From positions 1 to 48,729 of IMG/VR virus record IMGVR_UViG_3300045921_000054: a stretch of 48,729 bases of DNA. One strand, given 5' to 3'. The stretch is from a virus. Numbering within the stretch: the stretch's first letter is position 1; the number at the start of each line of letters is the position of its first letter. This document shows, one piece after another, positions 1-48,729 of this stretch. A program made the translations under genes and the position numbers. The notes beneath the pieces were generated by a model. That model was not told where the DNA came from. It saw nothing but the letters and a program-made list of their open reading frames with translations, and did no database searches.

Positions 1-333
1 ATCCTCTTCTGTCAACTGAGCGGCCTCTACCCACCCACGATTTTCGGTGAATACTTTATGATCCGGAGTAAGCTTTAGAGTCTCGCCGTTATCGAGGATT
101 AACTCAATAATCGAGGCCTTTTCTCTGGTAAGTGCAGCGTTATCTAGCATATCCCATTCTAATTGTTTCAACTCAGTATTATATGAGAGGACCATGGGTG
201 GTAATGTAGTACTTTCATATAATTCTACTAAGTTCTTTAATGGAATCTGGTATACTCCGCCCTGAGCGACAACTTCTCCTGCAACAGTGACATCGTGATC
301 TTTTACAGTAACAAGGGAGTCCCCTGTTAAACA
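1..333 (-). mobile_element. Intein N-terminal region inside the ribonucleotide reductase
   Basis: The frame stays open but stops resembling reductase after Asn-Pro at residues 356-357. The next residue, Cys (331-333), starts CLTGDSLVTV, a typical intein block A. About 90 residues later comes block B, with the Thr-x-x-His pattern LTPDHKVF and then GWVEAAQL. Family knowledge: Cys1 starts splicing, the block B His assists the N-S acyl shift, and the first residue after the intein should be the host Cys of the NPC-x-E active-site loop. 111 intein residues are visible. The C-terminal blocks and any homing endonuclease lie beyond the left edge. Confidence 0.9.
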
Positions 334-1404
334 GGGGTTAAGCCCCCAATCTTTATCATTGGTAAAGAATACACCAGGCTCGCCTGCATTTGATTCTTCT
401 ACAATCTTCCATAGATCGAGGAAGGTTTCTTTATCAATCTTATGACGTAAGATTGTTGCTGAGTTATTAGCACGTCCGCGATGTGGTGCTACATAATACC
501 ACGGTAGAGTTTTAGTCGAAAGATATTGTTCAAATTCTTCTCTACCAAGTGTAATAGGAATACGTTCGCCACGATATTCTACATAAAAACGAACAATTTC
601 ATCTTCATAAACAATTTCATCACTTATTGGTTCAAGATATAGATTACTCTTACAAGTAAGCATTTCTGTTTCATCTATATCAAACAATGAAATCATTGCT
701 GATCGACGAATACCACCAGCCAACACAGCATCAGCAATAATACAGTTAATATCGTGAACCTCCAATGGTGTAAGACGACTTCCATCTTCTTTTCTATCAA
801 GAAGTGATTTGATCTTAATTAAACAGTCTCGTAATGGTTCTGGACCAGGTGCTTTACCACCAGACGTAACAAGAATTGCTCCTTTTGGACGAATGTCAGA
901 AAAATCAAATACAGGAAGTGCCTTCCCGCTAAAATATGCCGAAAGTAATACCTTAATAGAGTCTGCCCATCCCTCAATACTGTCGGCAACTAAATATCGA
1001 CGGGAACGACGAGGCTTGCGGATTTCTGGTAATTTTTTAATATGGTGACGTTGAACCGAATATCCAACACCGACTCCTGAAAGTAACAAGAACATTAGCT
1101 CACTAAATGAATCTGGATGATCCATTGGTAAAAATGAACAATTATAAATTCGGGAAGGGTTAACCTCGATTGGTCTTCCTGCAAATTGCATAGAACGCAT
1201 TGAAGGTAATACCTTTCGTTCATATACAAATTGGTATACATCCGCAATTTCATCTTTTAGATGAGGAAATTTCTTTAAATGCATTAATTTATTACGAGTA
1301 ACTAATTCTTCCCACGTCTCTCTTCTATTTAACTCAGGTAAAAACTTAGCATATTTCATATGCACAGTAATATCTGATAAAATTTTACTTGCTGTTTCCA
1401 TCAT
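1..1404 (-). CDS. Class II (B12-dependent) ribonucleoside-triphosphate reductase, N-terminal part, interrupted by an intein; cut by window edge
   Basis: Makes deoxyribonucleotides for phage DNA synthesis. About 357 extein residues are visible. They carry the monomeric adenosylcobalamin-dependent RTPR signatures: YNCS with Cys89 (redox cysteine position), GVGVGYSV near 110-117, DSIEGWADS near 141-149, GGKAPGPEPL near 182-191, HDINCIIADAV near 217-227 and GGIRRSAMISL near 230-240. The reading ends in GLNP at 354-357, just before the active-site cysteine, where an intein begins. The start is ATG at 1404 or, better spaced from GGAG, the adjacent ATG at 1401. A CTATTTAT motif lies upstream. The rest of the gene is outside the window. 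The class II assignment rests on motifs recalled from the family; a class I large subunit would lack the SIEGWAD and APGPEPL pattern. Confidence 0.9.
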   Translation of the reverse strand, partial: MMETASKILSDITVHMKYAKFLPELNRRETWEELVTRNKLMHLKKFPHLKDEIADVYQFVYERKVLPSMRSMQFAGRPIEVNPSRIYNCSFLPMDHPDSFSELMFLLLSGVGVGYSVQRHHIKKLPEIRKPRRSRRYLVADSIEGWADSIKVLLSAYFSGKALPVFDFSDIRPKGAILVTSGGKAPGPEPLRDCLIKIKSLLDRKEDGSRLTPLEVHDINCIIADAVLAGGIRRSAMISLFDIDETEMLTCKSNLYLEPISDEIVYEDEIVRFYVEYRGERIPITLGREEFEQYLSTKTLPWYYVAPHRGRANNSATILRHKIDKETFLDLWKIVEESNAGEPGVFFTNDKDWGLNPCLTGDSLVTVKDHDVTVAGEVVAQGGVYQIPLKNLVELYESTTLPPMVLSYNTELKQLEWDMLDNAALTREKASIIELILDNGETLKLTPDHKVFTENRGWVEAAQLTEED

Positions 1405-1449
1405 AATTCTCCATAAAAACTTATATTTGTTTATCCCCAAATTGGACTA

Positions 1450-1457
1450 ATAAATAG
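1450..1457 (-). promoter_or_regulatory. CTATTTAT motif, putative late promoter for the reductase gene
   Basis: Exact CTATTTAT on the coding strand, between the helicase stop and the reductase start. It lies 45 bases before the first ATG, farther than most sites in the set. It is followed by TAGTCC rather than the more common A. Confidence 0.5.
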
Positions 1458-1493
1458 TGTCTTAAAATTTTGTAAAACTAGTTTAGTAGATTT

Positions 1494-2876
1494 CTACCCC
1501 AAATCATCATATTCTTCTTCAGAGTAGATGTTTGTTTGGTGAGCTTTCCACTTATCGTGTAACATTTTCTTTACTTCACTTTCCCCAGCCTTCATTTGTT
1601 TCTTTAGAAGAGAGCCTTTCGGTGAATTTTCGTCATAAATTTCAATCAAACCTTTAGTGAAGTTAATTTCGCATGGCATAGTAATACCATCTTGACCAAA
1701 TCGATTCTTGATAAGATGTGCTCTACCAGTATTTGCAACTTTATCTTCCAACTTACGACTAACTGACATAATAAGATCAGCGGTCATAATTTTAGCATAT
1801 GATTCGGCTACTTTATCTGCTTCAATAATATCGTCATTCAAACTTGAACGTTGACTTTGAGATGCTGTCCAACCTGGAATATCTAACTCACCAAGCATTC
1901 CTCGTATATCTTCATAAGTTATACCCAAATCTTGATAACGAGAATCCCCACGTTCTGTCGGTCGCATCAAGTCTGCATAATCAATGATGATAAGATCAGG
2001 TTTCATTCCAACATTAATACGTCTTTGTATATCTGCCATTAACGTATTTGTGTTGATTGTACGAACAGGATAATACTTGATCGCAAGATCACCCTTAATT
2101 TGTTGGATCGCCTGTTCTACTACCGATTTATTTAATCGAATATTCTTTGGTTCAATTCCAGTTAATAAAGTGTCGTACCGAAGACCCACATAATTTTGAT
2201 TTAACTCAAACGAATAATGTACAACTCGTTTACCAGCTTTTATAGCTGCCAATCCAATACGACATAAGAACCAACTCTTACCGATGCCAGATGGTGCAAT
2301 AATAACACCAAGTTCTCCCCCTGCAAGTCCACCATCAGTAAGTCCATCAACAACATCCCAACCAGTTGGAAGCGTATTACGTGCAGAATTAGCCAGTCTG
2401 TCGTCCAAATCTATTTTCCAATCGTGACCAAAATCATGCTCTTGTCCAACCATCATAGCATGGCTAATCTCTGATTTAATTTTATCAAAGTCACCACGTT
2501 TTAACAAATCAGCAGATTTTAGAATAGCTGCTTTGAGAGCTTGATTTTTGCAAAAATCTAAAAATTCGTCTTTAACATATGTTAAATCTGAACCTTCAGA
2601 TTCAAAAGCTTCTTTAAGAGAAGCTATAACTTGCTTTTTAAAAGCGTCATCACTTTCTTTTGAAAGTTCTGCTTTAAATACAGCAAGAGATGGAACTTCT
2701 CTATAACTTCCGTAATACCAAAGAGTTTTATCAACAATCCACTGATGCGCCTCTGCATCAAAAAACTTAGAATCGATGATGTCGTGTGTTTGATCTAAAA
2801 ACTTCTTATCATTAGTTAAAACGTAAATAGTTTTTGCTTGAAATGCCGTACCAAACTTCTGTAGTGTATCGATCAT
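1494..2876 (-). CDS. DnaB/gp41-like replicative DNA helicase
   Basis: Hexameric 5'-3' helicase that unwinds the phage fork on the lagging strand. At 460 aa it is close to T4 gp41. The N-terminal 150 residues are helical and match the primase-interaction half. The RecA-like motor follows: Walker A APSGIGKS at 194-201, the glutamate-bearing YSFELN near 221-226, Walker B LIIIDYADL at 295-303 with Asp299, and TASQSQR near 337-343. It ends in acidic residues (EEEYDD). It sits between the small membrane ORF and the reductase in the replication block. No strong Shine-Dalgarno is seen before its ATG, so translation may be coupled to the upstream ORF, whose stop lies 4 bases before this start. Confidence 0.9.
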   Translation of the reverse strand: MIDTLQKFGTAFQAKTIYVLTNDKKFLDQTHDIIDSKFFDAEAHQWIVDKTLWYYGSYREVPSLAVFKAELSKESDDAFKKQVIASLKEAFESEGSDLTYVKDEFLDFCKNQALKAAILKSADLLKRGDFDKIKSEISHAMMVGQEHDFGHDWKIDLDDRLANSARNTLPTGWDVVDGLTDGGLAGGELGVIIAPSGIGKSWFLCRIGLAAIKAGKRVVHYSFELNQNYVGLRYDTLLTGIEPKNIRLNKSVVEQAIQQIKGDLAIKYYPVRTINTNTLMADIQRRINVGMKPDLIIIDYADLMRPTERGDSRYQDLGITYEDIRGMLGELDIPGWTASQSQRSSLNDDIIEADKVAESYAKIMTADLIMSVSRKLEDKVANTGRAHLIKNRFGQDGITMPCEINFTKGLIEIYDENSPKGSLLKKQMKAGESEVKKMLHDKWKAHQTNIYSEEEYDDLG

Positions 2877-2880
2877 ATTA

Positions 2881-3003
2881 TCAATATTTTATAACAAAGT
2901 GTATGATTACAAATCCTAAAAATAAAATCCAAAAAAATAATACAAAAAAACCCGCCAATACCCACGGCCCTAAATTTTTGCATATCTGTTTAAGGGTGTC
3001 CAT
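2881..3003 (-). CDS. Small single-span membrane protein, unknown function
   Basis: A 40-residue reading frame starts at ATG 3003 inside the last codons of the exonuclease gene in another frame and ends four bases before the helicase start. A short polar N-terminus (MDTLKQICKN) is followed by one long hydrophobic stretch rich in Phe, Leu, Val, Ile and Trp, with Lys-Tyr at the end. This is a plausible inner-membrane peptide. The ribosome site is weak (GGA about ten bases upstream). It accounts for the only gap between exonuclease and helicase. No family was recognised, and it could still be a chance hydrophobic frame. Confidence 0.5.
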   Translation of the reverse strand: MDTLKQICKNLGPWVLAGFFVLFFWILFLGFVIIHFVIKY

Positions 3004-4022
3004 GTTTTAAAAATCCAATCGTCAAGGTTACCAAATGATCCTAACAATTTATGAGCATACAGTTCTTTTGTCAACCCCATCTTATTGACTGTGGGGAAAT
3101 CATTATCAATCTGCTCAAGTAATTTCATTTTAATGTTAGATGAAAAATCTAAAGTTTTCAAACACATTAATTCTTTATTACGAAGAATAATATCTTTATT
3201 GTCTACGATTTTCTTGAACAAGCTTGCTGGCTTTTTTTGAGTAGAAAGTTGAGTTTCTGCTATGTTAAAAATTTGTTCAAAATCGGCTTCTGTAGATTCT
3301 TTAAGCATTGAAAAATGCTTAAGAAGAGTTTTTTCAGCAACACCTTTAATCCCATCAATAGAGTCTGACTTATCGCCAACCATAGCACGATATATTAAAA
3401 AGTTTACTGGATGAAAGCTATATTCTTCTAATACTTGATCAACTGAATATGTTTTCTTTTTTATAGGGTTGTAAACTTTTACATTATCGTTTACTAGCTG
3501 CAAAAAATCTTTGTCAGTAGACATAATATAAACTTTCCCACCGCGTTCTTGTACTAAATTTGTAACATACGCAATGGTATCATCTGCTTCAATATGATCC
3601 GGCGCTAATATAGTAACTGGTAAATTACTTAGTATTTCTAGCAAAAGAAACATTTGCCGTTTCATACTTTGCTGTTCATCTTCGATTGTATTAAAATTGT
3701 ATGTTCTGTTCAGTCGCGTCATTGATTTGCGGTTGTCTTTATAGTTTGCAAATATTTGACGTCGTTTTTGGCTTCCACCCCTACCATCAAAAGCAATTAT
3801 TACTCTTGTCGGTCGAATCTGGCGAATAGCCAGACCGACCGACTTAAGAAATCCTACCACACCCCCTATATGATCACCGTCATCATTCATTGTTGGAGTG
3901 CTAGCAAAGCATCGAATATAGGTGTTTAATCCATCTATAACTAATACTTTTCCATCACGTCCAAGAGCTTCAAACTCTTCATTTTTGTCTTGAAGTTCTT
4001 TAAACTTTTGTGCTAAGTCCAT
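2970..4022 (-). CDS. 5'-3' exonuclease / RNase H-like flap nuclease (FEN family)
   Basis: Likely removes RNA primers and flaps during lagging-strand synthesis, as T4 RNase H does. At 350 aa it is somewhat longer than T4 Rnh. Metal-binding acidic clusters appear in order: VLVIDGLN (Asp30), IIAFDGRGG (Asp79), DHIEADDTIAYV, MSTDKDFLQL and then VGDKSDSIDGIKG of the helix-hairpin-helix DNA-binding region. The stretch with many Arg and Lys after Asp79 matches the arch region. The first 20 residues are a charged helix. It starts just after the UvsX-like gene (gap of one base), so the two are probably co-translated. The call is firm at family level; whether it acts mainly as primer-removal nuclease or as a recombination nuclease is inference. 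Confidence 0.88.
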   Translation of the reverse strand: MDLAQKFKELQDKNEEFEALGRDGKVLVIDGLNTYIRCFASTPTMNDDGDHIGGVVGFLKSVGLAIRQIRPTRVIIAFDGRGGSQKRRQIFANYKDNRKSMTRLNRTYNFNTIEDEQQSMKRQMFLLLEILSNLPVTILAPDHIEADDTIAYVTNLVQERGGKVYIMSTDKDFLQLVNDNVKVYNPIKKKTYSVDQVLEEYSFHPVNFLIYRAMVGDKSDSIDGIKGVAEKTLLKHFSMLKESTEADFEQIFNIAETQLSTQKKPASLFKKIVDNKDIILRNKELMCLKTLDFSSNIKMKLLEQIDNDFPTVNKMGLTKELYAHKLLGSFGNLDDWIFKTWTPLNRYAKI

Positions 4023-4023
4023 A

Positions 4024-5139
4024 TTATTCCTCTGATACAGAGTCTTCTACTTCAATATCTTCTTCGGAAAGTTCTTCTGTTTTATAATGCATTTTCATAA
4101 TATCTGCCATCTTAAGATACAGCTCTTCTCGCAATTTTTTATTAGTTTCAAGTTCTGCTCGAAAATCTTTCTTCATTAAATTGTACTCAGTTCCATCTTC
4201 AGCCGTATACTTTAGATAGGCTCCTGCACTCTTTAAAACTTCTTGTTTTTTCAAGAAATCAAACCACGTTGAGACATCATCTATTCCACGATCAAAATAG
4301 ATATCAAAATCAACAGTACGGAGTGGAGGACCAACTCTATTCTTCATAATCTTTGCTTTTACACTTACGCCGATAATCATATCGTCTTCTTTACGTTTAA
4401 TAGTTCCGGTTTGAGTAAACCGTAATCTAACGCTAGAATGAAATGGTACTGCTCTACCGCCAGAAGTTGTCCACGGATCACTAAATGCTGGTGCATTCAT
4501 TTTATGACGAAGCTGATTTGTGATTACTAATGCTACTTTTTGACGAGCAAGCATTGTAGTAACCTTGCGCATAGCTGTAGATAAAATAACTGCTTTACCA
4601 GTTGCAAATCCTTGACGTTCAAAGTCTGATGCCATTTCCATCTTTGTAGAAGCACCGGCCATTGAGTCAATAACAATCGTTACAGGCTTATCTTTACTGG
4701 ATTTACGCACTGATTCAATAATATTTGTGACAGCTTCAAAAATGTCTTCTACTGTTTCAATCTGTGCATATACAAAATTCTTTGAACGATCTAAACCAAC
4801 AGCTTTAAAGAATTCCCAGTTAACAGCTGCTTCAGTATCAATCAAAACTGCAACACCACCCATTTTTTGAGTGTTAGCCATTATATGAGCAGCAACTAGA
4901 GACTTTCCTGATCCTTCCAAACCTGTTAGTTCTGTAATTCGTCCGAAGGGAATACCAGCGTAAGGACGATTTGCAATTGCTAAATCTAGCAAGCTTGAAC
5001 CAGTAGAAACAAACTCCATTAAATCAACAGGAGTTTCTTCTTCACCAATATATGCTACTTTATCTGTGTCTTTAAATAACTTATTTAAATTAGCAGATAT
5101 TAAATCTGCTAAACTATCTTCTATTTTTGCTCTTGCCAT
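4024..5139 (-). CDS. uvsX: UvsX/RecA-like recombinase
   Basis: Forms filaments on single-stranded DNA and carries out strand exchange for recombination-dependent replication and repair. It has 371 aa; T4 UvsX has 391. Walker A GLEGSGKS is at 73-80. The catalytic glutamate lies in LIDTEAAV (Glu103). Walker B TIVIDSMAG is near 153-161, and VALVITNQLRHKM is a loop-region match near 200-214. The C-terminus is strongly acidic (EELSEEDIEVEDSVSEE), as in RecA and UvsX, where it tempers DNA binding. The ribosome site GAGG lies six bases from ATG. The gene follows the SSB gene after a 17-bp-stem hairpin, which would let the two be expressed at different levels. Confidence 0.92.
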   Translation of the reverse strand: MARAKIEDSLADLISANLNKLFKDTDKVAYIGEEETPVDLMEFVSTGSSLLDLAIANRPYAGIPFGRITELTGLEGSGKSLVAAHIMANTQKMGGVAVLIDTEAAVNWEFFKAVGLDRSKNFVYAQIETVEDIFEAVTNIIESVRKSSKDKPVTIVIDSMAGASTKMEMASDFERQGFATGKAVILSTAMRKVTTMLARQKVALVITNQLRHKMNAPAFSDPWTTSGGRAVPFHSSVRLRFTQTGTIKRKEDDMIIGVSVKAKIMKNRVGPPLRTVDFDIYFDRGIDDVSTWFDFLKKQEVLKSAGAYLKYTAEDGTEYNLMKKDFRAELETNKKLREELYLKMADIMKMHYKTEELSEEDIEVEDSVSEE

Positions 5140-5162
5140 ATATTACCTCTAAAAGTGATAAG

Positions 5163-5202
5163 AGACAATATGGGCGTCAAATAAATGACACCCATATTGT
5201 CT
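5163..5202 (-). terminator. Stem-loop between the SSB and recombinase genes (attenuator or terminator)
   Basis: Arms 5163-5179 and 5186-5202 pair over 17 positions around the loop 5180-5185. The only imperfect pair is C-A on the plus strand but G-U in RNA made from the minus strand, so the structure favours minus-strand transcripts. The following U-run is poor (CTCTTATCACTTTT), so partial termination or mRNA 3'-end protection for the abundant SSB is more likely than full stop. Confidence 0.65.
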
Positions 5203-5212
5203 TTATCTTAGA

Positions 5213-6013
5213 TTAAGAATTCCAAATTTCTTCAAAGTCTACACTGACTGCTTGAGAAGCACTTGCCTTCTTTGCAGTTGGAGACTCAGGTACTTCTTCA
5301 TCACCCCAATCAGAAGATGCATTTTCTTTGCTAACTGTAACACGGGGTTGTTCTGCGTGTGGATTAAGGTATCTTTCAAGAACACGTGAAAGATCTTCGT
5401 ATGATTGACGCTCATACAGTTCCATAAGATCAGGCTGTTCATTAAGAAGCTTCTTCTTTAACTCCTTGTCAGTAGTAAGAACAGTCTGCTTTGGTGAGAC
5501 AAGAATTTCAGTCTTTGGAAGTTTGGTTGGGCTCTTATCCCCAGGAATAAAAGTAACCTTAATATCTCGTCCAGTTTCAGGATCAGTAATATCACCATAA
5601 TCTGGATCGGTCATAATAGTAACAAGCTGTTCAAAGGTTGACTTACCGAAAGCCCACCAACGAGTTCCTTGATCCTCTTGACCACGTACAACAACTGGTA
5701 CGAAAGTACGGGGCTTTGCTAAGAAATCCTTTGCTCTCTTCCATTCTTCCTTTGACAATCCGCCTTCATCAAGCATTGCTTGACCAAATTCGTGGATTGG
5801 ATCGCGTTCGTTAAAGTTTAGTGGAGATAGATAAGTTTTGCGACCAATGTAGTGAAATAGCATCTCCACAAAAGGATTATCTGGATTGTTTACATAGGGA
5901 ACAATACGAATTACAGAGGTTCCCTCGGGCGGCTTCCATTGAATGTCTTTGCGAGCATTATTACCGCTAAGTTGATTGAGCTTTTTTCTAAGTGCATTAA
6001 TGTCTAATGGCAT
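5213..6013 (-). CDS. Single-stranded DNA-binding protein, gp32-like
   Basis: Coats single-stranded DNA at the fork and in recombination. It has 266 aa; T4 gp32 has 301. The N-terminal basic segment with KLNQL resembles the cooperativity region. The core begins with WKPPEGTSVIRIVPY and VEMLFHYIGRKTYLSPLN, the gp32 OB-fold pattern. The tail has acidic and serine-rich stretches and ends in DFEEIWNS, like the partner-binding acidic tail. There is no cysteine at all, so the zinc site of T4 gp32 is absent. The start has a clear AGGAG six bases upstream. A consensus TTGACA promoter lies 97-102 bases before the start, and a hairpin follows the stop. Confidence 0.88.
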   Translation of the reverse strand: MPLDINALRKKLNQLSGNNARKDIQWKPPEGTSVIRIVPYVNNPDNPFVEMLFHYIGRKTYLSPLNFNERDPIHEFGQAMLDEGGLSKEEWKRAKDFLAKPRTFVPVVVRGQEDQGTRWWAFGKSTFEQLVTIMTDPDYGDITDPETGRDIKVTFIPGDKSPTKLPKTEILVSPKQTVLTTDKELKKKLLNEQPDLMELYERQSYEDLSRVLERYLNPHAEQPRVTVSKENASSDWGDEEVPESPTAKKASASQAVSVDFEEIWNS

Positions 6014-6086
6014 AATTAACTCCTAATTTAGTAAATGGTTTAATTTGTAAGTACATAAACATAACCTTTAGTTCTTACATATAAGT

Positions 6087-6115
6087 AGTTTAACTACCTA
6101 TGTTTCGTTTGTCAA
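6087..6115 (-). promoter_or_regulatory. Sigma70-type promoter before the SSB gene, with inverted repeat at the -10
   Basis: The coding strand reads TTGACA (6110-6115, overlapping the stop codon of the upstream gene), 17 bases, then TAAACT (6087-6092). The flanking context CTTGACAAAC recurs at the promoter 19366-19393. An inverted repeat, GTAGT-TTA-ACTAC on the plus strand at 6085-6097, covers the -10 and may be an operator. Probably early or middle transcription by host polymerase. Confidence 0.6.
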
Positions 6116-6969
6116 GGGGCATTTCTCTTAACGTTATTTTTTATGATTTGAGAAGTTTTTGTCATACCACCCCAAACTTTTTTGTCTTCTCTCGCAGGGT
6201 GTGGTATATCACGTTCAAATTTATTTCTTATATTATGTGATGGCACACCCACGGGTATTTCATATTTACGTAAATTTGGTAATGTCATATCTTCTTCTAA
6301 TTGCTTACGACGATAATGACTTAAAAACTTTATAGCTGACTTCCGTGCTGGGTGTTCTTTATCATATGATAATGCAGTACGAACTAAAATATTATTGCCT
6401 GTTTCTGGGTTTTTTATACGTTGATCTAGTCCCTGCATTACTATTTTTCTATCAACTGTTGGGCGAAGTTCGTGTGATACTTGATGACCGTGGAATAATA
6501 TGTTTGGATATTTTTTACCAAGTTGGTTGAACGCTTGAATATTCTTGGTAGAATCATCATACATAACCACGTTTTTATATTGGCCTGTTTTTGCTTTCTT
6601 TTCAACATATTCTGTTTTTTTCGTTGGATTTGAGCTTCCAACAGGAACAATCTTAACTCCATTTTTAATACCTATTTTTTGTAAAAATTTAGCTACAGGT
6701 TTAGCCGATCCTCTGGCGGTAACAATTGAAACATCAGCACCATGCTTTATTGCAGATTTTAAACGTTTAACATAACCAGGTAATTCTTCAGGATGTATTA
6801 ATTCATCAAATTCTGAATAATCAAACTGGTCATTTGGGTCTGGCTTATACACTGCGTATTCTGCCGGGGTGAGCATAAACTCACCCCGTTTCGGGTTAGA
6901 AACTTTAATTCTAGACTTGGTTCTAGCCAACGTATCATCAAAGTCAAAAATAAACAGTGTTTTTTTCAT
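6112..6969 (-). CDS. HAD-superfamily phosphatase
   Basis: 285 aa. The N-terminal half is a HAD phosphatase: motif I FIFDFDDTLA with the DxDxT nucleophile near residues 9-13, motif II SIVTARG near 82, a lysine-rich stretch near 117-125 and motif III VVMYDDS near 137. Substrate is unknown; a 3'-phosphatase like the T4 Pnkp C-domain or a nucleotidase are both possible. No P-loop kinase domain is present, so it is not a full polynucleotide kinase. The C-terminal 110 residues form a separate basic region containing ILVRTALSYDKEHPARKSA, whose role I do not recognise. The start overlaps the stop of the upstream gene by one base (TAATG), so the two are translationally coupled. Confidence 0.78.
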   Translation of the reverse strand: MKKTLFIFDFDDTLARTKSRIKVSNPKRGEFMLTPAEYAVYKPDPNDQFDYSEFDELIHPEELPGYVKRLKSAIKHGADVSIVTARGSAKPVAKFLQKIGIKNGVKIVPVGSSNPTKKTEYVEKKAKTGQYKNVVMYDDSTKNIQAFNQLGKKYPNILFHGHQVSHELRPTVDRKIVMQGLDQRIKNPETGNNILVRTALSYDKEHPARKSAIKFLSHYRRKQLEEDMTLPNLRKYEIPVGVPSHNIRNKFERDIPHPAREDKKVWGGMTKTSQIIKNNVKRNAP

Positions 6970-7394
6970 TAAGAATCTCTATAAGCAGATTCAAACTCAC
7001 TTACTTTTATTATTTCTTTTAGTTCTGTCTGTATTTTCTTGAGTTTTGAATAGGCAGTTACAAGAATAGTATTCTTGTAATCATCCCATTTTACTTTATA
7101 TGATTTATCAAACTTACCATTATTTAGTTCAGTAATAAGTAAGTTTAATGCATTAATTGTATACAAGGTATTACTAGATTTTTTACGATGCAGAGAAATT
7201 GTTGATTCAGGTACAAATAAAGGTGTATCTCTAACCTCTACATTATATGTTAGACATAAAGACTTGCCGTCTTCTGTATTTTTAAGTACATAAATCGAAT
7301 CGAAAGAAACCTTGTATGTGTTAATGACTTTTTTAACAGTTTCATTTAGTGTATCTTCTGTACAAAAAGTACACAATAGTTGGGTATGTTTCAT
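6969..7394 (-). CDS. Conserved-looking protein of unknown function
   Basis: 141 aa from ATG 7394. A GTG seven codons upstream opens the same frame, but the ATG is preferred because GGAG lies six bases before it. Mixed alpha/beta composition, no membrane segment, no signal peptide. Notable segments are ICLTYNVEV-like strands (LCLTYNVEV), HRKKSSNTLYTINALN and a lysine-rich C-terminal helix (LKKIQTELKEIIK). The sequence gave an impression of hypothetical proteins of marine T4-like phages, but no function is known to me. It has its own CTATTTAT promoter motif 29 bases before the ATG and is coupled to the HAD gene. Confidence 0.7.
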   Translation of the reverse strand: MKHTQLLCTFCTEDTLNETVKKVINTYKVSFDSIYVLKNTEDGKSLCLTYNVEVRDTPLFVPESTISLHRKKSSNTLYTINALNLLITELNNGKFDKSYKVKWDDYKNTILVTAYSKLKKIQTELKEIIKVSEFESAYRDS

Positions 7395-7423
7395 TGCATT
7401 CTCCAAAAGTACCACATACCCAA

Positions 7424-7431
7424 ATAAATAG
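7424..7431 (-). promoter_or_regulatory. CTATTTAT motif, putative late promoter
   Basis: Exact octamer in the gap between the polymerase stop and the 141-aa gene, 29 bases before its preferred ATG. The context is AAACTATTTATTTGG. Confidence 0.6.
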
Positions 7432-7440
7432 TTTATTTAA

Positions 7441-8808
7441 CTACAAAATTAGTGACTCTATGGCTGTCTTTTTCATATTGTGGTAATTTTGACCGACATA
7501 AATTCTAGTTGGAAATGTTCGATCTTCTTCAAGAACTTCAATTGTTTTAACTAAAATTTCTTCACCGTCGTCAGGACACCAATCAATCAAAATACTATCG
7601 TAAGTATAGAGTACTACCTTAGACTTAGCGTTAGAATATTCAGGCTTCAGGTCATAAAGGCTTTTAAATACTACTTCGGTTTCCGTTAATTGTAATAGAT
7701 AGTTGAATACCTTTGCAGGAGATGGATTGTCTATATTCTGTAAGTAAACTGGCCTACCTAATATAGAGTAAATTAGTCCTTTCTCATTGATCAGCTTCCA
7801 TATATCATCTGTATATTGATAAATTGCCTGAAAGAAAGGGATGGGATTTTTCATTCGAGTATCACTGTATAAGTGACGGAATGTTATCTTTTTACCTTCA
7901 TCGTATAGTTCAGGTGTTATTTCGTCAGTTTCAAAATATTGCTTAGCCAACATTTCATGCACAGGTTTATCTGTTAACTGATAATTCATCAGTTTTGCGG
8001 CTAATCTTAGGTGGAACGATTCAAAATCAATTAAAACCATTTTTCCATTTGGAAATCTGCTAGTAAAACATTCACGACTTCCATCTGATTTATTAAGAGC
8101 TGAAAAGTTTATCCCGCCCCAACTATTGGACACTCGGCCCGCAGCTGTATATGGATTATACCACGAATATACCAATCCATTTTTTATTAAATTTTTAGAC
8201 TTTTCTCCAAAATGTTTAACAAATAATTCTTCATCAACGTGAATTCCCGAAGATTCAATAAAATGGCAAACAGGTAAGATGATATTATTCAATGCAGAAT
8301 TATAATAGTCTTTTGAACTATGCATATTATAATTCATTATATCAATTACTTGCTGCCCATACTCCATTAATGTCATCAAAGGAATTGATTTATTCACATT
8401 TTTGATATTACTAAACTTTGACTGAATAGTGCTCATCGTTAGTGGTCGTAATACGTCAAAATCTATCATTTGACCACGTAAATATTGTATTGATTGGAAA
8501 TCAACGATAGGTGATTGAATTTCCGAAAATGCATGCATTAGAAATCTAGAATAAGGTGTTATCCATCTAGAAGGAGTCAATTTTGATACCCACTCGCGGG
8601 GGATAGACAATGCATCGTTATGACTAAATGGTAACACGTACAAAGTGCTGTCTCCAAAAATTTGTAAAATCAAAACGCTCGGGGCGTTTATGACCGGATT
8701 ATCTTTTATAGAAGAGAAGATTGGAACAGCAAATACTACTTTATCATATAGATTTTTTTCTAACTCATTAAACTCGGTTTTATTTTCAACAATAACCATT
8801 TTAGACAT
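7441..8808 (-). CDS. Short family-A (Pol I-like) DNA polymerase with degenerate N-terminal exonuclease region
   Basis: 455 aa; DNA synthesis. The C-terminal half has the Pol I landmarks in order: AAGRVSNSWGGINFSAL (223-238), motif A LIDFESFHLRLAAKL with Asp261 and Arg268, motif B GKKITFRHLYS with Lys306, Phe310 and Tyr314, ILGRPVYLQNID (349-360), NYLLQLTETE with Gln373, and motif C LYTYDSILID with Asp404. The glutamate that usually follows the motif C aspartate is Ser405, and the first Arg of motif B is not seen. Residues 20-160 loosely follow a 3'-5' exonuclease layout but lack the Asp-x-Glu metal motif, so proofreading is probably absent. T4 itself uses a family-B polymerase; whether this is the main replicase or an accessory enzyme cannot be told here. 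Confidence 0.8.
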   Translation of the reverse strand: MSKMVIVENKTEFNELEKNLYDKVVFAVPIFSSIKDNPVINAPSVLILQIFGDSTLYVLPFSHNDALSIPREWVSKLTPSRWITPYSRFLMHAFSEIQSPIVDFQSIQYLRGQMIDFDVLRPLTMSTIQSKFSNIKNVNKSIPLMTLMEYGQQVIDIMNYNMHSSKDYYNSALNNIILPVCHFIESSGIHVDEELFVKHFGEKSKNLIKNGLVYSWYNPYTAAGRVSNSWGGINFSALNKSDGSRECFTSRFPNGKMVLIDFESFHLRLAAKLMNYQLTDKPVHEMLAKQYFETDEITPELYDEGKKITFRHLYSDTRMKNPIPFFQAIYQYTDDIWKLINEKGLIYSILGRPVYLQNIDNPSPAKVFNYLLQLTETEVVFKSLYDLKPEYSNAKSKVVLYTYDSILIDWCPDDGEEILVKTIEVLEEDRTFPTRIYVGQNYHNMKKTAIESLIL

Positions 8809-8810
8809 AT

Positions 8811-9206
8811 TTAGAATTCTCTATAAAATTGAAGCATATTTCGTATTTTAAACTTCAGTCCTGGTAAAACTTGCATAGCTCTTTCAAGACTTGCTCTATT
8901 AGAAGATTCTACTCCAATATAAGTTCGTAGATTTCCTTTGAACTCATCTTCTTTTTTACCAGATATTCTCCATTCCATTTCTACTGTAGTATGTAAGTTA
9001 CTTAACCTAATAAAATTATAGTCAGCCTTACTCAATTCTCGTATTTCAGAAGATTTGGAATTTGATCTCTGTGCAAAATAACGAGTAATATACCCTTTGT
9101 CAAGATCTGACTTGGAAATTTTTGGAATATAATCATATTTTGGTAAATTTACTAGTACCAATCCAGCGGCGCCGTTTATTCTGTTATAATCTTCAATGTC
9201 GCTCAT
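8811..9206 (-). CDS. Protein of unknown function next to the hub gene
   Basis: 131 aa with no recognised family. Soluble, slightly basic, alternating strand-like segments (AAGLVLVNLPKYDYIP, HTTVEMEWRIS, LRTYIGVESS) and a basic C-terminal helix ending FKIRNMLQFYREF. Its ATG overlaps the stop of the large hub gene by four bases (ATGA), indicating translational coupling. It may belong to the tail block as a small baseplate partner. The next gene downstream is the polymerase, so it marks the boundary between structural and replication genes. Confidence 0.65.
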   Translation of the reverse strand: MSDIEDYNRINGAAGLVLVNLPKYDYIPKISKSDLDKGYITRYFAQRSNSKSSEIRELSKADYNFIRLSNLHTTVEMEWRISGKKEDEFKGNLRTYIGVESSNRASLERAMQVLPGLKFKIRNMLQFYREF

Positions 9207-12200
9207 CTAGGTACTCCTTCAAACCATAAAAGTTTAAATATTGCACGTAATCTTGTATACCATCCTTCTGGTGTAATATTATCAGTTATTTGTGTTATTT
9301 GAAAGCACCCATATTCTTCATAAATAAATGGTAATTTATCTACTAAGAAAGAGTCAGAAATAGAAAATCCAGATATACCCGGTATTACCAACTCTATCTT
9401 AGCGGTTGTTGGAAAAGGTGCTATAAAGTTGTTTTGTGGAGGTGTTAATGACATACCATCTTTCAAAATTTCACGTCGCATTCTAGAAGGATTTGGATGT
9501 ATTAAACCTTCTATAAGGAAATTTTGAAACTTTTCTCTTATTTTTGCAAGCTCGGCTGCCTCAGCTTTTGCAATGGACTCGGCCTCTTCAAACTTATCAA
9601 TATTTTCTATAGTTGGAGAAAATAGTGGTTCATTAGGATCTATTTCTATATTATTTCGTTCCGCTTCTAATATTTTAAATGCTTCATAATGTTCAACAAA
9701 CTTTTTAACATATGATTGATTGGGAAATTCGTTAGCTGGTATTTTGTTTAGTAAATACCCAGGCTCACATTCTCCATTTTTATCAAATCTAGCACAATAT
9801 CTACCAAGTCGTTCTGTTGTTCTGCGTCCACCTATTCCAGGCCCAGCATTATACATCGATGCTGCATCACGAATATCTGCATCCGGGTATTTTAAAGCAG
9901 ACTCAATTAACATATCTTTAAAATATTTAGTGCCCAATCTAATGTTAAGATCTGGGTCTTGTAGTCTGGCACGCCAACTTCTAAAAAACTCTGTTTCATC
10001 AACCTGTCGAGATGGTATATCTTTATAAGTTATATTAATTTTTTTAGCAACTCCTTGTGCCGTTTCAGATAGTAGCTGCATCAAACCAAAGCTTTTATCT
10101 TTCGTATATACAACACCGGTAACTGGGTCTTTTTTATTTTCCGTTCTTTCCGCTCTGGGGTTACCATCTGACTCTATTGCAATAATGGTTCTAATAGCAA
10201 TTGGGTCTACACCAAATTCTGTTGCATATTTTTCAATTTTATTATTGTATTGAAGTGTTTTTAAATATCGAGTTTCAATACTCTTTTTAATCTTTACAGG
10301 TTCACCTGTATTTGATGTAGATACGGTTGGAGTTAAGGTTTTATCTACTTTAGAAGGTTCACCTATTCTTGAACCGGCGGATGTATTTCCTATATTTGAC
10401 GTAACACCTAATGTGTTAACGTCTGATCCTAGTTGATTAATAGTACGTTGTTCTTGTCCTCTCTGGTCTGAGGCATCAAATGATTGTGGTCCGTAAAAGT
10501 AATTTGAATTAGACGGCGGATTACGAAGTTTTTCAGATATTATATCTGTTAAATTTGTCCAATTCATTGCAAACGCAAAATGAGAAGTAGTTCCTATGAG
10601 TGGATACTTCTCCAATAAACGTTTTCTTTCTTGAGGCGATCTTGATTTAAAAGACGCAATAAGTGCCATTTGAGTGGTGAGTTCTGGAGGAAATGCCGAA
10701 TCAAACTCAATTGATGTAGTTTCTCCCTGCGATCCTTCATTAAAAATATAAAACATTGATCGAGAAACGCCGTCAAGTGATCCTCCATTATAATCAACTA
10801 TTCTAAATCTTCCTAAATCATCATCAAAAAATAAGATTAGATTCCAAAAATTTCCAGATGCTATATTCATTTCTATTAAAATACTACGCAATGCCTGTTC
10901 TACTGTAAGGGATGATTCAAAAACTCGTTTAATCATACCCGTATTTAACCAAACACCTCTATTCAATGATGCCTGTCCAGGGTTTTTACTAGAGTCACTA
11001 AAATCACCAGTTGGTATTAATTCAGGTGTATCAAATGAAAATCCGCCTGTTAATGGGCTATAGTAGTTTAATCTATCACCCGCTATATATGAGTTGTATA
11101 TTAACATTCTATTGGGGTCAGTAGATTTCAGTTTTTTACTAAACCCCACAAGATTTTCATCTTTTGCAGTTGGTAGTGTTCTAAGAAGTTCTTCCTTTGA
11201 TCCAGGCGGTATTGTAAGATCTACAATAGTAGGTAATACTACATTTAAAAAGAATGGAATTGTGATAAATGTTCTATCGTATCCAGACACTCCATAATCA
11301 TCATCTTCTGATTTTACTTCAAATTCAGTTCTAGACAAAGGTCTGTTTCCTACTCCAGTATCAACAGTTACAACAACAGATTTTTCTCTTTTATTTTGCT
11401 TTTTTTTCGTAAAATATGCTATATTTCCTGACTTCCACCACTTTTCAGATGTAAGTAATCCAGTAAATGCTGAATCTTCTTTGAAGAAGTCGTGAATAGT
11501 CGTAATACTACCATCGGCAGGGTTTGTGTCAGACACTGCCTTTGTAGAAGTCATATCATTACGAATGCCCCACAAATATTCACCTGCACTATATACAAAA
11601 GTGGTAATTTTATACACATTGCGCATTGCATCAAATTCTATTTTAAAATTACCAACCACACCAATCATAAAATCATAGTTACCAGATGATGGTTTTACAT
11701 AATTTTCAATAATATAACTTCTACCACCCTTATAGGCAGCAATTAATTCATCATCTATGTTTTTATGATTAAATTTGAGTGGATATACAGGAATAATTTT
11801 TGACTCTGATCCTGCAGGATTTGTATTTACGTAAGTATTACCCCACTCTAATACTACAAATGATCCAATCACCATAAAGTGGTGACGTAAAAATTCAAGT
11901 TGTTGTTTATTATAACAAATCCACTCTACAGTAGCTATGATAGGAGCACCCATAGCTCTTTTATTAATAGAAACACTAGTAACACCAGGGCTTGGATGAA
12001 CCCCCCTTCCAATTACTTCTGTTTGTTGTTTTTCTACATTACGAACTATTACTTCTGCATTTTCAGTTTGTTGCGGAGTTAAATTTTCAAAAATAGATCG
12101 ATCAAACGTTAAATCATCAGCATATATATTTTTTTGTATATAGTAGTTTTCATCAGTCACATCTGGAGAAGTATTTTGTATATATCCATAACCAACAAAT

Positions 12201-12448
12201 TCACGATCTCCACCATATACTAAATCAAAAATATTTGCAGATTTATTTTCATAACCATGCAACCCTAACGTAAAATAACGATAATTCGTAGAATTACCTA
12301 ATGAATTAACATCTTCTTTGCATGATGTAAATCGTACAAAAGGAGATGAAATTGTTGGGTATAGATTAGTTTTTCTTCTAATTAATTCTTCACGAACAAA
12401 CCGTCGTAATGAATTTATGTTTGGAAATGGCTTTCGATCTTCTGCCAT
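9203..12448 (-). CDS. Baseplate hub/tail-tip protein with embedded lytic transglycosylase domain
   Basis: 1081 aa. The N-terminal two thirds are beta-rich and resemble tail hub proteins. A soluble lytic transglycosylase domain spans about 736-925: FGVDPIAIRTIIAIESDGNP with candidate catalytic Glu759, KSFGLMQLLSETAQG (substrate-groove GLMQ) and AASMYNAGPG. It should cleave peptidoglycan at penetration. A helical linker rich in Glu and Ala follows near 940-980, then a C-terminal hub-like segment with ITPEGWYTRLRAIFKLL, typical of tail proteins. In T4 the lysozyme is in gp5 and the hub in gp27; here both roles may be in one chain. The gene lies between the LysM-like gene and the 131-aa gene. Confidence 0.8.
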   Translation of the reverse strand: MAEDRKPFPNINSLRRFVREELIRRKTNLYPTISSPFVRFTSCKEDVNSLGNSTNYRYFTLGLHGYENKSANIFDLVYGGDREFVGYGYIQNTSPDVTDENYYIQKNIYADDLTFDRSIFENLTPQQTENAEVIVRNVEKQQTEVIGRGVHPSPGVTSVSINKRAMGAPIIATVEWICYNKQQLEFLRHHFMVIGSFVVLEWGNTYVNTNPAGSESKIIPVYPLKFNHKNIDDELIAAYKGGRSYIIENYVKPSSGNYDFMIGVVGNFKIEFDAMRNVYKITTFVYSAGEYLWGIRNDMTSTKAVSDTNPADGSITTIHDFFKEDSAFTGLLTSEKWWKSGNIAYFTKKKQNKREKSVVVTVDTGVGNRPLSRTEFEVKSEDDDYGVSGYDRTFITIPFFLNVVLPTIVDLTIPPGSKEELLRTLPTAKDENLVGFSKKLKSTDPNRMLIYNSYIAGDRLNYYSPLTGGFSFDTPELIPTGDFSDSSKNPGQASLNRGVWLNTGMIKRVFESSLTVEQALRSILIEMNIASGNFWNLILFFDDDLGRFRIVDYNGGSLDGVSRSMFYIFNEGSQGETTSIEFDSAFPPELTTQMALIASFKSRSPQERKRLLEKYPLIGTTSHFAFAMNWTNLTDIISEKLRNPPSNSNYFYGPQSFDASDQRGQEQRTINQLGSDVNTLGVTSNIGNTSAGSRIGEPSKVDKTLTPTVSTSNTGEPVKIKKSIETRYLKTLQYNNKIEKYATEFGVDPIAIRTIIAIESDGNPRAERTENKKDPVTGVVYTKDKSFGLMQLLSETAQGVAKKINITYKDIPSRQVDETEFFRSWRARLQDPDLNIRLGTKYFKDMLIESALKYPDADIRDAASMYNAGPGIGGRRTTERLGRYCARFDKNGECEPGYLLNKIPANEFPNQSYVKKFVEHYEAFKILEAERNNIEIDPNEPLFSPTIENIDKFEEAESIAKAEAAELAKIREKFQNFLIEGLIHPNPSRMRREILKDGMSLTPPQNNFIAPFPTTAKIELVIPGISGFSISDSFLVDKLPFIYEEYGCFQITQITDNITPEGWYTRLRAIFKLLWFEGVPR

Positions 12449-12449
12449 A

Positions 12450-12725
12450 TTAACCTCTTGGTATTATGATATCTCTATTAGGTGGAATATTAATTGACCC
12501 ATTTACTAAATTATTAGCAGATGCTATTCTCCACCAAGACTGTGCTGAATTTAAGTATTTATATGCCAATGTATCAAATCTGCGAACATCGCTTCTATCA
12601 GGTTTTATATCAGTAAGTTCGTCTACAGTAACTTTTATTGGACGTGTTGATTTATATACTACACGACCATTAGGTAGTTTTTTAGTTTCAAGTTTAACAT
12701 ATCGATCTTGCGGACGACTACTCAT
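12450..12725 (-). CDS. LysM-like baseplate protein (gp53/gpX type)
   Basis: 91 aa. The second half reads RFDTLAYKYLNSAQSWWRIA, then NNLVNGSINIPPNRDIIIP, the LysM-like layout seen in small baseplate proteins such as T4 gp53 and P2 gpX: a helix with WW, then a hydrophobic strand ending in IP. The N-terminal half is basic and may wrap neighbouring subunits. It sits between the 626-aa tail protein and the hub, the usual place for this protein in contractile phages. Starts 14 bases after the upstream stop. Confidence 0.72.
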   Translation of the reverse strand: MSSRPQDRYVKLETKKLPNGRVVYKSTRPIKVTVDELTDIKPDRSDVRRFDTLAYKYLNSAQSWWRIASANNLVNGSINIPPNRDIIIPRG

Positions 12726-12739
12726 ATTGTATCTCTATT

Positions 12740-14620
12740 TTATGGTTGTGGAATATTAGAAGCACCAGTTACTTGACCAGATTGAGCTCTTTCTGGATCA
12801 TATGCATAAAATGCATCGCTAGATGACCTAACTTCAGAATTTTCTAACAATACCAACGAAAGATTAGCTCTTATACCCATTGGTACTTGTTCATTTATAT
12901 CCCACGTATAATTATCTTCTATGATATTTGACAACGATTCTATAAATGCTGGCTGATTTCTATACAAGTTTCCAAGTGTAAACTTTATAAGTGGAGGAAC
13001 CATAAATTTGTTATTAACGCTATATTTAGATGGGAAACACAATCCGGTAAGATATTGTACACGTTGTCTTACAGTACGTAGTTCACTTTTACCAAGTGCA
13101 TACACAACTAGAGAGAATTGAAGTTTACGAATAGCTCCTGTATAGGTAATATTACGATCAATACGACCAATATACTTAACCGTATATTCAAATTCTGGAA
13201 TAACACTTTCTGTTAGTCCAGCTATATTTGCTCTAAATGGAACTGCTACTGAATTTACATAATCATAAAAATATAAGTCTACTAAACCATTGTTCTTTAA
13301 ATTAATGCTTTCTTCTGAACCAAAATAGAATGTCTTACCTCTATTGAATAGATCACCGTATTTTGTACCACGTACACGATCTGACCCATTTTGTGAAAAG
13401 TCTTCATCACGGCTCAAATTTTTGGTAAGATAGCCCATAGGGTTTGCTATAGATCCAGTTGTAGCTCTCCATTTTGCTAAAGATTGAGCTATCGTATCTT
13501 GACGAGATACTGTTTGATTTCTTATAAGTCCACCCAATCCTTGACTACGTAAAGCATTAGCTAATATATCAACTTCTTGTTGTGTTTCTTTTCTACCTAA
13601 AACTTCACTTTGAACTGCTTCTATTTTTTCAAGATTATTGCTTTTTTGCAGTAATGAGGATACTGGTTTAAATCTTGGAATTCTTGATCCTTGTAAAGTT
13701 ATTGGTCTGTTATTTGTATCTAAATACCCATTAACGCTATCTTTACTAGTAATAAAGTACTGTTGAAGTTTACTTTCTTGATCAGTTACTTTAATAACAG
13801 TTCGTCCACCAAATAATTGATTTACTTCTCTTGCCACTTCATTGCGTACTTTTCGCAATCCACTGTTTAATAATTTAATTGCATTACGAGGATTTGCAGT
13901 GGCAATAGATCCAACAACCCCTCGTAGTTCTTGAATACCTGTTAGCCCTTGAGGACGTATAGACTGGTTTAAGTATACGCTATATAATCCACCTCGACCA
14001 TCAATATTAAGTTCAGGTCTTTCATTGACACCCAAAATACCATTTGAACCTATTTGAGTCACCGTTCGGTAAATCTGTAATCCCTCACCAATAACCCGTG
14101 TAATGCGATTAGACGGAATTATTCTAATTAATGATCGAAGAATATTTGACTGCGGTGTTATTCCGGCTAATACATTATTGTATGTTTCTTTATGAAGTCT
14201 ACCAGCATAACCAGCAGATGGAACAGCACTATCTGCTAATATTAAATCTTTTGCAGCTAAAATATTACGACGAATACGAAGATTCATCGTGTTTGGATTA
14301 ACATTGCTTAATACGAATAGTGGGTTTATTAAACGAGTTTCAGTAAAAGTATTACCAGTTTGAAGAATTGTTTCAGTGCGATAAAACTCTTTCCCACGAC
14401 CTGTGCGACCAAACGTCAAGAATCGATCATATTGATTCCGAGCAGCTTGCGCTGGAAAAAATCGACTGGTGTTACGTTGGTCTCTTCGAGGATCGTTTGG
14501 CAGCTTAAATAAAAATGGTTGTCCAGAACCATCTTGTGCTGGATACTTTGTATAAAGTTCTTGTTGTCGTTCTAAAAATCTTTCTTCTAGTCCTTTGAAA
14601 ATTGCCACAGTGTTCTCCAA
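12740..14620 (-). CDS. Tail-tube-proximal or baseplate structural protein
   Basis: 626 aa, no enzyme motifs. The first 400 residues are rich in Arg, Asn and Gln with repeated helical stretches. The last 200 residues carry a pattern I associate with baseplate/tube-initiator proteins of myoviruses: EFEYTVKYIGRIDRNITYTG, IRKLQFSLVVYALGKSELRT, VPPLIKFTLGNLYRNQPAF, then DNYTWDI. These recall tail-tube-like beta domains. The position directly after the tape measure and before the LysM-like gene agrees with a tube cap or hub-associated role. Exact T4 counterpart (gp48, gp54 or another) cannot be assigned by eye. Confidence 0.65.
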   Translation of the reverse strand: MENTVAIFKGLEERFLERQQELYTKYPAQDGSGQPFLFKLPNDPRRDQRNTSRFFPAQAARNQYDRFLTFGRTGRGKEFYRTETILQTGNTFTETRLINPLFVLSNVNPNTMNLRIRRNILAAKDLILADSAVPSAGYAGRLHKETYNNVLAGITPQSNILRSLIRIIPSNRITRVIGEGLQIYRTVTQIGSNGILGVNERPELNIDGRGGLYSVYLNQSIRPQGLTGIQELRGVVGSIATANPRNAIKLLNSGLRKVRNEVAREVNQLFGGRTVIKVTDQESKLQQYFITSKDSVNGYLDTNNRPITLQGSRIPRFKPVSSLLQKSNNLEKIEAVQSEVLGRKETQQEVDILANALRSQGLGGLIRNQTVSRQDTIAQSLAKWRATTGSIANPMGYLTKNLSRDEDFSQNGSDRVRGTKYGDLFNRGKTFYFGSEESINLKNNGLVDLYFYDYVNSVAVPFRANIAGLTESVIPEFEYTVKYIGRIDRNITYTGAIRKLQFSLVVYALGKSELRTVRQRVQYLTGLCFPSKYSVNNKFMVPPLIKFTLGNLYRNQPAFIESLSNIIEDNYTWDINEQVPMGIRANLSLVLLENSEVRSSSDAFYAYDPERAQSGQVTGASNIPQP

Positions 14621-14623
14621 ATG

Positions 14624-16414
14624 TTACCCGTATACACGACCAGCAGCATCAGCAATCTTATCAATGCTTACACTTACTTCCTTGTTACCGTTTTGAGCAG
14701 ACATCTTTTGAAGAATTCTGTTTTGTTCCATTAACAGTTCTTCGCTTCGTTTACGTGCCATATCTCGTAATGTTTGAAGTTTTGCTCTTTCATCAACCGT
14801 TGATTGTAAACTTTGTTGAGATGGTGAAGTTAATGTACCATAGATAGCACCAGCTCCTGCACCTATTAAACCACCTGCAAGTGGTCCAAGTCCAGGTATA
14901 AATGATCCAATCGTAGCTCCAATAGAACCAAATTGTAAAGCACTTCCAAGCGCATTACCTAAAACAGCATACTTTGGCGAATCTCCCAATATTGACTTAA
15001 TACCACTACCAGCAAGATACCCCAGTCCACCAAGCCCAAGTTTCCCAAGACTCATCGGTAATCCTTTTAAATAAGGAAACATCTTTGACAGCATAGCAGC
15101 TGATCCAGCTGCTGTTGCAGCAGCTCCAGCTGCTGCTTGAGTTGCAGCGCCTGCGGCAGTAGTTGCTATATTTGCTGCACCTGCTGCAGCAGCAGTTGTT
15201 TGTGCAGCATTTATTCCAAATCTTGTTAATACAGATTGAAGAGTTCCACTAGTTAATAGATTTTTAAATGCTAAATTGGTAAATAATAATGTTACAGCAG
15301 TAGTAATTGCTGCTGTTAATGTTTTTAAACCACCAATAGCATTAAATAAACCTTCTGTAAATCTTTGTAATCCATCAATGGCTTTTTCCTGTGCTTCGCC
15401 CATTGCCATTTCTGGGGGTTTACCTTGTAAAATATTTTGTAGTTGTGCGTCATCAAAACCAAACGTTCTAGTTAGTGCATTACGAATAGAACGTGGAAGT
15501 TGATTTATATTTTGAATCCCTAATCCACGAATTTGAGAAGACAGTATTTCAGCTACTTGATCTGGTGTTCCGAATTGAGCGGCATATAACGCTTCATCTA
15601 AATTAAATCCAACACCAAACATGGATTGTAATTCTGATTGAGCAATCAATGTTTTTTCAAAATCTGATACAAGATTATTTGAAATATCATTTGCTTTTGA
15701 AAGAGAAATAGCAGTTCGTTGAGCTACTAATCCAGCGTTTGCCATTTCCCGAGCACTTCTACCAATATATTGTGCTGCTACATTTGCGTTTTCAGCAAGT
15801 TGAAGAATAACATCCCGCATTGGGATTCCAAATTTTTCTTGTACACCACGTGCTGCATTTTCAAGATCTTTTATAAACCGTTCATTAAATCCGCTCATAC
15901 GGTAAAACATAGCACTAATCTTACCAGCGTCTTGAGCACTTAATCCAGCGGCATTCATTAAATCACCAGTATACTGGCGTAGTAGTTCATTACCTCTAAA
16001 AGCAAGTGCTTTTGCAAGAGCACGTTCAATTCGAGCGGATGAAAGAGGTGTTATAACTCTTCCAGACAAAAGACTCTGTAATGAATCAAAGATTGATGTA
16101 ACAGAAGTTTTTATTGCAAAATACAGACTTTCGCCGGCTTGACGAGCATCATCAGCAACAATTCCAACTGTATTAAGTATTGTTGCTATGGCTCCATTGA
16201 GTGCTGCTGAAAACAATAAAAATTTGTTTGTTAGCAACGCTACTTTAAACCTAGCTTCAATTATTTTAGATTCCAATTCTATAATTGCATTTATTATTTT
16301 ATCTTGTACTCCCTGCTGTATTTTTTGTACTTGTTCGGGAGACAAGGCAGATGAAACTATGTTTAAAGGCAACGCCCCGTACAGTAAATTAGTAATTCCA
16401 AATAATCCTTGCAT
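14624..16414 (-). CDS. Tail tape measure protein
   Basis: 596 aa, almost the length of T4 gp29 (590). It sets tail length and is held inside the tube. Long helical stretches (residues about 25-330), then hydrophobic segments (TLTAAITTAVTLLFTNLAF near 365-385), an Ala-rich run near 405-440 and a Gly/Ala-rich membrane-like segment (GSIGATIGSFIPGLGPLAGG near 510-530) that could form the DNA channel in the host membrane. It ends with a Gln- and Glu-rich helix. It lies just after the tail assembly chaperone genes, the canonical order. The T4 gp29 equivalence rests on size, composition and context. Confidence 0.85.
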   Translation of the reverse strand: MQGLFGITNLLYGALPLNIVSSALSPEQVQKIQQGVQDKIINAIIELESKIIEARFKVALLTNKFLLFSAALNGAIATILNTVGIVADDARQAGESLYFAIKTSVTSIFDSLQSLLSGRVITPLSSARIERALAKALAFRGNELLRQYTGDLMNAAGLSAQDAGKISAMFYRMSGFNERFIKDLENAARGVQEKFGIPMRDVILQLAENANVAAQYIGRSAREMANAGLVAQRTAISLSKANDISNNLVSDFEKTLIAQSELQSMFGVGFNLDEALYAAQFGTPDQVAEILSSQIRGLGIQNINQLPRSIRNALTRTFGFDDAQLQNILQGKPPEMAMGEAQEKAIDGLQRFTEGLFNAIGGLKTLTAAITTAVTLLFTNLAFKNLLTSGTLQSVLTRFGINAAQTTAAAAGAANIATTAAGAATQAAAGAAATAAGSAAMLSKMFPYLKGLPMSLGKLGLGGLGYLAGSGIKSILGDSPKYAVLGNALGSALQFGSIGATIGSFIPGLGPLAGGLIGAGAGAIYGTLTSPSQQSLQSTVDERAKLQTLRDMARKRSEELLMEQNRILQKMSAQNGNKEVSVSIDKIADAAGRVYG

Positions 16415-16418
16415 TTAG

Positions 16419-16673
16419 TTACGCTCTAGGTAATGAGTTTTTCATAGATTCTTGTTCTTGCTTTTTAACTTTTACAAATTCGTTAATATAAAACTCACGT
16501 AACCAAACAGGTAACTTATACAAAGTTTCCCAACTCCAGGCACCATTGCTAAACGTTACCATATTAAATAAAGACATATGAAGTGACTTTTTATAATCTG
16601 ATGTCAGGCCAAAAAAACTTAGGCCCAAGGGCAACCTCCCTATTGCCAACGGCACCACATTTAGGACATTCAA
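16419..16673 (-). CDS. Tail assembly chaperone, C-terminal frame, probably made by ribosomal frameshifting
   Basis: An 84-codon open frame that overlaps the end of the 253-aa gene in the +1 frame. The overlap part is not protein-like, but after the shared Phe-Phe the frame gives a convincing domain: GLTSDYKKSLHMSLF, SWETLYKLPVWLREFYINEF and a Lys/Glu helix, the type of small domain fused to tape-measure chaperones. No good independent start exists: the frame opens at TTG, and the first internal ATG has no ribosome site. The simplest reading is a fusion with the 253-aa protein through a slip at the T7 run. It stops five bases before the tape measure gene, as expected for its dedicated chaperone. 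Confidence 0.7.
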   Translation of the reverse strand: MNVLNVVPLAIGRLPLGLSFFGLTSDYKKSLHMSLFNMVTFSNGAWSWETLYKLPVWLREFYINEFVKVKKQEQESMKNSLPRA

Positions 16674-17352
16674 TATCTTGACGCATATTCACATTTGGCA
16701 TAACATTTCTGATATGATTTCTAAATTCTCGAGCATCACGTGCTGGCATGTTGTTTACAAACTTACGAATCGCACCAGTTGTAGAATCACCATTTACTGA
16801 TGTGATTATGTATGACAAACGAGTAGTCATATCACGTTCTGCATCAGTTTTTTTAATACGAGCCATTGCTAATGCTTCTTCAAGAGCTCTTTTTTCAATT
16901 TCAACGGTTGGAAGTTTGAATGTTATGTGTGCCTTACTAAACGGTAAGGTAAATTCTAATTCATTTTTTCCATACACCGTTGTATCTTCATCATTTTCTG
17001 TCTCAAACTTTTCAAGATCAACTACTACTTGTGAAGTTTGATTGCAAGTATCACATAAATAATCTACTTCATAATTTTTACCATATGCCATAATACGAGC
17101 AGCAATGATCAATGCATTCTGATCACCAATTAGTAAATCGGTAAACTTAATAGTTTTATCTACTAATAATTCCTCAAAAAGCTTTTCCAGCATAATATTT
17201 TTCTTGATTAAATTAGTAGACATAATAATGTCTTCGTGTCGAGCTGTCATATAATACAGTTCAACCGTACCCTTTGATAATGGATTGGATGGTTCGTAAA
17301 ACCTTCCTTTTGATGGTAATTCAATAACCTCTGGTGGATAAAATTCACTCAT
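16591..17352 (-). CDS. Tail assembly chaperone / baseplate hub assembly protein, gp26-like, zero-frame product
   Basis: 253 aa. Begins with YPPEVIELPSKGRFY and a T-A-R-H-E-D-I helix that fit the chaperone family found beside myovirus tape measures. Two CxxC pairs, YLCDTC near 98-101 and IECPKCG near 231-236, probably form a zinc site. The end is GPKFFWPDIRL; a terminal FF-x-P is common in this family. It should bind and protect the tape measure during tail assembly, or assist hub assembly. The stop lies inside the overlapping 84-codon frame, and a T7 run sits nine codons before it. A GTATTTAT motif 26 bases before the ATG probably drives the tail-core operon. Confidence 0.75.
   Translation of the reverse strand: MSEFYPPEVIELPSKGRFYEPSNPLSKGTVELYYMTARHEDIIMSTNLIKKNIMLEKLFEELLVDKTIKFTDLLIGDQNALIIAARIMAYGKNYEVDYLCDTCNQTSQVVVDLEKFETENDEDTTVYGKNELEFTLPFSKAHITFKLPTVEIEKRALEEALAMARIKKTDAERDMTTRLSYIITSVNGDSTTGAIRKFVNNMPARDAREFRNHIRNVMPNVNMRQDIECPKCGAVGNREVALGPKFFWPDIRL
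16611..16617 (-). other. Candidate programmed frameshift site (T7 run)
   Basis: The coding strand reads AAG TTT TTT TGG CCT in the zero frame. Seven T bases allow tRNA-Phe to re-pair after a +1 slip (or -2), giving TTT TTT GGC CTG in the frame of the 84-codon chaperone domain. Location inside the overlap and at the FF of the terminal FFWP supports function. Efficiency and direction are unknown. Confidence 0.6.
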
Positions 17353-17378
17353 ATAAAACCCTCTTTCAGTGTTCTCTT

Positions 17379-17386
17379 ATAAATAC
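17379..17386 (-). promoter_or_regulatory. GTATTTAT variant of the late promoter motif, before the tail-core operon
   Basis: One base differs from CTATTTAT. It is followed by A as in most sites, and lies 26 bases before the ATG of the 253-aa chaperone, in the four-to-six-gene tail block. Confidence 0.5.
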
Positions 17387-17389
17387 AAT

Positions 17390-19285
17390 CTATTGTAAAA
17401 TTTGGGGAAGTTCATCATCATCTACAATTTTATTAACGTCTAGATTTTTGGTCTCTTCTCTGTAATCTTGACGTAACTTTTCAAAAAATTCTTTAAAATA
17501 GGACTTATTATAGTTACCAGCAGTGATCAACTTACCATCTGTAATCAGTTCAACAACTCGTAACTTTTCTTCCAATAGCTGACTCATATGCTCGTCCATA
17601 GTATTTTCACAGATCATATAATAAATCTGTACGTGATTATTTTGACCAATACGATGCACCCGGTCTTCCGCTTGTTCATGCACAGACGGTACCCACCAAT
17701 GGTCCAAAAATAGTACGGTGTCAATTTGACGTTGTAATCCATCAATACCCATAGAACCAGCACCAAGAGAGAATAGACCAATCTTTGCTTCTCCACTGGT
17801 TAACTTGTCAATACTGTTTTGACGATCTTTTGAACTCATTTCACCAATGACTATTGCAGCTTTATCACCATAATGCTTTTTAAGAAACTTCAATGGATCA
17901 ACAAATACAGAAAAAATCAAAATACCACGATCTTCTGCTAGTAAATTGTCAACCATCTCCATTGCTATCGGTAATTTTCGATTCAATAGATATTTCTGAA
18001 CGCCAGGCATTTGACCTACAGTTGGTTTTCCCAATACATTCCACTTCTTGAATACAGTACGTAAGTGTTCATTATATTCTTTTAGTTCTTCAGGCGTCAT
18101 AGCAACATACATTTTGTTGCGTTGTTTCGGTGGCATTTCATTTAACACATCTTTTTTAAGGCGTCTTATTACAAGGTCTTTTGTACGTTCATGCAATTCA
18201 TTCAAGTTTTTAGGTTCTTCACCACGCCACCCACCGTACCGATTAATAAAATTAAAAAAATCTGCAAATCGATTACTGTCCAAATAGTGTAATAAATGAT
18301 ATGCTTCTACTGGACGATTTAATACCGGTGTTCCTGTTAAAAACAAACAATGTTTTGCTTTAATACCTGGATACTTACGTCGTTCTTTCCAAAAACCTAA
18401 CACCGACTTTGAACGAATAGTATTACGGTTTTTTAAATACGTTGCTTCATCACAAACTAGCAAATCAAACCCAATCTTGTTAAATTCAGCGACGTGCTTG
18501 GAAACTGCGTCATAATGAATAACATGATACTGCGCATCGACTCGTCCATACTTACCTTGATTATCCCATAACACTGCCTTTTTCCCTGTAAATCGTTCAA
18601 TTTCACGCATCCAGTTCGGAACAACAGACTTTGGACAAACTACAATAGTTTTCAATTTGTGCTTTACTGCATATCCAATTGCAGTTGCTGTTTTGCCTAG
18701 ACCCATTTGGTCTGCTATCATAGCTCTTCCACCGGCTCTCTCAGCAAACTGTACCGCAACCTTCTGGTATGGATACAAATCCAACTTTGTATCAATTTTA
18801 ATGTCAGTATCTTCTAGAACTCGTATTTGGTCTAATTCTTTTCGACGTTTAACTTCTTCGGTATATATTTTTTTAACATCATCATCTGCAATGATGTTTT
18901 GCTTACCACCAAATAAGTCTATTAAACGCAAAAGTTGAGCAGCTGGGAACTCCCAGTGCTTTTCTTCATTATTCCATTTGCGACCATCTATTTCGTGTTT
19001 AAATCGACTGAGTAGTTCTTTATCATAATCAAATCTGACACCCAACAAGTCTTTTTTAATACACCACACTTCTGCTTTTGAACGAGTGCCTTGATGGGCG
19101 GATTTCTTTAGTCCTAAGTGATCTAATGATTTTCCATGCAAAACAAGCATTGCTGCTTCTTTCCATTTTTTAGGAATACCATCAGCTTGAGCTAACCATT
19201 TTAAATAATTTGGATCTGAATCTTTAATATAACCTAGTGATAAATCTTTATATTTGCCAAAAGGCATTAATATTTCATAACTCAT
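17390..19285 (-). CDS. SNF2-family helicase with ExoX-C-like and HARP-like N-terminal domains (SMARCAL1-like fork remodeller)
   Basis: 631 aa. Residues 5-50 (MPFGKYKDLSLGYI, YLKWLAQ) match the small domain found at exonuclease X C-termini. Residues about 75-127 (VRFDYDKELLSRFKHEIDGR, then KHWEFP) resemble the HARP domain. The SNF2 motor follows: YPYQKVAVQF, Walker A DQMGLGKTATA (192-202), motif II LLVCDEATYLKN (Asp279, Glu280), FLTGTPVLNRP (315-324), and motif VI EDRVHRIGQNN late in the chain. SMARCAL1-like enzymes anneal and regress stalled forks, so it may stand in for T4 UvsW. It has its own TTGACA promoter, unlike the late genes around it. Confidence 0.85.
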   Translation of the reverse strand: MSYEILMPFGKYKDLSLGYIKDSDPNYLKWLAQADGIPKKWKEAAMLVLHGKSLDHLGLKKSAHQGTRSKAEVWCIKKDLLGVRFDYDKELLSRFKHEIDGRKWNNEEKHWEFPAAQLLRLIDLFGGKQNIIADDDVKKIYTEEVKRRKELDQIRVLEDTDIKIDTKLDLYPYQKVAVQFAERAGGRAMIADQMGLGKTATAIGYAVKHKLKTIVVCPKSVVPNWMREIERFTGKKAVLWDNQGKYGRVDAQYHVIHYDAVSKHVAEFNKIGFDLLVCDEATYLKNRNTIRSKSVLGFWKERRKYPGIKAKHCLFLTGTPVLNRPVEAYHLLHYLDSNRFADFFNFINRYGGWRGEEPKNLNELHERTKDLVIRRLKKDVLNEMPPKQRNKMYVAMTPEELKEYNEHLRTVFKKWNVLGKPTVGQMPGVQKYLLNRKLPIAMEMVDNLLAEDRGILIFSVFVDPLKFLKKHYGDKAAIVIGEMSSKDRQNSIDKLTSGEAKIGLFSLGAGSMGIDGLQRQIDTVLFLDHWWVPSVHEQAEDRVHRIGQNNHVQIYYMICENTMDEHMSQLLEEKLRVVELITDGKLITAGNYNKSYFKEFFEKLRQDYREETKNLDVNKIVDDDELPQILQ

Positions 19286-19365
19286 AATTAATAATTGTTT
19301 TAAGTTCTATAGTGCTTATACTAAGCAATTATAAAACTTGCTATTTCCCGTCCTTGACAGTCCGG

Positions 19366-19393
19366 AATATAAACAAGTTTTTCTGTTTGTCAA
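19366..19393 (-). promoter_or_regulatory. Sigma70-type promoter before the SNF2 helicase
   Basis: TTGACA (19388-19393), 16 bases, TATATT (19366-19371) on the coding strand. The context CTTGACAAACAGAAA matches the SSB promoter context CTTGACAAACGAAA. A second TTGACA in opposite orientation at 19354-19359 forms an inverted repeat with it and may mark a regulatory site. A further TATAAT at 19328-19333 has no good -35. Confidence 0.65.
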
Positions 19394-19413
19394 GCCCTTC
19401 TAAATTTTCTAGT

Positions 19414-19674
19414 TTATTCTTTATTTTCTAAGGGAACAAATTCACCAGTTGACAAGTCTATGTTGCCTGCACCATAACGGGCTTCTAATTTTTCTATTAG
19501 TTGTTCATTTCTACGCATTAAACCGATATATTTTTGTTGCATAGTTTCGAGTTGATCTTCGATAATGTTTTTATCAAGTGTTAGCTGACCAACATTCAAG
19601 ACCACTTGACTTAGCTCCCGGCGCAAGTCTATTATTTCCTGTAGCTCTAGCTCGGAAAGTTTGATTCTATCCAT
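19414..19674 (-). CDS. Small coiled-coil protein, paralogue of the 82-aa protein beside the sheath gene
   Basis: 86 aa. Almost entirely helical heptads from residue 5 to about 65 (LSELELQEIIDLRREL, DKNIIEDQLETMQQKY), then the tail ARYGAGNIDLSTGEFVP. The 82-aa protein at 47429-47677 has the same plan and ends EKYGKGSINLETAEFIP. Function unknown; the shared end suggests a common partner. Ribosome site AAGAGGG precedes the ATG. It lies between the small membrane genes and the SNF2 helicase promoter. Confidence 0.75.
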   Translation of the reverse strand: MDRIKLSELELQEIIDLRRELSQVVLNVGQLTLDKNIIEDQLETMQQKYIGLMRRNEQLIEKLEARYGAGNIDLSTGEFVPLENKE

Positions 19675-19741
19675 ATAACCCTCTTAATTTTTTTAATGTT
19701 TAAAACAATATTATCCTTCTGTTATTTTATCTAGTTCTTGA

Positions 19742-19864
19742 TCATTTCCATTTTTTGGTTCGGTATCGGACATCGTTCTTGTTAGAACTAAGGTTGTACT
19801 TTAAATCAAAAATAACAATTCCAACTGTAATGCCTATTACCAATAAAGCTGCTAAAATTTCCAT
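19742..19864 (-). CDS. Small membrane protein, duplicated copy with a frameshifted C-terminus
   Basis: 40 aa. The first 19 residues are identical to the neighbouring 58-aa copy (one hydrophobic span), and the ribosome site TAGGAGAATTACA is also conserved. A 26-base deletion relative to the other copy shifts the frame, giving the new end RYRTKKWK. The old tail codons (DQELDKITEG) remain downstream in another frame, to 19711. It may still make an anchored basic peptide or may be decaying. Confidence 0.6.
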   Translation of the reverse strand: MEILAALLVIGITVGIVIFDLKYNLSSNKNDVRYRTKKWK

Positions 19865-19904
19865 TGTAATTCTCCTAAATTATTTATTAATGTTTAAAAC
19901 AATA

Positions 19905-20081
19905 TTATCCTTCTGTTACTTTATCTAATTCTTGATCATTGCCAGTTTTTGGTTCGGTAGGCGTTAATGTTACTCCACCACCATATCGAACATCGTTCGT
20001 GTTAGAACGGTTGTGTTTTAAGTTAAAAATAACAATTCCAACTGTAATACCTATCACCAACAAAGCTGCTAAAATTTCCAT
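19905..20081 (-). CDS. Small single-span membrane protein, full copy
   Basis: 58 aa with a strong AGGAG seven bases before ATG. Residues 1-19 (MEILAALLVIGITVGIVIF) form a membrane span or uncleaved signal anchor; the remaining 39 residues are hydrophilic, with a GGG turn and an acidic end (NDQELDKVTEG). No lysis gene family is recognised, though a role at the membrane, for example in lysis or superinfection, is conceivable. It is the first gene after the fibre block, with a 96-base non-coding leader that holds AT-rich sequence (TTATATATAAG) and no clear promoter. Confidence 0.7.
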   Translation of the reverse strand: MEILAALLVIGITVGIVIFNLKHNRSNTNDVRYGGGVTLTPTEPKTGNDQELDKVTEG

Positions 20082-20177
20082 TGTAATTCTCCTAAATTAT
20101 TTATTAATGAGTAAACCAACCCGATAAGTCTTATATATAACTAGTCGTGAAAACTTTTACCCAAGAATTTTGAATAC

Positions 20178-20396
20178 TTAATTTATTACAACATCTAATC
20201 CGAGAGAACCAGAGAGAGCAGCACACAGCTCAAGATCAGTCCATCCATCTGGGTTTTCCGCAATATCAGAGACTTCTTCTTGCTGAATAGAGACATTTCG
20301 GATAATCTCATCTCCTTCTGATACACGATACAACTGACAATACACGAGATCTTCAATTAAATTGACTTCATAGTTTCTCAGTGTCCAAGTTGGCAT
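20178..20396 (-). CDS. Small protein at the end of the fibre cassette, unknown function
   Basis: 72 aa, acidic, no membrane span. Contains two cysteines (VYCQLY, LELCAAL). The segment LRNYEVNLIEDLVYCQLYRV looks beta-rich and the end GSLGLDVVIN is hydrophobic. It starts 18 bases after the stop of the 255-aa gene with a TAGGAG-like ribosome site, so it is part of the fibre transcript. It may be a fibre accessory or chaperone, which is inference from position alone. Confidence 0.6.
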   Translation of the reverse strand: MPTWTLRNYEVNLIEDLVYCQLYRVSEGDEIIRNVSIQQEEVSDIAENPDGWTDLELCAALSGSLGLDVVIN

Positions 20397-20414
20397 TTTT
20401 ATCTTTCTCCTAAA

Positions 20415-21182
20415 TTAAGCATTTCTTGTAACCGTGGCTTCTGTGTCATACATAGCATTATCCGCTAATCTGACAAACCGTGCATAAGCAGTAAATGACT
20501 CAAATATATTCAATACGACTGGATGGTTATAGTAATTAGCAGTATCAAGCCGGTTTGTATCAGAACTTCGATCTGATGCACTCTCGTACCAACGAACTTC
20601 AAAGTCTGAAAGCACGAAACTTCTGTTGTTCAGATCAAATGACCAGCTACCAGTAATAGCCGGATTAAACAATGCATTATCTGGATCATACGTTAGTCTT
20701 AAGGTCAAATTACTACTACCACCCCCGCCGAATGTTCCAATAGATGCAAAGAACTCTGGAGTGTTATCGGGCAGTAAACTTCCACTAACACCAGGCGCTG
20801 GTGTTCCGTTATATGCTGGAGTAACTGACACGTCAAATTCGTGAGTGGCCCCAAGTGGATTACCAAGCGGTACAAAATTAGTGAAACTTACACTTGCCCC
20901 TGGGGGTGGAGAATCCAATTCAGCAAACCATGCATCAGCTGTATTTCTTTGAATCAAATGAGCCTTTGGTCCACGGGTAATAGTCGCTGTAAATTGAAAT
21001 ACTTGTGGATTATTGACGTAAGTAATTGTATCGTCTGGAAATCCAACCCAACTAATAGCAGAAATACGATAATCAGTCATTTTTGATCCGCTTTCTGATC
21101 CAGTCACGTGGTTAACAAAGCCTTGTCCTGCCACTCCTGTAAACCCTGATGCTCTAATTAATTCAGCTAAATTTAATACCAT
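20415..21182 (-). CDS. Probable fibre-associated virion protein, unknown family
   Basis: 255 aa. Starts with a helix (LNLAELIRASGFTG), then beta-rich, Gly/Ser/Thr/Asn-rich sequence with a GGGGSS turn near 153. No enzyme motif. Its ATG overlaps the stop of the S74 fibre by one base (TAATG), so it is co-translated with that fibre and may assist it or attach to it, as fibre-tip adhesins encoded after a fibre gene often do. No cysteine or signal peptide. Function is inferred only from context. Confidence 0.6.
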   Translation of the reverse strand: MVLNLAELIRASGFTGVAGQGFVNHVTGSESGSKMTDYRISAISWVGFPDDTITYVNNPQVFQFTATITRGPKAHLIQRNTADAWFAELDSPPPGASVSFTNFVPLGNPLGATHEFDVSVTPAYNGTPAPGVSGSLLPDNTPEFFASIGTFGGGGSSNLTLRLTYDPDNALFNPAITGSWSFDLNNRSFVLSDFEVRWYESASDRSSDTNRLDTANYYNHPVVLNIFESFTAYARFVRLADNAMYDTEATVTRNA

Positions 21183-23014
21183 TATCTCTTCTCCAATTGT
21201 TCAATTCGAGCTGTTAGTTCTTTGATACTCTCAATAAGTAGTGGAACAAGGGTGTCATAACTGACGCCTAGATATCCATTTGATCCCTCTGTAACTGCTT
21301 CAGGTGCCACCTTTTGTACCTCTTGAGCAATTACACCAAGACGCTTAGTTTCACTGTTTTTGAAGTTATACTGATACCCAGTAAGAGTATTCACCTTATC
21401 CAGTGCATTACTGATTGGAACCAAGTTTTCCTTCAGTCTAATATCAGAACTCAAGATGAAATCTGCTGCAGTAACATTACCATTTGAAGCTACAGTAACT
21501 CTGGTGGTATTACTAGTAGGTGTACCTGTTCTAAAGTACAGGTTAGAATCACCATTAACTATACCAATTAACCATCTATCAGCAACAGAGTCTTCAGTAA
21601 ATGATATCCAACCATTTCTACCCGAGTTTGGACGGATATGGTGTTCTACGGAGTTAACATTTCTTCTAGATGAGATACTACCACTGCTTGATGACAGCAA
21701 TACCTCAATTGCTGCTGTAGTTGATTCAGCTACTATAGCACCACCAGCAGTTATGTTTCTACCCAAGAACAAATCACGTGGACGATTTGCACCTGAGGCA
21801 CCTATATCATTAGTGTTATCTGTTGAGAATTGAATATTAGAATTGACTCGACCAGCAAATGTAATGCTATTAGCAGTAGAATCTCCGAGAGTAGTACTAC
21901 CATAGACCTTTACATTTCTGGTTAAATCTAATCTATCTACTCCATCCACATACTCCCAAACAACCATTTGAGCTGTAGAATCATACAGACCATAGGTGGT
22001 GCCAGCTGAGTTAAGATAATAGAGTATACGACGATTTGAATTTTGCAGATTATATCTGACTTGAACTGCTGATGAATTTCTGACCCAAATATCTTCACTG
22101 GTGCTAGTAATATCACCTGACGACAAGACACCACTACCAGTAATTGATCCACCTACTACTGCATTTCTACCCAAGAATAAATCACGTGGACGATTTGCAC
22201 CTGAGGCACCTATATCGTTGGTATTATCTGTTGTAAACTGAACATTAGAGTTGATTCGACCAGTTAGTGTGACTGTATCACTCGTAGCGTCACCTAAAGT
22301 AGTATTACCATTGATTGTTACGTTACCTTGAATTGTGGCATTACTATTAACAGATAGAGTACCAATATTACTCAAGTTAATCCAAGTGCCTGATCCAGTT
22401 TGAAAGTTAAGGAAATTAGAACCCAAATATAATCGGCCTACACCACCTGCATCTAATACTTGATATCCACCTCTAAATTCCCCATTGCTAGTACCAGTAA
22501 ACATCCACGTAGCACTTGGACCGGTGCCCATAATAACGTTGAATCCAATTGTGGAAACTGAGCCTGTTACTCCATAAGAAGTAGAATAGCCGTTTGATTG
22601 AATTCTAGTAGAAGCAATGACATCTGGTGACAACACACCACTACCAGTAATTGATCCAAGTGCATGCAGTCTACTTCCACTTACTTCAAGTAAACCACCT
22701 ATTCTAGTGGCTCCTTTGATGTAGGCACCATTTGTTGGTACTAATGAAGTATCTCCGTAATTATCCGATACAAGCAAATTACCAACACGTATACCTTGAG
22801 CAGCACCACCATTAAGCAGTTGAATTCCACCAGGGGCATGAATTTGAGAGTTCGTAAGTCGTAAATTTGAACCGGTAATAGGACCTGACGCATTAATTGA
22901 TGCTGGCGTAATGGTTTGGCCGTTGATCAAAGACACTACTTGAGCAGAACTTGATACAAGAGCAGGATATAAATCGTCTAAATTAAGAGTATTCAGTGTC
23001 TTAATATTACTCAT
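21182..23014 (-). CDS. Tail fibre/spike with C-terminal S74 intramolecular chaperone
   Basis: 610 aa. Residues 1-520 are a repetitive beta shaft: two copies of a segment with NDIGASGANRPRDLFLGRN, and a block with QIHAPGGIQLLNGGAAQGIR shared with the 1768-aa fibre. Residues 522-610 form the S74 endosialidase-type chaperone: SSDIRLKENL, LGVIAQEVQKVAPEAV, and a coiled-coil end IKELTARIEQLEKR. The candidate self-cleavage dyad is Ser523 and Lys528. The chaperone trimerises the fibre and is then cut off. It is the only S74 domain in the window. A CTATTTAT promoter lies 31 bases upstream of the ATG. Confidence 0.88.
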   Translation of the reverse strand: MSNIKTLNTLNLDDLYPALVSSSAQVVSLINGQTITPASINASGPITGSNLRLTNSQIHAPGGIQLLNGGAAQGIRVGNLLVSDNYGDTSLVPTNGAYIKGATRIGGLLEVSGSRLHALGSITGSGVLSPDVIASTRIQSNGYSTSYGVTGSVSTIGFNVIMGTGPSATWMFTGTSNGEFRGGYQVLDAGGVGRLYLGSNFLNFQTGSGTWINLSNIGTLSVNSNATIQGNVTINGNTTLGDATSDTVTLTGRINSNVQFTTDNTNDIGASGANRPRDLFLGRNAVVGGSITGSGVLSSGDITSTSEDIWVRNSSAVQVRYNLQNSNRRILYYLNSAGTTYGLYDSTAQMVVWEYVDGVDRLDLTRNVKVYGSTTLGDSTANSITFAGRVNSNIQFSTDNTNDIGASGANRPRDLFLGRNITAGGAIVAESTTAAIEVLLSSSSGSISSRRNVNSVEHHIRPNSGRNGWISFTEDSVADRWLIGIVNGDSNLYFRTGTPTSNTTRVTVASNGNVTAADFILSSDIRLKENLVPISNALDKVNTLTGYQYNFKNSETKRLGVIAQEVQKVAPEAVTEGSNGYLGVSYDTLVPLLIESIKELTARIEQLEKR

Positions 23015-23045
23015 AAAAATACCAAAATAAAAAGTGCGTCACTCT

Positions 23046-23053
23046 ATAAATAG
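23046..23053 (-). promoter_or_regulatory. CTATTTAT motif, putative late promoter for the S74 fibre
   Basis: Exact octamer followed by A, 31 bases before the ATG of the 610-aa fibre, in an 88-base gap. Confidence 0.62.
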
Positions 23054-23102
23054 GTAACGTACTTTATTAATAGTTTACTCAATAATCGATCTAAATATTA
23101 TT

Positions 23103-23819
23103 TTACCGAATTCGCATTCGATTGACTGTACCCGGTCTGATAGTCAACACATTTCTACCACCGGTCGGTCTAATTTTTATAGTTTCTGGGTTACCTGATT
23201 CGCTATTTGCTCCAACAACTCTAACAGCAACCATTAACGCAGGATCAAATATTGTACCACCACTCCAAGTATATGAATGAGTTACGGTTCCAACACCGTT
23301 TTTATTAGAAGCTACTAGTATACCAAAATTGTCTAGTGCTAATGCTGTAGCAATTTCTGATTGATTTGCTCCTATTGTTACAGACCTGCCGGTACCACCG
23401 GCTATATAAACACTAGTAACAAAATCATCGGATGTTACATTAGTAATATCTGCGGTTGTTGTAGTAGAACTAGAAACAACCTGAACATCGGACCAACCTG
23501 TTGCACTGGGAGAGGTAAAATACCATGCTATAGCTGTGCCATCTCCACCACCTGACCCACCCTTACTCATCACAAACTGTACATTACCGTTGTTTTCTAC
23601 AGGATTCACTATAGCAAACAACCCACGGCCTCCAGAAGTATTGTCTAATCTGGTCATAGTAGTACCACCGGCTGTTACAGAACTAATAGGGTTTCCTGAT
23701 TCGCCAATATTACCTGCAAAAAATACAATTTTATTGGGTCCGCCTGTTACAGGTAAGCTTACATTTAATGGACCTTCACTAAATCCATTGCTGCCCGTTA
23801 TAAAACCACCAAATGCCAT
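23103..23819 (-). CDS. Beta-sandwich virion protein, paralogue of the 249-aa protein
   Basis: 238 aa, Gly/Ser/Thr/Val-rich. The core follows a pattern also seen in the 249-aa protein: SSVTAGGTTMTRL, FAIVNPVENNGNVQFVMS and AIAWYFTSPS line up with ATLQGTSMTEI, FILAPTSTGVLNVQVL and IWCIAWEGVD. This looks like an adhesin-type beta domain. The C-terminal 28 residues (TIKIRPTGGRNVLTIRPG, then NRMRIR) resemble the N-terminus of the lectin-like proteins next door. No enzyme motif. Probably a virion surface or fibre-tip component. Confidence 0.6.
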   Translation of the reverse strand: MAFGGFITGSNGFSEGPLNVSLPVTGGPNKIVFFAGNIGESGNPISSVTAGGTTMTRLDNTSGGRGLFAIVNPVENNGNVQFVMSKGGSGGGDGTAIAWYFTSPSATGWSDVQVVSSSTTTTADITNVTSDDFVTSVYIAGGTGRSVTIGANQSEIATALALDNFGILVASNKNGVGTVTHSYTWSGGTIFDPALMVAVRVVGANSESGNPETIKIRPTGGRNVLTIRPGTVNRMRIR

Positions 23820-23837
23820 ATTGATCTCCCAAAAATA

Positions 23838-24719
23838 TTATTTTCTATAAACAACAACTCTATCAAATTCTACATCAGTGCCTGAGTATCCGGCCTGACC
23901 AACACCACCGCCCCACGTAGAGCATAGTTCTAAATTATTAAATGATGTTAGGTTTGGACCATAACTAAACGATACCAAATCACTATCGATTCTTAGGACA
24001 TCATCAAACCATACCTTACACACATCACCTCCGCCACCGCGTCTACACCACATTTGAATTTTTGTCCATTGCCCTCTTGGTAAACTAAAATTTGGATCAT
24101 GAAATAATCTAGTTGGAGTTGCGTGTCCTGAATTAAAATCTACGGTAAATTGGCCTGCTTCTCGCGTAGGAGTTAAATCTGATGTAGGATATACACCAGA
24201 TACACCTGCTACACGACCAGTCCCCAACCAACCTGATACTCCATCACCAAAAATTAACCATTTTATACCAGATGATGGAGGCCATAAAAAGTCTGGACCA
24301 AATCTACAAATAAACACCATAAATATTTCTTGAGTACTTTGTATTGCATTATTTAAAAATTTTGGCTCAGCACCATCAGGCGTACCATTATATGTTTGTC
24401 GTAAAATACGACCGTCCCCATTTGGATCGCCGGTCACACCACTAATAAATTCTGGTAAAGCTCCTGCTCTTGCAAATGCTTCGTCCCACCCATCTGAAGT
24501 ACGAGGTACACTAAAATCACCACTTGGTCCTGCAATTTGTAATTGATCTGACGCACTCCATGATCGGTCGGTCCACGTAGTCCAACCAGTACCAGGTCTA
24601 TTCGTCGTAGGTTCCCAATTTCCGCTAGGTGGGGGTTCTATTGGGGGACTAAATCCTAGTACTCGTACACTATTAACTCTGTTTGATCCACCGGGTCTAA
24701 AAATTATTTGATTTGACAT
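23838..24719 (-). CDS. Lectin-like (concanavalin A/polysaccharide-lyase fold) virion adhesin, paralogue 1
   Basis: 293 aa. One of three intact paralogues (with 274 and 299 aa). Common features: an N-terminal TDRSW or similar segment, ILRQTYNGTPDGAEP, a QEIFMVFICRF strand, KWLIFGDG, and near the end RGQWTKIQMWCRRGG followed by KVWFDDVLRIDSD and FDRVVVYRK. These are typical of jelly-roll carbohydrate-binding or lyase domains. No catalytic residues can be assigned. Probably binds or trims host surface glycans. The N-terminal 20 residues (IIFRPGGSNRVNSVRV) are a separate short beta signature. Confidence 0.65.
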   Translation of the reverse strand: MSNQIIFRPGGSNRVNSVRVLGFSPPIEPPPSGNWEPTTNRPGTGWTTWTDRSWSASDQLQIAGPSGDFSVPRTSDGWDEAFARAGALPEFISGVTGDPNGDGRILRQTYNGTPDGAEPKFLNNAIQSTQEIFMVFICRFGPDFLWPPSSGIKWLIFGDGVSGWLGTGRVAGVSGVYPTSDLTPTREAGQFTVDFNSGHATPTRLFHDPNFSLPRGQWTKIQMWCRRGGGGDVCKVWFDDVLRIDSDLVSFSYGPNLTSFNNLELCSTWGGGVGQAGYSGTDVEFDRVVVYRK

Positions 24720-24726
24720 AATAATA

Positions 24727-25476
24727 TTAATAAGTTGTGGTAATCCAACTGCTGCCGTTCCAATATTTTACCGGTTTGGTAACCCAACTAGTACCGTTCC
24801 ACACTTTGACAGGTTTAGCAACCCACGCGGTTCCAGTCCAAGTTTTTATTTGACCAGTTGGACTTCCACCGCTTGATAGACTAATATCAAATGTATTTGT
24901 ACCACCACTACGAATTGTTGGTTCCGCATTGGTGATTCGGCTGGAATATATGGGATTGTCACCAAATGTAGACAACATTGATTCAGAATCAATAATAGAT
25001 CCAAAAACAGCAACTATTGCATCATCTGAGTCATCAGTAATAGAGTAGAGGTTTGTTGCATACGCTGGATTAGCAGTAGTACCAGTAGAGTTGGAGAATC
25101 CAACAATTGGGGATTCGTCGTCCACACCCTCCCACGCAATACACCAAATCAAAGTGGGATCTGGACTTGAACCATTGTTATGAAGTACTTGTACATTTAA
25201 CACACCAGTACTTGTTGGTGCAAGAATAAAGTGGCGACTAGTAGTTTGTGATCCTCCACCCCATCCACTGGTGATTTCAGTCATTGAGGTTCCTTGAAGC
25301 GTAGCAGTGATATTGTTATTGCTAATGGTGTATCCACGAATCATTACAGATACCGTTACGAAGCAACCCTCTCCAAACGATGGTACATTAATTGTTGTGT
25401 TATGTGTACCCCCCCAATCAGCAGTATAGGTAGAAACTACGGGTGTTCCTTCATTGTTTTGTGGTCGTGCTGGCAT
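24727..25476 (-). CDS. Beta-sandwich virion protein with three Trp-Gly repeats at the C-terminus
   Basis: 249 aa. The body is homologous in pattern to the 238-aa protein. The last 40 residues are three tandem copies of a K-x-W-x-G-x-x-W-V unit: IKTWTGTAWVAKP, VKVWNGTSWVTKP, VKYWNGSSWITT. Such units occur at the ends of phage adhesins and may bind sugar or other fibre subunits. Clear AGGAG before the ATG. It follows the 1254-aa fibre directly (gap 21 bases) and is likely attached to it or expressed with it. Confidence 0.62.
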   Translation of the reverse strand: MPARPQNNEGTPVVSTYTADWGGTHNTTINVPSFGEGCFVTVSVMIRGYTISNNNITATLQGTSMTEITSGWGGGSQTTSRHFILAPTSTGVLNVQVLHNNGSSPDPTLIWCIAWEGVDDESPIVGFSNSTGTTANPAYATNLYSITDDSDDAIVAVFGSIIDSESMLSTFGDNPIYSSRITNAEPTIRSGGTNTFDISLSSGGSPTGQIKTWTGTAWVAKPVKVWNGTSWVTKPVKYWNGSSWITTTY

Positions 25477-25497
25477 ACGAATGTTTCTCCTAGAAAA

Positions 25498-28400
25498 TTA
25501 ATACAATCTCAGTGCATTCAGACTGGTTTGTGTGTTTGATTGAATACTTTCACTGGTCGAACCTGCACTTGTTGCACCAGCTAAGTAGAGTTGTGATCCA
25601 GAGGTGACGGTAACAATACCAGTAAGTGCTATTGTTGCCAACGAAGGATTTACAGATGGCATATACAAACTACCTGATGCGAATACGGACCCACCGAGTA
25701 TACCAAGTATTGATGTATAGGTTCTTGCAGTTGTTGCTGTTCTTCTGAACGTCATATGGCTGTTTACAAGGTATGTACCACTGTCGAGTGAAACAACTAA
25801 TCTATTGGATGTGGAACTGCCTGAATAGAACACGTTGCTAGCTGACATCGTAACTTCTGAAGTCAATGACGCAGTGTAGACTGATAAAGGTGGTGTATTC
25901 AGTGCATATGAACTTGTTCCTTGAAGTGATCCAGTAAATCCTGTTGTTGCAGTAACTGATCCAGTGACTACTAATCCATTCGGAAAGTCTACAGTACCAT
26001 CTATATAAGATGCTGTAGATGCGGTTTGTGCAAAACTTGCAGTTAGTGCATAAGAGCTAGAAACTCCACCTCCTCCACCATTGAGAGCATAACTTGCGGT
26101 AAGTGCATATGAACTAGAAGTTGCTACACTTGAACTTGCAACAGTCCAACTAGTTGCTTGAGCTGAAGAAGAAACTAGTCCTGTTGGTCTGTTGATCAAA
26201 TTATTGAAATTGGAACTATTTGCCCAAGAAGCTGAAGTTGCCACAGAGCTACTTGCCACTGTCCAGCTAGTTGCTTGTGCTGAAGAGGAAACTAGTCCTG
26301 TTGGTATGTTGATCAAATTATTGAAATTGGAACTGTTTGCCCAAGAAGCTGAAGTTGCCACAGAGCTACTTGCGACTGTCCAGGTTGACGCTTGTTGAGA
26401 ACTGGAAACAATTCCTGCTGGAATATCTAATAGACCTGTATAAGAAATTTGTCCAGAACTTGATACTAGTGTTGGTTTGTTAATTAAGTTATTAAAGTTT
26501 GATACATTTGCAAACGAAGCAGTTTCTGCAAAACTTGAACTTATTGAACTAGATGCCCAACTTGAAGAAACCGTTTGACCACCACTTCCACCATTGAGAG
26601 CATACGATGCAGTTAATGCATAACTAGAGGATATAGCAGAATCAGCATTACCGATATTACCACTAATAGAGCCAGTAATTCCACCTAATACTATTAGTGA
26701 ACCAGAAATAGTAAATCCACTAGGAAAATCAATTGCACCTGAAATATAACTTGCTGTTGCTGCGGTTTGAGCAAACGTAGAAGTAGAAGCAAATGAACTA
26801 CTTAGTGAGCTTGACGCCCAGCTAGAAGACTCAGAAGGCTGACCAGTTCCACCATTAAGTGCATAGGATGCGGTCAATGCATATGATGCACTAGCATTAA
26901 GTAAATTACTATATGTGGTAATACCGTTTACATCAAGTGAAATTACCGATGCAGATGCTTCAAGTGCTGTATTACTTGGCCCAAAGAAATCACTATAATT
27001 AATAGTGACCGAAGAACCTGATGTAACACTATAACGATAACTTGGATTATTACCATATGATCCGGTGACACCACGGAATGCACTGACAACTATATTTTGA
27101 GAATTATCAACTTCTAGATATGTTCTAGTTGTTGAATTTGTATCAACAAATCCACTTGCATAACAAGAATCTAACGTCAATCCTCGTGAGTTACTTACCC
27201 AGAAGTACTTACCTGGTCGATCTGGATCACCTATTGCAGATGCAACAGCTTCACCACCACAACCATTAAAGAATACATTTCTAATACCAACTAATCTATA
27301 TGCAGTTCGACAACTATCAGCAGCGGTATTGTAAAATCCAGAATAAGTGATGCCAGAGAGGAAAAATCCATTATAAACAGATCCATTTGCATATACTTCG
27401 TGAAGCGACAATGCGGTACCGCCTATGATACGAACTGCATCACCACCTGTATTATTGATACGAACTTGACTTATACGACCGCCTAATGCATTATTCCAAT
27501 GAATACCATAGGTACTCATTCCATCCATAAAAACTCGTTCAATAACATTGTGGTCGTGAGTTTCACGTGTACCATTGGTATAGTAAATACCAGTACAAGT
27601 TGCACCATCTATACCAACACCACGAATGGTCATATTACCAATATATGACCACAATACATCTGAACCAGAAATCATTGCACTTCCAGAGAAGGACAATCCG
27701 GTTCCTTCTGTTGCAGATCTTAATATTGTTGCATCAACACCTTCACCAACAAGAGCAATACTATTGCTCATAAACAAGGAACTTGAAATTGAGTAAGTTC
27801 CTTTTGGTAAGAAAACTATACCACCATTATTAAGTGACGCAGAATTAATTGCTGCTTGAATAAATGGACGAGCATCTTGATTTATTTGACCGGTGGCTCC
27901 AAATTGTTGAACGTTATATATTGTTTGGTACTGCCATGAACCAGATAAAACTTTACTTACTTCAGAAATAGAAGAAGATGCAACTGTCCAATTACTTGCT
28001 TGAGTTGAACTAGATACCAATCCAAATGGTATGTTAACTAAGTTGTTAAAATTTGATACATTTGCAAACGAAGCAGTATTTGTAAAACTTGCACTTACTG
28101 CTTGTGTTGCATAACTTGCAGTTAGTGCATATGAACTGGATACAGCACTGTCAGCATTAGAAATATTACCGCTAATAGAACCTGTAACACCACCAGTAAC
28201 AACAAGACTTCCTGTGATAACTAATCCATTTGGAAAGTCTACAGTACCATCTATATATGACGCAGTAACAGCGTTTTGAGCATTAGTAGCATAACTGGAA
28301 GTCAATGCATATGAACTTGAAACTCCACCTCCACCACCATTGAGTGCATAGCTTGCGGTAAGAGCATAAGACGAAGAAACTGCGTTACTGCTAGTACCTA

Positions 28401-29262
28401 GAAGTGAACCTGTAAAACCGGATGTAGCTATTACTGATCCTGTTACTACTAATCCATTTGGAAAATTGATATTTCCTGAAATATAAGATGCTGTAGCTGC
28501 TGTTTGTGCAAAGCTAGAAGACAGTGCATAAGAGCTAGAAACTCCACCTCCACCACTATTAAGCGCATAGCTTGCAGTAAGTGCATATGAACTAGAAGTT
28601 GATACACTTGAGCTTGCAACAGTCCAACTACTTGCTTGTGCTGAAGAGGAAACTAATCCTGTTGGTCTGTTTGTTAAATTGAGGAAGCTTGAACTATTTG
28701 CCCAAGAAGCTGACGTAGCAACAGAGCTACTTGCCACTGTCCAGCTAGTTGCTTGTGTTGAACTGGATACTAAACCACCGGGTATATTTTGTATATTACC
28801 CCATAAAACACTATCTGCAAGTGATGAACTTAATGATCTACTTGCCCAAGAAGCAGATACGTTTGGTAGACTGTTTATTTGAGCAGAACTTGAAATTAAA
28901 TTATTTGGTCTGTTGATCAAATTATTGAAATTTGATGCATTTGCAAATGACGCAGTAGTTGCAAATGAACTACTAACAGAACTTGACGCCCAACTAGAAG
29001 ACACAGAAAGTCCACTAATATCACTATTAAGTGCATAACTTGAAGTTAACGCATATGAACTGCTGATTGCAGAATTTGCGTTAGTAATGTTTCCACTAAT
29101 AGAACCGGTAAATCCAGCAGTTGCAGTGATAGATCCAGTGACAACTAGTCCATTAGGAAATTCAATGCCACCGGTAAAATAGCTCGCCGTTTCTGCACTT
29201 GTTACACTTCCTGTTAATGATCCGGTGATTCCAGAAAATACTTGTAATCTATCAAATTTCAT
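25498..29262 (-). CDS. Giant repetitive tail fibre with internal pectate-lyase-like beta-helix and C1q/TNF-like head
   Basis: 1254 aa. The shaft is Ser/Ala/Tyr-rich, built of units such as SSSYALTASYALNGGGGG and of a 39-residue repeat with NLINRPTGLVSSSAQ and TSASWANSS. From about 440 to 785 it changes to a right-handed beta-helix of the pectate lyase type: VQQFGATGQINQDARPFIQA, GGIVFLPKGTYSIS, ALVGEGVDATIL. This is the usual phage depolymerase or tailspike fold. The last 125 residues (DSGTYLVNSHMTFRR, ALTGIVTVTSGSQLYLAG) look like a C1q/TNF jelly-roll head. A promoter motif lies 27 bases upstream of the ATG. Confidence 0.82.
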   Translation of the reverse strand: MKFDRLQVFSGITGSLTGSVTSAETASYFTGGIEFPNGLVVTGSITATAGFTGSISGNITNANSAISSSYALTSSYALNSDISGLSVSSSWASSSVSSSFATTASFANASNFNNLINRPNNLISSSAQINSLPNVSASWASRSLSSSLADSVLWGNIQNIPGGLVSSSTQATSWTVASSSVATSASWANSSSFLNLTNRPTGLVSSSAQASSWTVASSSVSTSSSYALTASYALNSGGGGVSSSYALSSSFAQTAATASYISGNINFPNGLVVTGSVIATSGFTGSLLGTSSNAVSSSYALTASYALNGGGGGVSSSYALTSSYATNAQNAVTASYIDGTVDFPNGLVITGSLVVTGGVTGSISGNISNADSAVSSSYALTASYATQAVSASFTNTASFANVSNFNNLVNIPFGLVSSSTQASNWTVASSSISEVSKVLSGSWQYQTIYNVQQFGATGQINQDARPFIQAAINSASLNNGGIVFLPKGTYSISSSLFMSNSIALVGEGVDATILRSATEGTGLSFSGSAMISGSDVLWSYIGNMTIRGVGIDGATCTGIYYTNGTRETHDHNVIERVFMDGMSTYGIHWNNALGGRISQVRINNTGGDAVRIIGGTALSLHEVYANGSVYNGFFLSGITYSGFYNTAADSCRTAYRLVGIRNVFFNGCGGEAVASAIGDPDRPGKYFWVSNSRGLTLDSCYASGFVDTNSTTRTYLEVDNSQNIVVSAFRGVTGSYGNNPSYRYSVTSGSSVTINYSDFFGPSNTALEASASVISLDVNGITTYSNLLNASASYALTASYALNGGTGQPSESSSWASSSLSSSFASTSTFAQTAATASYISGAIDFPSGFTISGSLIVLGGITGSISGNIGNADSAISSSYALTASYALNGGSGGQTVSSSWASSSISSSFAETASFANVSNFNNLINKPTLVSSSGQISYTGLLDIPAGIVSSSQQASTWTVASSSVATSASWANSSNFNNLINIPTGLVSSSAQATSWTVASSSVATSASWANSSNFNNLINRPTGLVSSSAQATSWTVASSSVATSSSYALTASYALNGGGGGVSSSYALTASFAQTASTASYIDGTVDFPNGLVVTGSVTATTGFTGSLQGTSSYALNTPPLSVYTASLTSEVTMSASNVFYSGSSTSNRLVVSLDSGTYLVNSHMTFRRTATTARTYTSILGILGGSVFASGSLYMPSVNPSLATIALTGIVTVTSGSQLYLAGATSAGSTSESIQSNTQTSLNALRLY
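26117..26467 (-). repeat. 117-bp (39-residue) tandem repeats in the 1254-aa fibre gene
   Basis: Units start at 26117, 26234 and 26351, a strict 117-base period; the third unit diverges. The same unit occurs in the 1338-aa fibre gene. Confidence 0.85.
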
Positions 29263-29289
29263 TTCTTATGCTCAATGAGAGTATCTTAT

Positions 29290-29297
29290 ATAAATAG
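29290..29297 (-). promoter_or_regulatory. CTATTTAT motif, putative late promoter for the 1254-aa fibre
   Basis: Exact octamer followed by A, four bases after the stop codon of the 274-aa gene and 27 bases before the fibre ATG. Confidence 0.62.
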
Positions 29298-29301
29298 GGT
29301 A

Positions 29302-30126
29302 TCAATTGCACAATATTCGTACACGATCATATCGCATAAACTGTTCTTGTGGATTATTAGCATTACCAATTCCACCCATTATTCCGGATAAAGTTACACC
29401 ATTTATTCTGCCTGAAGCAGCACCTGTAAATGTATTATTATCTATCCATAATACTCCATCAACCCAATACCGAACTCTACGTGGTGTATCTAAATCCATT
29501 CTAACTTCTATTCTATGCCAATTTCCACGAACTGGATAACCAGAAGTAAGTGTAGTTTCTATGCCTGGACCACCACTATCTACTAATTGATTAACAAGAT
29601 AAGGTTCTAGAGGTTCAGATGATCCAGGCGATCTGTATTCAATCCACATAGCAGAAAAAAGTTCGTCTTCAGTGGATATATATGCAATTTTATTAATTCC
29701 TGATCCATCGTGTCCATACCAATTAGATGAGAATTGTACATACATACCAATGTATAGAGAACGATAATTACCACCAATATTTATATAAGGTTCTGCCCCA
29801 CCACCTCCGATATGATTTGGAGGATATCTATGAGACATAACTCTAGATTCACCAATAATACTATCATTTATATTTTCTATTACTTGATCTCTGGTTGAAT
29901 CTTGAAATTTTAAAGACCAACCAGAACGAGTACCAGTTGTCCAAGTTCCAAGAGTAGCAGACTCCCAATCCGTATCACTAATTAAAGTCCACCCGACAGG
30001 TTCATTGGGCCAACTTGCAACATTTAATGGAGGTGAATTTGGTCTAGGTATACGAAAATTATTAATAGCACCTACTTTAATACGAACGGGATTCCCGTTA
30101 GGATTTATGTTAAAGTTATTAGTCAT
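29302..30126 (-). CDS. Lectin-like virion adhesin, paralogue 2
   Basis: 274 aa. Shares with its paralogues the segments GWTLISDTDWESA, YVQFSSNWYGHDG, RGNWHRIEVRMDLDT, VRYWVDGVLWIDNNT and a final MRYDRVRILCN. The N-terminal 25 residues (FNINPNGNPVRIKVG, NNFRIP) carry the short beta signature. Probable glycan-binding jelly roll. Its ATG overlaps by two bases the stop codon of a degraded fourth paralogue (ATGA), so it once was, and may still be, translationally coupled to that frame. No catalytic residues assigned. Confidence 0.65.
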   Translation of the reverse strand: MTNNFNINPNGNPVRIKVGAINNFRIPRPNSPPLNVASWPNEPVGWTLISDTDWESATLGTWTTGTRSGWSLKFQDSTRDQVIENINDSIIGESRVMSHRYPPNHIGGGGAEPYINIGGNYRSLYIGMYVQFSSNWYGHDGSGINKIAYISTEDELFSAMWIEYRSPGSSEPLEPYLVNQLVDSGGPGIETTLTSGYPVRGNWHRIEVRMDLDTPRRVRYWVDGVLWIDNNTFTGAASGRINGVTLSGIMGGIGNANNPQEQFMRYDRVRILCN

Positions 30127-30323
30127 GGTCTTCTATCGTAGATTGTTATATTATCTATATATTGACTTTGTGCTATCGGAGACAGATCTCCAATATATGG
30201 GGCTAACAGTATTCTATTAAACTGCTGGTTAGGTCGATCACCGGTTCTAATTTTTACATCATTATAATTTATATACTGAATTCTGTTTATCCATAGTTGC
30301 ACAATTCCGTCTGGATTTGAAAC
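30123..30323 (-). pseudogene. C-terminal remnant of a further lectin-like gene
   Basis: The 233-base gap between the 299- and 274-aa genes is not empty. A 66-codon frame, open only after an in-frame TAA at 30324-30326 and without a start, reads NPDGIVQLWINRIQYI, then NQQFNRILLAPYIG and SQYIDNITIYDRRP. This matches the final third of the intact paralogues (KVWFDDVLRID; FNNLEL; VEFDRVVVYRK). Its TGA overlaps the ATG of the next gene. The 5' two thirds are missing, probably lost by recombination or replaced by the 299-aa gene. Confidence 0.7.
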
Positions 30324-30360
30324 TTAATAAATTTTGTATAGCGGGGAAAATCCTATATAA

Positions 30361-31260
30361 TTACCTCGTCCAAATTGCGGTTCGTGCATGGTAGATTACA
30401 TTACCTTCTGGTGCTGGATATCCGATACCACCACCCCACGTTGCACCAAACTGAATACCGTCAAACCGTTGTGTTGAAGATGTAAAAGTAAAAGGAGTTT
30501 GAGTGGAATCTGTCACTAGTACGTCATCGACCCACTGGTACACAACATCTGGATCTCCTGATCGGATATAACACTGTAGTTTATGCCACTGACCCCTAGT
30601 AAGCGGTTCGTTGCGAATGGGCGGTAGATTTGCTACTCCGGTATAGGGAGAATTTGCGCTCGCATCAAACACCCAATCCCAATAAGGTTCACCAGCCACT
30701 AGACTCCCCGGCAGTCCTACACGGGCGGGATTTGTCGATCCACCTAGTCCTGCCCACCCAACCAGCCCAGCGCCTGAACTTCCTTCTACCAGCAACCATT
30801 TTACTCCACTGGTCGTGGGCTGCTGCCATGTAGCCGGGATATAGCACACCGTCGAAAAAAATAGCTCTTGCGTTGTTGGCCAGTAAAAAAATGGGAACTG
30901 TGGTTCATACCCGTCCGGCGTGCCCGTATAGATCTGATTGAGAATCAATGAAGACGACTTTGTGACACCATTAACTGTTGTAGCTGGTTGAGTTCCAGTC
31001 GGATCTGTAATGATCTCCGGTGCGGGATTTGGAGCACGATTGGTTGCGATGTCCCACCCACTACCCCATTGTGTTGTCCACTGATTGTCTGTTCTAAGCG
31101 TCCACCCACCACCTGTTGGTAAATTACTACCTAAATCCCAATTATTACTCGGTGGTTGAGTTTGAAGTGGTCTACCCACAAAAGAATTATTCTGTACTCC
31201 GATAATTCCCGCTCTTACAGGGTTATATGATATATTATTTGATATTTTAAAGATTGACAT
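30361..31260 (-). CDS. Lectin-like virion adhesin, paralogue 3
   Basis: 299 aa. Same plan as the 293-aa protein: GGGWTLRTDNQWTTQWGSGW, LNQIYTGTPDGYEPQFP, QELFFSTVCYIP, VKWLLVEGSS, RGQWHKLQCYIRSGD, VYQWVDDVLVTDS and a final HARTAIWTR. The N-terminus (NPVRAGIIGVQNNSF) weakly keeps the short beta signature. Base use is visibly more GC-rich than the neighbouring fibre genes (for example 30600-30850), which suggests recent acquisition or replacement. It lies directly after the 1338-aa fibre gene and may dock on that fibre. Confidence 0.65.
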   Translation of the reverse strand: MSIFKISNNISYNPVRAGIIGVQNNSFVGRPLQTQPPSNNWDLGSNLPTGGGWTLRTDNQWTTQWGSGWDIATNRAPNPAPEIITDPTGTQPATTVNGVTKSSSLILNQIYTGTPDGYEPQFPFFYWPTTQELFFSTVCYIPATWQQPTTSGVKWLLVEGSSGAGLVGWAGLGGSTNPARVGLPGSLVAGEPYWDWVFDASANSPYTGVANLPPIRNEPLTRGQWHKLQCYIRSGDPDVVYQWVDDVLVTDSTQTPFTFTSSTQRFDGIQFGATWGGGIGYPAPEGNVIYHARTAIWTR

Positions 31261-31284
31261 ATCAGCATAATTGTGTTAGATAGT

Positions 31285-34200
31285 TTAAATAAATTTAGTT
31301 AAAGTAACCGTAAATGATTGTGACGCAAAAGTGAGATTAGACCCAATTTCAAGTCGTGTTGAAGAACCACTTATACTATTAGTTCTCATAAACACAGTAC
31401 CAGATGATGGTGTTTGTCCAGTACGATGTAATACAATCTCATTAGTCTCAGTGATCGTTGGAACTCCGCCATACCAACTCATCATTCCAGATATTCTATA
31501 ATTAGAAAATCCTTGTCCGTTAAGTAGAGAAGTGACTGCATAAGTTCCATCTTGTAAATGCTGTGATCCTGAAGTAATTACAGTATATGAAGGTGAAAGA
31601 GCACCAGAAGCATTAATAGTTATTTGTCTTAATGTATCAGCTATAGTAGAGTAACTTGCTGTTAGTGCATATGAACTACTAATGGCTGTCTGTGCAAAGC
31701 TAGAAGACAGTGCATAAGAGCTAGAAACTCCACCTCCTCCACCATTCAATGCATAACTTGCTGTTAACGCATATGAACTACTGATTGCGTTATCTGCATT
31801 CGTAATATTTCCACTTATAGAACCTGTAAAACCTGCGGTTGCGGTGATAGATCCTGTAACTACTAATCCATTCGGAAAGTCTACAGTACCATCTATATAA
31901 GATGCTGTAGATGCGGTTTGTGCAAAACTTGCAGTTAGTGCATAAGAGCTAGAAACTCCACCTCCACCACCATTCAATGCATAACTTGCAGTAAGTGCAT
32001 AAGACGAAGAAACTGCGTTACTGCTAGTACCAAATAAGGAACCGGTAAATCCTGTTGTTGCTGTAACAGATCCGGTTACTTTAAGACCATCCGTAAACTC
32101 AATATTTCCTGAAATATAAGATGCGGTAACTGCCGTCTGTGCAAAACTTGCAGTTAGTGCATAAGAGCTAGAAACTCCACCTCCTCCACCATTCAATGCA
32201 TAACTTGCAGTGAGTGCATATGAACTAGAAGTTGCTACACTTGAACTTGCAACAGTCCAACCACTTGCTTGTGCTGAAGAGGACACTAGTCCAGATGGTC
32301 TGTTTGTTAAATTGAAGAAGCTTGAACTATTTGCCCAAGAAGCCGAAGTTGCTACAGAGCTACTTGCGACTGTCCAGCTAGATGCTTGTGCAGAAGAAGA
32401 CACTAATCCAGCAGGTGTATTTTGTATGTTATTCCACAAAATACTATCTGCAAGTGATGAACTTAATGATCTACTTGCCCAAGAAGCAGATACGGCGGTC
32501 AAGGCATTTAATGCTACCGATGCAGTTGATGCAAAGCTTGCAGATGTTATACTACCTAATAATGTTTGCGCTACAAGAGCATAACTTGCAGTTACTGCAT
32601 TATCAGCATTTGATAAATTACCTGATATGGAACCAGTAATACCACCGGTAACAACAAGACTTCCTGTGATAACTAATCCATTTGGAAAATCTACAGTACC
32701 ATCTATATAAGATGCTGTAACAGCGTTTCGAGCATTAGTAGCATAACTGGAAGTCAATGCGTATGAACTTGAAACTCCCCCTCCACCACCGTTGAGTGCA
32801 TAACTTGCAGTAAGTGCAGTTAATGCATATGAAGAAGAACCAATAAATTGTGGACTTGATCCTGTACCCAAGAATTGAGATGCAGTAACAGCACCAATAA
32901 AATCTAATGTTACTGATCCGGTAATATATGAAGCCGTTTGAGCAAAAGTAGCATATGAAGCTGATTGAATATTTCCAAGTAAAACTGATGCTGTTGCTGC
33001 ATAACTTGCAGATGTTATACTTCCTAATACGTTCTGTGCTACCAATGCATAACTTGATGTGGTAGAAAACGAACTGCTTAGAGAACGAGACGCCCAGCTA
33101 GCAGATACTGTCAGACCACTATTTAGTGCATAGCTTGCAGTAAGTGCATATGAACTGGAAGTTGCTACACTTGAGCTTGCTACTGTCCAGCTAGTTGCTT
33201 GAGCTGAAGAGGACACTAAGCCTGTTGGTCTGTTGATCAAATTATTGAAATTGGAACTATTTGCCCAAGAAGCTGAAGTTGCTACAGAGCTACTTGCTAC
33301 TGTCCAGCTAGACGCTTGTGTAGAGCTAGATACCAACCCAACGGGTATATTTTGTATGTTATTCCACTGGACACTATCTGCAAGTGATGAACTCAATGAT
33401 CTGCTTGCCCAAGAAGCAGATACGGCGGTCAACGCATTTAATGCTACTGATGCAGTTGATGCATAACTTGCTGATGTTATACTTCCTAATATATTTTGTG
33501 CTATTAGTGCATAACTTGATGTAGTAGAAAACGAACTACTAAGAGAACGAGATGCCCAACTAGCAGATACTGTCAGACCACTATTTAGTGCATAACTTGC
33601 GGTGAGTGCATATGAACTACTAATTGCAGTATTTGCATTTGTTATATTACCACTTATTGAACCGGTAAAGCCAGCAGTAGCTATAACTGACCCAGTGACT
33701 ACTAATCCATTAGGGAATTCAATATTTCCTGAAATGTAAGATGCCGTGGCTGCCGTCAGTGCAAAGCTAGAAGACAGTGCATAAGAGCTAGAAACTCCAC
33801 CTCCTCCACCATTGAGAGCATAACTTGCGGTAAGTGCATATGAACTAGAAGTTGCTACACTTGAACTTGCAACAGTCCAACTAGTTGCTTGAGCTGAAGA
33901 GGAAACTAGTCCTGTTGGTCTATTTGTTAAATTATTGAAATTAGAACTATTTGCCCAAGAAGCTGACGTGGCAACAGAGCTACTTGCTACTGTCCAGCTA
34001 GTTGCTTGAGCTGAAGAGGAAACTAGTCCAGATGGTCTGTTTGTTAAATTGAGGAAGCTTGAACTATTTGCCCAAGAAGCTGAAGTTGCTACAGAGCTAC
34101 TTGCGACTGTCCAGCTAGTTGCTTGAGCTGAACTGGACACTAAACCACCTGGTATATTTTGTATGTTATTCCACTGGACACTATCTGCAAGTGATGAACT

Positions 34201-35301
34201 TAGTGATCTACTTGCCCAAGAAGCAGATACGTTTGGTAGACTGTTTATTTGAGCAGAACTACTAAGTATTCCAACTGGTATGTTTGTTAGTTGCGTATAA
34301 CTGGTGACACCTGCATTTATAGCATAAGATGCAGTAACAGCCAACGAAGAAGTTGGTATTGTAGTTGGTTGATTTTGTATCTGATTGTAGTCTATTTGCG
34401 TTGAACTTGATACAAGAGTTGGTTTACCTGTAATATTACTAAATTTAACGCTTTCTGCATACGAAGCTGTTTCGTAAACACCAGCAACGGAAGCAGCCGT
34501 AAGAGCAAAACTTGCAGTTGTAGAATTAAATGCATATGAAGCAGATTCTACTCCACCTTGTACCAGTAATGCAATGCTTGCAGTTGCTGCATTTGACGCA
34601 AAACTTGCAGTATTTGAGTTTAATGCAACACTAGCCGTTGCTGCATAAGAGGAACTTCCAATAATAGATCCTGTAAAACTTCCTTTAAAAGAACCACTAA
34701 AAGAGCCCGTGTTTATTTGAGCAGAACTTGATACTAGAGATGGCTTATTAGATATATTAGTATATTCTACTGTTTGAGCAACAGATGCAAAACTTGATGA
34801 GACAGAATTTGCAACAGACCAATTTTGAGCTTGTACAGAACTTGATACTAGTCCAGAGGGTATATTTTGAAGTTGGCTATAATTTACTTGTACAGAACTG
34901 GATATTAAAGATGGCTTTCCAGAAATATTGTTATATAGAACACTATCGGCATACGAAGATGTAATACCTCGCAGTGCATAACTTGCAGTAGATGGAACAT
35001 TTTCTGCATATGATGCAGTGAGGGAATAACTAGAACTTAGTGAACTCGTTGAATATGCTGACTGTAAAGAAAATTCTGCAAATGACGCAGATTCGTAAAC
35101 TCCTGCAACGGTTGCTGCAGCAAGTGCATAACTGGCAGTAAATGAACCTAACGACTGACTAGCCCACGAAGCAGATGCAGCAGTAGACGCAAATCCAACA
35201 GATTCTTCTACAATTACATTAAATGATGAACTAGTTTCTACATTTATAGTAGTTACAGGATTATTAGAACTACTAACTATTACGGTAAATGGAAGCGTCA
35301 T
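31285..35301 (-). CDS. Giant repetitive tail fibre (second shaft) with distinct C-terminal head
   Basis: 1338 aa. Nearly the whole chain is the Ser/Ala shaft found in the 1254-aa fibre: repeats with SSYALTASYALN, NLTNRPTGLVSSSAQ, SASWASRSLSSS and VDFPNGLVVTGS. There is no beta-helix insert. The last 90 residues (SQHLQDGTYAVTSLL through FTVTLTKFI) form a head unrelated to that of the 1254-aa protein. The N-terminal 50 residues (LPFTVIVSSSNNPVTTINVE) are a separate attachment segment. Its ATG overlaps the stop of the 114-aa gene (TAATG). A trimeric receptor-binding fibre is the likely role. Confidence 0.8.
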   Translation of the reverse strand: MTLPFTVIVSSSNNPVTTINVETSSSFNVIVEESVGFASTAASASWASQSLGSFTASYALAAATVAGVYESASFAEFSLQSAYSTSSLSSSYSLTASYAENVPSTASYALRGITSSYADSVLYNNISGKPSLISSSVQVNYSQLQNIPSGLVSSSVQAQNWSVANSVSSSFASVAQTVEYTNISNKPSLVSSSAQINTGSFSGSFKGSFTGSIIGSSSYAATASVALNSNTASFASNAATASIALLVQGGVESASYAFNSTTASFALTAASVAGVYETASYAESVKFSNITGKPTLVSSSTQIDYNQIQNQPTTIPTSSLAVTASYAINAGVTSYTQLTNIPVGILSSSAQINSLPNVSASWASRSLSSSLADSVQWNNIQNIPGGLVSSSAQATSWTVASSSVATSASWANSSSFLNLTNRPSGLVSSSAQATSWTVASSSVATSASWANSSNFNNLTNRPTGLVSSSAQATSWTVASSSVATSSSYALTASYALNGGGGGVSSSYALSSSFALTAATASYISGNIEFPNGLVVTGSVIATAGFTGSISGNITNANTAISSSYALTASYALNSGLTVSASWASRSLSSSFSTTSSYALIAQNILGSITSASYASTASVALNALTAVSASWASRSLSSSLADSVQWNNIQNIPVGLVSSSTQASSWTVASSSVATSASWANSSNFNNLINRPTGLVSSSAQATSWTVASSSVATSSSYALTASYALNSGLTVSASWASRSLSSSFSTTSSYALVAQNVLGSITSASYAATASVLLGNIQSASYATFAQTASYITGSVTLDFIGAVTASQFLGTGSSPQFIGSSSYALTALTASYALNGGGGGVSSSYALTSSYATNARNAVTASYIDGTVDFPNGLVITGSLVVTGGITGSISGNLSNADNAVTASYALVAQTLLGSITSASFASTASVALNALTAVSASWASRSLSSSLADSILWNNIQNTPAGLVSSSAQASSWTVASSSVATSASWANSSSFFNLTNRPSGLVSSSAQASGWTVASSSVATSSSYALTASYALNGGGGGVSSSYALTASFAQTAVTASYISGNIEFTDGLKVTGSVTATTGFTGSLFGTSSNAVSSSYALTASYALNGGGGGVSSSYALTASFAQTASTASYIDGTVDFPNGLVVTGSITATAGFTGSISGNITNADNAISSSYALTASYALNGGGGGVSSSYALSSSFAQTAISSSYALTASYSTIADTLRQITINASGALSPSYTVITSGSQHLQDGTYAVTSLLNGQGFSNYRISGMMSWYGGVPTITETNEIVLHRTGQTPSSGTVFMRTNSISGSSTRLEIGSNLTFASQSFTVTLTKFI
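33848..34198 (-). repeat. 117-bp tandem repeats in the 1338-aa fibre gene
   Basis: Unit starts at 33848, 33965 and 34082 give the same 117-base period as in the 1254-aa gene, with very high DNA similarity. Further units lie near 32226-32380 and 33158-33310. Confidence 0.82.
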
Positions 35302-35645
35302 TATGGAGCACCTACATTACTTTCAGTAACTCCAGGGTCAACTAGAATTTTGCCTTCTACAATACGGTACACTTCATCTGGATTTGGAGCAATGTTTGTA
35401 ACGATAATATCGTACAAATATTCTGGCTTAACTAGTAATCCAGTTTGATATGGTAATAGAGTGACGGTTATTCTTGAATTTGGGATATCTTTTTCAATTA
35501 TAAAATTAGTTATTGCTGGTTTTTTATAAGATTCCTTTATTGACCCGGAAAATTCCCAATTAACAAGATCTACTCCTGAACCAGAAAATGTCATAGTAGT
35601 TCTAAAAGTAGAATATTGATTTACGTTAAAATTTAAATCTGCCAT
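35301..35645 (-). CDS. Small Ig-like fibre connector (BppU N-domain-like)
   Basis: 114 aa. Beta-rich: FNVNQYSTFRTTMTFSG, VDLVNWEFSGSIKES, SRITVTLLPYQTG, YLYDIIVTNIAPN, then YRIVEGKILVDPGVT. This is the layout of small phage proteins and domains (BppU N-terminal type) that join receptor-binding proteins to the baseplate. It has its own promoter motif 28 bases before the ATG and a TAATG overlap with the 1338-aa fibre. So connector and fibre are probably made together, and it may be the fibre's adaptor. Family membership is by pattern only. Confidence 0.62.
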   Translation of the reverse strand: MADLNFNVNQYSTFRTTMTFSGSGVDLVNWEFSGSIKESYKKPAITNFIIEKDIPNSRITVTLLPYQTGLLVKPEYLYDIIVTNIAPNPDEVYRIVEGKILVDPGVTESNVGAP

Positions 35646-35673
35646 TCCTAGTCTCTATTTTAGAGTATCAGTT

Positions 35674-35681
35674 ATAAATAG
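35674..35681 (-). promoter_or_regulatory. CTATTTAT motif, putative late promoter for the connector/fibre pair
   Basis: Exact octamer followed by A, six bases after the 259-aa stop and 28 bases before the 114-aa ATG. Confidence 0.62.
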
Positions 35682-35687
35682 TGTAGA

Positions 35688-36467
35688 TTACAATCTAATA
35701 ACAACTGTTTGTGATGGATTATTGATAGAACCAACCGTAATCGGGGTACTTCCAGCAGTATTTACTGTGATAAATCTTCTTACTGGTGGCAATGTTTCAC
35801 CTATTCTTGGTGAATTGACAGCAGTACCAACCGCACCTCCAATAATATCAATTATATTACCAGACGATTCTTCCATTGGAAAATATCTGGCTAAATTAGC
35901 AGAGTATCTATTAGCAACTACTGTAGGATTTTCACCACCGAGTAATTCATCAACAGCTGAATTATTCAAAGAAGTTGTAAAATGTGCCAAATGAGCCAAT
36001 TCTCCATCTAAAAATCTATTGGCATTTAAATCACTGCGTCCACCTATTTGTAAATTTGATAATGTAAATGTGGGTCCAAAAGATCCTCCACTTTGAATGG
36101 TATTAGATCGTGATAATACAATATGTTCTACTAACCCACTAGTCCTACGTACAATAACAGGAGTCCACAACCCAACCCTTTCTGAAGCGGTTGGTGTAGT
36201 ACCACCACCACCAGAAGATTGAGGTCCATCACCGTCACTATCTAAAATAAAGACACGCCAATCATTTGTATTACCAGAAGGAGCAGTAAACAAATTAAGG
36301 CTATTTGGTGATGCAAAAACTCCACCTGACATAAAATATGAGGGGGTAGTACCACTATAACTAATATTTTTTACCCAGATTAACGTGGTAAAATCACCAC
36401 TAAAATCAAAATCCGAAACAGTGAAATTAAATCTATGTTGTGAAGCCCTAACAAATCGTCGTGCCAT
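35688..36467 (-). CDS. LamG/concanavalin A-like virion adhesin
   Basis: 259 aa. LamG-type pattern: FTTLIWVKNISYSG early, WTPVIVRRTSGLVEHIVLS in the middle, then LDGELAHLAHFTTSLNNSAV and ELLGG, which in LamG proteins mark the last strands. Asp and Asn turns could bind calcium. The C-terminal 27 residues (ITVNTAGSTPITVGSINN) recall the beta signature at the termini of the other lectin-like proteins. Starts directly after the 1768-aa fibre (gap of one base), so probably attached to that fibre. Confidence 0.68.
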   Translation of the reverse strand: MARRFVRASQHRFNFTVSDFDFSGDFTTLIWVKNISYSGTTPSYFMSGGVFASPNSLNLFTAPSGNTNDWRVFILDSDGDGPQSSGGGGTTPTASERVGLWTPVIVRRTSGLVEHIVLSRSNTIQSGGSFGPTFTLSNLQIGGRSDLNANRFLDGELAHLAHFTTSLNNSAVDELLGGENPTVVANRYSANLARYFPMEESSGNIIDIIGGAVGTAVNSPRIGETLPPVRRFITVNTAGSTPITVGSINNPSQTVVIRL

Positions 36468-36468
36468 T

Positions 36469-39400
36469 TTAATATCTCCTTACTATTTGCATTTGTTCTA
36501 ACCAGTTACTTGTATTAGTTCCTGGGCTAAATCCACTTAATCTAGCTCGTAATTGCCAATTAGAACGTTGATCCACTGAAGAAGATACTTGTTCAGTACC
36601 ACCATTGACTAAAAACACACTTGCTGACCAGTTAGGTTCAATAATAGCGTTGTTATCTGTACTCTTAAATATTTCGTTAAATACCAAGTAATCTGTTACA
36701 ACAGTACCATTATAATTAGTGTACAAATACAATATGCCGTGAACTAGATGTCGATATGCTGATGATCCAGCTGGATTTGGGTTTGCAGAAATATAAACAT
36801 CATACGCCACTGGACCACCATATGAAGAGCCTGTTCCATAATTTAAAAGTTGAGTAACATTCAATCCGGTGTCTATAATAGAGTGAGTTGTACTTGCATT
36901 AATATTACTGATAGATGTTCTGTAGAATATATTACCGAGTGATGCGCTTGGCTTTAGTGATGAAACATCTAGATTTTCAAGACTTTTTACATAACTTGCT
37001 GTTAGAGAATAACTAGAACTGAGAGAACTTGACGCCCAGCTTGCAGATTCGGCATTAGTAGCAAATGGCACGTCTCCTCCAATAGTACCACCAGGTGCAA
37101 GAATAAAGTCAGATGCATAGACTGCGCCTGATACAAATACAGAGCCAGTTACATTGACTCTACTGGAAGATGTACTACCTACGGTTAAGTTTCTTGCTAC
37201 AAAGATGTCACGTGGTCGATTTGAACCTGAGGCGCCTATATCATTGGTGTTATCTGTTGAGAATAAAATATTAGAGTTAACTCTTCCAGTAAATGTAATG
37301 GTATTACTAGTTAAATCACCCAATATGGTATTACCATAGACCTTTACATTTCTGGTTAAATCTAATCTATCTACTCCAGCTACATACTCCCAAACAACCA
37401 TTGCAGCTGTAGCGTCATACAAACCATAGGTAGTACCAGCCGAATTTAGATAGTAATATATGCGGCGATTTGAATTCTGTAGATTGTATCTGAGTTGAAC
37501 TGCAGATGAATTTCTGATCCAAATATCTTCGCCGGTGGTCGTAATTTCACCTGATGAAAGTATACCACTACCAGTAATTGATCCAAGTGCATGCAGTCTA
37601 CTTCCACTTACTTCAAGTAAACCACCTATTCTAGTGACTCCTTTGATGTAGGCACCATTTGTTGGTATGAGTGAGGCATCTGCATAATCATCCGATACAA
37701 GCAGATTACCAACTCGTATACCTTGAGCAGCACCACCATTAAGCAGTTGAATTCCACCAGGGGCATGAATTTGAGAGTTCGTAAGTCGTAAATTTGAACC
37801 AGTGATAGGACCAGATGCATTGATTGATGCTGGCGTAATGGTTTGACCGTTGATCAAAGACACTACTTGAGCAGAACTGGACACTAAGCCTGTTGGTCTG
37901 TTGATCAAATTATTGAAATTAGAACTGTTTGCCCAAGAAGCACTAATAGCATAACTTGATGATAATGAGCTAGATGCCCAACTTGCAGATTCAGCATTAG
38001 TAGCAAAGGGCACGTCGCCTCCAATAGTGCCACCTGGCGCTAGTATGAAATCCGACGCATAGACTGCACCAGAAACAAATACTGATCCGGTTACATTGAC
38101 TCTACTAGAAGATGTACTGCCTACCGTTAAGTTTCTAGCCAAGAACAAATCACGTGGTCGATTTGCACCTGAAGCACCTATATCATTGGTATTATCTGTT
38201 GAGAATAGGACATTAGAGTTGACTCTTCCAGTAAACGTAATAGTATTACCGATTACATCACCCAATATAGTATTACCATAGACCTTCACATTTCTGGTTA
38301 AATCTAATCTATCTAGTCCGGCCACATATTCCCAAACAACCATTGCAGCTGTAGAATCATACAAACCATAGGTGGTGCCAGCTGAGTTTAGATAGTAATA
38401 AATTCGGCGATTTGAATTTTGCAGATTATACCTGACTTGAACTGCAGATGAATTTCTGACCCAAATATCTTCACTAGTAGAAGTAATATCACCTGATGAA
38501 AGTATACCACTACCAGTAATTGATCCAAGTGCATGCAGTCTACTTCCACTTACTTCAAGTAAACCACCTATTCTGGTGGCTCCTTTGATGTAGGTGCCAT
38601 TTGTTGGTACTAATGAAATGTCTGAATATGCATCTGATACAAGCAGACCACCAACATTTATACCTTGAGCAGCACTACCATTGAAAAGTTGAATATTTCC
38701 CGGTGACTGAATTTGGGAGTTTGAGAGTCGTAGAGTTGAACCGGTAATAGGACCAGATGCATTAATTGATGACGGCGTAATGGTTTGACCGTTGATGAAA
38801 GATACTACTTGAGCAGAACTGGACACTAATCCTGTTGGTCTGTTGATCAAATTGAGAAAGTTTGAACTGTTTGCCCAAGAAGCACTAATGGCATAACTGG
38901 AGCTGAGTGAACTAGATGCCCAACTGGATGACTCAGAATTAGTAGCAAAAGGCACGTCACCACCAATAGTGCCACCTGGCGCTAGTATGAAATCCGACGC
39001 ATAGACTGCACCAGAAACAAATACTGATCCGGTTACATTGACTCTACTAGAAGATGTACTACCTAAAGTTGTATTTGATAATACTCTAGCACTTCCACTT
39101 ACTTCTAGAGAGGAGCTAATTCTAGTGTTACCCTTAATGTAGACACCGTTTGTTGGTACTAATGAACTATCTGTATAATCATTTGATACAAGTAGATTGC
39201 CAACTCGTATACCTTGAGCAGCACCACCATTGAGAAGTGAAATATTTCCCGGTGCATGAATTTGGGAGTTAGTGAGTCTTAGATTTGAGCCAGTGATGTT
39301 ACCCGAGGTATTAATTGATGACGGCGTAATGGTTTGACCATTGATCAAAGACACTACTTGATCTGAACTTGATACAAGTCCAGATGGTACATTGGTTAAA

Positions 39401-41775
39401 TTATTGAAGTTTGAACTATTTGCCCAACTTGAACTATTTGCCCAAGAAGCACTAATCGCATAACTTGATGATAATGAACTTGATGCCCAACTAGATGATT
39501 CAGAATTAGTAGCAAAGGGCACGTCACCGCCAATTGTACCACCTGGCGCTAATATAAAATCTGATGCATAGACTGCACCAGAAACAAATACTGATCCTGT
39601 TACATTGACTCTACTAGAAGATGTACTACCTACAGTTAAATTACTTGAAATAATTGAAGAACCACTAACATTTAATGTATTACCATCAAATGTAAGATTA
39701 GGTTCACCTGTTATTCCATTTGTAGAAGTGGCGGTTAAGACTCGGTTATCAGCACCATTGGTAAATGATGCTACCGGGAGCTGTAAGGAACTAGAAACTA
39801 ATCCATTTGGTTTGTTTGTTAAACCTAAGAAATTTGAACTGTTTGCCCAAGAAGCACTAATGGCATAGCTGGAACTAAATGAACTTGATGCCCAACTAGA
39901 TGATTCAGAATTAGTAGCAAATGGTACATCTCCGCCAATAGTACCACCAGGTGCTAGTATGAAATCCGACGCATATACTGCGCCTGATATGAACATTGAT
40001 CCTGTTACATTGACTCTACTAGAAGATGTATTACCTACGGTTAGGTTGTTTAAAACAATTGAAGAACCACTAACATTTAATGTATTACCATCAAATGTAA
40101 GATTAGGTTCACCTGTTATTCCATTTGTAGAAGTAGCGGTCAAAACTCGGTTATCAACTCCATTGGTAAATGATGCTACTGGAAGTTGTAAAGAACTAGA
40201 AACTAATCCATTTGGTTTGTTTGTTAAACCTAAGAAATTTGAACTGTTTGCCCAAGAAGCACTAATCGCATAACTTGATGACAATGAGCTAGATGCCCAA
40301 CTAGATGATTGTGAGTTGGTGGCAAATGGCACATCTCCACCAATAGTACCACCAGGTGCTAGTATGAAATCCGACGCATATACAGGCCCAGATACTATTA
40401 AAGAGCTACTAATAATTGCACCATTACTTGCTGTTAAAGCAGATGGTTTTATAATTTGTCCATTTATTCCTGCTATTATTTGAGCAGAACTACTTACAAG
40501 TCCTACTGGTTTGTCTACTATAGAAACCCAGTTAACATTTCCTCCTCCACCACCACTTCCAGAACCAATTCTTCTTTTAACAATTGAACCTGATTCATCT
40601 CTATCTGCTATCCACAGACCGTCTAATGTAGAAGGTGAACTTCCAGTTCTAAACCACATATCTCCGTGAAATAATACAGGTGGATCACTAAATAGTGGTA
40701 TAAATGAAATATGTGGTGAGCTTTCTGATGCATTAATAACAAACCCACGTCTATATGACTCTGTTACAGATGAACTATCAAATAAAGGATATATTACTAC
40801 TGATTGAAATGAGACATTTAAATTACTACCGGAAATATTAGATATAGAACCAGAAACTGCAACTTGAAATCCTTGTCTTGGATCACTTGTAAAAACTTGA
40901 TTAGTAAAATCAATTGGAGCTACAGCATAGAAAGAATATGGTTTATCTACTGAAAATGATGCAAATGGATGAAATCTAGCAGTTGCAATGTCAGCAATAG
41001 ACATTGACATTGAAGTAAATCCATTTTGTATTGGAATAGAGTTCCAGTTAGATCCATTAAAATAATGTAGTTTACCGCCATTAACAGGTGGTTGAATTGT
41101 ATTAGAATTTTGTAGCAAACGCATTGTTGGAGCCCATCCATCGGATATCAATGCGTTTATTTGAGCAGGTGTAGCCGGAGTTGCTGAGCTACCACTTACT
41201 AGCTGCCATACTGGATGTGGATTAACAGAAGATGATATGGAAGCAGCATTACCAGGGGGAGTTACAACTTTCCAGAAATATGGGTTTGTATCAGGCGTAG
41301 AATTTACGGTAACAGAGTTTCCTATTACAACTACTGAAGTAGTTGACAAGTATGGTTCAAAAAAAGGTAAAAGTGGATTTGTCTGAGTAAGTACATCTCC
41401 AACTGTTCTAACTAAAATTGGATATGGAACAGATGATGTAATATTAAATGTTTCTGTAATACTTACACTGCTAAAATCTGTACCAAATGGCAGTGCTTGT
41501 TTAAATACTGTTAGTGTATATACTGGTCCAACATCATTCCAAGTAGAACCGTTATCAGTAGAATATTGTACTTGTAAGTTAGCAATTGCATCTACTGATA
41601 AGGCTTCAGATGTCCAATCTATTGACAAAGAAAAATCAATACTGGCCGTATATGAACCTATTAATGCATTACCGGTACCAACTGCATTTACAGGACCGAC
41701 CCAAGTATCAGATGCATTATTTGTTTGTGAAACAATAGTAGGATTTGATGACCACGTAGTATCGATAAAACTCAT
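36469..41775 (-). CDS. Giant modular tail fibre (1768 aa)
   Basis: The largest gene in the window. The N-terminal 450 residues are beta-sandwich-like, non-repetitive and unique (TTWSSNPTIVSQTNNASD; LQVQYSTDNGSTWNDVG). From about 450 to 1610 it is built from repeated modules: YASDFILAPGGTIGGDVPF occurs six times, with ASWANSSNFLGLTNKPNGL, NLTVGSTSSSRVNVTGS and RDLFLARN units between. Some modules are shared with the 610-aa S74 fibre. The last 150 residues (LNVTQLLNYGTGSSYGG and beyond) form a separate head without an S74 chaperone. Its start overlaps the stop of the 860-aa gene by one base. Confidence 0.8.
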   Translation of the reverse strand: MSFIDTTWSSNPTIVSQTNNASDTWVGPVNAVGTGNALIGSYTASIDFSLSIDWTSEALSVDAIANLQVQYSTDNGSTWNDVGPVYTLTVFKQALPFGTDFSSVSITETFNITSSVPYPILVRTVGDVLTQTNPLLPFFEPYLSTTSVVVIGNSVTVNSTPDTNPYFWKVVTPPGNAASISSSVNPHPVWQLVSGSSATPATPAQINALISDGWAPTMRLLQNSNTIQPPVNGGKLHYFNGSNWNSIPIQNGFTSMSMSIADIATARFHPFASFSVDKPYSFYAVAPIDFTNQVFTSDPRQGFQVAVSGSISNISGSNLNVSFQSVVIYPLFDSSSVTESYRRGFVINASESSPHISFIPLFSDPPVLFHGDMWFRTGSSPSTLDGLWIADRDESGSIVKRRIGSGSGGGGGNVNWVSIVDKPVGLVSSSAQIIAGINGQIIKPSALTASNGAIISSSLIVSGPVYASDFILAPGGTIGGDVPFATNSQSSSWASSSLSSSYAISASWANSSNFLGLTNKPNGLVSSSLQLPVASFTNGVDNRVLTATSTNGITGEPNLTFDGNTLNVSGSSIVLNNLTVGNTSSSRVNVTGSMFISGAVYASDFILAPGGTIGGDVPFATNSESSSWASSSFSSSYAISASWANSSNFLGLTNKPNGLVSSSLQLPVASFTNGADNRVLTATSTNGITGEPNLTFDGNTLNVSGSSIISSNLTVGSTSSSRVNVTGSVFVSGAVYASDFILAPGGTIGGDVPFATNSESSSWASSSLSSSYAISASWANSSSWANSSNFNNLTNVPSGLVSSSDQVVSLINGQTITPSSINTSGNITGSNLRLTNSQIHAPGNISLLNGGAAQGIRVGNLLVSNDYTDSSLVPTNGVYIKGNTRISSSLEVSGSARVLSNTTLGSTSSSRVNVTGSVFVSGAVYASDFILAPGGTIGGDVPFATNSESSSWASSSLSSSYAISASWANSSNFLNLINRPTGLVSSSAQVVSFINGQTITPSSINASGPITGSTLRLSNSQIQSPGNIQLFNGSAAQGINVGGLLVSDAYSDISLVPTNGTYIKGATRIGGLLEVSGSRLHALGSITGSGILSSGDITSTSEDIWVRNSSAVQVRYNLQNSNRRIYYYLNSAGTTYGLYDSTAAMVVWEYVAGLDRLDLTRNVKVYGNTILGDVIGNTITFTGRVNSNVLFSTDNTNDIGASGANRPRDLFLARNLTVGSTSSSRVNVTGSVFVSGAVYASDFILAPGGTIGGDVPFATNAESASWASSSLSSSYAISASWANSSNFNNLINRPTGLVSSSAQVVSLINGQTITPASINASGPITGSNLRLTNSQIHAPGGIQLLNGGAAQGIRVGNLLVSDDYADASLIPTNGAYIKGVTRIGGLLEVSGSRLHALGSITGSGILSSGEITTTGEDIWIRNSSAVQLRYNLQNSNRRIYYYLNSAGTTYGLYDATAAMVVWEYVAGVDRLDLTRNVKVYGNTILGDLTSNTITFTGRVNSNILFSTDNTNDIGASGSNRPRDIFVARNLTVGSTSSSRVNVTGSVFVSGAVYASDFILAPGGTIGGDVPFATNAESASWASSSLSSSYSLTASYVKSLENLDVSSLKPSASLGNIFYRTSISNINASTTHSIIDTGLNVTQLLNYGTGSSYGGPVAYDVYISANPNPAGSSAYRHLVHGILYLYTNYNGTVVTDYLVFNEIFKSTDNNAIIEPNWSASVFLVNGGTEQVSSSVDQRSNWQLRARLSGFSPGTNTSNWLEQMQIVRRY
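37052..40385 (-). repeat. Six copies of a fibre module inside the 1768-aa gene
   Basis: Near-identical DNA encoding YASDFILAPGGTIGGDVPF lies near 37052, 38000, 38937, 39505, 39909 and 40316. Longer blocks at 37580-37865 and 38531-38815 match 22660-22935 of the S74 fibre gene. Confidence 0.85.
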
Positions 41776-44357
41776 TACACGCTCTCAGTTGTTATAACAA
41801 CAAAAAATGTAAGATACAAAGTATTTCCAACTCGATTTTCTGGTACTAATACTGGATATTTTACTAAAGGAGCAATTGGTAATGCTCCATTTGTTGATAC
41901 AAGTATATTTTGTTCTCTTACCAAAGATTGACCAGCCGCCGGGTTGGGAGTTTGATAACCTGTCCAGTCTGCTATACATCGAATATTATAATTCAATCTA
42001 TACAGACTTGACGCCGGTAATGATAACTCTTGTGCAACAAAAGTAACATCAGCATATATTATACCATTATTAATATGTATTCCACTCGGAACGTTTATAC
42101 TTGCAGAACTGACTAATGTTAAAGATTGTGTAATAAATGCATCGTAAATAGAAGAAGTTATAGAAGCATTAATTGGTGATTGTTGTATGGGATTTTCTGT
42201 ACCACGTGTGTATACACCAAACCTTGCTATTTGAGAATTCCATTCTCCTGCACTAACTCCATACTGACCTTTAGAGTCCTCAACATCTACAATATTACCG
42301 TATAATCGATCTACATAACGATCTGTAGTAGTACGTACTTTAACAGCTTCTGAACCACTAATAGAATTATTATCAATAATGGTACCCCTTACCAATAAAA
42401 TAAATTCTCCTGTAAGGGAATCGGTGTATCCTATTAATTTATCACTAATACCTATTTGAACTTGATTAGTATCTTTATCTGATACCACTATAAATGGAGT
42501 TTGTGGATCACCAACAGTTGGAGTTTCATTGTCTAAAACACCTAAAGTAAAAGATGATCCAGTTCGTTGACCAGATATTCCGCTAAGTAATGTTGGTTCA
42601 TAGATACCAGTGGATATTTTTGCTACAGCTCCACCATCTCTTGACACAACTTCAATTGTCCCTTGAAGTTTGTGGTCATCACCTTTGAATACAACATTTC
42701 CACCGTCAAAATATACCGGTTTACTTTCAATGGTAATGGGAACAAAATTATTATTGTGATCGTATAATTCTGCGTAAAATACTAAGTTTTCAAATCTACG
42801 ACCGATAATGGGAACAAATGATTCGGCTCTATTTGGAGTAAAACCACTTTCTACCGCAAGTTCAATAGAAATATCAGAAATATACCAATTAGCATTATAA
42901 CTGACAAAATATGGTTTAATATCTGCACTGAGTGGTGCAGTAAACTCTGCCTCTACATCTAAAAATTGTTGTGTTTTAGCACCAGAAGGTGATATAAGTT
43001 CTATTATTTGAGTACCAATTCCTTCTGGTGATAAAAATCCGTCACCAACAATTCTTACATCAAATTTAGAATCATACTCACTACTATTCTTTACTGCTAC
43101 AGCATTAAAACGTATCTTATACGTACCATCTTTTACAACCGGCAAACTACCTGATATTGTAAAATATGCTCTTGGAGTAGAAGAATCTACAGTATTCAGT
43201 ATAGAATCAGTAATGGCTACAGAATCCATTAACCATGCAGTAGATCCTTCTACAACTACATTTGATGGAGTAAATGCATAAATTTTAGGAATATTGGAGA
43301 TTTCTGTAATACTTCCAGTTTCCCAATAACCTGTAAAAATATTAAATCTATCAAATTTTCCTCTGTCAATATACCCACGACCTGTAAAAGTACAATTTTT
43401 GTAACGTAACAATGACGTATTTTCAATTGAAAAATCATCAATCAATTGAGGTTGAGTGAGTGTATCAATGCTTCGTACAAATACTTTTACTCTAGCAATA
43501 TCACCAGATACAGTCTCTAAATTGTTAAGTGATATGTCTGCATATGAACGAGTAAGTAATGTTGGTAAAAATGCTGGTCGTGGATTATACGTTGTAGTAA
43601 AAGAACTTGCTATAAGAGAAGTAACTTGACCAGAACTTCCTGTATATTGTGGTTGAACTTCTATTGTAGTGTCATTTATTACACGTGTAATAGTAGGTCT
43701 GTAATTGTATCCAAATATTGTAATAGTTGCTCCTTCCATACTAGATGAAAAATATGGAGCAGTGGACTTTAATGTGTAAGAACCCAACGAATCTGATAAT
43801 AGTCTACGATTATTTGGAATACCAAAAATCTGTGGACCTATACTACTGGTTGTTACTTTCGTTTGTGGTTCAAAATATGGCGTTAAAACTTCTTGAACTG
43901 TTATAGTAGGTTTTTTATACAGTCTAATTTTGTTTGTGTTAAGTGCAGTAGGTATAATTGTTACATCTCGTGTCCACTTAACATTATATTTTCCAACCCA
44001 CTCATCAGGAACACTATTACCATTTAAATCACTACGAGCTTCACCCAAAATAGTGATAGAACCAATTCCTGCGGGTGTCTTATTGTAAATCTCAACTACA
44101 ACAAGTCTAGACAATCCCTCAATATATTTTGCAATAGGCTGAACAAATATTGGGTTGCCTTCACTATCCAATATTTCAATTAATACTTCTGTTGTAGGCT
44201 TTAAATATTCCGACCCTTCTATTAGAAAAGAATTTTTCCCACCAGAAAATATGTTTGGAAATTCACTTATTCTAAAATAATCTGACGTTGGGGAAGAATC
44301 AGTTATCCAAGTTCGATACCTATTAAGATTTCTTAAGGTAACTTCTTTAACAGTCAT
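41775..44357 (-). CDS. Large virion structural protein, probable baseplate-to-fibre connector
   Basis: 860 aa, no enzyme motif, beta-rich with many short Ig-like segments: FLIEGSEYLKPTTEVLIEIL, VVVEIYNKTPAGIGSITIL, TITVQEVLTPYFEPQTKV, TITIFGYNYRPTITRVI. Such chains occur just upstream of fibre genes in large myoviruses and may be the rigid connector of fibres to the baseplate. It contains no Ser/Ala shaft repeats, unlike the next gene. It is the first gene after the tube terminator and has its own promoter motif 29 bases upstream. A tail-fibre hinge or baseplate wedge are the alternatives. Confidence 0.6.
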   Translation of the reverse strand: MTVKEVTLRNLNRYRTWITDSSPTSDYFRISEFPNIFSGGKNSFLIEGSEYLKPTTEVLIEILDSEGNPIFVQPIAKYIEGLSRLVVVEIYNKTPAGIGSITILGEARSDLNGNSVPDEWVGKYNVKWTRDVTIIPTALNTNKIRLYKKPTITVQEVLTPYFEPQTKVTTSSIGPQIFGIPNNRRLLSDSLGSYTLKSTAPYFSSSMEGATITIFGYNYRPTITRVINDTTIEVQPQYTGSSGQVTSLIASSFTTTYNPRPAFLPTLLTRSYADISLNNLETVSGDIARVKVFVRSIDTLTQPQLIDDFSIENTSLLRYKNCTFTGRGYIDRGKFDRFNIFTGYWETGSITEISNIPKIYAFTPSNVVVEGSTAWLMDSVAITDSILNTVDSSTPRAYFTISGSLPVVKDGTYKIRFNAVAVKNSSEYDSKFDVRIVGDGFLSPEGIGTQIIELISPSGAKTQQFLDVEAEFTAPLSADIKPYFVSYNANWYISDISIELAVESGFTPNRAESFVPIIGRRFENLVFYAELYDHNNNFVPITIESKPVYFDGGNVVFKGDDHKLQGTIEVVSRDGGAVAKISTGIYEPTLLSGISGQRTGSSFTLGVLDNETPTVGDPQTPFIVVSDKDTNQVQIGISDKLIGYTDSLTGEFILLVRGTIIDNNSISGSEAVKVRTTTDRYVDRLYGNIVDVEDSKGQYGVSAGEWNSQIARFGVYTRGTENPIQQSPINASITSSIYDAFITQSLTLVSSASINVPSGIHINNGIIYADVTFVAQELSLPASSLYRLNYNIRCIADWTGYQTPNPAAGQSLVREQNILVSTNGALPIAPLVKYPVLVPENRVGNTLYLTFFVVITTESV

Positions 44358-44386
44358 AATATACCAAGGAGTAGCTTATAATAGCT

Positions 44387-44394
44387 ATAAATAG
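44387..44394 (-). promoter_or_regulatory. CTATTTAT motif, putative late promoter for the fibre cassette
   Basis: Exact octamer followed by A, 29 bases before the 860-aa ATG and 26 bases after the terminator. The order terminator-promoter-gene supports its role. Confidence 0.68.
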
Positions 44395-44420
44395 TTTGAT
44401 TAGATAGTCTTAGGAGCATG

Positions 44421-44456
44421 AAAAATCCTCCCACTATAATTAGTGAGAGGATTTTT
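44421..44456 (-). terminator. Intrinsic terminator after the tail tube gene
   Basis: Arms 44421-44436 and 44441-44456 pair over 16 positions with loop TAAT-type 44437-44440. The minus-strand RNA ends the stem in GGAUUUUU. The single imperfect pair is G-U in minus-strand RNA but C-A on the plus strand, so it serves the minus-strand transcript. The gap 44358-44514 holds only this and the next promoter. Confidence 0.88.
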
Positions 44457-44514
44457 ATCTAGTTTATAGATCACTTATATTTTAAATGGGAAAACAGTAA
44501 AATAGTAGTGTAGA

Positions 44515-45003
44515 TTAATAATTGAGAATTGCGTAATCGTAACGCAACGTAATTTGTACGTTCATTAAGTTTGCTTCAGCAAAATTAAAACCGCCGAAAC
44601 TTGTGTTTTCAATAAATGCACCTTTGAGAATCCACTCTTCAGTTTTTTCACCTACCGGTCCAAGAGCATTTAAGATAATATCTTTTTTGTACATATCGGC
44701 ATATCCATCACGACCTGTAACAGATTCGTGATGTAAACGTACCCATTCCATTACCGCTTGTGTACCAGAAGGAGCAATTGGATCATATAGAGTAACCTGA
44801 ATTGGTTGCCACTCTGAACGGCCCTTTACATAACGTACAACGTTAATATGAGGAATAGATATTGATCCTTGATTAAGGCTTGGACGACCTGCTGCACTTA
44901 CTATATAAGTGGGTAGACCATCAATATACATTATGAACCGATTGGTTGTTTTTGGTTCAAATGAATTAAAGAAAATTTCCTGTTCGTTGACAATATTTGC
45001 CAT
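44515..45003 (-). CDS. Tail tube protein, gp19-like
   Basis: 162 aa; T4 gp19 has 163. Forms the hexameric rings of the inner tail tube. Signature segments: NEQEIFFNSFEPKTTNRFIM, HINVVRYVKGRSEWQPIQVT, EWVRLHHESVTGRDGYADMY and FAEANLMNVQITLRYDYAIL, all typical of T4-type tube proteins. It follows the sheath gene, has GGAG nine bases before ATG, its own promoter motif and a strong terminator, as expected for a very abundant protein. Confidence 0.92.
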   Translation of the reverse strand: MANIVNEQEIFFNSFEPKTTNRFIMYIDGLPTYIVSAAGRPSLNQGSISIPHINVVRYVKGRSEWQPIQVTLYDPIAPSGTQAVMEWVRLHHESVTGRDGYADMYKKDIILNALGPVGEKTEEWILKGAFIENTSFGGFNFAEANLMNVQITLRYDYAILNY

Positions 45004-45042
45004 GTATTAATTCTCCGAAGATTTACAAGCGGCCTATCCTTT

Positions 45043-45050
45043 ATAAATAG
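45043..45050 (-). promoter_or_regulatory. CTATTTAT motif, putative late promoter for the tail tube
   Basis: Exact octamer followed by A between sheath and tube genes, 39 bases before the tube ATG. Confidence 0.6.
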
Positions 45051-45061
45051 TCCTTTATTAT

Positions 45062-47398
45062 TTATTCTTCAAATGTTGCACCCGTCGGCAAGACATTGAA
45101 TTCAAGTGAGATGAATTCTGCTGACCGTGCAGGTTGTAAGTAGATTTTACCAACTAAAATGTTTCGATCAATCAAATCATTTGTGTTTTCAACATCTGAC
45201 ATTTGAACACGAAACGCAAACAATCCCAATCTCTCTTGAACATTTGCCAAATATGGATTGACAATTGACAAGAATCTTTGGCGAGTTGCTTCGACATTCT
45301 GTTCAAATACCAAGAATCGAGCAGTAGATGCAATGAACTTCTTAACGGTAATTAACAAACGACGTACATTGATACGATCCAATGCAGATGCTCTTTGTTG
45401 TAAGGTTTTTTGACCCCACACCGCAATACCCTGTGAAGGGAATTGAGCAATCGGATTTACTCTGTTTTCATAGAGAACATCTCGGTTACCTTGGTCAAGA
45501 TGCTTACGAACTTGACGAGCTTCTGTTAATCCACCACGATTTAAACCTGCTGGAGCAAACCACTCTGCTGCTATACGATCATTAAATGCGTATACTGCTG
45601 GCATTAATACTGAAGGTGGAACCCATACAATACGATTGGTGTCTGGATCGAGTATCTTGATCCATGGATAATATACACCAGCGTAATTTGTATCTAATCC
45701 GTTAACTACAGAAGTTACAGCGGTAACGGTAGCATTGAGTCCAGCAGCATCCATAATGTAGAACGCATCTGCACGAGACTCAACCATATCGATTGCTAAT
45801 TGAGCAACATATGGGTGTTGTTCATACAATACACCTGGGAGTACTAATAAATTGAAATCCCATGCATCAGGATTACTTAGAATATCAAGTGCAAGCTTGT
45901 ATGCACGTGAACCGGCAGTGGTAGAAGTTGATAAGTCAAATCCAAACAAGTTTGTAGAAGTTATGCTTGAACCAATACCCTTTTCTACTGCTGGATTAAA
46001 TCCATCAAATCCACCTTGGAATGGAACTGTAAACTTACGAAGTGCGGTAGCAGTGGTAACGTTTACATCAGATAGATCGTTGACCGCTAAATCTTCTAAT
46101 AAGTCGAATCCATTATCACCAACACCTGTTACAAGAGTATTACCATTTGCATCTACAGAACCAGAAGGTGTTGGATTTACATATGCCAAACTAGTAGTGT
46201 CACTAAAATTAAAACCGTAATAAGTACGGTTATTTGCGACGGCAGGTCCGCCACCATTTGGAACAACATAACGAGTTGTTACGTAAGATGGTGCTGGAAC
46301 GTTAAGTGCAAATACTGGAGCAGCTAAAGCTGCGAAACCATATGGAAGTGCATCAATTGGAAGCGCTTCATAGTTTTCATCCATTTCTACGTAGATATAA
46401 CGAGAATTATTTTCATAATCGCCGTCAAAATATAAGTCATTATTTTCATCAATCATAGTACGTGCAGTACCAATGCGACGACCAATGAAATTTGCATCTG
46501 TTGGATCAAGAGTTAAGTTATCAAACTGCTCAAGAACTTCTAACTTAGAATCTGTGTCAGAAAATCTACGAACAATAACAGAAAACGTTCCGTATCTATC
46601 AGGAAGAGTTGCTGGTTTGATAGATGCTATAGATACTTTAACATCAGTGTTTGAAGCTGTTCCATCACTTAATGTATGGAATCGGAATAGGTTATACTTT
46701 GTTCCTGCATAATCTTGAGAACGAATCCACGGAGTACGTGCATTTCGATATGTTCCATAAATTGATCCAGAGAAGTTTAACTGTGTTGGAGCATCTATTA
46801 ATGTTACAGAACCAGATCCCGCAAGTGCTCCTGATACTAAATTAGCTGCACCAGGGAATTGTAAATAAACAAACCCATCTTCACCACCCTTTGGTGAAGT
46901 ACCAAGTACCTTTGTAATATAATTTGTATTAGTTGGATCAAGGCTAACGCTTGTAAAGGTTTCAAGACCAGTAGATCCAGACAATACTAATGTAAATTGA
47001 GCAGCATTACCTGCTGCAGAACCAGTAACAAGCGATACACCGCCTACTGTTGGGTGAATAACAGCTGCAACATATTGTCCACCAGAACCACTAACCCGTA
47101 AAATTCTGCTACGTGCAGTTGCAGAATTGTAACCATCGAGACCTAGTATACGAACAACCGTTGCTTGAGAAGCTTCACGTAAATAGCTCTTAACAGCAAG
47201 GGGAACATAGGATTCGCCAGTGCTATCACCAAATATTGCAGTAAAACTTTCTAAAGAACGTACAGAAGTTGGTCGAAATGCTGGACCTTTTGTAGTTGGA
47301 CCAACAAATACCCCACCAATTTCAGCTACTCCTTGACCAAGAAAAGACAGGTCGTTTTCTCTTGTGAATACGCCTGGGGAAATAAAACGTTCAGCCAT
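45062..47398 (-). CDS. Tail sheath protein, gp18-like
   Basis: 778 aa, longer than T4 gp18 (659). The N-terminus ERFISPGVFTRENDLSF, GEIGG-type strand (VAEIGGVFVGPTTKGPA) and the C-terminal core LLITVKKFIASTARFLVFEQ, TRQRFLSIVNPYLANVQERL, FRVQMSDVENTNDLID, SAEFISLEFNVLPTG are the conserved contractile-sheath domains that also bind the tube. The extra length is in the outer, variable middle region. GGAG seven bases before ATG. An 18-bp perfect palindrome lies directly before the ribosome site. It drives contraction during infection. Confidence 0.93.
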   Translation of the reverse strand: MAERFISPGVFTRENDLSFLGQGVAEIGGVFVGPTTKGPAFRPTSVRSLESFTAIFGDSTGESYVPLAVKSYLREASQATVVRILGLDGYNSATARSRILRVSGSGGQYVAAVIHPTVGGVSLVTGSAAGNAAQFTLVLSGSTGLETFTSVSLDPTNTNYITKVLGTSPKGGEDGFVYLQFPGAANLVSGALAGSGSVTLIDAPTQLNFSGSIYGTYRNARTPWIRSQDYAGTKYNLFRFHTLSDGTASNTDVKVSIASIKPATLPDRYGTFSVIVRRFSDTDSKLEVLEQFDNLTLDPTDANFIGRRIGTARTMIDENNDLYFDGDYENNSRYIYVEMDENYEALPIDALPYGFAALAAPVFALNVPAPSYVTTRYVVPNGGGPAVANNRTYYGFNFSDTTSLAYVNPTPSGSVDANGNTLVTGVGDNGFDLLEDLAVNDLSDVNVTTATALRKFTVPFQGGFDGFNPAVEKGIGSSITSTNLFGFDLSTSTTAGSRAYKLALDILSNPDAWDFNLLVLPGVLYEQHPYVAQLAIDMVESRADAFYIMDAAGLNATVTAVTSVVNGLDTNYAGVYYPWIKILDPDTNRIVWVPPSVLMPAVYAFNDRIAAEWFAPAGLNRGGLTEARQVRKHLDQGNRDVLYENRVNPIAQFPSQGIAVWGQKTLQQRASALDRINVRRLLITVKKFIASTARFLVFEQNVEATRQRFLSIVNPYLANVQERLGLFAFRVQMSDVENTNDLIDRNILVGKIYLQPARSAEFISLEFNVLPTGATFEE

Positions 47399-47410
47399 TA
47401 ATAATCTCCA

Positions 47411-47428
47411 TTACAAAATATTTTGTAA
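47411..47428 (-). other. 18-bp perfect palindrome before the sheath gene
   Basis: TTACAAAATATTTTGTAA exactly fills the space between the stop codon of the 82-aa gene and the sheath ribosome site. It could be a protein-binding site or a weak RNA hairpin that affects sheath translation. Confidence 0.55.
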
Positions 47429-47677
47429 CTAATTTTCTGGTATAAACTCAGCAGTTTCTAGATTGATAGAACCTTTTCCATATTTCTCTGTTATAGTTTG
47501 AACAACAAGTTGTCTTTCTGATTCCAGAGAGTTTATCTGCGTGTTCACCCTATCTAATGCTAGAGAAATCTGAGCTTTTTGATAATGTAACTCACCCAAT
47601 TCACGTATCAGTTCTTCAGTTTTTCTCTGCAATTCTATGATACGATCTAGGTCTTCTTTTGCAACCTGCTTAGCCAT
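47429..47677 (-). CDS. Small coiled-coil protein between sheath and gp15-like genes
   Basis: 82 aa. Heptad-rich helix from residue 8 to 62 (LDRIIELQRKTEELIREL, then ISLALDRVNTQINSLESE), then EKYGKGSINLETAEFIP. Paralogue of the 86-aa protein at 19414-19674: same length, same helix and same terminal tail. In T4 the terminase genes lie between gp15 and gp18; here only this gene does. It may be a virion or assembly factor; function unknown. A promoter motif lies 20 bases upstream. Confidence 0.75.
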   Translation of the reverse strand: MAKQVAKEDLDRIIELQRKTEELIRELGELHYQKAQISLALDRVNTQINSLESERQLVVQTITEKYGKGSINLETAEFIPEN

Positions 47678-47697
47678 AAATACCTCATTGTCTCAAG

Positions 47698-47705
47698 ATA
47701 AATAG
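47698..47705 (-). promoter_or_regulatory. CTATTTAT motif, putative late promoter for the coiled-coil/sheath pair
   Basis: Exact octamer, 20 bases before the ATG of the 82-aa gene and 46 bases after the gp15-like stop. No other such site lies before the sheath gene, so it may serve both. Confidence 0.58.
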
Positions 47706-47751
47706 TTTATAATTTTCCCAAAAGTATATATGTATCATCTTTCATTAAAAA

Positions 47752-48519
47752 TCATAATGATCCTGTAGTTTCAGTGATTGCAATAACCTTCTTTTTAGTA
47801 AAAGTTTCTACATTTGTAGAAACAGGCTTATATCGGAGCATTACTTTTTCTGGGACCAAATAAGCATCCACCAACATTCGGAAACTAGTCCGTATAAAAC
47901 GTGCTTCGTCGGAAGGAAGATCACTGTTATCACTATATTCTTTGATAAAAACTCTAAACTTGTACTGATTACGTTTGCCCCAATATTCGTCAGCTTCTAC
48001 ATTAATTTGTTCAATCAATTGATTCATTTGTTCTTGATATTCGGTCCAAATCAATACGTCATACGACAGCTGAATATAATCAGGAATCATAACTTGTCGT
48101 ATTTGTTTAGAAGGTTTTATACCATTGACAACTGCAAATCTGTCATACACATTCCTTTTATTCCAGCTTTGTTCAAACGTAGTATAAAAATACTTGTTGT
48201 TAGGATTATTGGGTAATGCCCGTGATACTGATGTTCTACGTAATATTATCAACGGTGCTCGGACTCTATCAGACCGTTCTTCACGTAAAAATCCATCTAC
48301 TCTAATTGACTTCCAACGTTCTTGAGTACCGTACAGTACTGGAACTGGTTGGAGAGTATCCCCAACTGTTACCTGTGGATTAATTACATCTGTTAAGTAT
48401 GTAATAATAGTTTCATCAATATTAAGTAGATTAATGTTAATTGGAGCACGTTCTCCAGCTTGTGTAGCGTCAGCTCTATTAACGTTATCTTGTAATGGAA
48501 TATTTTCAGTATTAGACAT
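47752..48519 (-). CDS. Tail terminator / sheath stabiliser, gp15-like
   Basis: 255 aa; T4 gp15 has 272. Completes the tail end that joins the head. The central pattern fits gp15: TQERWKSIRVDGFLRE, RAPLIILRRTSVSRAL, then MIPDYIQLSYDVLIWTEYQE with QMNQLIEQINVEADEYWG, comparable to the gp15 stretch with YELSIFTRYEDDMFQIVEQI. Context agrees: it follows a neck-protein gene and precedes the sheath. Its ATG overlaps the neck gene by eight bases. The N-terminal 35 residues are polar and probably flexible. Confidence 0.82.
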   Translation of the reverse strand: MSNTENIPLQDNVNRADATQAGERAPININLLNIDETIITYLTDVINPQVTVGDTLQPVPVLYGTQERWKSIRVDGFLREERSDRVRAPLIILRRTSVSRALPNNPNNKYFYTTFEQSWNKRNVYDRFAVVNGIKPSKQIRQVMIPDYIQLSYDVLIWTEYQEQMNQLIEQINVEADEYWGKRNQYKFRVFIKEYSDNSDLPSDEARFIRTSFRMLVDAYLVPEKVMLRYKPVSTNVETFTKKKVIAITETTGSL

Positions 48520-48729
48520 ATCTGTTCTTTAGTAGTGTTGCTGGAGCAGTTGTTAAGATTGATGTGCATATAATTGAATGATTATACACTACTTGACCAG
48601 CAACTAATTGAGTTTCGTTGGTATTTAGAATTTCATAAAAATTATCGTGAAAATCAATAATATCACCTGATTCTGGATAGATTTGACGACTTTCCAATTC
48701 AGATCGTAAAAATTGAAATTCAACCGCTT
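48512..48729 (-). CDS. Neck protein, gp14-like, C-terminal fragment cut by the window edge
   Basis: The frame is open to the right edge. 71 residues are visible: VEFQFLRSELESRQIYPESG then DIIDFHDNFYEIL, followed by a short beta segment ending LLKNRYV. The pattern of a Pro-Glu-x-Gly-Asp turn before an FYEI strand fits T4-type neck proteins, where head and tail join. Its position just before the gp15-like gene matches T4 order 14-15. The true start lies outside the window, and a TTG inside the fragment is not its start. Confidence 0.65.
   Translation of the reverse strand, partial: AVEFQFLRSELESRQIYPESGDIIDFHDNFYEILNTNETQLVAGQVVYNHSIICTSILTTAPATLLKNRYV

Follow-up and report, generated by a model that had tools for sequence, protein, structure and literature searches.

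A conserved octamer ahead of structural genes as a candidate late promoter element in a large group of T4-related phages

The octamer and its sites in the window

The DNA analyzed, called the window here, is the 48,729-base IMG/VR record IMGVR_UViG_3300045921_000054, an incomplete virus contig in which the minus strand holds nearly all of the genes. PHROG and Pfam matches to sheath, tube, baseplate, UvsX-like recombinase, DnaB-like helicase, and SSB proteins identify it as a T4-related contractile-tailed phage. A preliminary description of the window had pointed to an octamer, CTATTTAT, that recurs between genes and had read it as a phage late promoter. We find exactly eight copies, all on the minus strand and all where that description had placed them, and the GTATTTAT variant that it gave for position 17379 is also present. 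A second GTATTTAT, at 47676, is a mere overlap with a start codon. The sites are listed below, with +1 positions predicted from the register described further on.

1450..1457, minus strand: CTATTTAT, putative -10-like element; predicted +1 near 1445; precedes the B12-dependent ribonucleotide reductase fragment 1-1404
7424..7431, minus strand: CTATTTAT; predicted +1 near 7419; precedes a 141-aa gene without an annotated function, 6969-7394
17379..17386, minus strand: GTATTTAT variant; predicted +1 near 17374; precedes the T4-type baseplate gene 16591-17352
23046..23053, minus strand: CTATTTAT; predicted +1 near 23041; precedes the tail fibre gene 21182-23014
29290..29297, minus strand: CTATTTAT; predicted +1 near 29285; precedes the tail fibre gene 25498-29262
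35674..35681, minus strand: CTATTTAT; predicted +1 near 35669; precedes 35301-35645, then the fibre gene 31285-35301
44387..44394, minus strand: CTATTTAT; predicted +1 near 44382; precedes 41775-44357 (860 aa), then the fibre gene 36469-41775
45043..45050, minus strand: CTATTTAT; predicted +1 near 45038; precedes the gp19-like tail tube gene 44515-45003, the orthologue used in the position test
45062..47398, minus strand: tail sheath gene, the query for collecting relatives
47698..47705, minus strand: CTATTTAT; predicted +1 near 47693; precedes an 82-aa gene, 47429-47677, then the tail sheath gene

As one site lies ahead of ribonucleotide reductase, not all of the targets are structural. In the reductase fragment, a match to Pfam Intein_splicing that is below the cutoff marks an intein-like splicing domain. 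Other features of the window were seen in passing. The segment 7441-8808 encodes a 455-aa piece of a family A DNA polymerase; as the annotation of Flavobacterium phage immuto likewise lists family A polymerases of about 441 and 777 aa as separate genes, this suggests that the polymerase of the window phage may be split. Several of the large tail-fibre genes within 25498-44357 share SSSYALTASYA-type repeats, which are likely to be recombining modules, and 503 nt amid the tail genes (19675-20177) have no convincing coding-strand gene.

The number of octamers in the window is unremarkable. On both strands 4.8 copies are expected, and at least eight were obtained in 9 of 100 shuffles; the raw count is not significant and was dropped as evidence. 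It is the placement that departs from chance. None of the eight copies is genic, in agreement with the preliminary description, and all eight are in the coding-strand sense within intergenic DNA, which makes up 3.5% of the window. A gene/intergene count, the check that the description had proposed, gave eight sense and no antisense copies in 1,729 intergenic nt versus an expectation of 0.17, derived from dinucleotide shuffles of the intergenic segments (maximum of 3 in 2,000 shuffles). Hence the non-chance feature is the intergenic, coding-sense placement of 8/8 copies, not their near-chance number. CTATTTAT is also the most frequent intergenic octamer of the window, a ranking tempered by the top octamer of any kind in 500 shuffles, which averaged 3.7 copies and reached 8. 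The 7-mer TATTTAT is less exclusive, with 13 sense copies in the window, nine of which are the listed sites. In the coding sense the window has no copy of the reverse complement of CTATTTAT, and its 1,141 nt of co-directional upstream sequence contain no T4-type TATAAATA versus six TATTTATA. The motif-to-ATG distances reported for the nine sites (45, 29, 31, 27, 28, 29, 39, and 20, with 26 for the variant at 17379) are correct if the annotated ATG is taken.

Conservation of the motif in relatives

The sheath gene query gave a pool of 80 sheath-bearing contigs, the window counted among them; RecA was tried as a route to close relatives and yielded only two loci. Two relatives are cultured, Microcystis phage Mel-JY01 and Flavobacterium phage immuto, which have the gene order recombinase, exonuclease, helicase in common; LR756508 is an uncultured relative. 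Shine-Dalgarno leaders are found at a fraction of 0.47 of window genes versus 0.06 in a control stretch, and the corresponding fractions are 0.36 for Mel-JY01 and 0.05 for immuto. As the window resembles Mel-JY01 and not immuto in this respect, its leaders indicate that the host of the phage is probably not a member of the Bacteroidota.

The core [A/C]TATTTATA lies in a single orientation ahead of orthologous structural genes in about 80 tail-sheath relatives, in immuto, and in Mel-JY01. In the pool of 80, ATATTTAT was found 289 times upstream of genes versus 72 times in about 25-fold more genic sequence; the counts of TATTTATA and TATAAATA were 237 and 8. In the co-directional upstream sequence of the relatives the counts were 209 for TATTTATA versus 7 for TATAAATA. 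The motif lies upstream of 70 of 79 tail tube orthologues (median distance to the start codon of 31 nt, interquartile range 30-33) and 72 of 82 sheath orthologues. For the baseplate gene the fraction was 39 of 66, and in 17 of those 39 the first base is G, as at position 17379. The octamer persists at orthologues after clustering at 90% and at 70% protein identity, immuto and Mel-JY01 included, and at 70% the flanks vary while the octamer remains (small sets of 6-17 sequences). This conserved position across divergent relatives bears out the proposal that the motif is linked to the downstream gene. Beyond the octamer there is little conservation apart from T-richness, and no conserved -35 element is apparent. 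What stands of the octamer as first written is the conserved core TATTTAT(A), whereas its first base varies: the window has C, most relatives have A, and many contigs on the immuto side again have C (75 of 98 distinct sites in one set).

Genes marked by the motif in immuto include those for terminase, portal, sheath, tube, and baseplate. The motif is enriched in the late regions of immuto (23/86 versus 13/142, p 6e-4) and in the structural regions of Mel-JY01 (p 0.02), these regions having been delimited by us from the annotation. The motif was absent from 50 kb around the sheath gene of LR756508 and from the first 50 kb of RM378, and 7 kb of the nearest relative of the window (L001) contained a single exact intergenic copy. 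No description of this motif as a phage promoter was found in the literature searched, which was mostly without subscription journals.

Predicted start site and comparison with known promoters

Among sites at least 22 nt from the start codon, four sets have a purine 11 nt past the first T of TATTTAT at frequencies of 0.84-0.91, compared with background values of 0.53-0.62. The purine excess at this offset has p values of 2.6e-18, 7e-12, 2e-3, and 2e-3 in the four sets, and the Y-R step maximum falls at the same offset in the largest set; the window sites alone are too few for the test (p 0.07). In a control on T4-type TATAAATA sites (n = 15 only) the purine peak was at offset 13, which is the known +1. 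The peak thus gives a predicted start site, with +1 about 11 nt past the first T and usually a purine. The Bacteroidota-type sets have almost as many purines at offset 12 as at offset 11, which leaves a one-base uncertainty in the register. Start codons also pile up at offset 11, but 96 of the 112 belong to one gene family, and thus the pile-up was treated as supporting the start site and leaderless genes were rejected as a general proof of it. At 96 sites (L102, L106, L110, L113, and others) the predicted +1 coincides with the first base of a conserved small gene, MKLDLLKKLI..., which may be translated from a leaderless mRNA.

In the inferred register the clade motif reads T or any base at -13, A or C at -12, T at -11, A at -10, T at -9, -8, and -7, A at -6, T at -5, and A at -4. 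The T4 late promoter has T at -13, A at -12, T at -11, A at -10, -9, and -8, T at -7, and A at -6. When clade TATATTTA and T4 TATAAATA are set in the same register, the A-type motif is identical to T4 from -13 to -10 and at -7/-6 and differs at -9/-8 alone, where TT replaces AA. The window lineage additionally has C for A at -12. The clade as a whole has an extra T and A at -5/-4, and some of its lineages tolerate or prefer C at -12. The octamer had been described as the reverse complement of the T4 core; because the two motifs differ just at -9/-8 in this register, a same-orientation alignment is the more apt. A reversed T4 promoter acting on the other strand was ruled out because orthologous sites follow gene orientation and antisense copies are rare. 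A palindrome holding both motifs, TATTTATAAATA, was also rejected, having at most two occurrences per site set.

The clade sites resemble the T4 late promoter, which is served by gp55, gp33, and gp45, in having a putative eight-base -10-like element, no apparent -35 element, and a short leader to structural genes. T4-like cyanophages are, like the clade, marine or freshwater T4 relatives with a motif ahead of structural genes, but their late promoter, NATAAATA in S-PM2 and Syn9 (PMC2984593), keeps AA at -9/-8. In flavobacteria the sigma-A -7 element is TAnnTTTG at -12 to -5 (PMC9723704, PMC6847099). The clade motif is like it in its TA plus TTT content and its position near -12 to -5, but lacks the terminal TTTG, its consensus columns being A T A versus T T G in the host.

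Candidate sigma protein and the reading of the promoter

The preliminary description had proposed that a gp55-like sigma gene be sought outside the window. None was found in the window itself, which is a fragment, nor was there a sigma match in the longest ATATTTAT-clade contigs, which may be incomplete. The clade does have a candidate, a sigma-region-2-like protein represented by immuto gp118, so that a phage-encoded sigma-like factor would be a further likeness to the T4 late system. The gp118 family occurs in at least 600 viral contigs, with homologues of about 40% identity in Mel-JY01 and LR756508. The genome search with PHROG 234 (late sigma) gave immuto gp118 an E value of 0.008. The similarity of PHROG 234 to the family is weak (hmmscan E 0.5, best member 0.026; hhalign E 0.12), the profile similarity being below significance, and none of the sequence tests was significant by itself. 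Those PHROG families matched by most members are annotated as late sigma and sigma factor, and the LR756508 member matches Sigma70_r2 at residues 70-104, below threshold. An AlphaFold domain model of the candidate has a pLDDT of 86. Most of its top named viral structure matches are sigma-like factors (BFVD probability up to 1.00, E 0.06), and the best TM-score among the PDB matches listed was that to RpoS region 2 (TM 0.49/0.59), all PDB and BFVD E values being above 0.04. The full-length model was uninformative against the PDB, and the Mel-JY01 sigma used alone as the query found nothing. The likeness to gp55 (PHROG 234, PDB 7d7c) thus consists of a weak profile match over residues 5-117, helices predicted to resemble region 2, and an equivalent of Tyr97. 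The candidate is longer, 230-250 aa versus 185 aa for T4 gp55, and has an additional helical domain at its C terminus.

T4 gp55 inserts the bases at -12, -9, and -8 into pockets, with Y97 on -12, N13 and H95 on -9, and T99 on -8 (PMC7892883). Two of these three pocket bases differ between the clade and T4 motifs, and the A/C variation falls on the third. When 163 candidate-family sequences were aligned with 21 gp55 sequences, Y97, which stacks on -12, was invariant in both families (163/163 in the candidate family). In contrast, N13 is replaced by T (157/163), H95 by F or Y, and T99 by G, S, or Q; R57 of gp55 is T in most members. The earlier expectation that the sigma factor would differ from gp55 in what it reads therefore finds a counterpart in the predicted -9/-8 contact residues, an argument that depends on the register and on an alignment at the limit of detectability. 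Sigma residues were also considered as the explanation of A or C at -12. Correlations exist, but they track clades and so are inseparable from descent.

Sigma-bearing loci have 4.0-9.6 sense TATTTAT per kb of upstream sequence versus 0.2-0.3 in genes, and T4-like loci bearing gp55 have 0.04 per kb upstream. LR756508 (L088, L179) has the sigma homologue and no TATTTAT upstream signal in 50 kb. The sliding clamp (gp45 family) was found in 2 of 10 non-T4 records, and thus the role of gp45 in the T4 mechanism may not carry over to the clade.

The octamer ahead of structural genes is almost certainly a promoter common to a large T4-related phage group. Its assignment to the late class agrees with its promoter behavior, its mainly structural targets, and its enrichment in the cultured relatives, but not with the ribonucleotide reductase target. 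Overall we consider it likely that the octamer is the -10-like element of a late promoter read by a phage gp55-like sigma of altered specificity, the identity of that sigma and its base contacts being those predicted from the sequence comparisons above. In such a system the host RNA polymerase core would take up the phage-encoded factor, and the polymerase carrying it would open the DNA at [A/C]TATTTATA without a -35 element. Transcription would start about 11 nt past the first T, usually at a purine, giving short leaders. The site would be T4 TATAAATA with TT for AA at -9/-8, and the reading sigma would keep the Tyr contact to -12 and have other residues at the -9/-8 contacts. We infer that the incomplete genome of the window phage encodes such a sigma.

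The sites could instead be variants of host primary sigma promoters, built on the Bacteroidota -7 element and needing no phage factor. TATTTATA fits TAHHTTTG at several positions if +1 is one base further downstream, and some relatives have Bacteroidota-type leaders. However, the final G and middle T of the host TTTG are missing from the motif, and TAHHTTTG is scarce upstream in immuto, with no enrichment at late genes. There is also no apparent -35 element, and sigma-70 sites (TTGACA, 16-18 nt, TATAAT) are not in excess in the 40-48.7 kb part of the window (30 versus 38 expected), where none was reported to end at an octamer on the coding strand. Moreover, the motif is common to phages with and without Shine-Dalgarno leaders, one of the former infecting Microcystis, and these hosts are expected to differ in primary sigma, which favors a phage-encoded reader; we regard reading by the host sigma as quite improbable. 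A phage promoter with another reader (a different phage sigma, a polymerase encoded by the phage, or a host sigma that it has appropriated) or of the middle class has a slightly better chance, though still a small one. It would accommodate the failure to find the sigma gene in the window fragment or the longest close contigs, the separate Sigma70_r2 protein carried by RM378, and the site ahead of ribonucleotide reductase. Against it, the motif and the sigma-like gene co-occur in immuto, Mel-JY01, and many contigs, the contact residues differ as the motif predicts, and the motif is enriched at structural genes.

Fixed spacing ahead of start codons and AT-richness would also suit an RNA element (processing site or translation enhancer) or a DNA replication or packaging element that is no promoter at all. 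Nevertheless, several window sites have a separate Shine-Dalgarno element, GGAGAA, between the motif and the start codon, and Rfam gave no match. The purine and Y-R signature at a fixed offset is a start-site hallmark, and the ATG of one conserved gene falls exactly on the predicted +1 in its 96 cases; such an element is very improbable.

If the preferred reading, a late promoter read by a phage sigma, is extended to its origin, there is perhaps an even chance that in this T4-related branch, with hosts from Flavobacterium to Microcystis, late sigma specificity shifted at the flipped-out -9/-8 bases, AA giving way to TT, with A-to-C at -12 at the level of lineages, and that promoter and sigma co-evolved at all three bases flipped by gp55. 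The evolution of promoter specificity would then be readable from sequence alone. On the preferred reading itself, a base-specificity change in a minimal sigma factor would offer a natural experiment. Abundant and almost uncharacterized aquatic T4 relatives would gain a late transcription signal, their late operons would become annotatable, and a highly conserved 'hypothetical protein' would be given a function.

Other upstream elements recur in these phages. TTTCGTATATT(TG), found in many loci (L090-L092, L099-L178, L251-L315) and in Mel-JY01, resembles the flavobacterial -7 element and may be an early promoter. In immuto (L090, L091) an upstream element around TATATTTAGGTATCAATAATT is repeated in about 10 copies.

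Follow-up and report, generated by a model that had tools for sequence, protein, structure and literature searches.

A probable variable receptor-binding locus with shared fibre shafts beside the tail tube gene of a T4-like contractile-tailed virus

Results

A block of fibre genes beside the tail tube

The window, the whole 48,729-bp stretch of DNA analysed in this work, is a genome fragment of a T4-like contractile-tailed virus, and its positions 20178 to 44357 likely form a variable receptor-binding locus in which fibre shafts have exchanged DNA, one fibre tip is portable between phages, and the virus's own UvsX is a possible agent. The locus is read as modular and receptor-binding because of its domain content, its position by the tail tube and sheath genes, and the replacement in relatives of nearly all of the cassette between flanks that stay the same. 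Construction by module exchange is argued from the replaced contents within a conserved frame, the shared shafts and the portable tip of the 1338-aa fibre. The encoded proteins probably bind host cells.

The cassette occupies 24,180 of the 48,729 bases, about half of the window, with the open reading frames that the initial annotation had placed there, every gene being on the minus strand in the ORF listing. Of its 14 genes, four encode fibres (1768, 1338, 1254 and 610 aa), one a 114-aa anchor-like protein and one an 860-aa protein; the other eight are small. A scan of the DNA found neither tRNA genes nor Rfam families at gathering scores, and predicted promoters and terminators were no more frequent than in shuffled sequence. 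The features of the cassette are as follows.

41775 to 44357, minus strand: 860-aa protein, first cassette gene (ORF and homolog positions in relatives)
36469 to 41775, minus strand: 1768-aa fibre with an N-terminal region of about 410 aa, repeated shaft modules and a 179-aa tip
35688 to 36467, minus strand: 259-aa laminin-G/ConA-like candidate lectin (PF13385, E 5.1e-4, below cut-off)
35301 to 35645, minus strand: 114-aa fibre-anchor candidate with an Ig fold of T5 p132/BppU-N type (PHROG 3304, E 1.6e-8; fold match)
31285 to 35301, minus strand: 1338-aa fibre; it follows the anchor gene as the first fibre, an order also seen in relatives
31288 to 31548, minus strand: tip of the 1338-aa fibre, aa 1252-1338 (C-terminal match in the Alteromonas phage AD45-P4 tail fibre)
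30361 to 31260, minus strand: 299-aa small protein, paralog of 23838-24719
29302 to 30126, minus strand: 274-aa small protein, doubtful third paralog of the 293/299-aa pair
25498 to 29262, minus strand: 1254-aa fibre with an internal beta-helix and its own tip
27340 to 27918, minus strand: pectate-lyase-like beta-helix, aa 449-641 of the 1254-aa fibre (PF12708, E 6.7e-19)
25501 to 25908, minus strand: tip of the 1254-aa fibre, aa 1119-1254 (relatives not found)
24727 to 25476, minus strand: 249-aa small protein with C-terminal WNG-W repeats
23838 to 24719, minus strand: 293-aa small protein, paralog of 30361-31260
23103 to 23819, minus strand: 238-aa small protein without a family
21182 to 23014, minus strand: 610-aa fibre with modules common to the 1768-aa fibre
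21290 to 21448, minus strand: Peptidase S74 intramolecular chaperone of the 610-aa fibre (PF13884, E 3.1e-17)
20415 to 21182, minus strand: 255-aa small protein without a family
20178 to 20396, minus strand: 72-aa protein (sub-threshold Pfam match only, E 5e-4)

A conserved frame with replaced contents

The cassette is flanked on both sides by conserved genes.

47752 to 48519, minus strand: 255-aa protein, T4 gp15-like sheath-stabiliser candidate, conserved right flank (PF16724, E 0.008, below cut-off; homologs of 40-47% in four relatives)
47429 to 47677, minus strand: coiled-coil-like protein of 82 aa in the conserved flank, paralogous to 19414-19674
45062 to 47398, minus strand: tail sheath (PHROG 23, E 1.1e-67; PF04984/PF17482)
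44515 to 45003, minus strand: gp19-like tail tube (PHROG 4542, E 4.3e-22; 59-60% identity in relatives)
19414 to 19674, minus strand: 86-aa coiled-coil-like protein, left border
17390 to 19285, minus strand: SNF2-type helicase, conserved left flank (PF00176; two relatives match at 53-54% along almost the whole protein)
16591 to 17352, minus strand: baseplate hub, conserved left flank (PHROG 150, E 1.1e-18; 41-44% in two relatives)

Comparator loci were drawn from IMG/VR with a tube query and with a degenerate shaft pattern (at least 120 stretches). Among 49 tube-based loci holding both tube and hub, 31 had less than 400 bp between the two genes and no fibre block was seen there; the reading of an insertion unique to the window, taken from this set, was dropped as the nearer relatives found by shaft pattern have a block of fibres in that very position. 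In these relatives, a fibre region of 27-32 kb lies between the tail tube and the SNF2 helicase and hub genes. The complete frame was seen in the window and in relative G010, with G002 covering the 114-aa gene to the hub and G006 the sheath to the helicase. The sheath and tube genes on one side and the coiled-coil, SNF2 helicase and hub genes on the other would bracket an adhesin block of 24-27 kb. Homologs of the cassette genes were sought in five relatives at E 1e-3: only the 114-aa gene recurred in all five, the 860-aa gene was present in one, three fibres matched in part and nine of the 14 genes had none. An identical cassette in all relatives, which would have spoken against a variable locus, was looked for, and nearly the whole cassette proved to be replaced between the same flanks. 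No close relative of the window was found, and IMG/VR scans with the 860-aa, 299-aa, 1338-aa, lectin-alignment and helicase queries gave no confirmed relative.

The AlphaFold2 model of the recurrent 114-aa protein (pLDDT 79) found its top fold matches in collar chains of T5 and DT57C (Z 12.5, 2.1-2.2 Å over 108 of 114 residues; the next matches listed had Z 10.6 and 8.8), chains that we read as p132 from their length and entry. Since BFVD lists such folds in Synechococcus and Sinorhizobium phages, the predicted fold is not unique to the T5-like group. The gene is a candidate Ig-fold fibre anchor rather than a lectin. Judging from the fold, and from the gene's location ahead of the first fibre, the protein probably builds a collar or attaches to one, and long trimeric fibres with repeated shafts and different C-terminal tips would hang from that collar. 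The tube and 114-aa genes are adjacent in all nine other records holding both, and 8.9 kb apart in the window. The 860-aa gene falls within the cassette range, and nothing in the results points to a fibre or lectin nature; its homolog lies elsewhere in three other viruses, downstream of primase-like and AAA (SbcC-like) genes. Together with the 1768-aa and 259-aa genes it may form a block that came in from a second fibre locus.

Fibre tips and internal domains

Direct tip comparisons covered the 1254/1338 and 1768/1338 pairs. Neither pair showed similarity (best E 0.73 and E 1.6, respectively), in keeping with the initial annotation, which had given the 1254- and 1338-aa proteins different heads. 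The 1338-aa tip alone, searched against phage proteins, matched the C-terminal end of the otherwise unrelated tail fibre of Alteromonas phage AD45-P4. The whole 1338-aa query had no match among phage proteins, which we attribute to the low-complexity filter hiding the shafts, and the tips of the 1254- and 1768-aa fibres had none among the phage proteins searched. Portability between phages is therefore supported in one case, the 1338-aa tip, and at least one tip would be common to this virus and an unrelated phage.

The beta-helix insert reported for the 1254-aa fibre scored well above the curated cut-off of PF12708 (69 bits against 27) and may be enzyme-like, given its resemblance to the AlgE6 and AlgE4 epimerases (E 8e-6 and 2e-5) over only about 140 residues. 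An S74 chaperone had been assigned to only one of the 610- and 1768-aa fibres, and this was borne out: the whole PF13884 profile matched aa 523-575 of the 610-aa fibre (63.1 bits, cut-off 22), and a Pfam profile search found no S74 domain in the 1768-aa fibre. Residues 477-609 of the 610-aa fibre also matched the phage long-tail-fibre entry 6f45 (E 1.5e-4), which we take to be the S16 protein. S74 domains cleave themselves at a conserved serine within the motif SD.RLK and sit at the C-terminal end of the trimer. The motif SDIRLKE is present in the 610-aa fibre, which probably matures through a self-cleaving chaperone of this kind.

It is possible, if not the reading we favour, that the four fibre genes encode consecutive parts of a single compound fibre, or of two, in the manner of T4 gp34-gp37, so that their differing C-termini would be joints or a single tip and not a set of tips; the long fibres of T4 are described as multi-gene (PMC6957217). 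The 1338-aa and G002 fibres resemble each other at the N-terminus (p 0.002, one of 24 comparisons), and the N-terminus of the 1254-aa fibre is shaft-like, as would fit a segment that is itself unanchored. However, the match to the 1338-aa C-terminus lies at the extreme end of a tail fibre from another phage, as expected of a tip, the 610-aa fibre ends in a chaperone whose place is C-terminal in the trimer, and each fibre is followed by its own small gene or genes.

Small genes behind the fibres

The initial annotation had each large fibre followed at once by small lectin-like or beta-sandwich genes. The arrangement held, with one to three small genes directly after each fibre gene in the ORF order; the lectin-like label is tentative, supported by a weak match of the 259-aa protein to PF13385 (laminin-G/ConA-like; E 5e-4, 20.7 bits, below the curated cut-off of 27.6). 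This was the only family match among the small genes, with no PHROG or Pfam match to a gp38 family. The 293- and 299-aa proteins are paralogs (31% identity) to which the 274-aa protein is doubtfully related; none of the three reached a Pfam or PHROG family at threshold, their sole PDB sequence match had E 0.17 over 20 residues, and sequence scans turned up homologs of neither the 299- nor the 293-aa gene. An AlphaFold2 model of the 299-aa protein had a mean pLDDT of 30 and was unusable for fold search. No family was found for the 238-, 249- and 255-aa genes, the latter two giving chance-level Pfam matches only (E 8.3 and 0.23), and the C-terminal WNG-W repeats of the 249-aa protein resemble Rhodobacter phage proteins. 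Five small proteins have similar ends rich in Ile, Arg, Pro, Gly and Asn, which were considered as a docking tag. The idea was rejected: 5 of 84 terminus pairs had p ≤0.02 against shuffles where about two were expected (10 of 400 in the internal control), just two of those five pairs fitted a tag, and a tag profile found no further members.

From their position and size, the small genes most likely encode either adhesins that bind to the tips or chaperones for the fibres, comparable to S16 gp38 or Mu Tfa. That they are assembly chaperones which leave the virion, and not adhesins, is doubtful. PMC7289586 describes chaperone or accessory proteins encoded immediately downstream of the fibre gene in T4, Mu, R-pyocins and Alteromonas phage V22. 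Against this, seven small genes and the 72-aa gene accompany four fibres here, three of them are mutually alike, and one weakly resembles laminin-G lectins, of which relative G010 has clear genes in the same locus (E 1e-16).

Exchange between paralogous shafts

The shafts are repeated and rich in Ser, Ala and Thr. Codon-level blocks show that the 1254- and 1338-aa genes share shaft DNA, as had been claimed (1254 aa 135-321 with 1338 aa 937-1123, 86% DNA identity; 1254 aa 947-1112 with 1338 aa 383-548, 85%), and that the 610- and 1768-aa genes share another module set (610 aa 19-129 with 1768 aa 1297-1407, 92%). The single shaft design proposed for the locus gave way to two families, linked only by exact matches of 32-42 bp; as an internal negative control, no exact 20-mers were shared between 1254 and 610 or between 1338 and 610. 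The order of shared blocks is partly shuffled and non-collinear between genes. Between-gene exact tracts of 125, 107 and 86 bp sit in blocks otherwise 85-92% identical.

26045 to 26169, no strand assigned: 125-bp exact tract shared with 33776-33900 (permutation p 0.001)
33776 to 33900, no strand assigned: partner of the 125-bp tract at 26045-26169
22788 to 22873, no strand assigned: 86-bp tract identical to 37715-37800 of the 1768-aa fibre (p 0.014)

An old duplication held similar by selection, with no present exchange from gene to gene, is an unlikely source of the shared shafts. Between-gene divergence is low at nonsynonymous sites in the main blocks (pN 0.03-0.10 against pS 0.17-0.46), as selection would leave it; repeat copies of 1254 and 1338 do not cluster by gene, which could also come from old duplication, and the tree has no strongly supported branch; and tips are unchanged among four near-identical relatives. 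The 125- and 107-bp tracts, however, have a permutation p of 0.001 each in blocks about 85-86% identical overall, and the 86-bp tract between 610 and 1768 counts likewise. Over 17 blocks p was ≤0.005 in seven and >0.4 in three, the longest exact tract is longer between genes than within a gene (125 vs 98 bp), and the blocks are not in collinear order. Recombination at the shafts is thus supported as history by non-collinear blocks, unclustered repeat copies and exact tracts. As far as sequence can tell, paralogous shafts within one virus have exchanged DNA, leaving traces unusually clear for such a locus.

The proposal of a modular repertoire that reshuffles by recombination was upheld for the modular locus and for past shaft exchange, and not for current reshuffling or for tip alternatives within one population. 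Four records near-identical to one another, the single set that could be aligned, differed by 0-0.19% mismatches and one 72-bp shaft indel, with no tip change. The second and third fibres of two sister cassettes have the same tip (50-57%), which is the reverse of a tip-swap pattern. The likely process would be homologous recombination in shaft repeats, possibly by the virus's own recombinase.

4024 to 5139, minus strand: UvsX-like recombinase (PHROG 97, E 1.6e-63)

Multiple tips and repeats are what a dedicated invertase or diversity-generating retroelement would use, but such a system is highly improbable, as the 48,729-bp record, a fragment, holds no match to PF00078 (reverse transcriptase) or PF00239 (serine resolvase/invertase) and no tyrosine integrase, and the inverted repeats in it are short (20-27 nt) and imperfect (78-90% matched). 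A further, speculative and rather improbable scheme is a tip-shuffling array without a dedicated recombinase, in which a p132-type collar would carry interchangeable fibres, shaft tracts of up to 125 bp would serve as homology arms, and UvsX would move tips, enzyme domains and small cap genes and take tips from unrelated phages.

Discussion

The variable receptor-binding locus proposed here is most readily compared with the distal tail fibre locus of the T4 superfamily (gp37/gp38; the S16 adhesin), where a long fibre gene is likewise followed by a small tip-assisting or capping gene. The T4-type sheath and tube and the 6f45 match of the 610-aa end agree with this; unlike that locus, the single block beside the tail tube here combines four fibres with seven to eight small genes, and the small genes match no gp38 family. 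The 114-aa protein shares its predicted fold with the L-shaped fibre collar p132 of T5 and DT57C and the BppU N-terminal domain, and its gene likewise lies next to a fibre gene, but the virus here has a contractile T4-like tail. Where Linares et al. 2023 (PMC10038345) treat p140 and p132, these genes are a landmark of T5-like phages only; here, a T5-type collar anchor candidate is placed before the fibres of a contractile-tailed virus.

In marine T4-like cyanophages, the hyperplastic region between g15 and g18 is described as a variable block in a conserved tail module (PMC2984593). The present locus is similar in kind, although its block follows the tube gene (17352 to 44515) and holds adhesins rather than metabolic genes. 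The conserved frame is filled with different adhesins in other viruses, and the position after the tail tube is a place to mine the fibre repertoires of this uncultivated group.

The branched tailspike clusters of Ackermannviridae (tsp1-tsp4) also gather several receptor-binding genes in one locus, and recombination between paralogs is described as altering the gene set (PMC11414711). Those tailspikes are joined via conserved N-terminal domains, whereas here the shafts are shared and not the N-termini. Modular tail fibres are well known, mostly from comparisons between phages; here, the exchange tracts lie between paralogous shafts within one virus, raising the testable question of whether a phage's own shaft repeats act as recombination arms for trying new tips.

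Gene layout of the adhesin block

The 48,729 bp record belongs to a T4-like contractile-tailed virus and carries its main genes all on the minus strand. An adhesin cassette of fourteen genes lies between two sets of tail genes. Features are listed in transcription order (right to left), with fibres named by length.

Features of the record, all on the minus strand
255-aa protein, weak gp15-like match
47429-47677, 82-aa coiled-coil-like protein
tail sheath
tail tube
41775-44357, 860-aa protein (p860), start of the cassette
1768-aa fibre
259-aa protein
35301-35645, 114-aa fibre-anchor candidate (p114)
1338-aa fibre
299-aa protein
274-aa protein
1254-aa fibre
249-aa protein
293-aa protein
238-aa protein
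610-aa fibre
255-aa protein
72-aa protein, end of the cassette
19414-19674, 86-aa coiled-coil-like protein
SNF2-type helicase
baseplate hub
lysin-like tail proteins
farther along: UvsX, exonuclease, DnaB helicase

The sheath had only two matches with at least 80% coverage in the 'phages' database, a 484-kb uncultured phage (LR756508, 43% identity) and Microcystis phage Mel-JY01 (42%). The 484-kb phage encodes two differing sheath paralogs (L075 16512-18986 and 20001-22475), which are 32% and 43% identical to the window sheath. The 86- and 82-aa coiled-coil-like proteins are paralogs (28% identity), one at each end of the tail/adhesin block; in relatives a coiled-coil-like gene precedes the sheath, and a further short gene precedes the helicase. 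At 19711-20081 a 58-aa ORF with an apparent single membrane span (MEILAALLVIGITVGIVIF...) is present in two tandem copies approximately 217 bp apart, the downstream copy being split into 40- and 20-aa pieces.

Within the cassette, a beta-helix of the pectate-lyase-like type (PF12708, E 6.7e-19) lies inside the 1254-aa fibre and partly resembles mannuronan epimerases. An S74 chaperone forms the end of the 610-aa fibre, which also matches a subunit of a solved phage long tail fibre; the 259-aa protein has a sub-threshold laminin-G match. Near its C-terminus the 249-aa protein carries WNG-W repeats (aa 208-245; window 24742-24855) that are 71-74% identical to Rhodobacter capsulatus phage proteins, this short repeat being common to unrelated phages.

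A fixed frame with replaced contents

A search with the tube gave 66 IMG/VR loci; two stretches from 'phages' bring the total to 68, of which 49 contain both tube and hub. The two genes are less than 400 bp apart in 31 of the 49; the others mostly hold other genes in the gap. Because several of these (L011, L013, L015 and others) carry gene sets of non-fibre-like appearance there, the gap may be a general insertion site.

A degenerate shaft-peptide pattern, giving at least 120 stretches, added nearer relatives. Among the matches listed, the tube adjoins a p114 homolog with a fibre-like gene next in all nine other records that have both. The complete frame (sheath and tube on one side, helicase and hub on the other) is present in the related IMG/VR record G010, and overlapping halves of it in G002 and G006. 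From the tube (or p114, where a contig starts there) to the hub, the block spans approximately 27 kb in both the window and G002 and 32 kb in G010, and flank proteins of the relatives are 27-60% identical to those of the window. Of the 14 cassette genes, p114 alone recurs in every one of the five relatives compared (phmmer, E 5e-9 or better); p860 has a homolog in a single relative, the 1768-, 1338- and 1254-aa fibres are partly matched and nine genes are found in none, some absences being uninformative as the stretches differ in extent. Given fixed flanks and so little recurrence of cassette genes, the adhesin locus is a position whose contents are replaced.

Four near-identical records without a tip change count against this picture. 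G001, G002, G008 and G009 are almost one virus (0 to 0.19% mismatches) and differ by a single 72-bp in-frame shaft indel; no tip change was found in their alignment, of which G008 covers approximately 9.9 of 14.6 kb. G006 stands one step farther away: its tube is 98% and its sheath 82% identical to those of this group, and its fibres 59-70% over 45-101% of their length.

Other gene types also occur in the sister loci. Behind its fibres G010 has clear laminin-G genes (E 1e-16), and inside the same variable locus a GlcNAc-type glycosyltransferase (L198 10173-11438; PF11397, E 8e-75). Between the fibres and the helicase, G002 (L197 6096-7415) and the matching part of G006 encode a radical SAM protein (PF04055, E 1.4e-15), accompanied by a collagen-like protein and several repeat ORFs rich in HTN/HTD. 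This set could form a system that modifies repeat proteins.

Three other viruses, Mel-JY01, G010 and the 484-kb phage, have a homolog of p860, each time downstream of genes of primase-like and AAA type, the latter read here as SbcC-like. The homolog follows these genes immediately in G010, at a distance of one gene in Mel-JY01 and of several in the 484-kb phage. In G010 a fibre gene follows two genes after the homolog. In the window p860 instead lies between tube and p114, together with the 1768- and 259-aa genes, and the likeliest reading, from this one window, is that the three moved as a block beside the tube from a second fibre locus in this lineage.

Fibre tips and a candidate anchor

C-terminal ends of 136, 144 and 179 residues from the 1254-, 1338- and 1768-aa fibres were searched separately. 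The 1254 and 1768 tips had no match in 'phages' and nothing convincing in the loci collected for comparison. The 1338 tip matched six records in 'phages', of which five are Alteromonas AD45 phages (31.5% identity across 90 residues, E 2e-6). The match stops at the final residue of the AD45-P4 tail fibre; the remaining 1,147 residues of that fibre gave no match to the 1338-aa fibre at E 0.01, and a neighbouring gene is annotated N4-like. This is one case of the same tip occurring on an unrelated shaft, in another kind of phage. In G002 and G006, fibres 2 and 3 have one tip in common, the opposite of the window.

A p114 model built from six sequences (pLDDT 79, pTM 0.71) gave as best solved matches chains from the tail tip of T5 and the baseplate of DT57C (Foldseek E 9e-8), with Z 12.5 over 108 residues and the next rows at 10.6 and 8.8. 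We read these chains as the collar protein p132, a dodecamer of which is described as bearing the side fibres of T5 (PMC10038345). Based on this fold match and the function of p132, p114 is likely to serve as a collar or adaptor for the 1338-aa fibre. Similar folds are predicted in other phages, including Synechococcus and Sinorhizobium phages. Between the 1338-aa fibre and its G002 counterpart there is a weak N-terminal resemblance (p 0.002, one of 24 comparisons).

Shared shafts and exact tracts

Codon-level comparison of the 1254- and 1338-aa genes, viewed in the initial annotation as one shaft design with swapped heads, identified 24 blocks in common. The largest blocks span 187 and 166 residues, with amino-acid identities of 89% and 87% and DNA identities of 86% and 85%. 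Their order is reversed from one gene to the other, which simple duplication of a whole gene fails to explain. Synonymous differences per site (pS) are 0.30-0.45 in 12 listed between-gene blocks and 0.26-0.67 between repeats within either gene, so that copies are about equally alike between and within genes. For the 610- and 1768-aa fibres the closest pair is between genes (pS 0.17), with 25 of 333 bases differing, compared to 45 of 333 for the two closest copies within 1768. In a tree of 12 copies of a 39-aa unit, which has no strongly supported branch, all five 1768 copies form one group; those of 1254 and 1338 are not grouped by gene, each requiring three changes, a value as low being reached in 500/500 and 166/500 label shuffles respectively.

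Identical bases are clustered within the blocks. The longest exact run had a permutation p of 0.005 or less in seven of 17 blocks tested and above 0.4 in three. In this test differences are shuffled inside codon positions, and local selection is outside its model; the clustering is supportive, short of final. At 125 bp, the longest run joins 1254 and 1338 (26045-26169 and 33776-33900); within a single gene the maximum is 98 bp. Between fibre genes of the sister cassettes the longest runs are 38 bp (G002), 45 bp (G006) and below 25 bp (G010, seven genes), making the window the extreme among four cassettes.

Proposed mechanism and comparison with known systems

The analysis shows the domain content, the shared shafts in shuffled order, the exact tracts, the replaced contents in a fixed frame and the one portable tip. 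We propose that shafts would recombine through UvsX, that tips would bind hosts and that the small proteins may cap the fibres or act as their chaperones; the sequence of events in the history of the locus is likewise what we infer. No reverse transcriptase, invertase or integrase was found in this record, which is a fragment. Modular receptor-binding loci are a kind already well known. What sets this locus apart is its shaft tracts within one genome, its number of adhesin genes and a candidate anchor of T5 type in a contractile-tailed virus.
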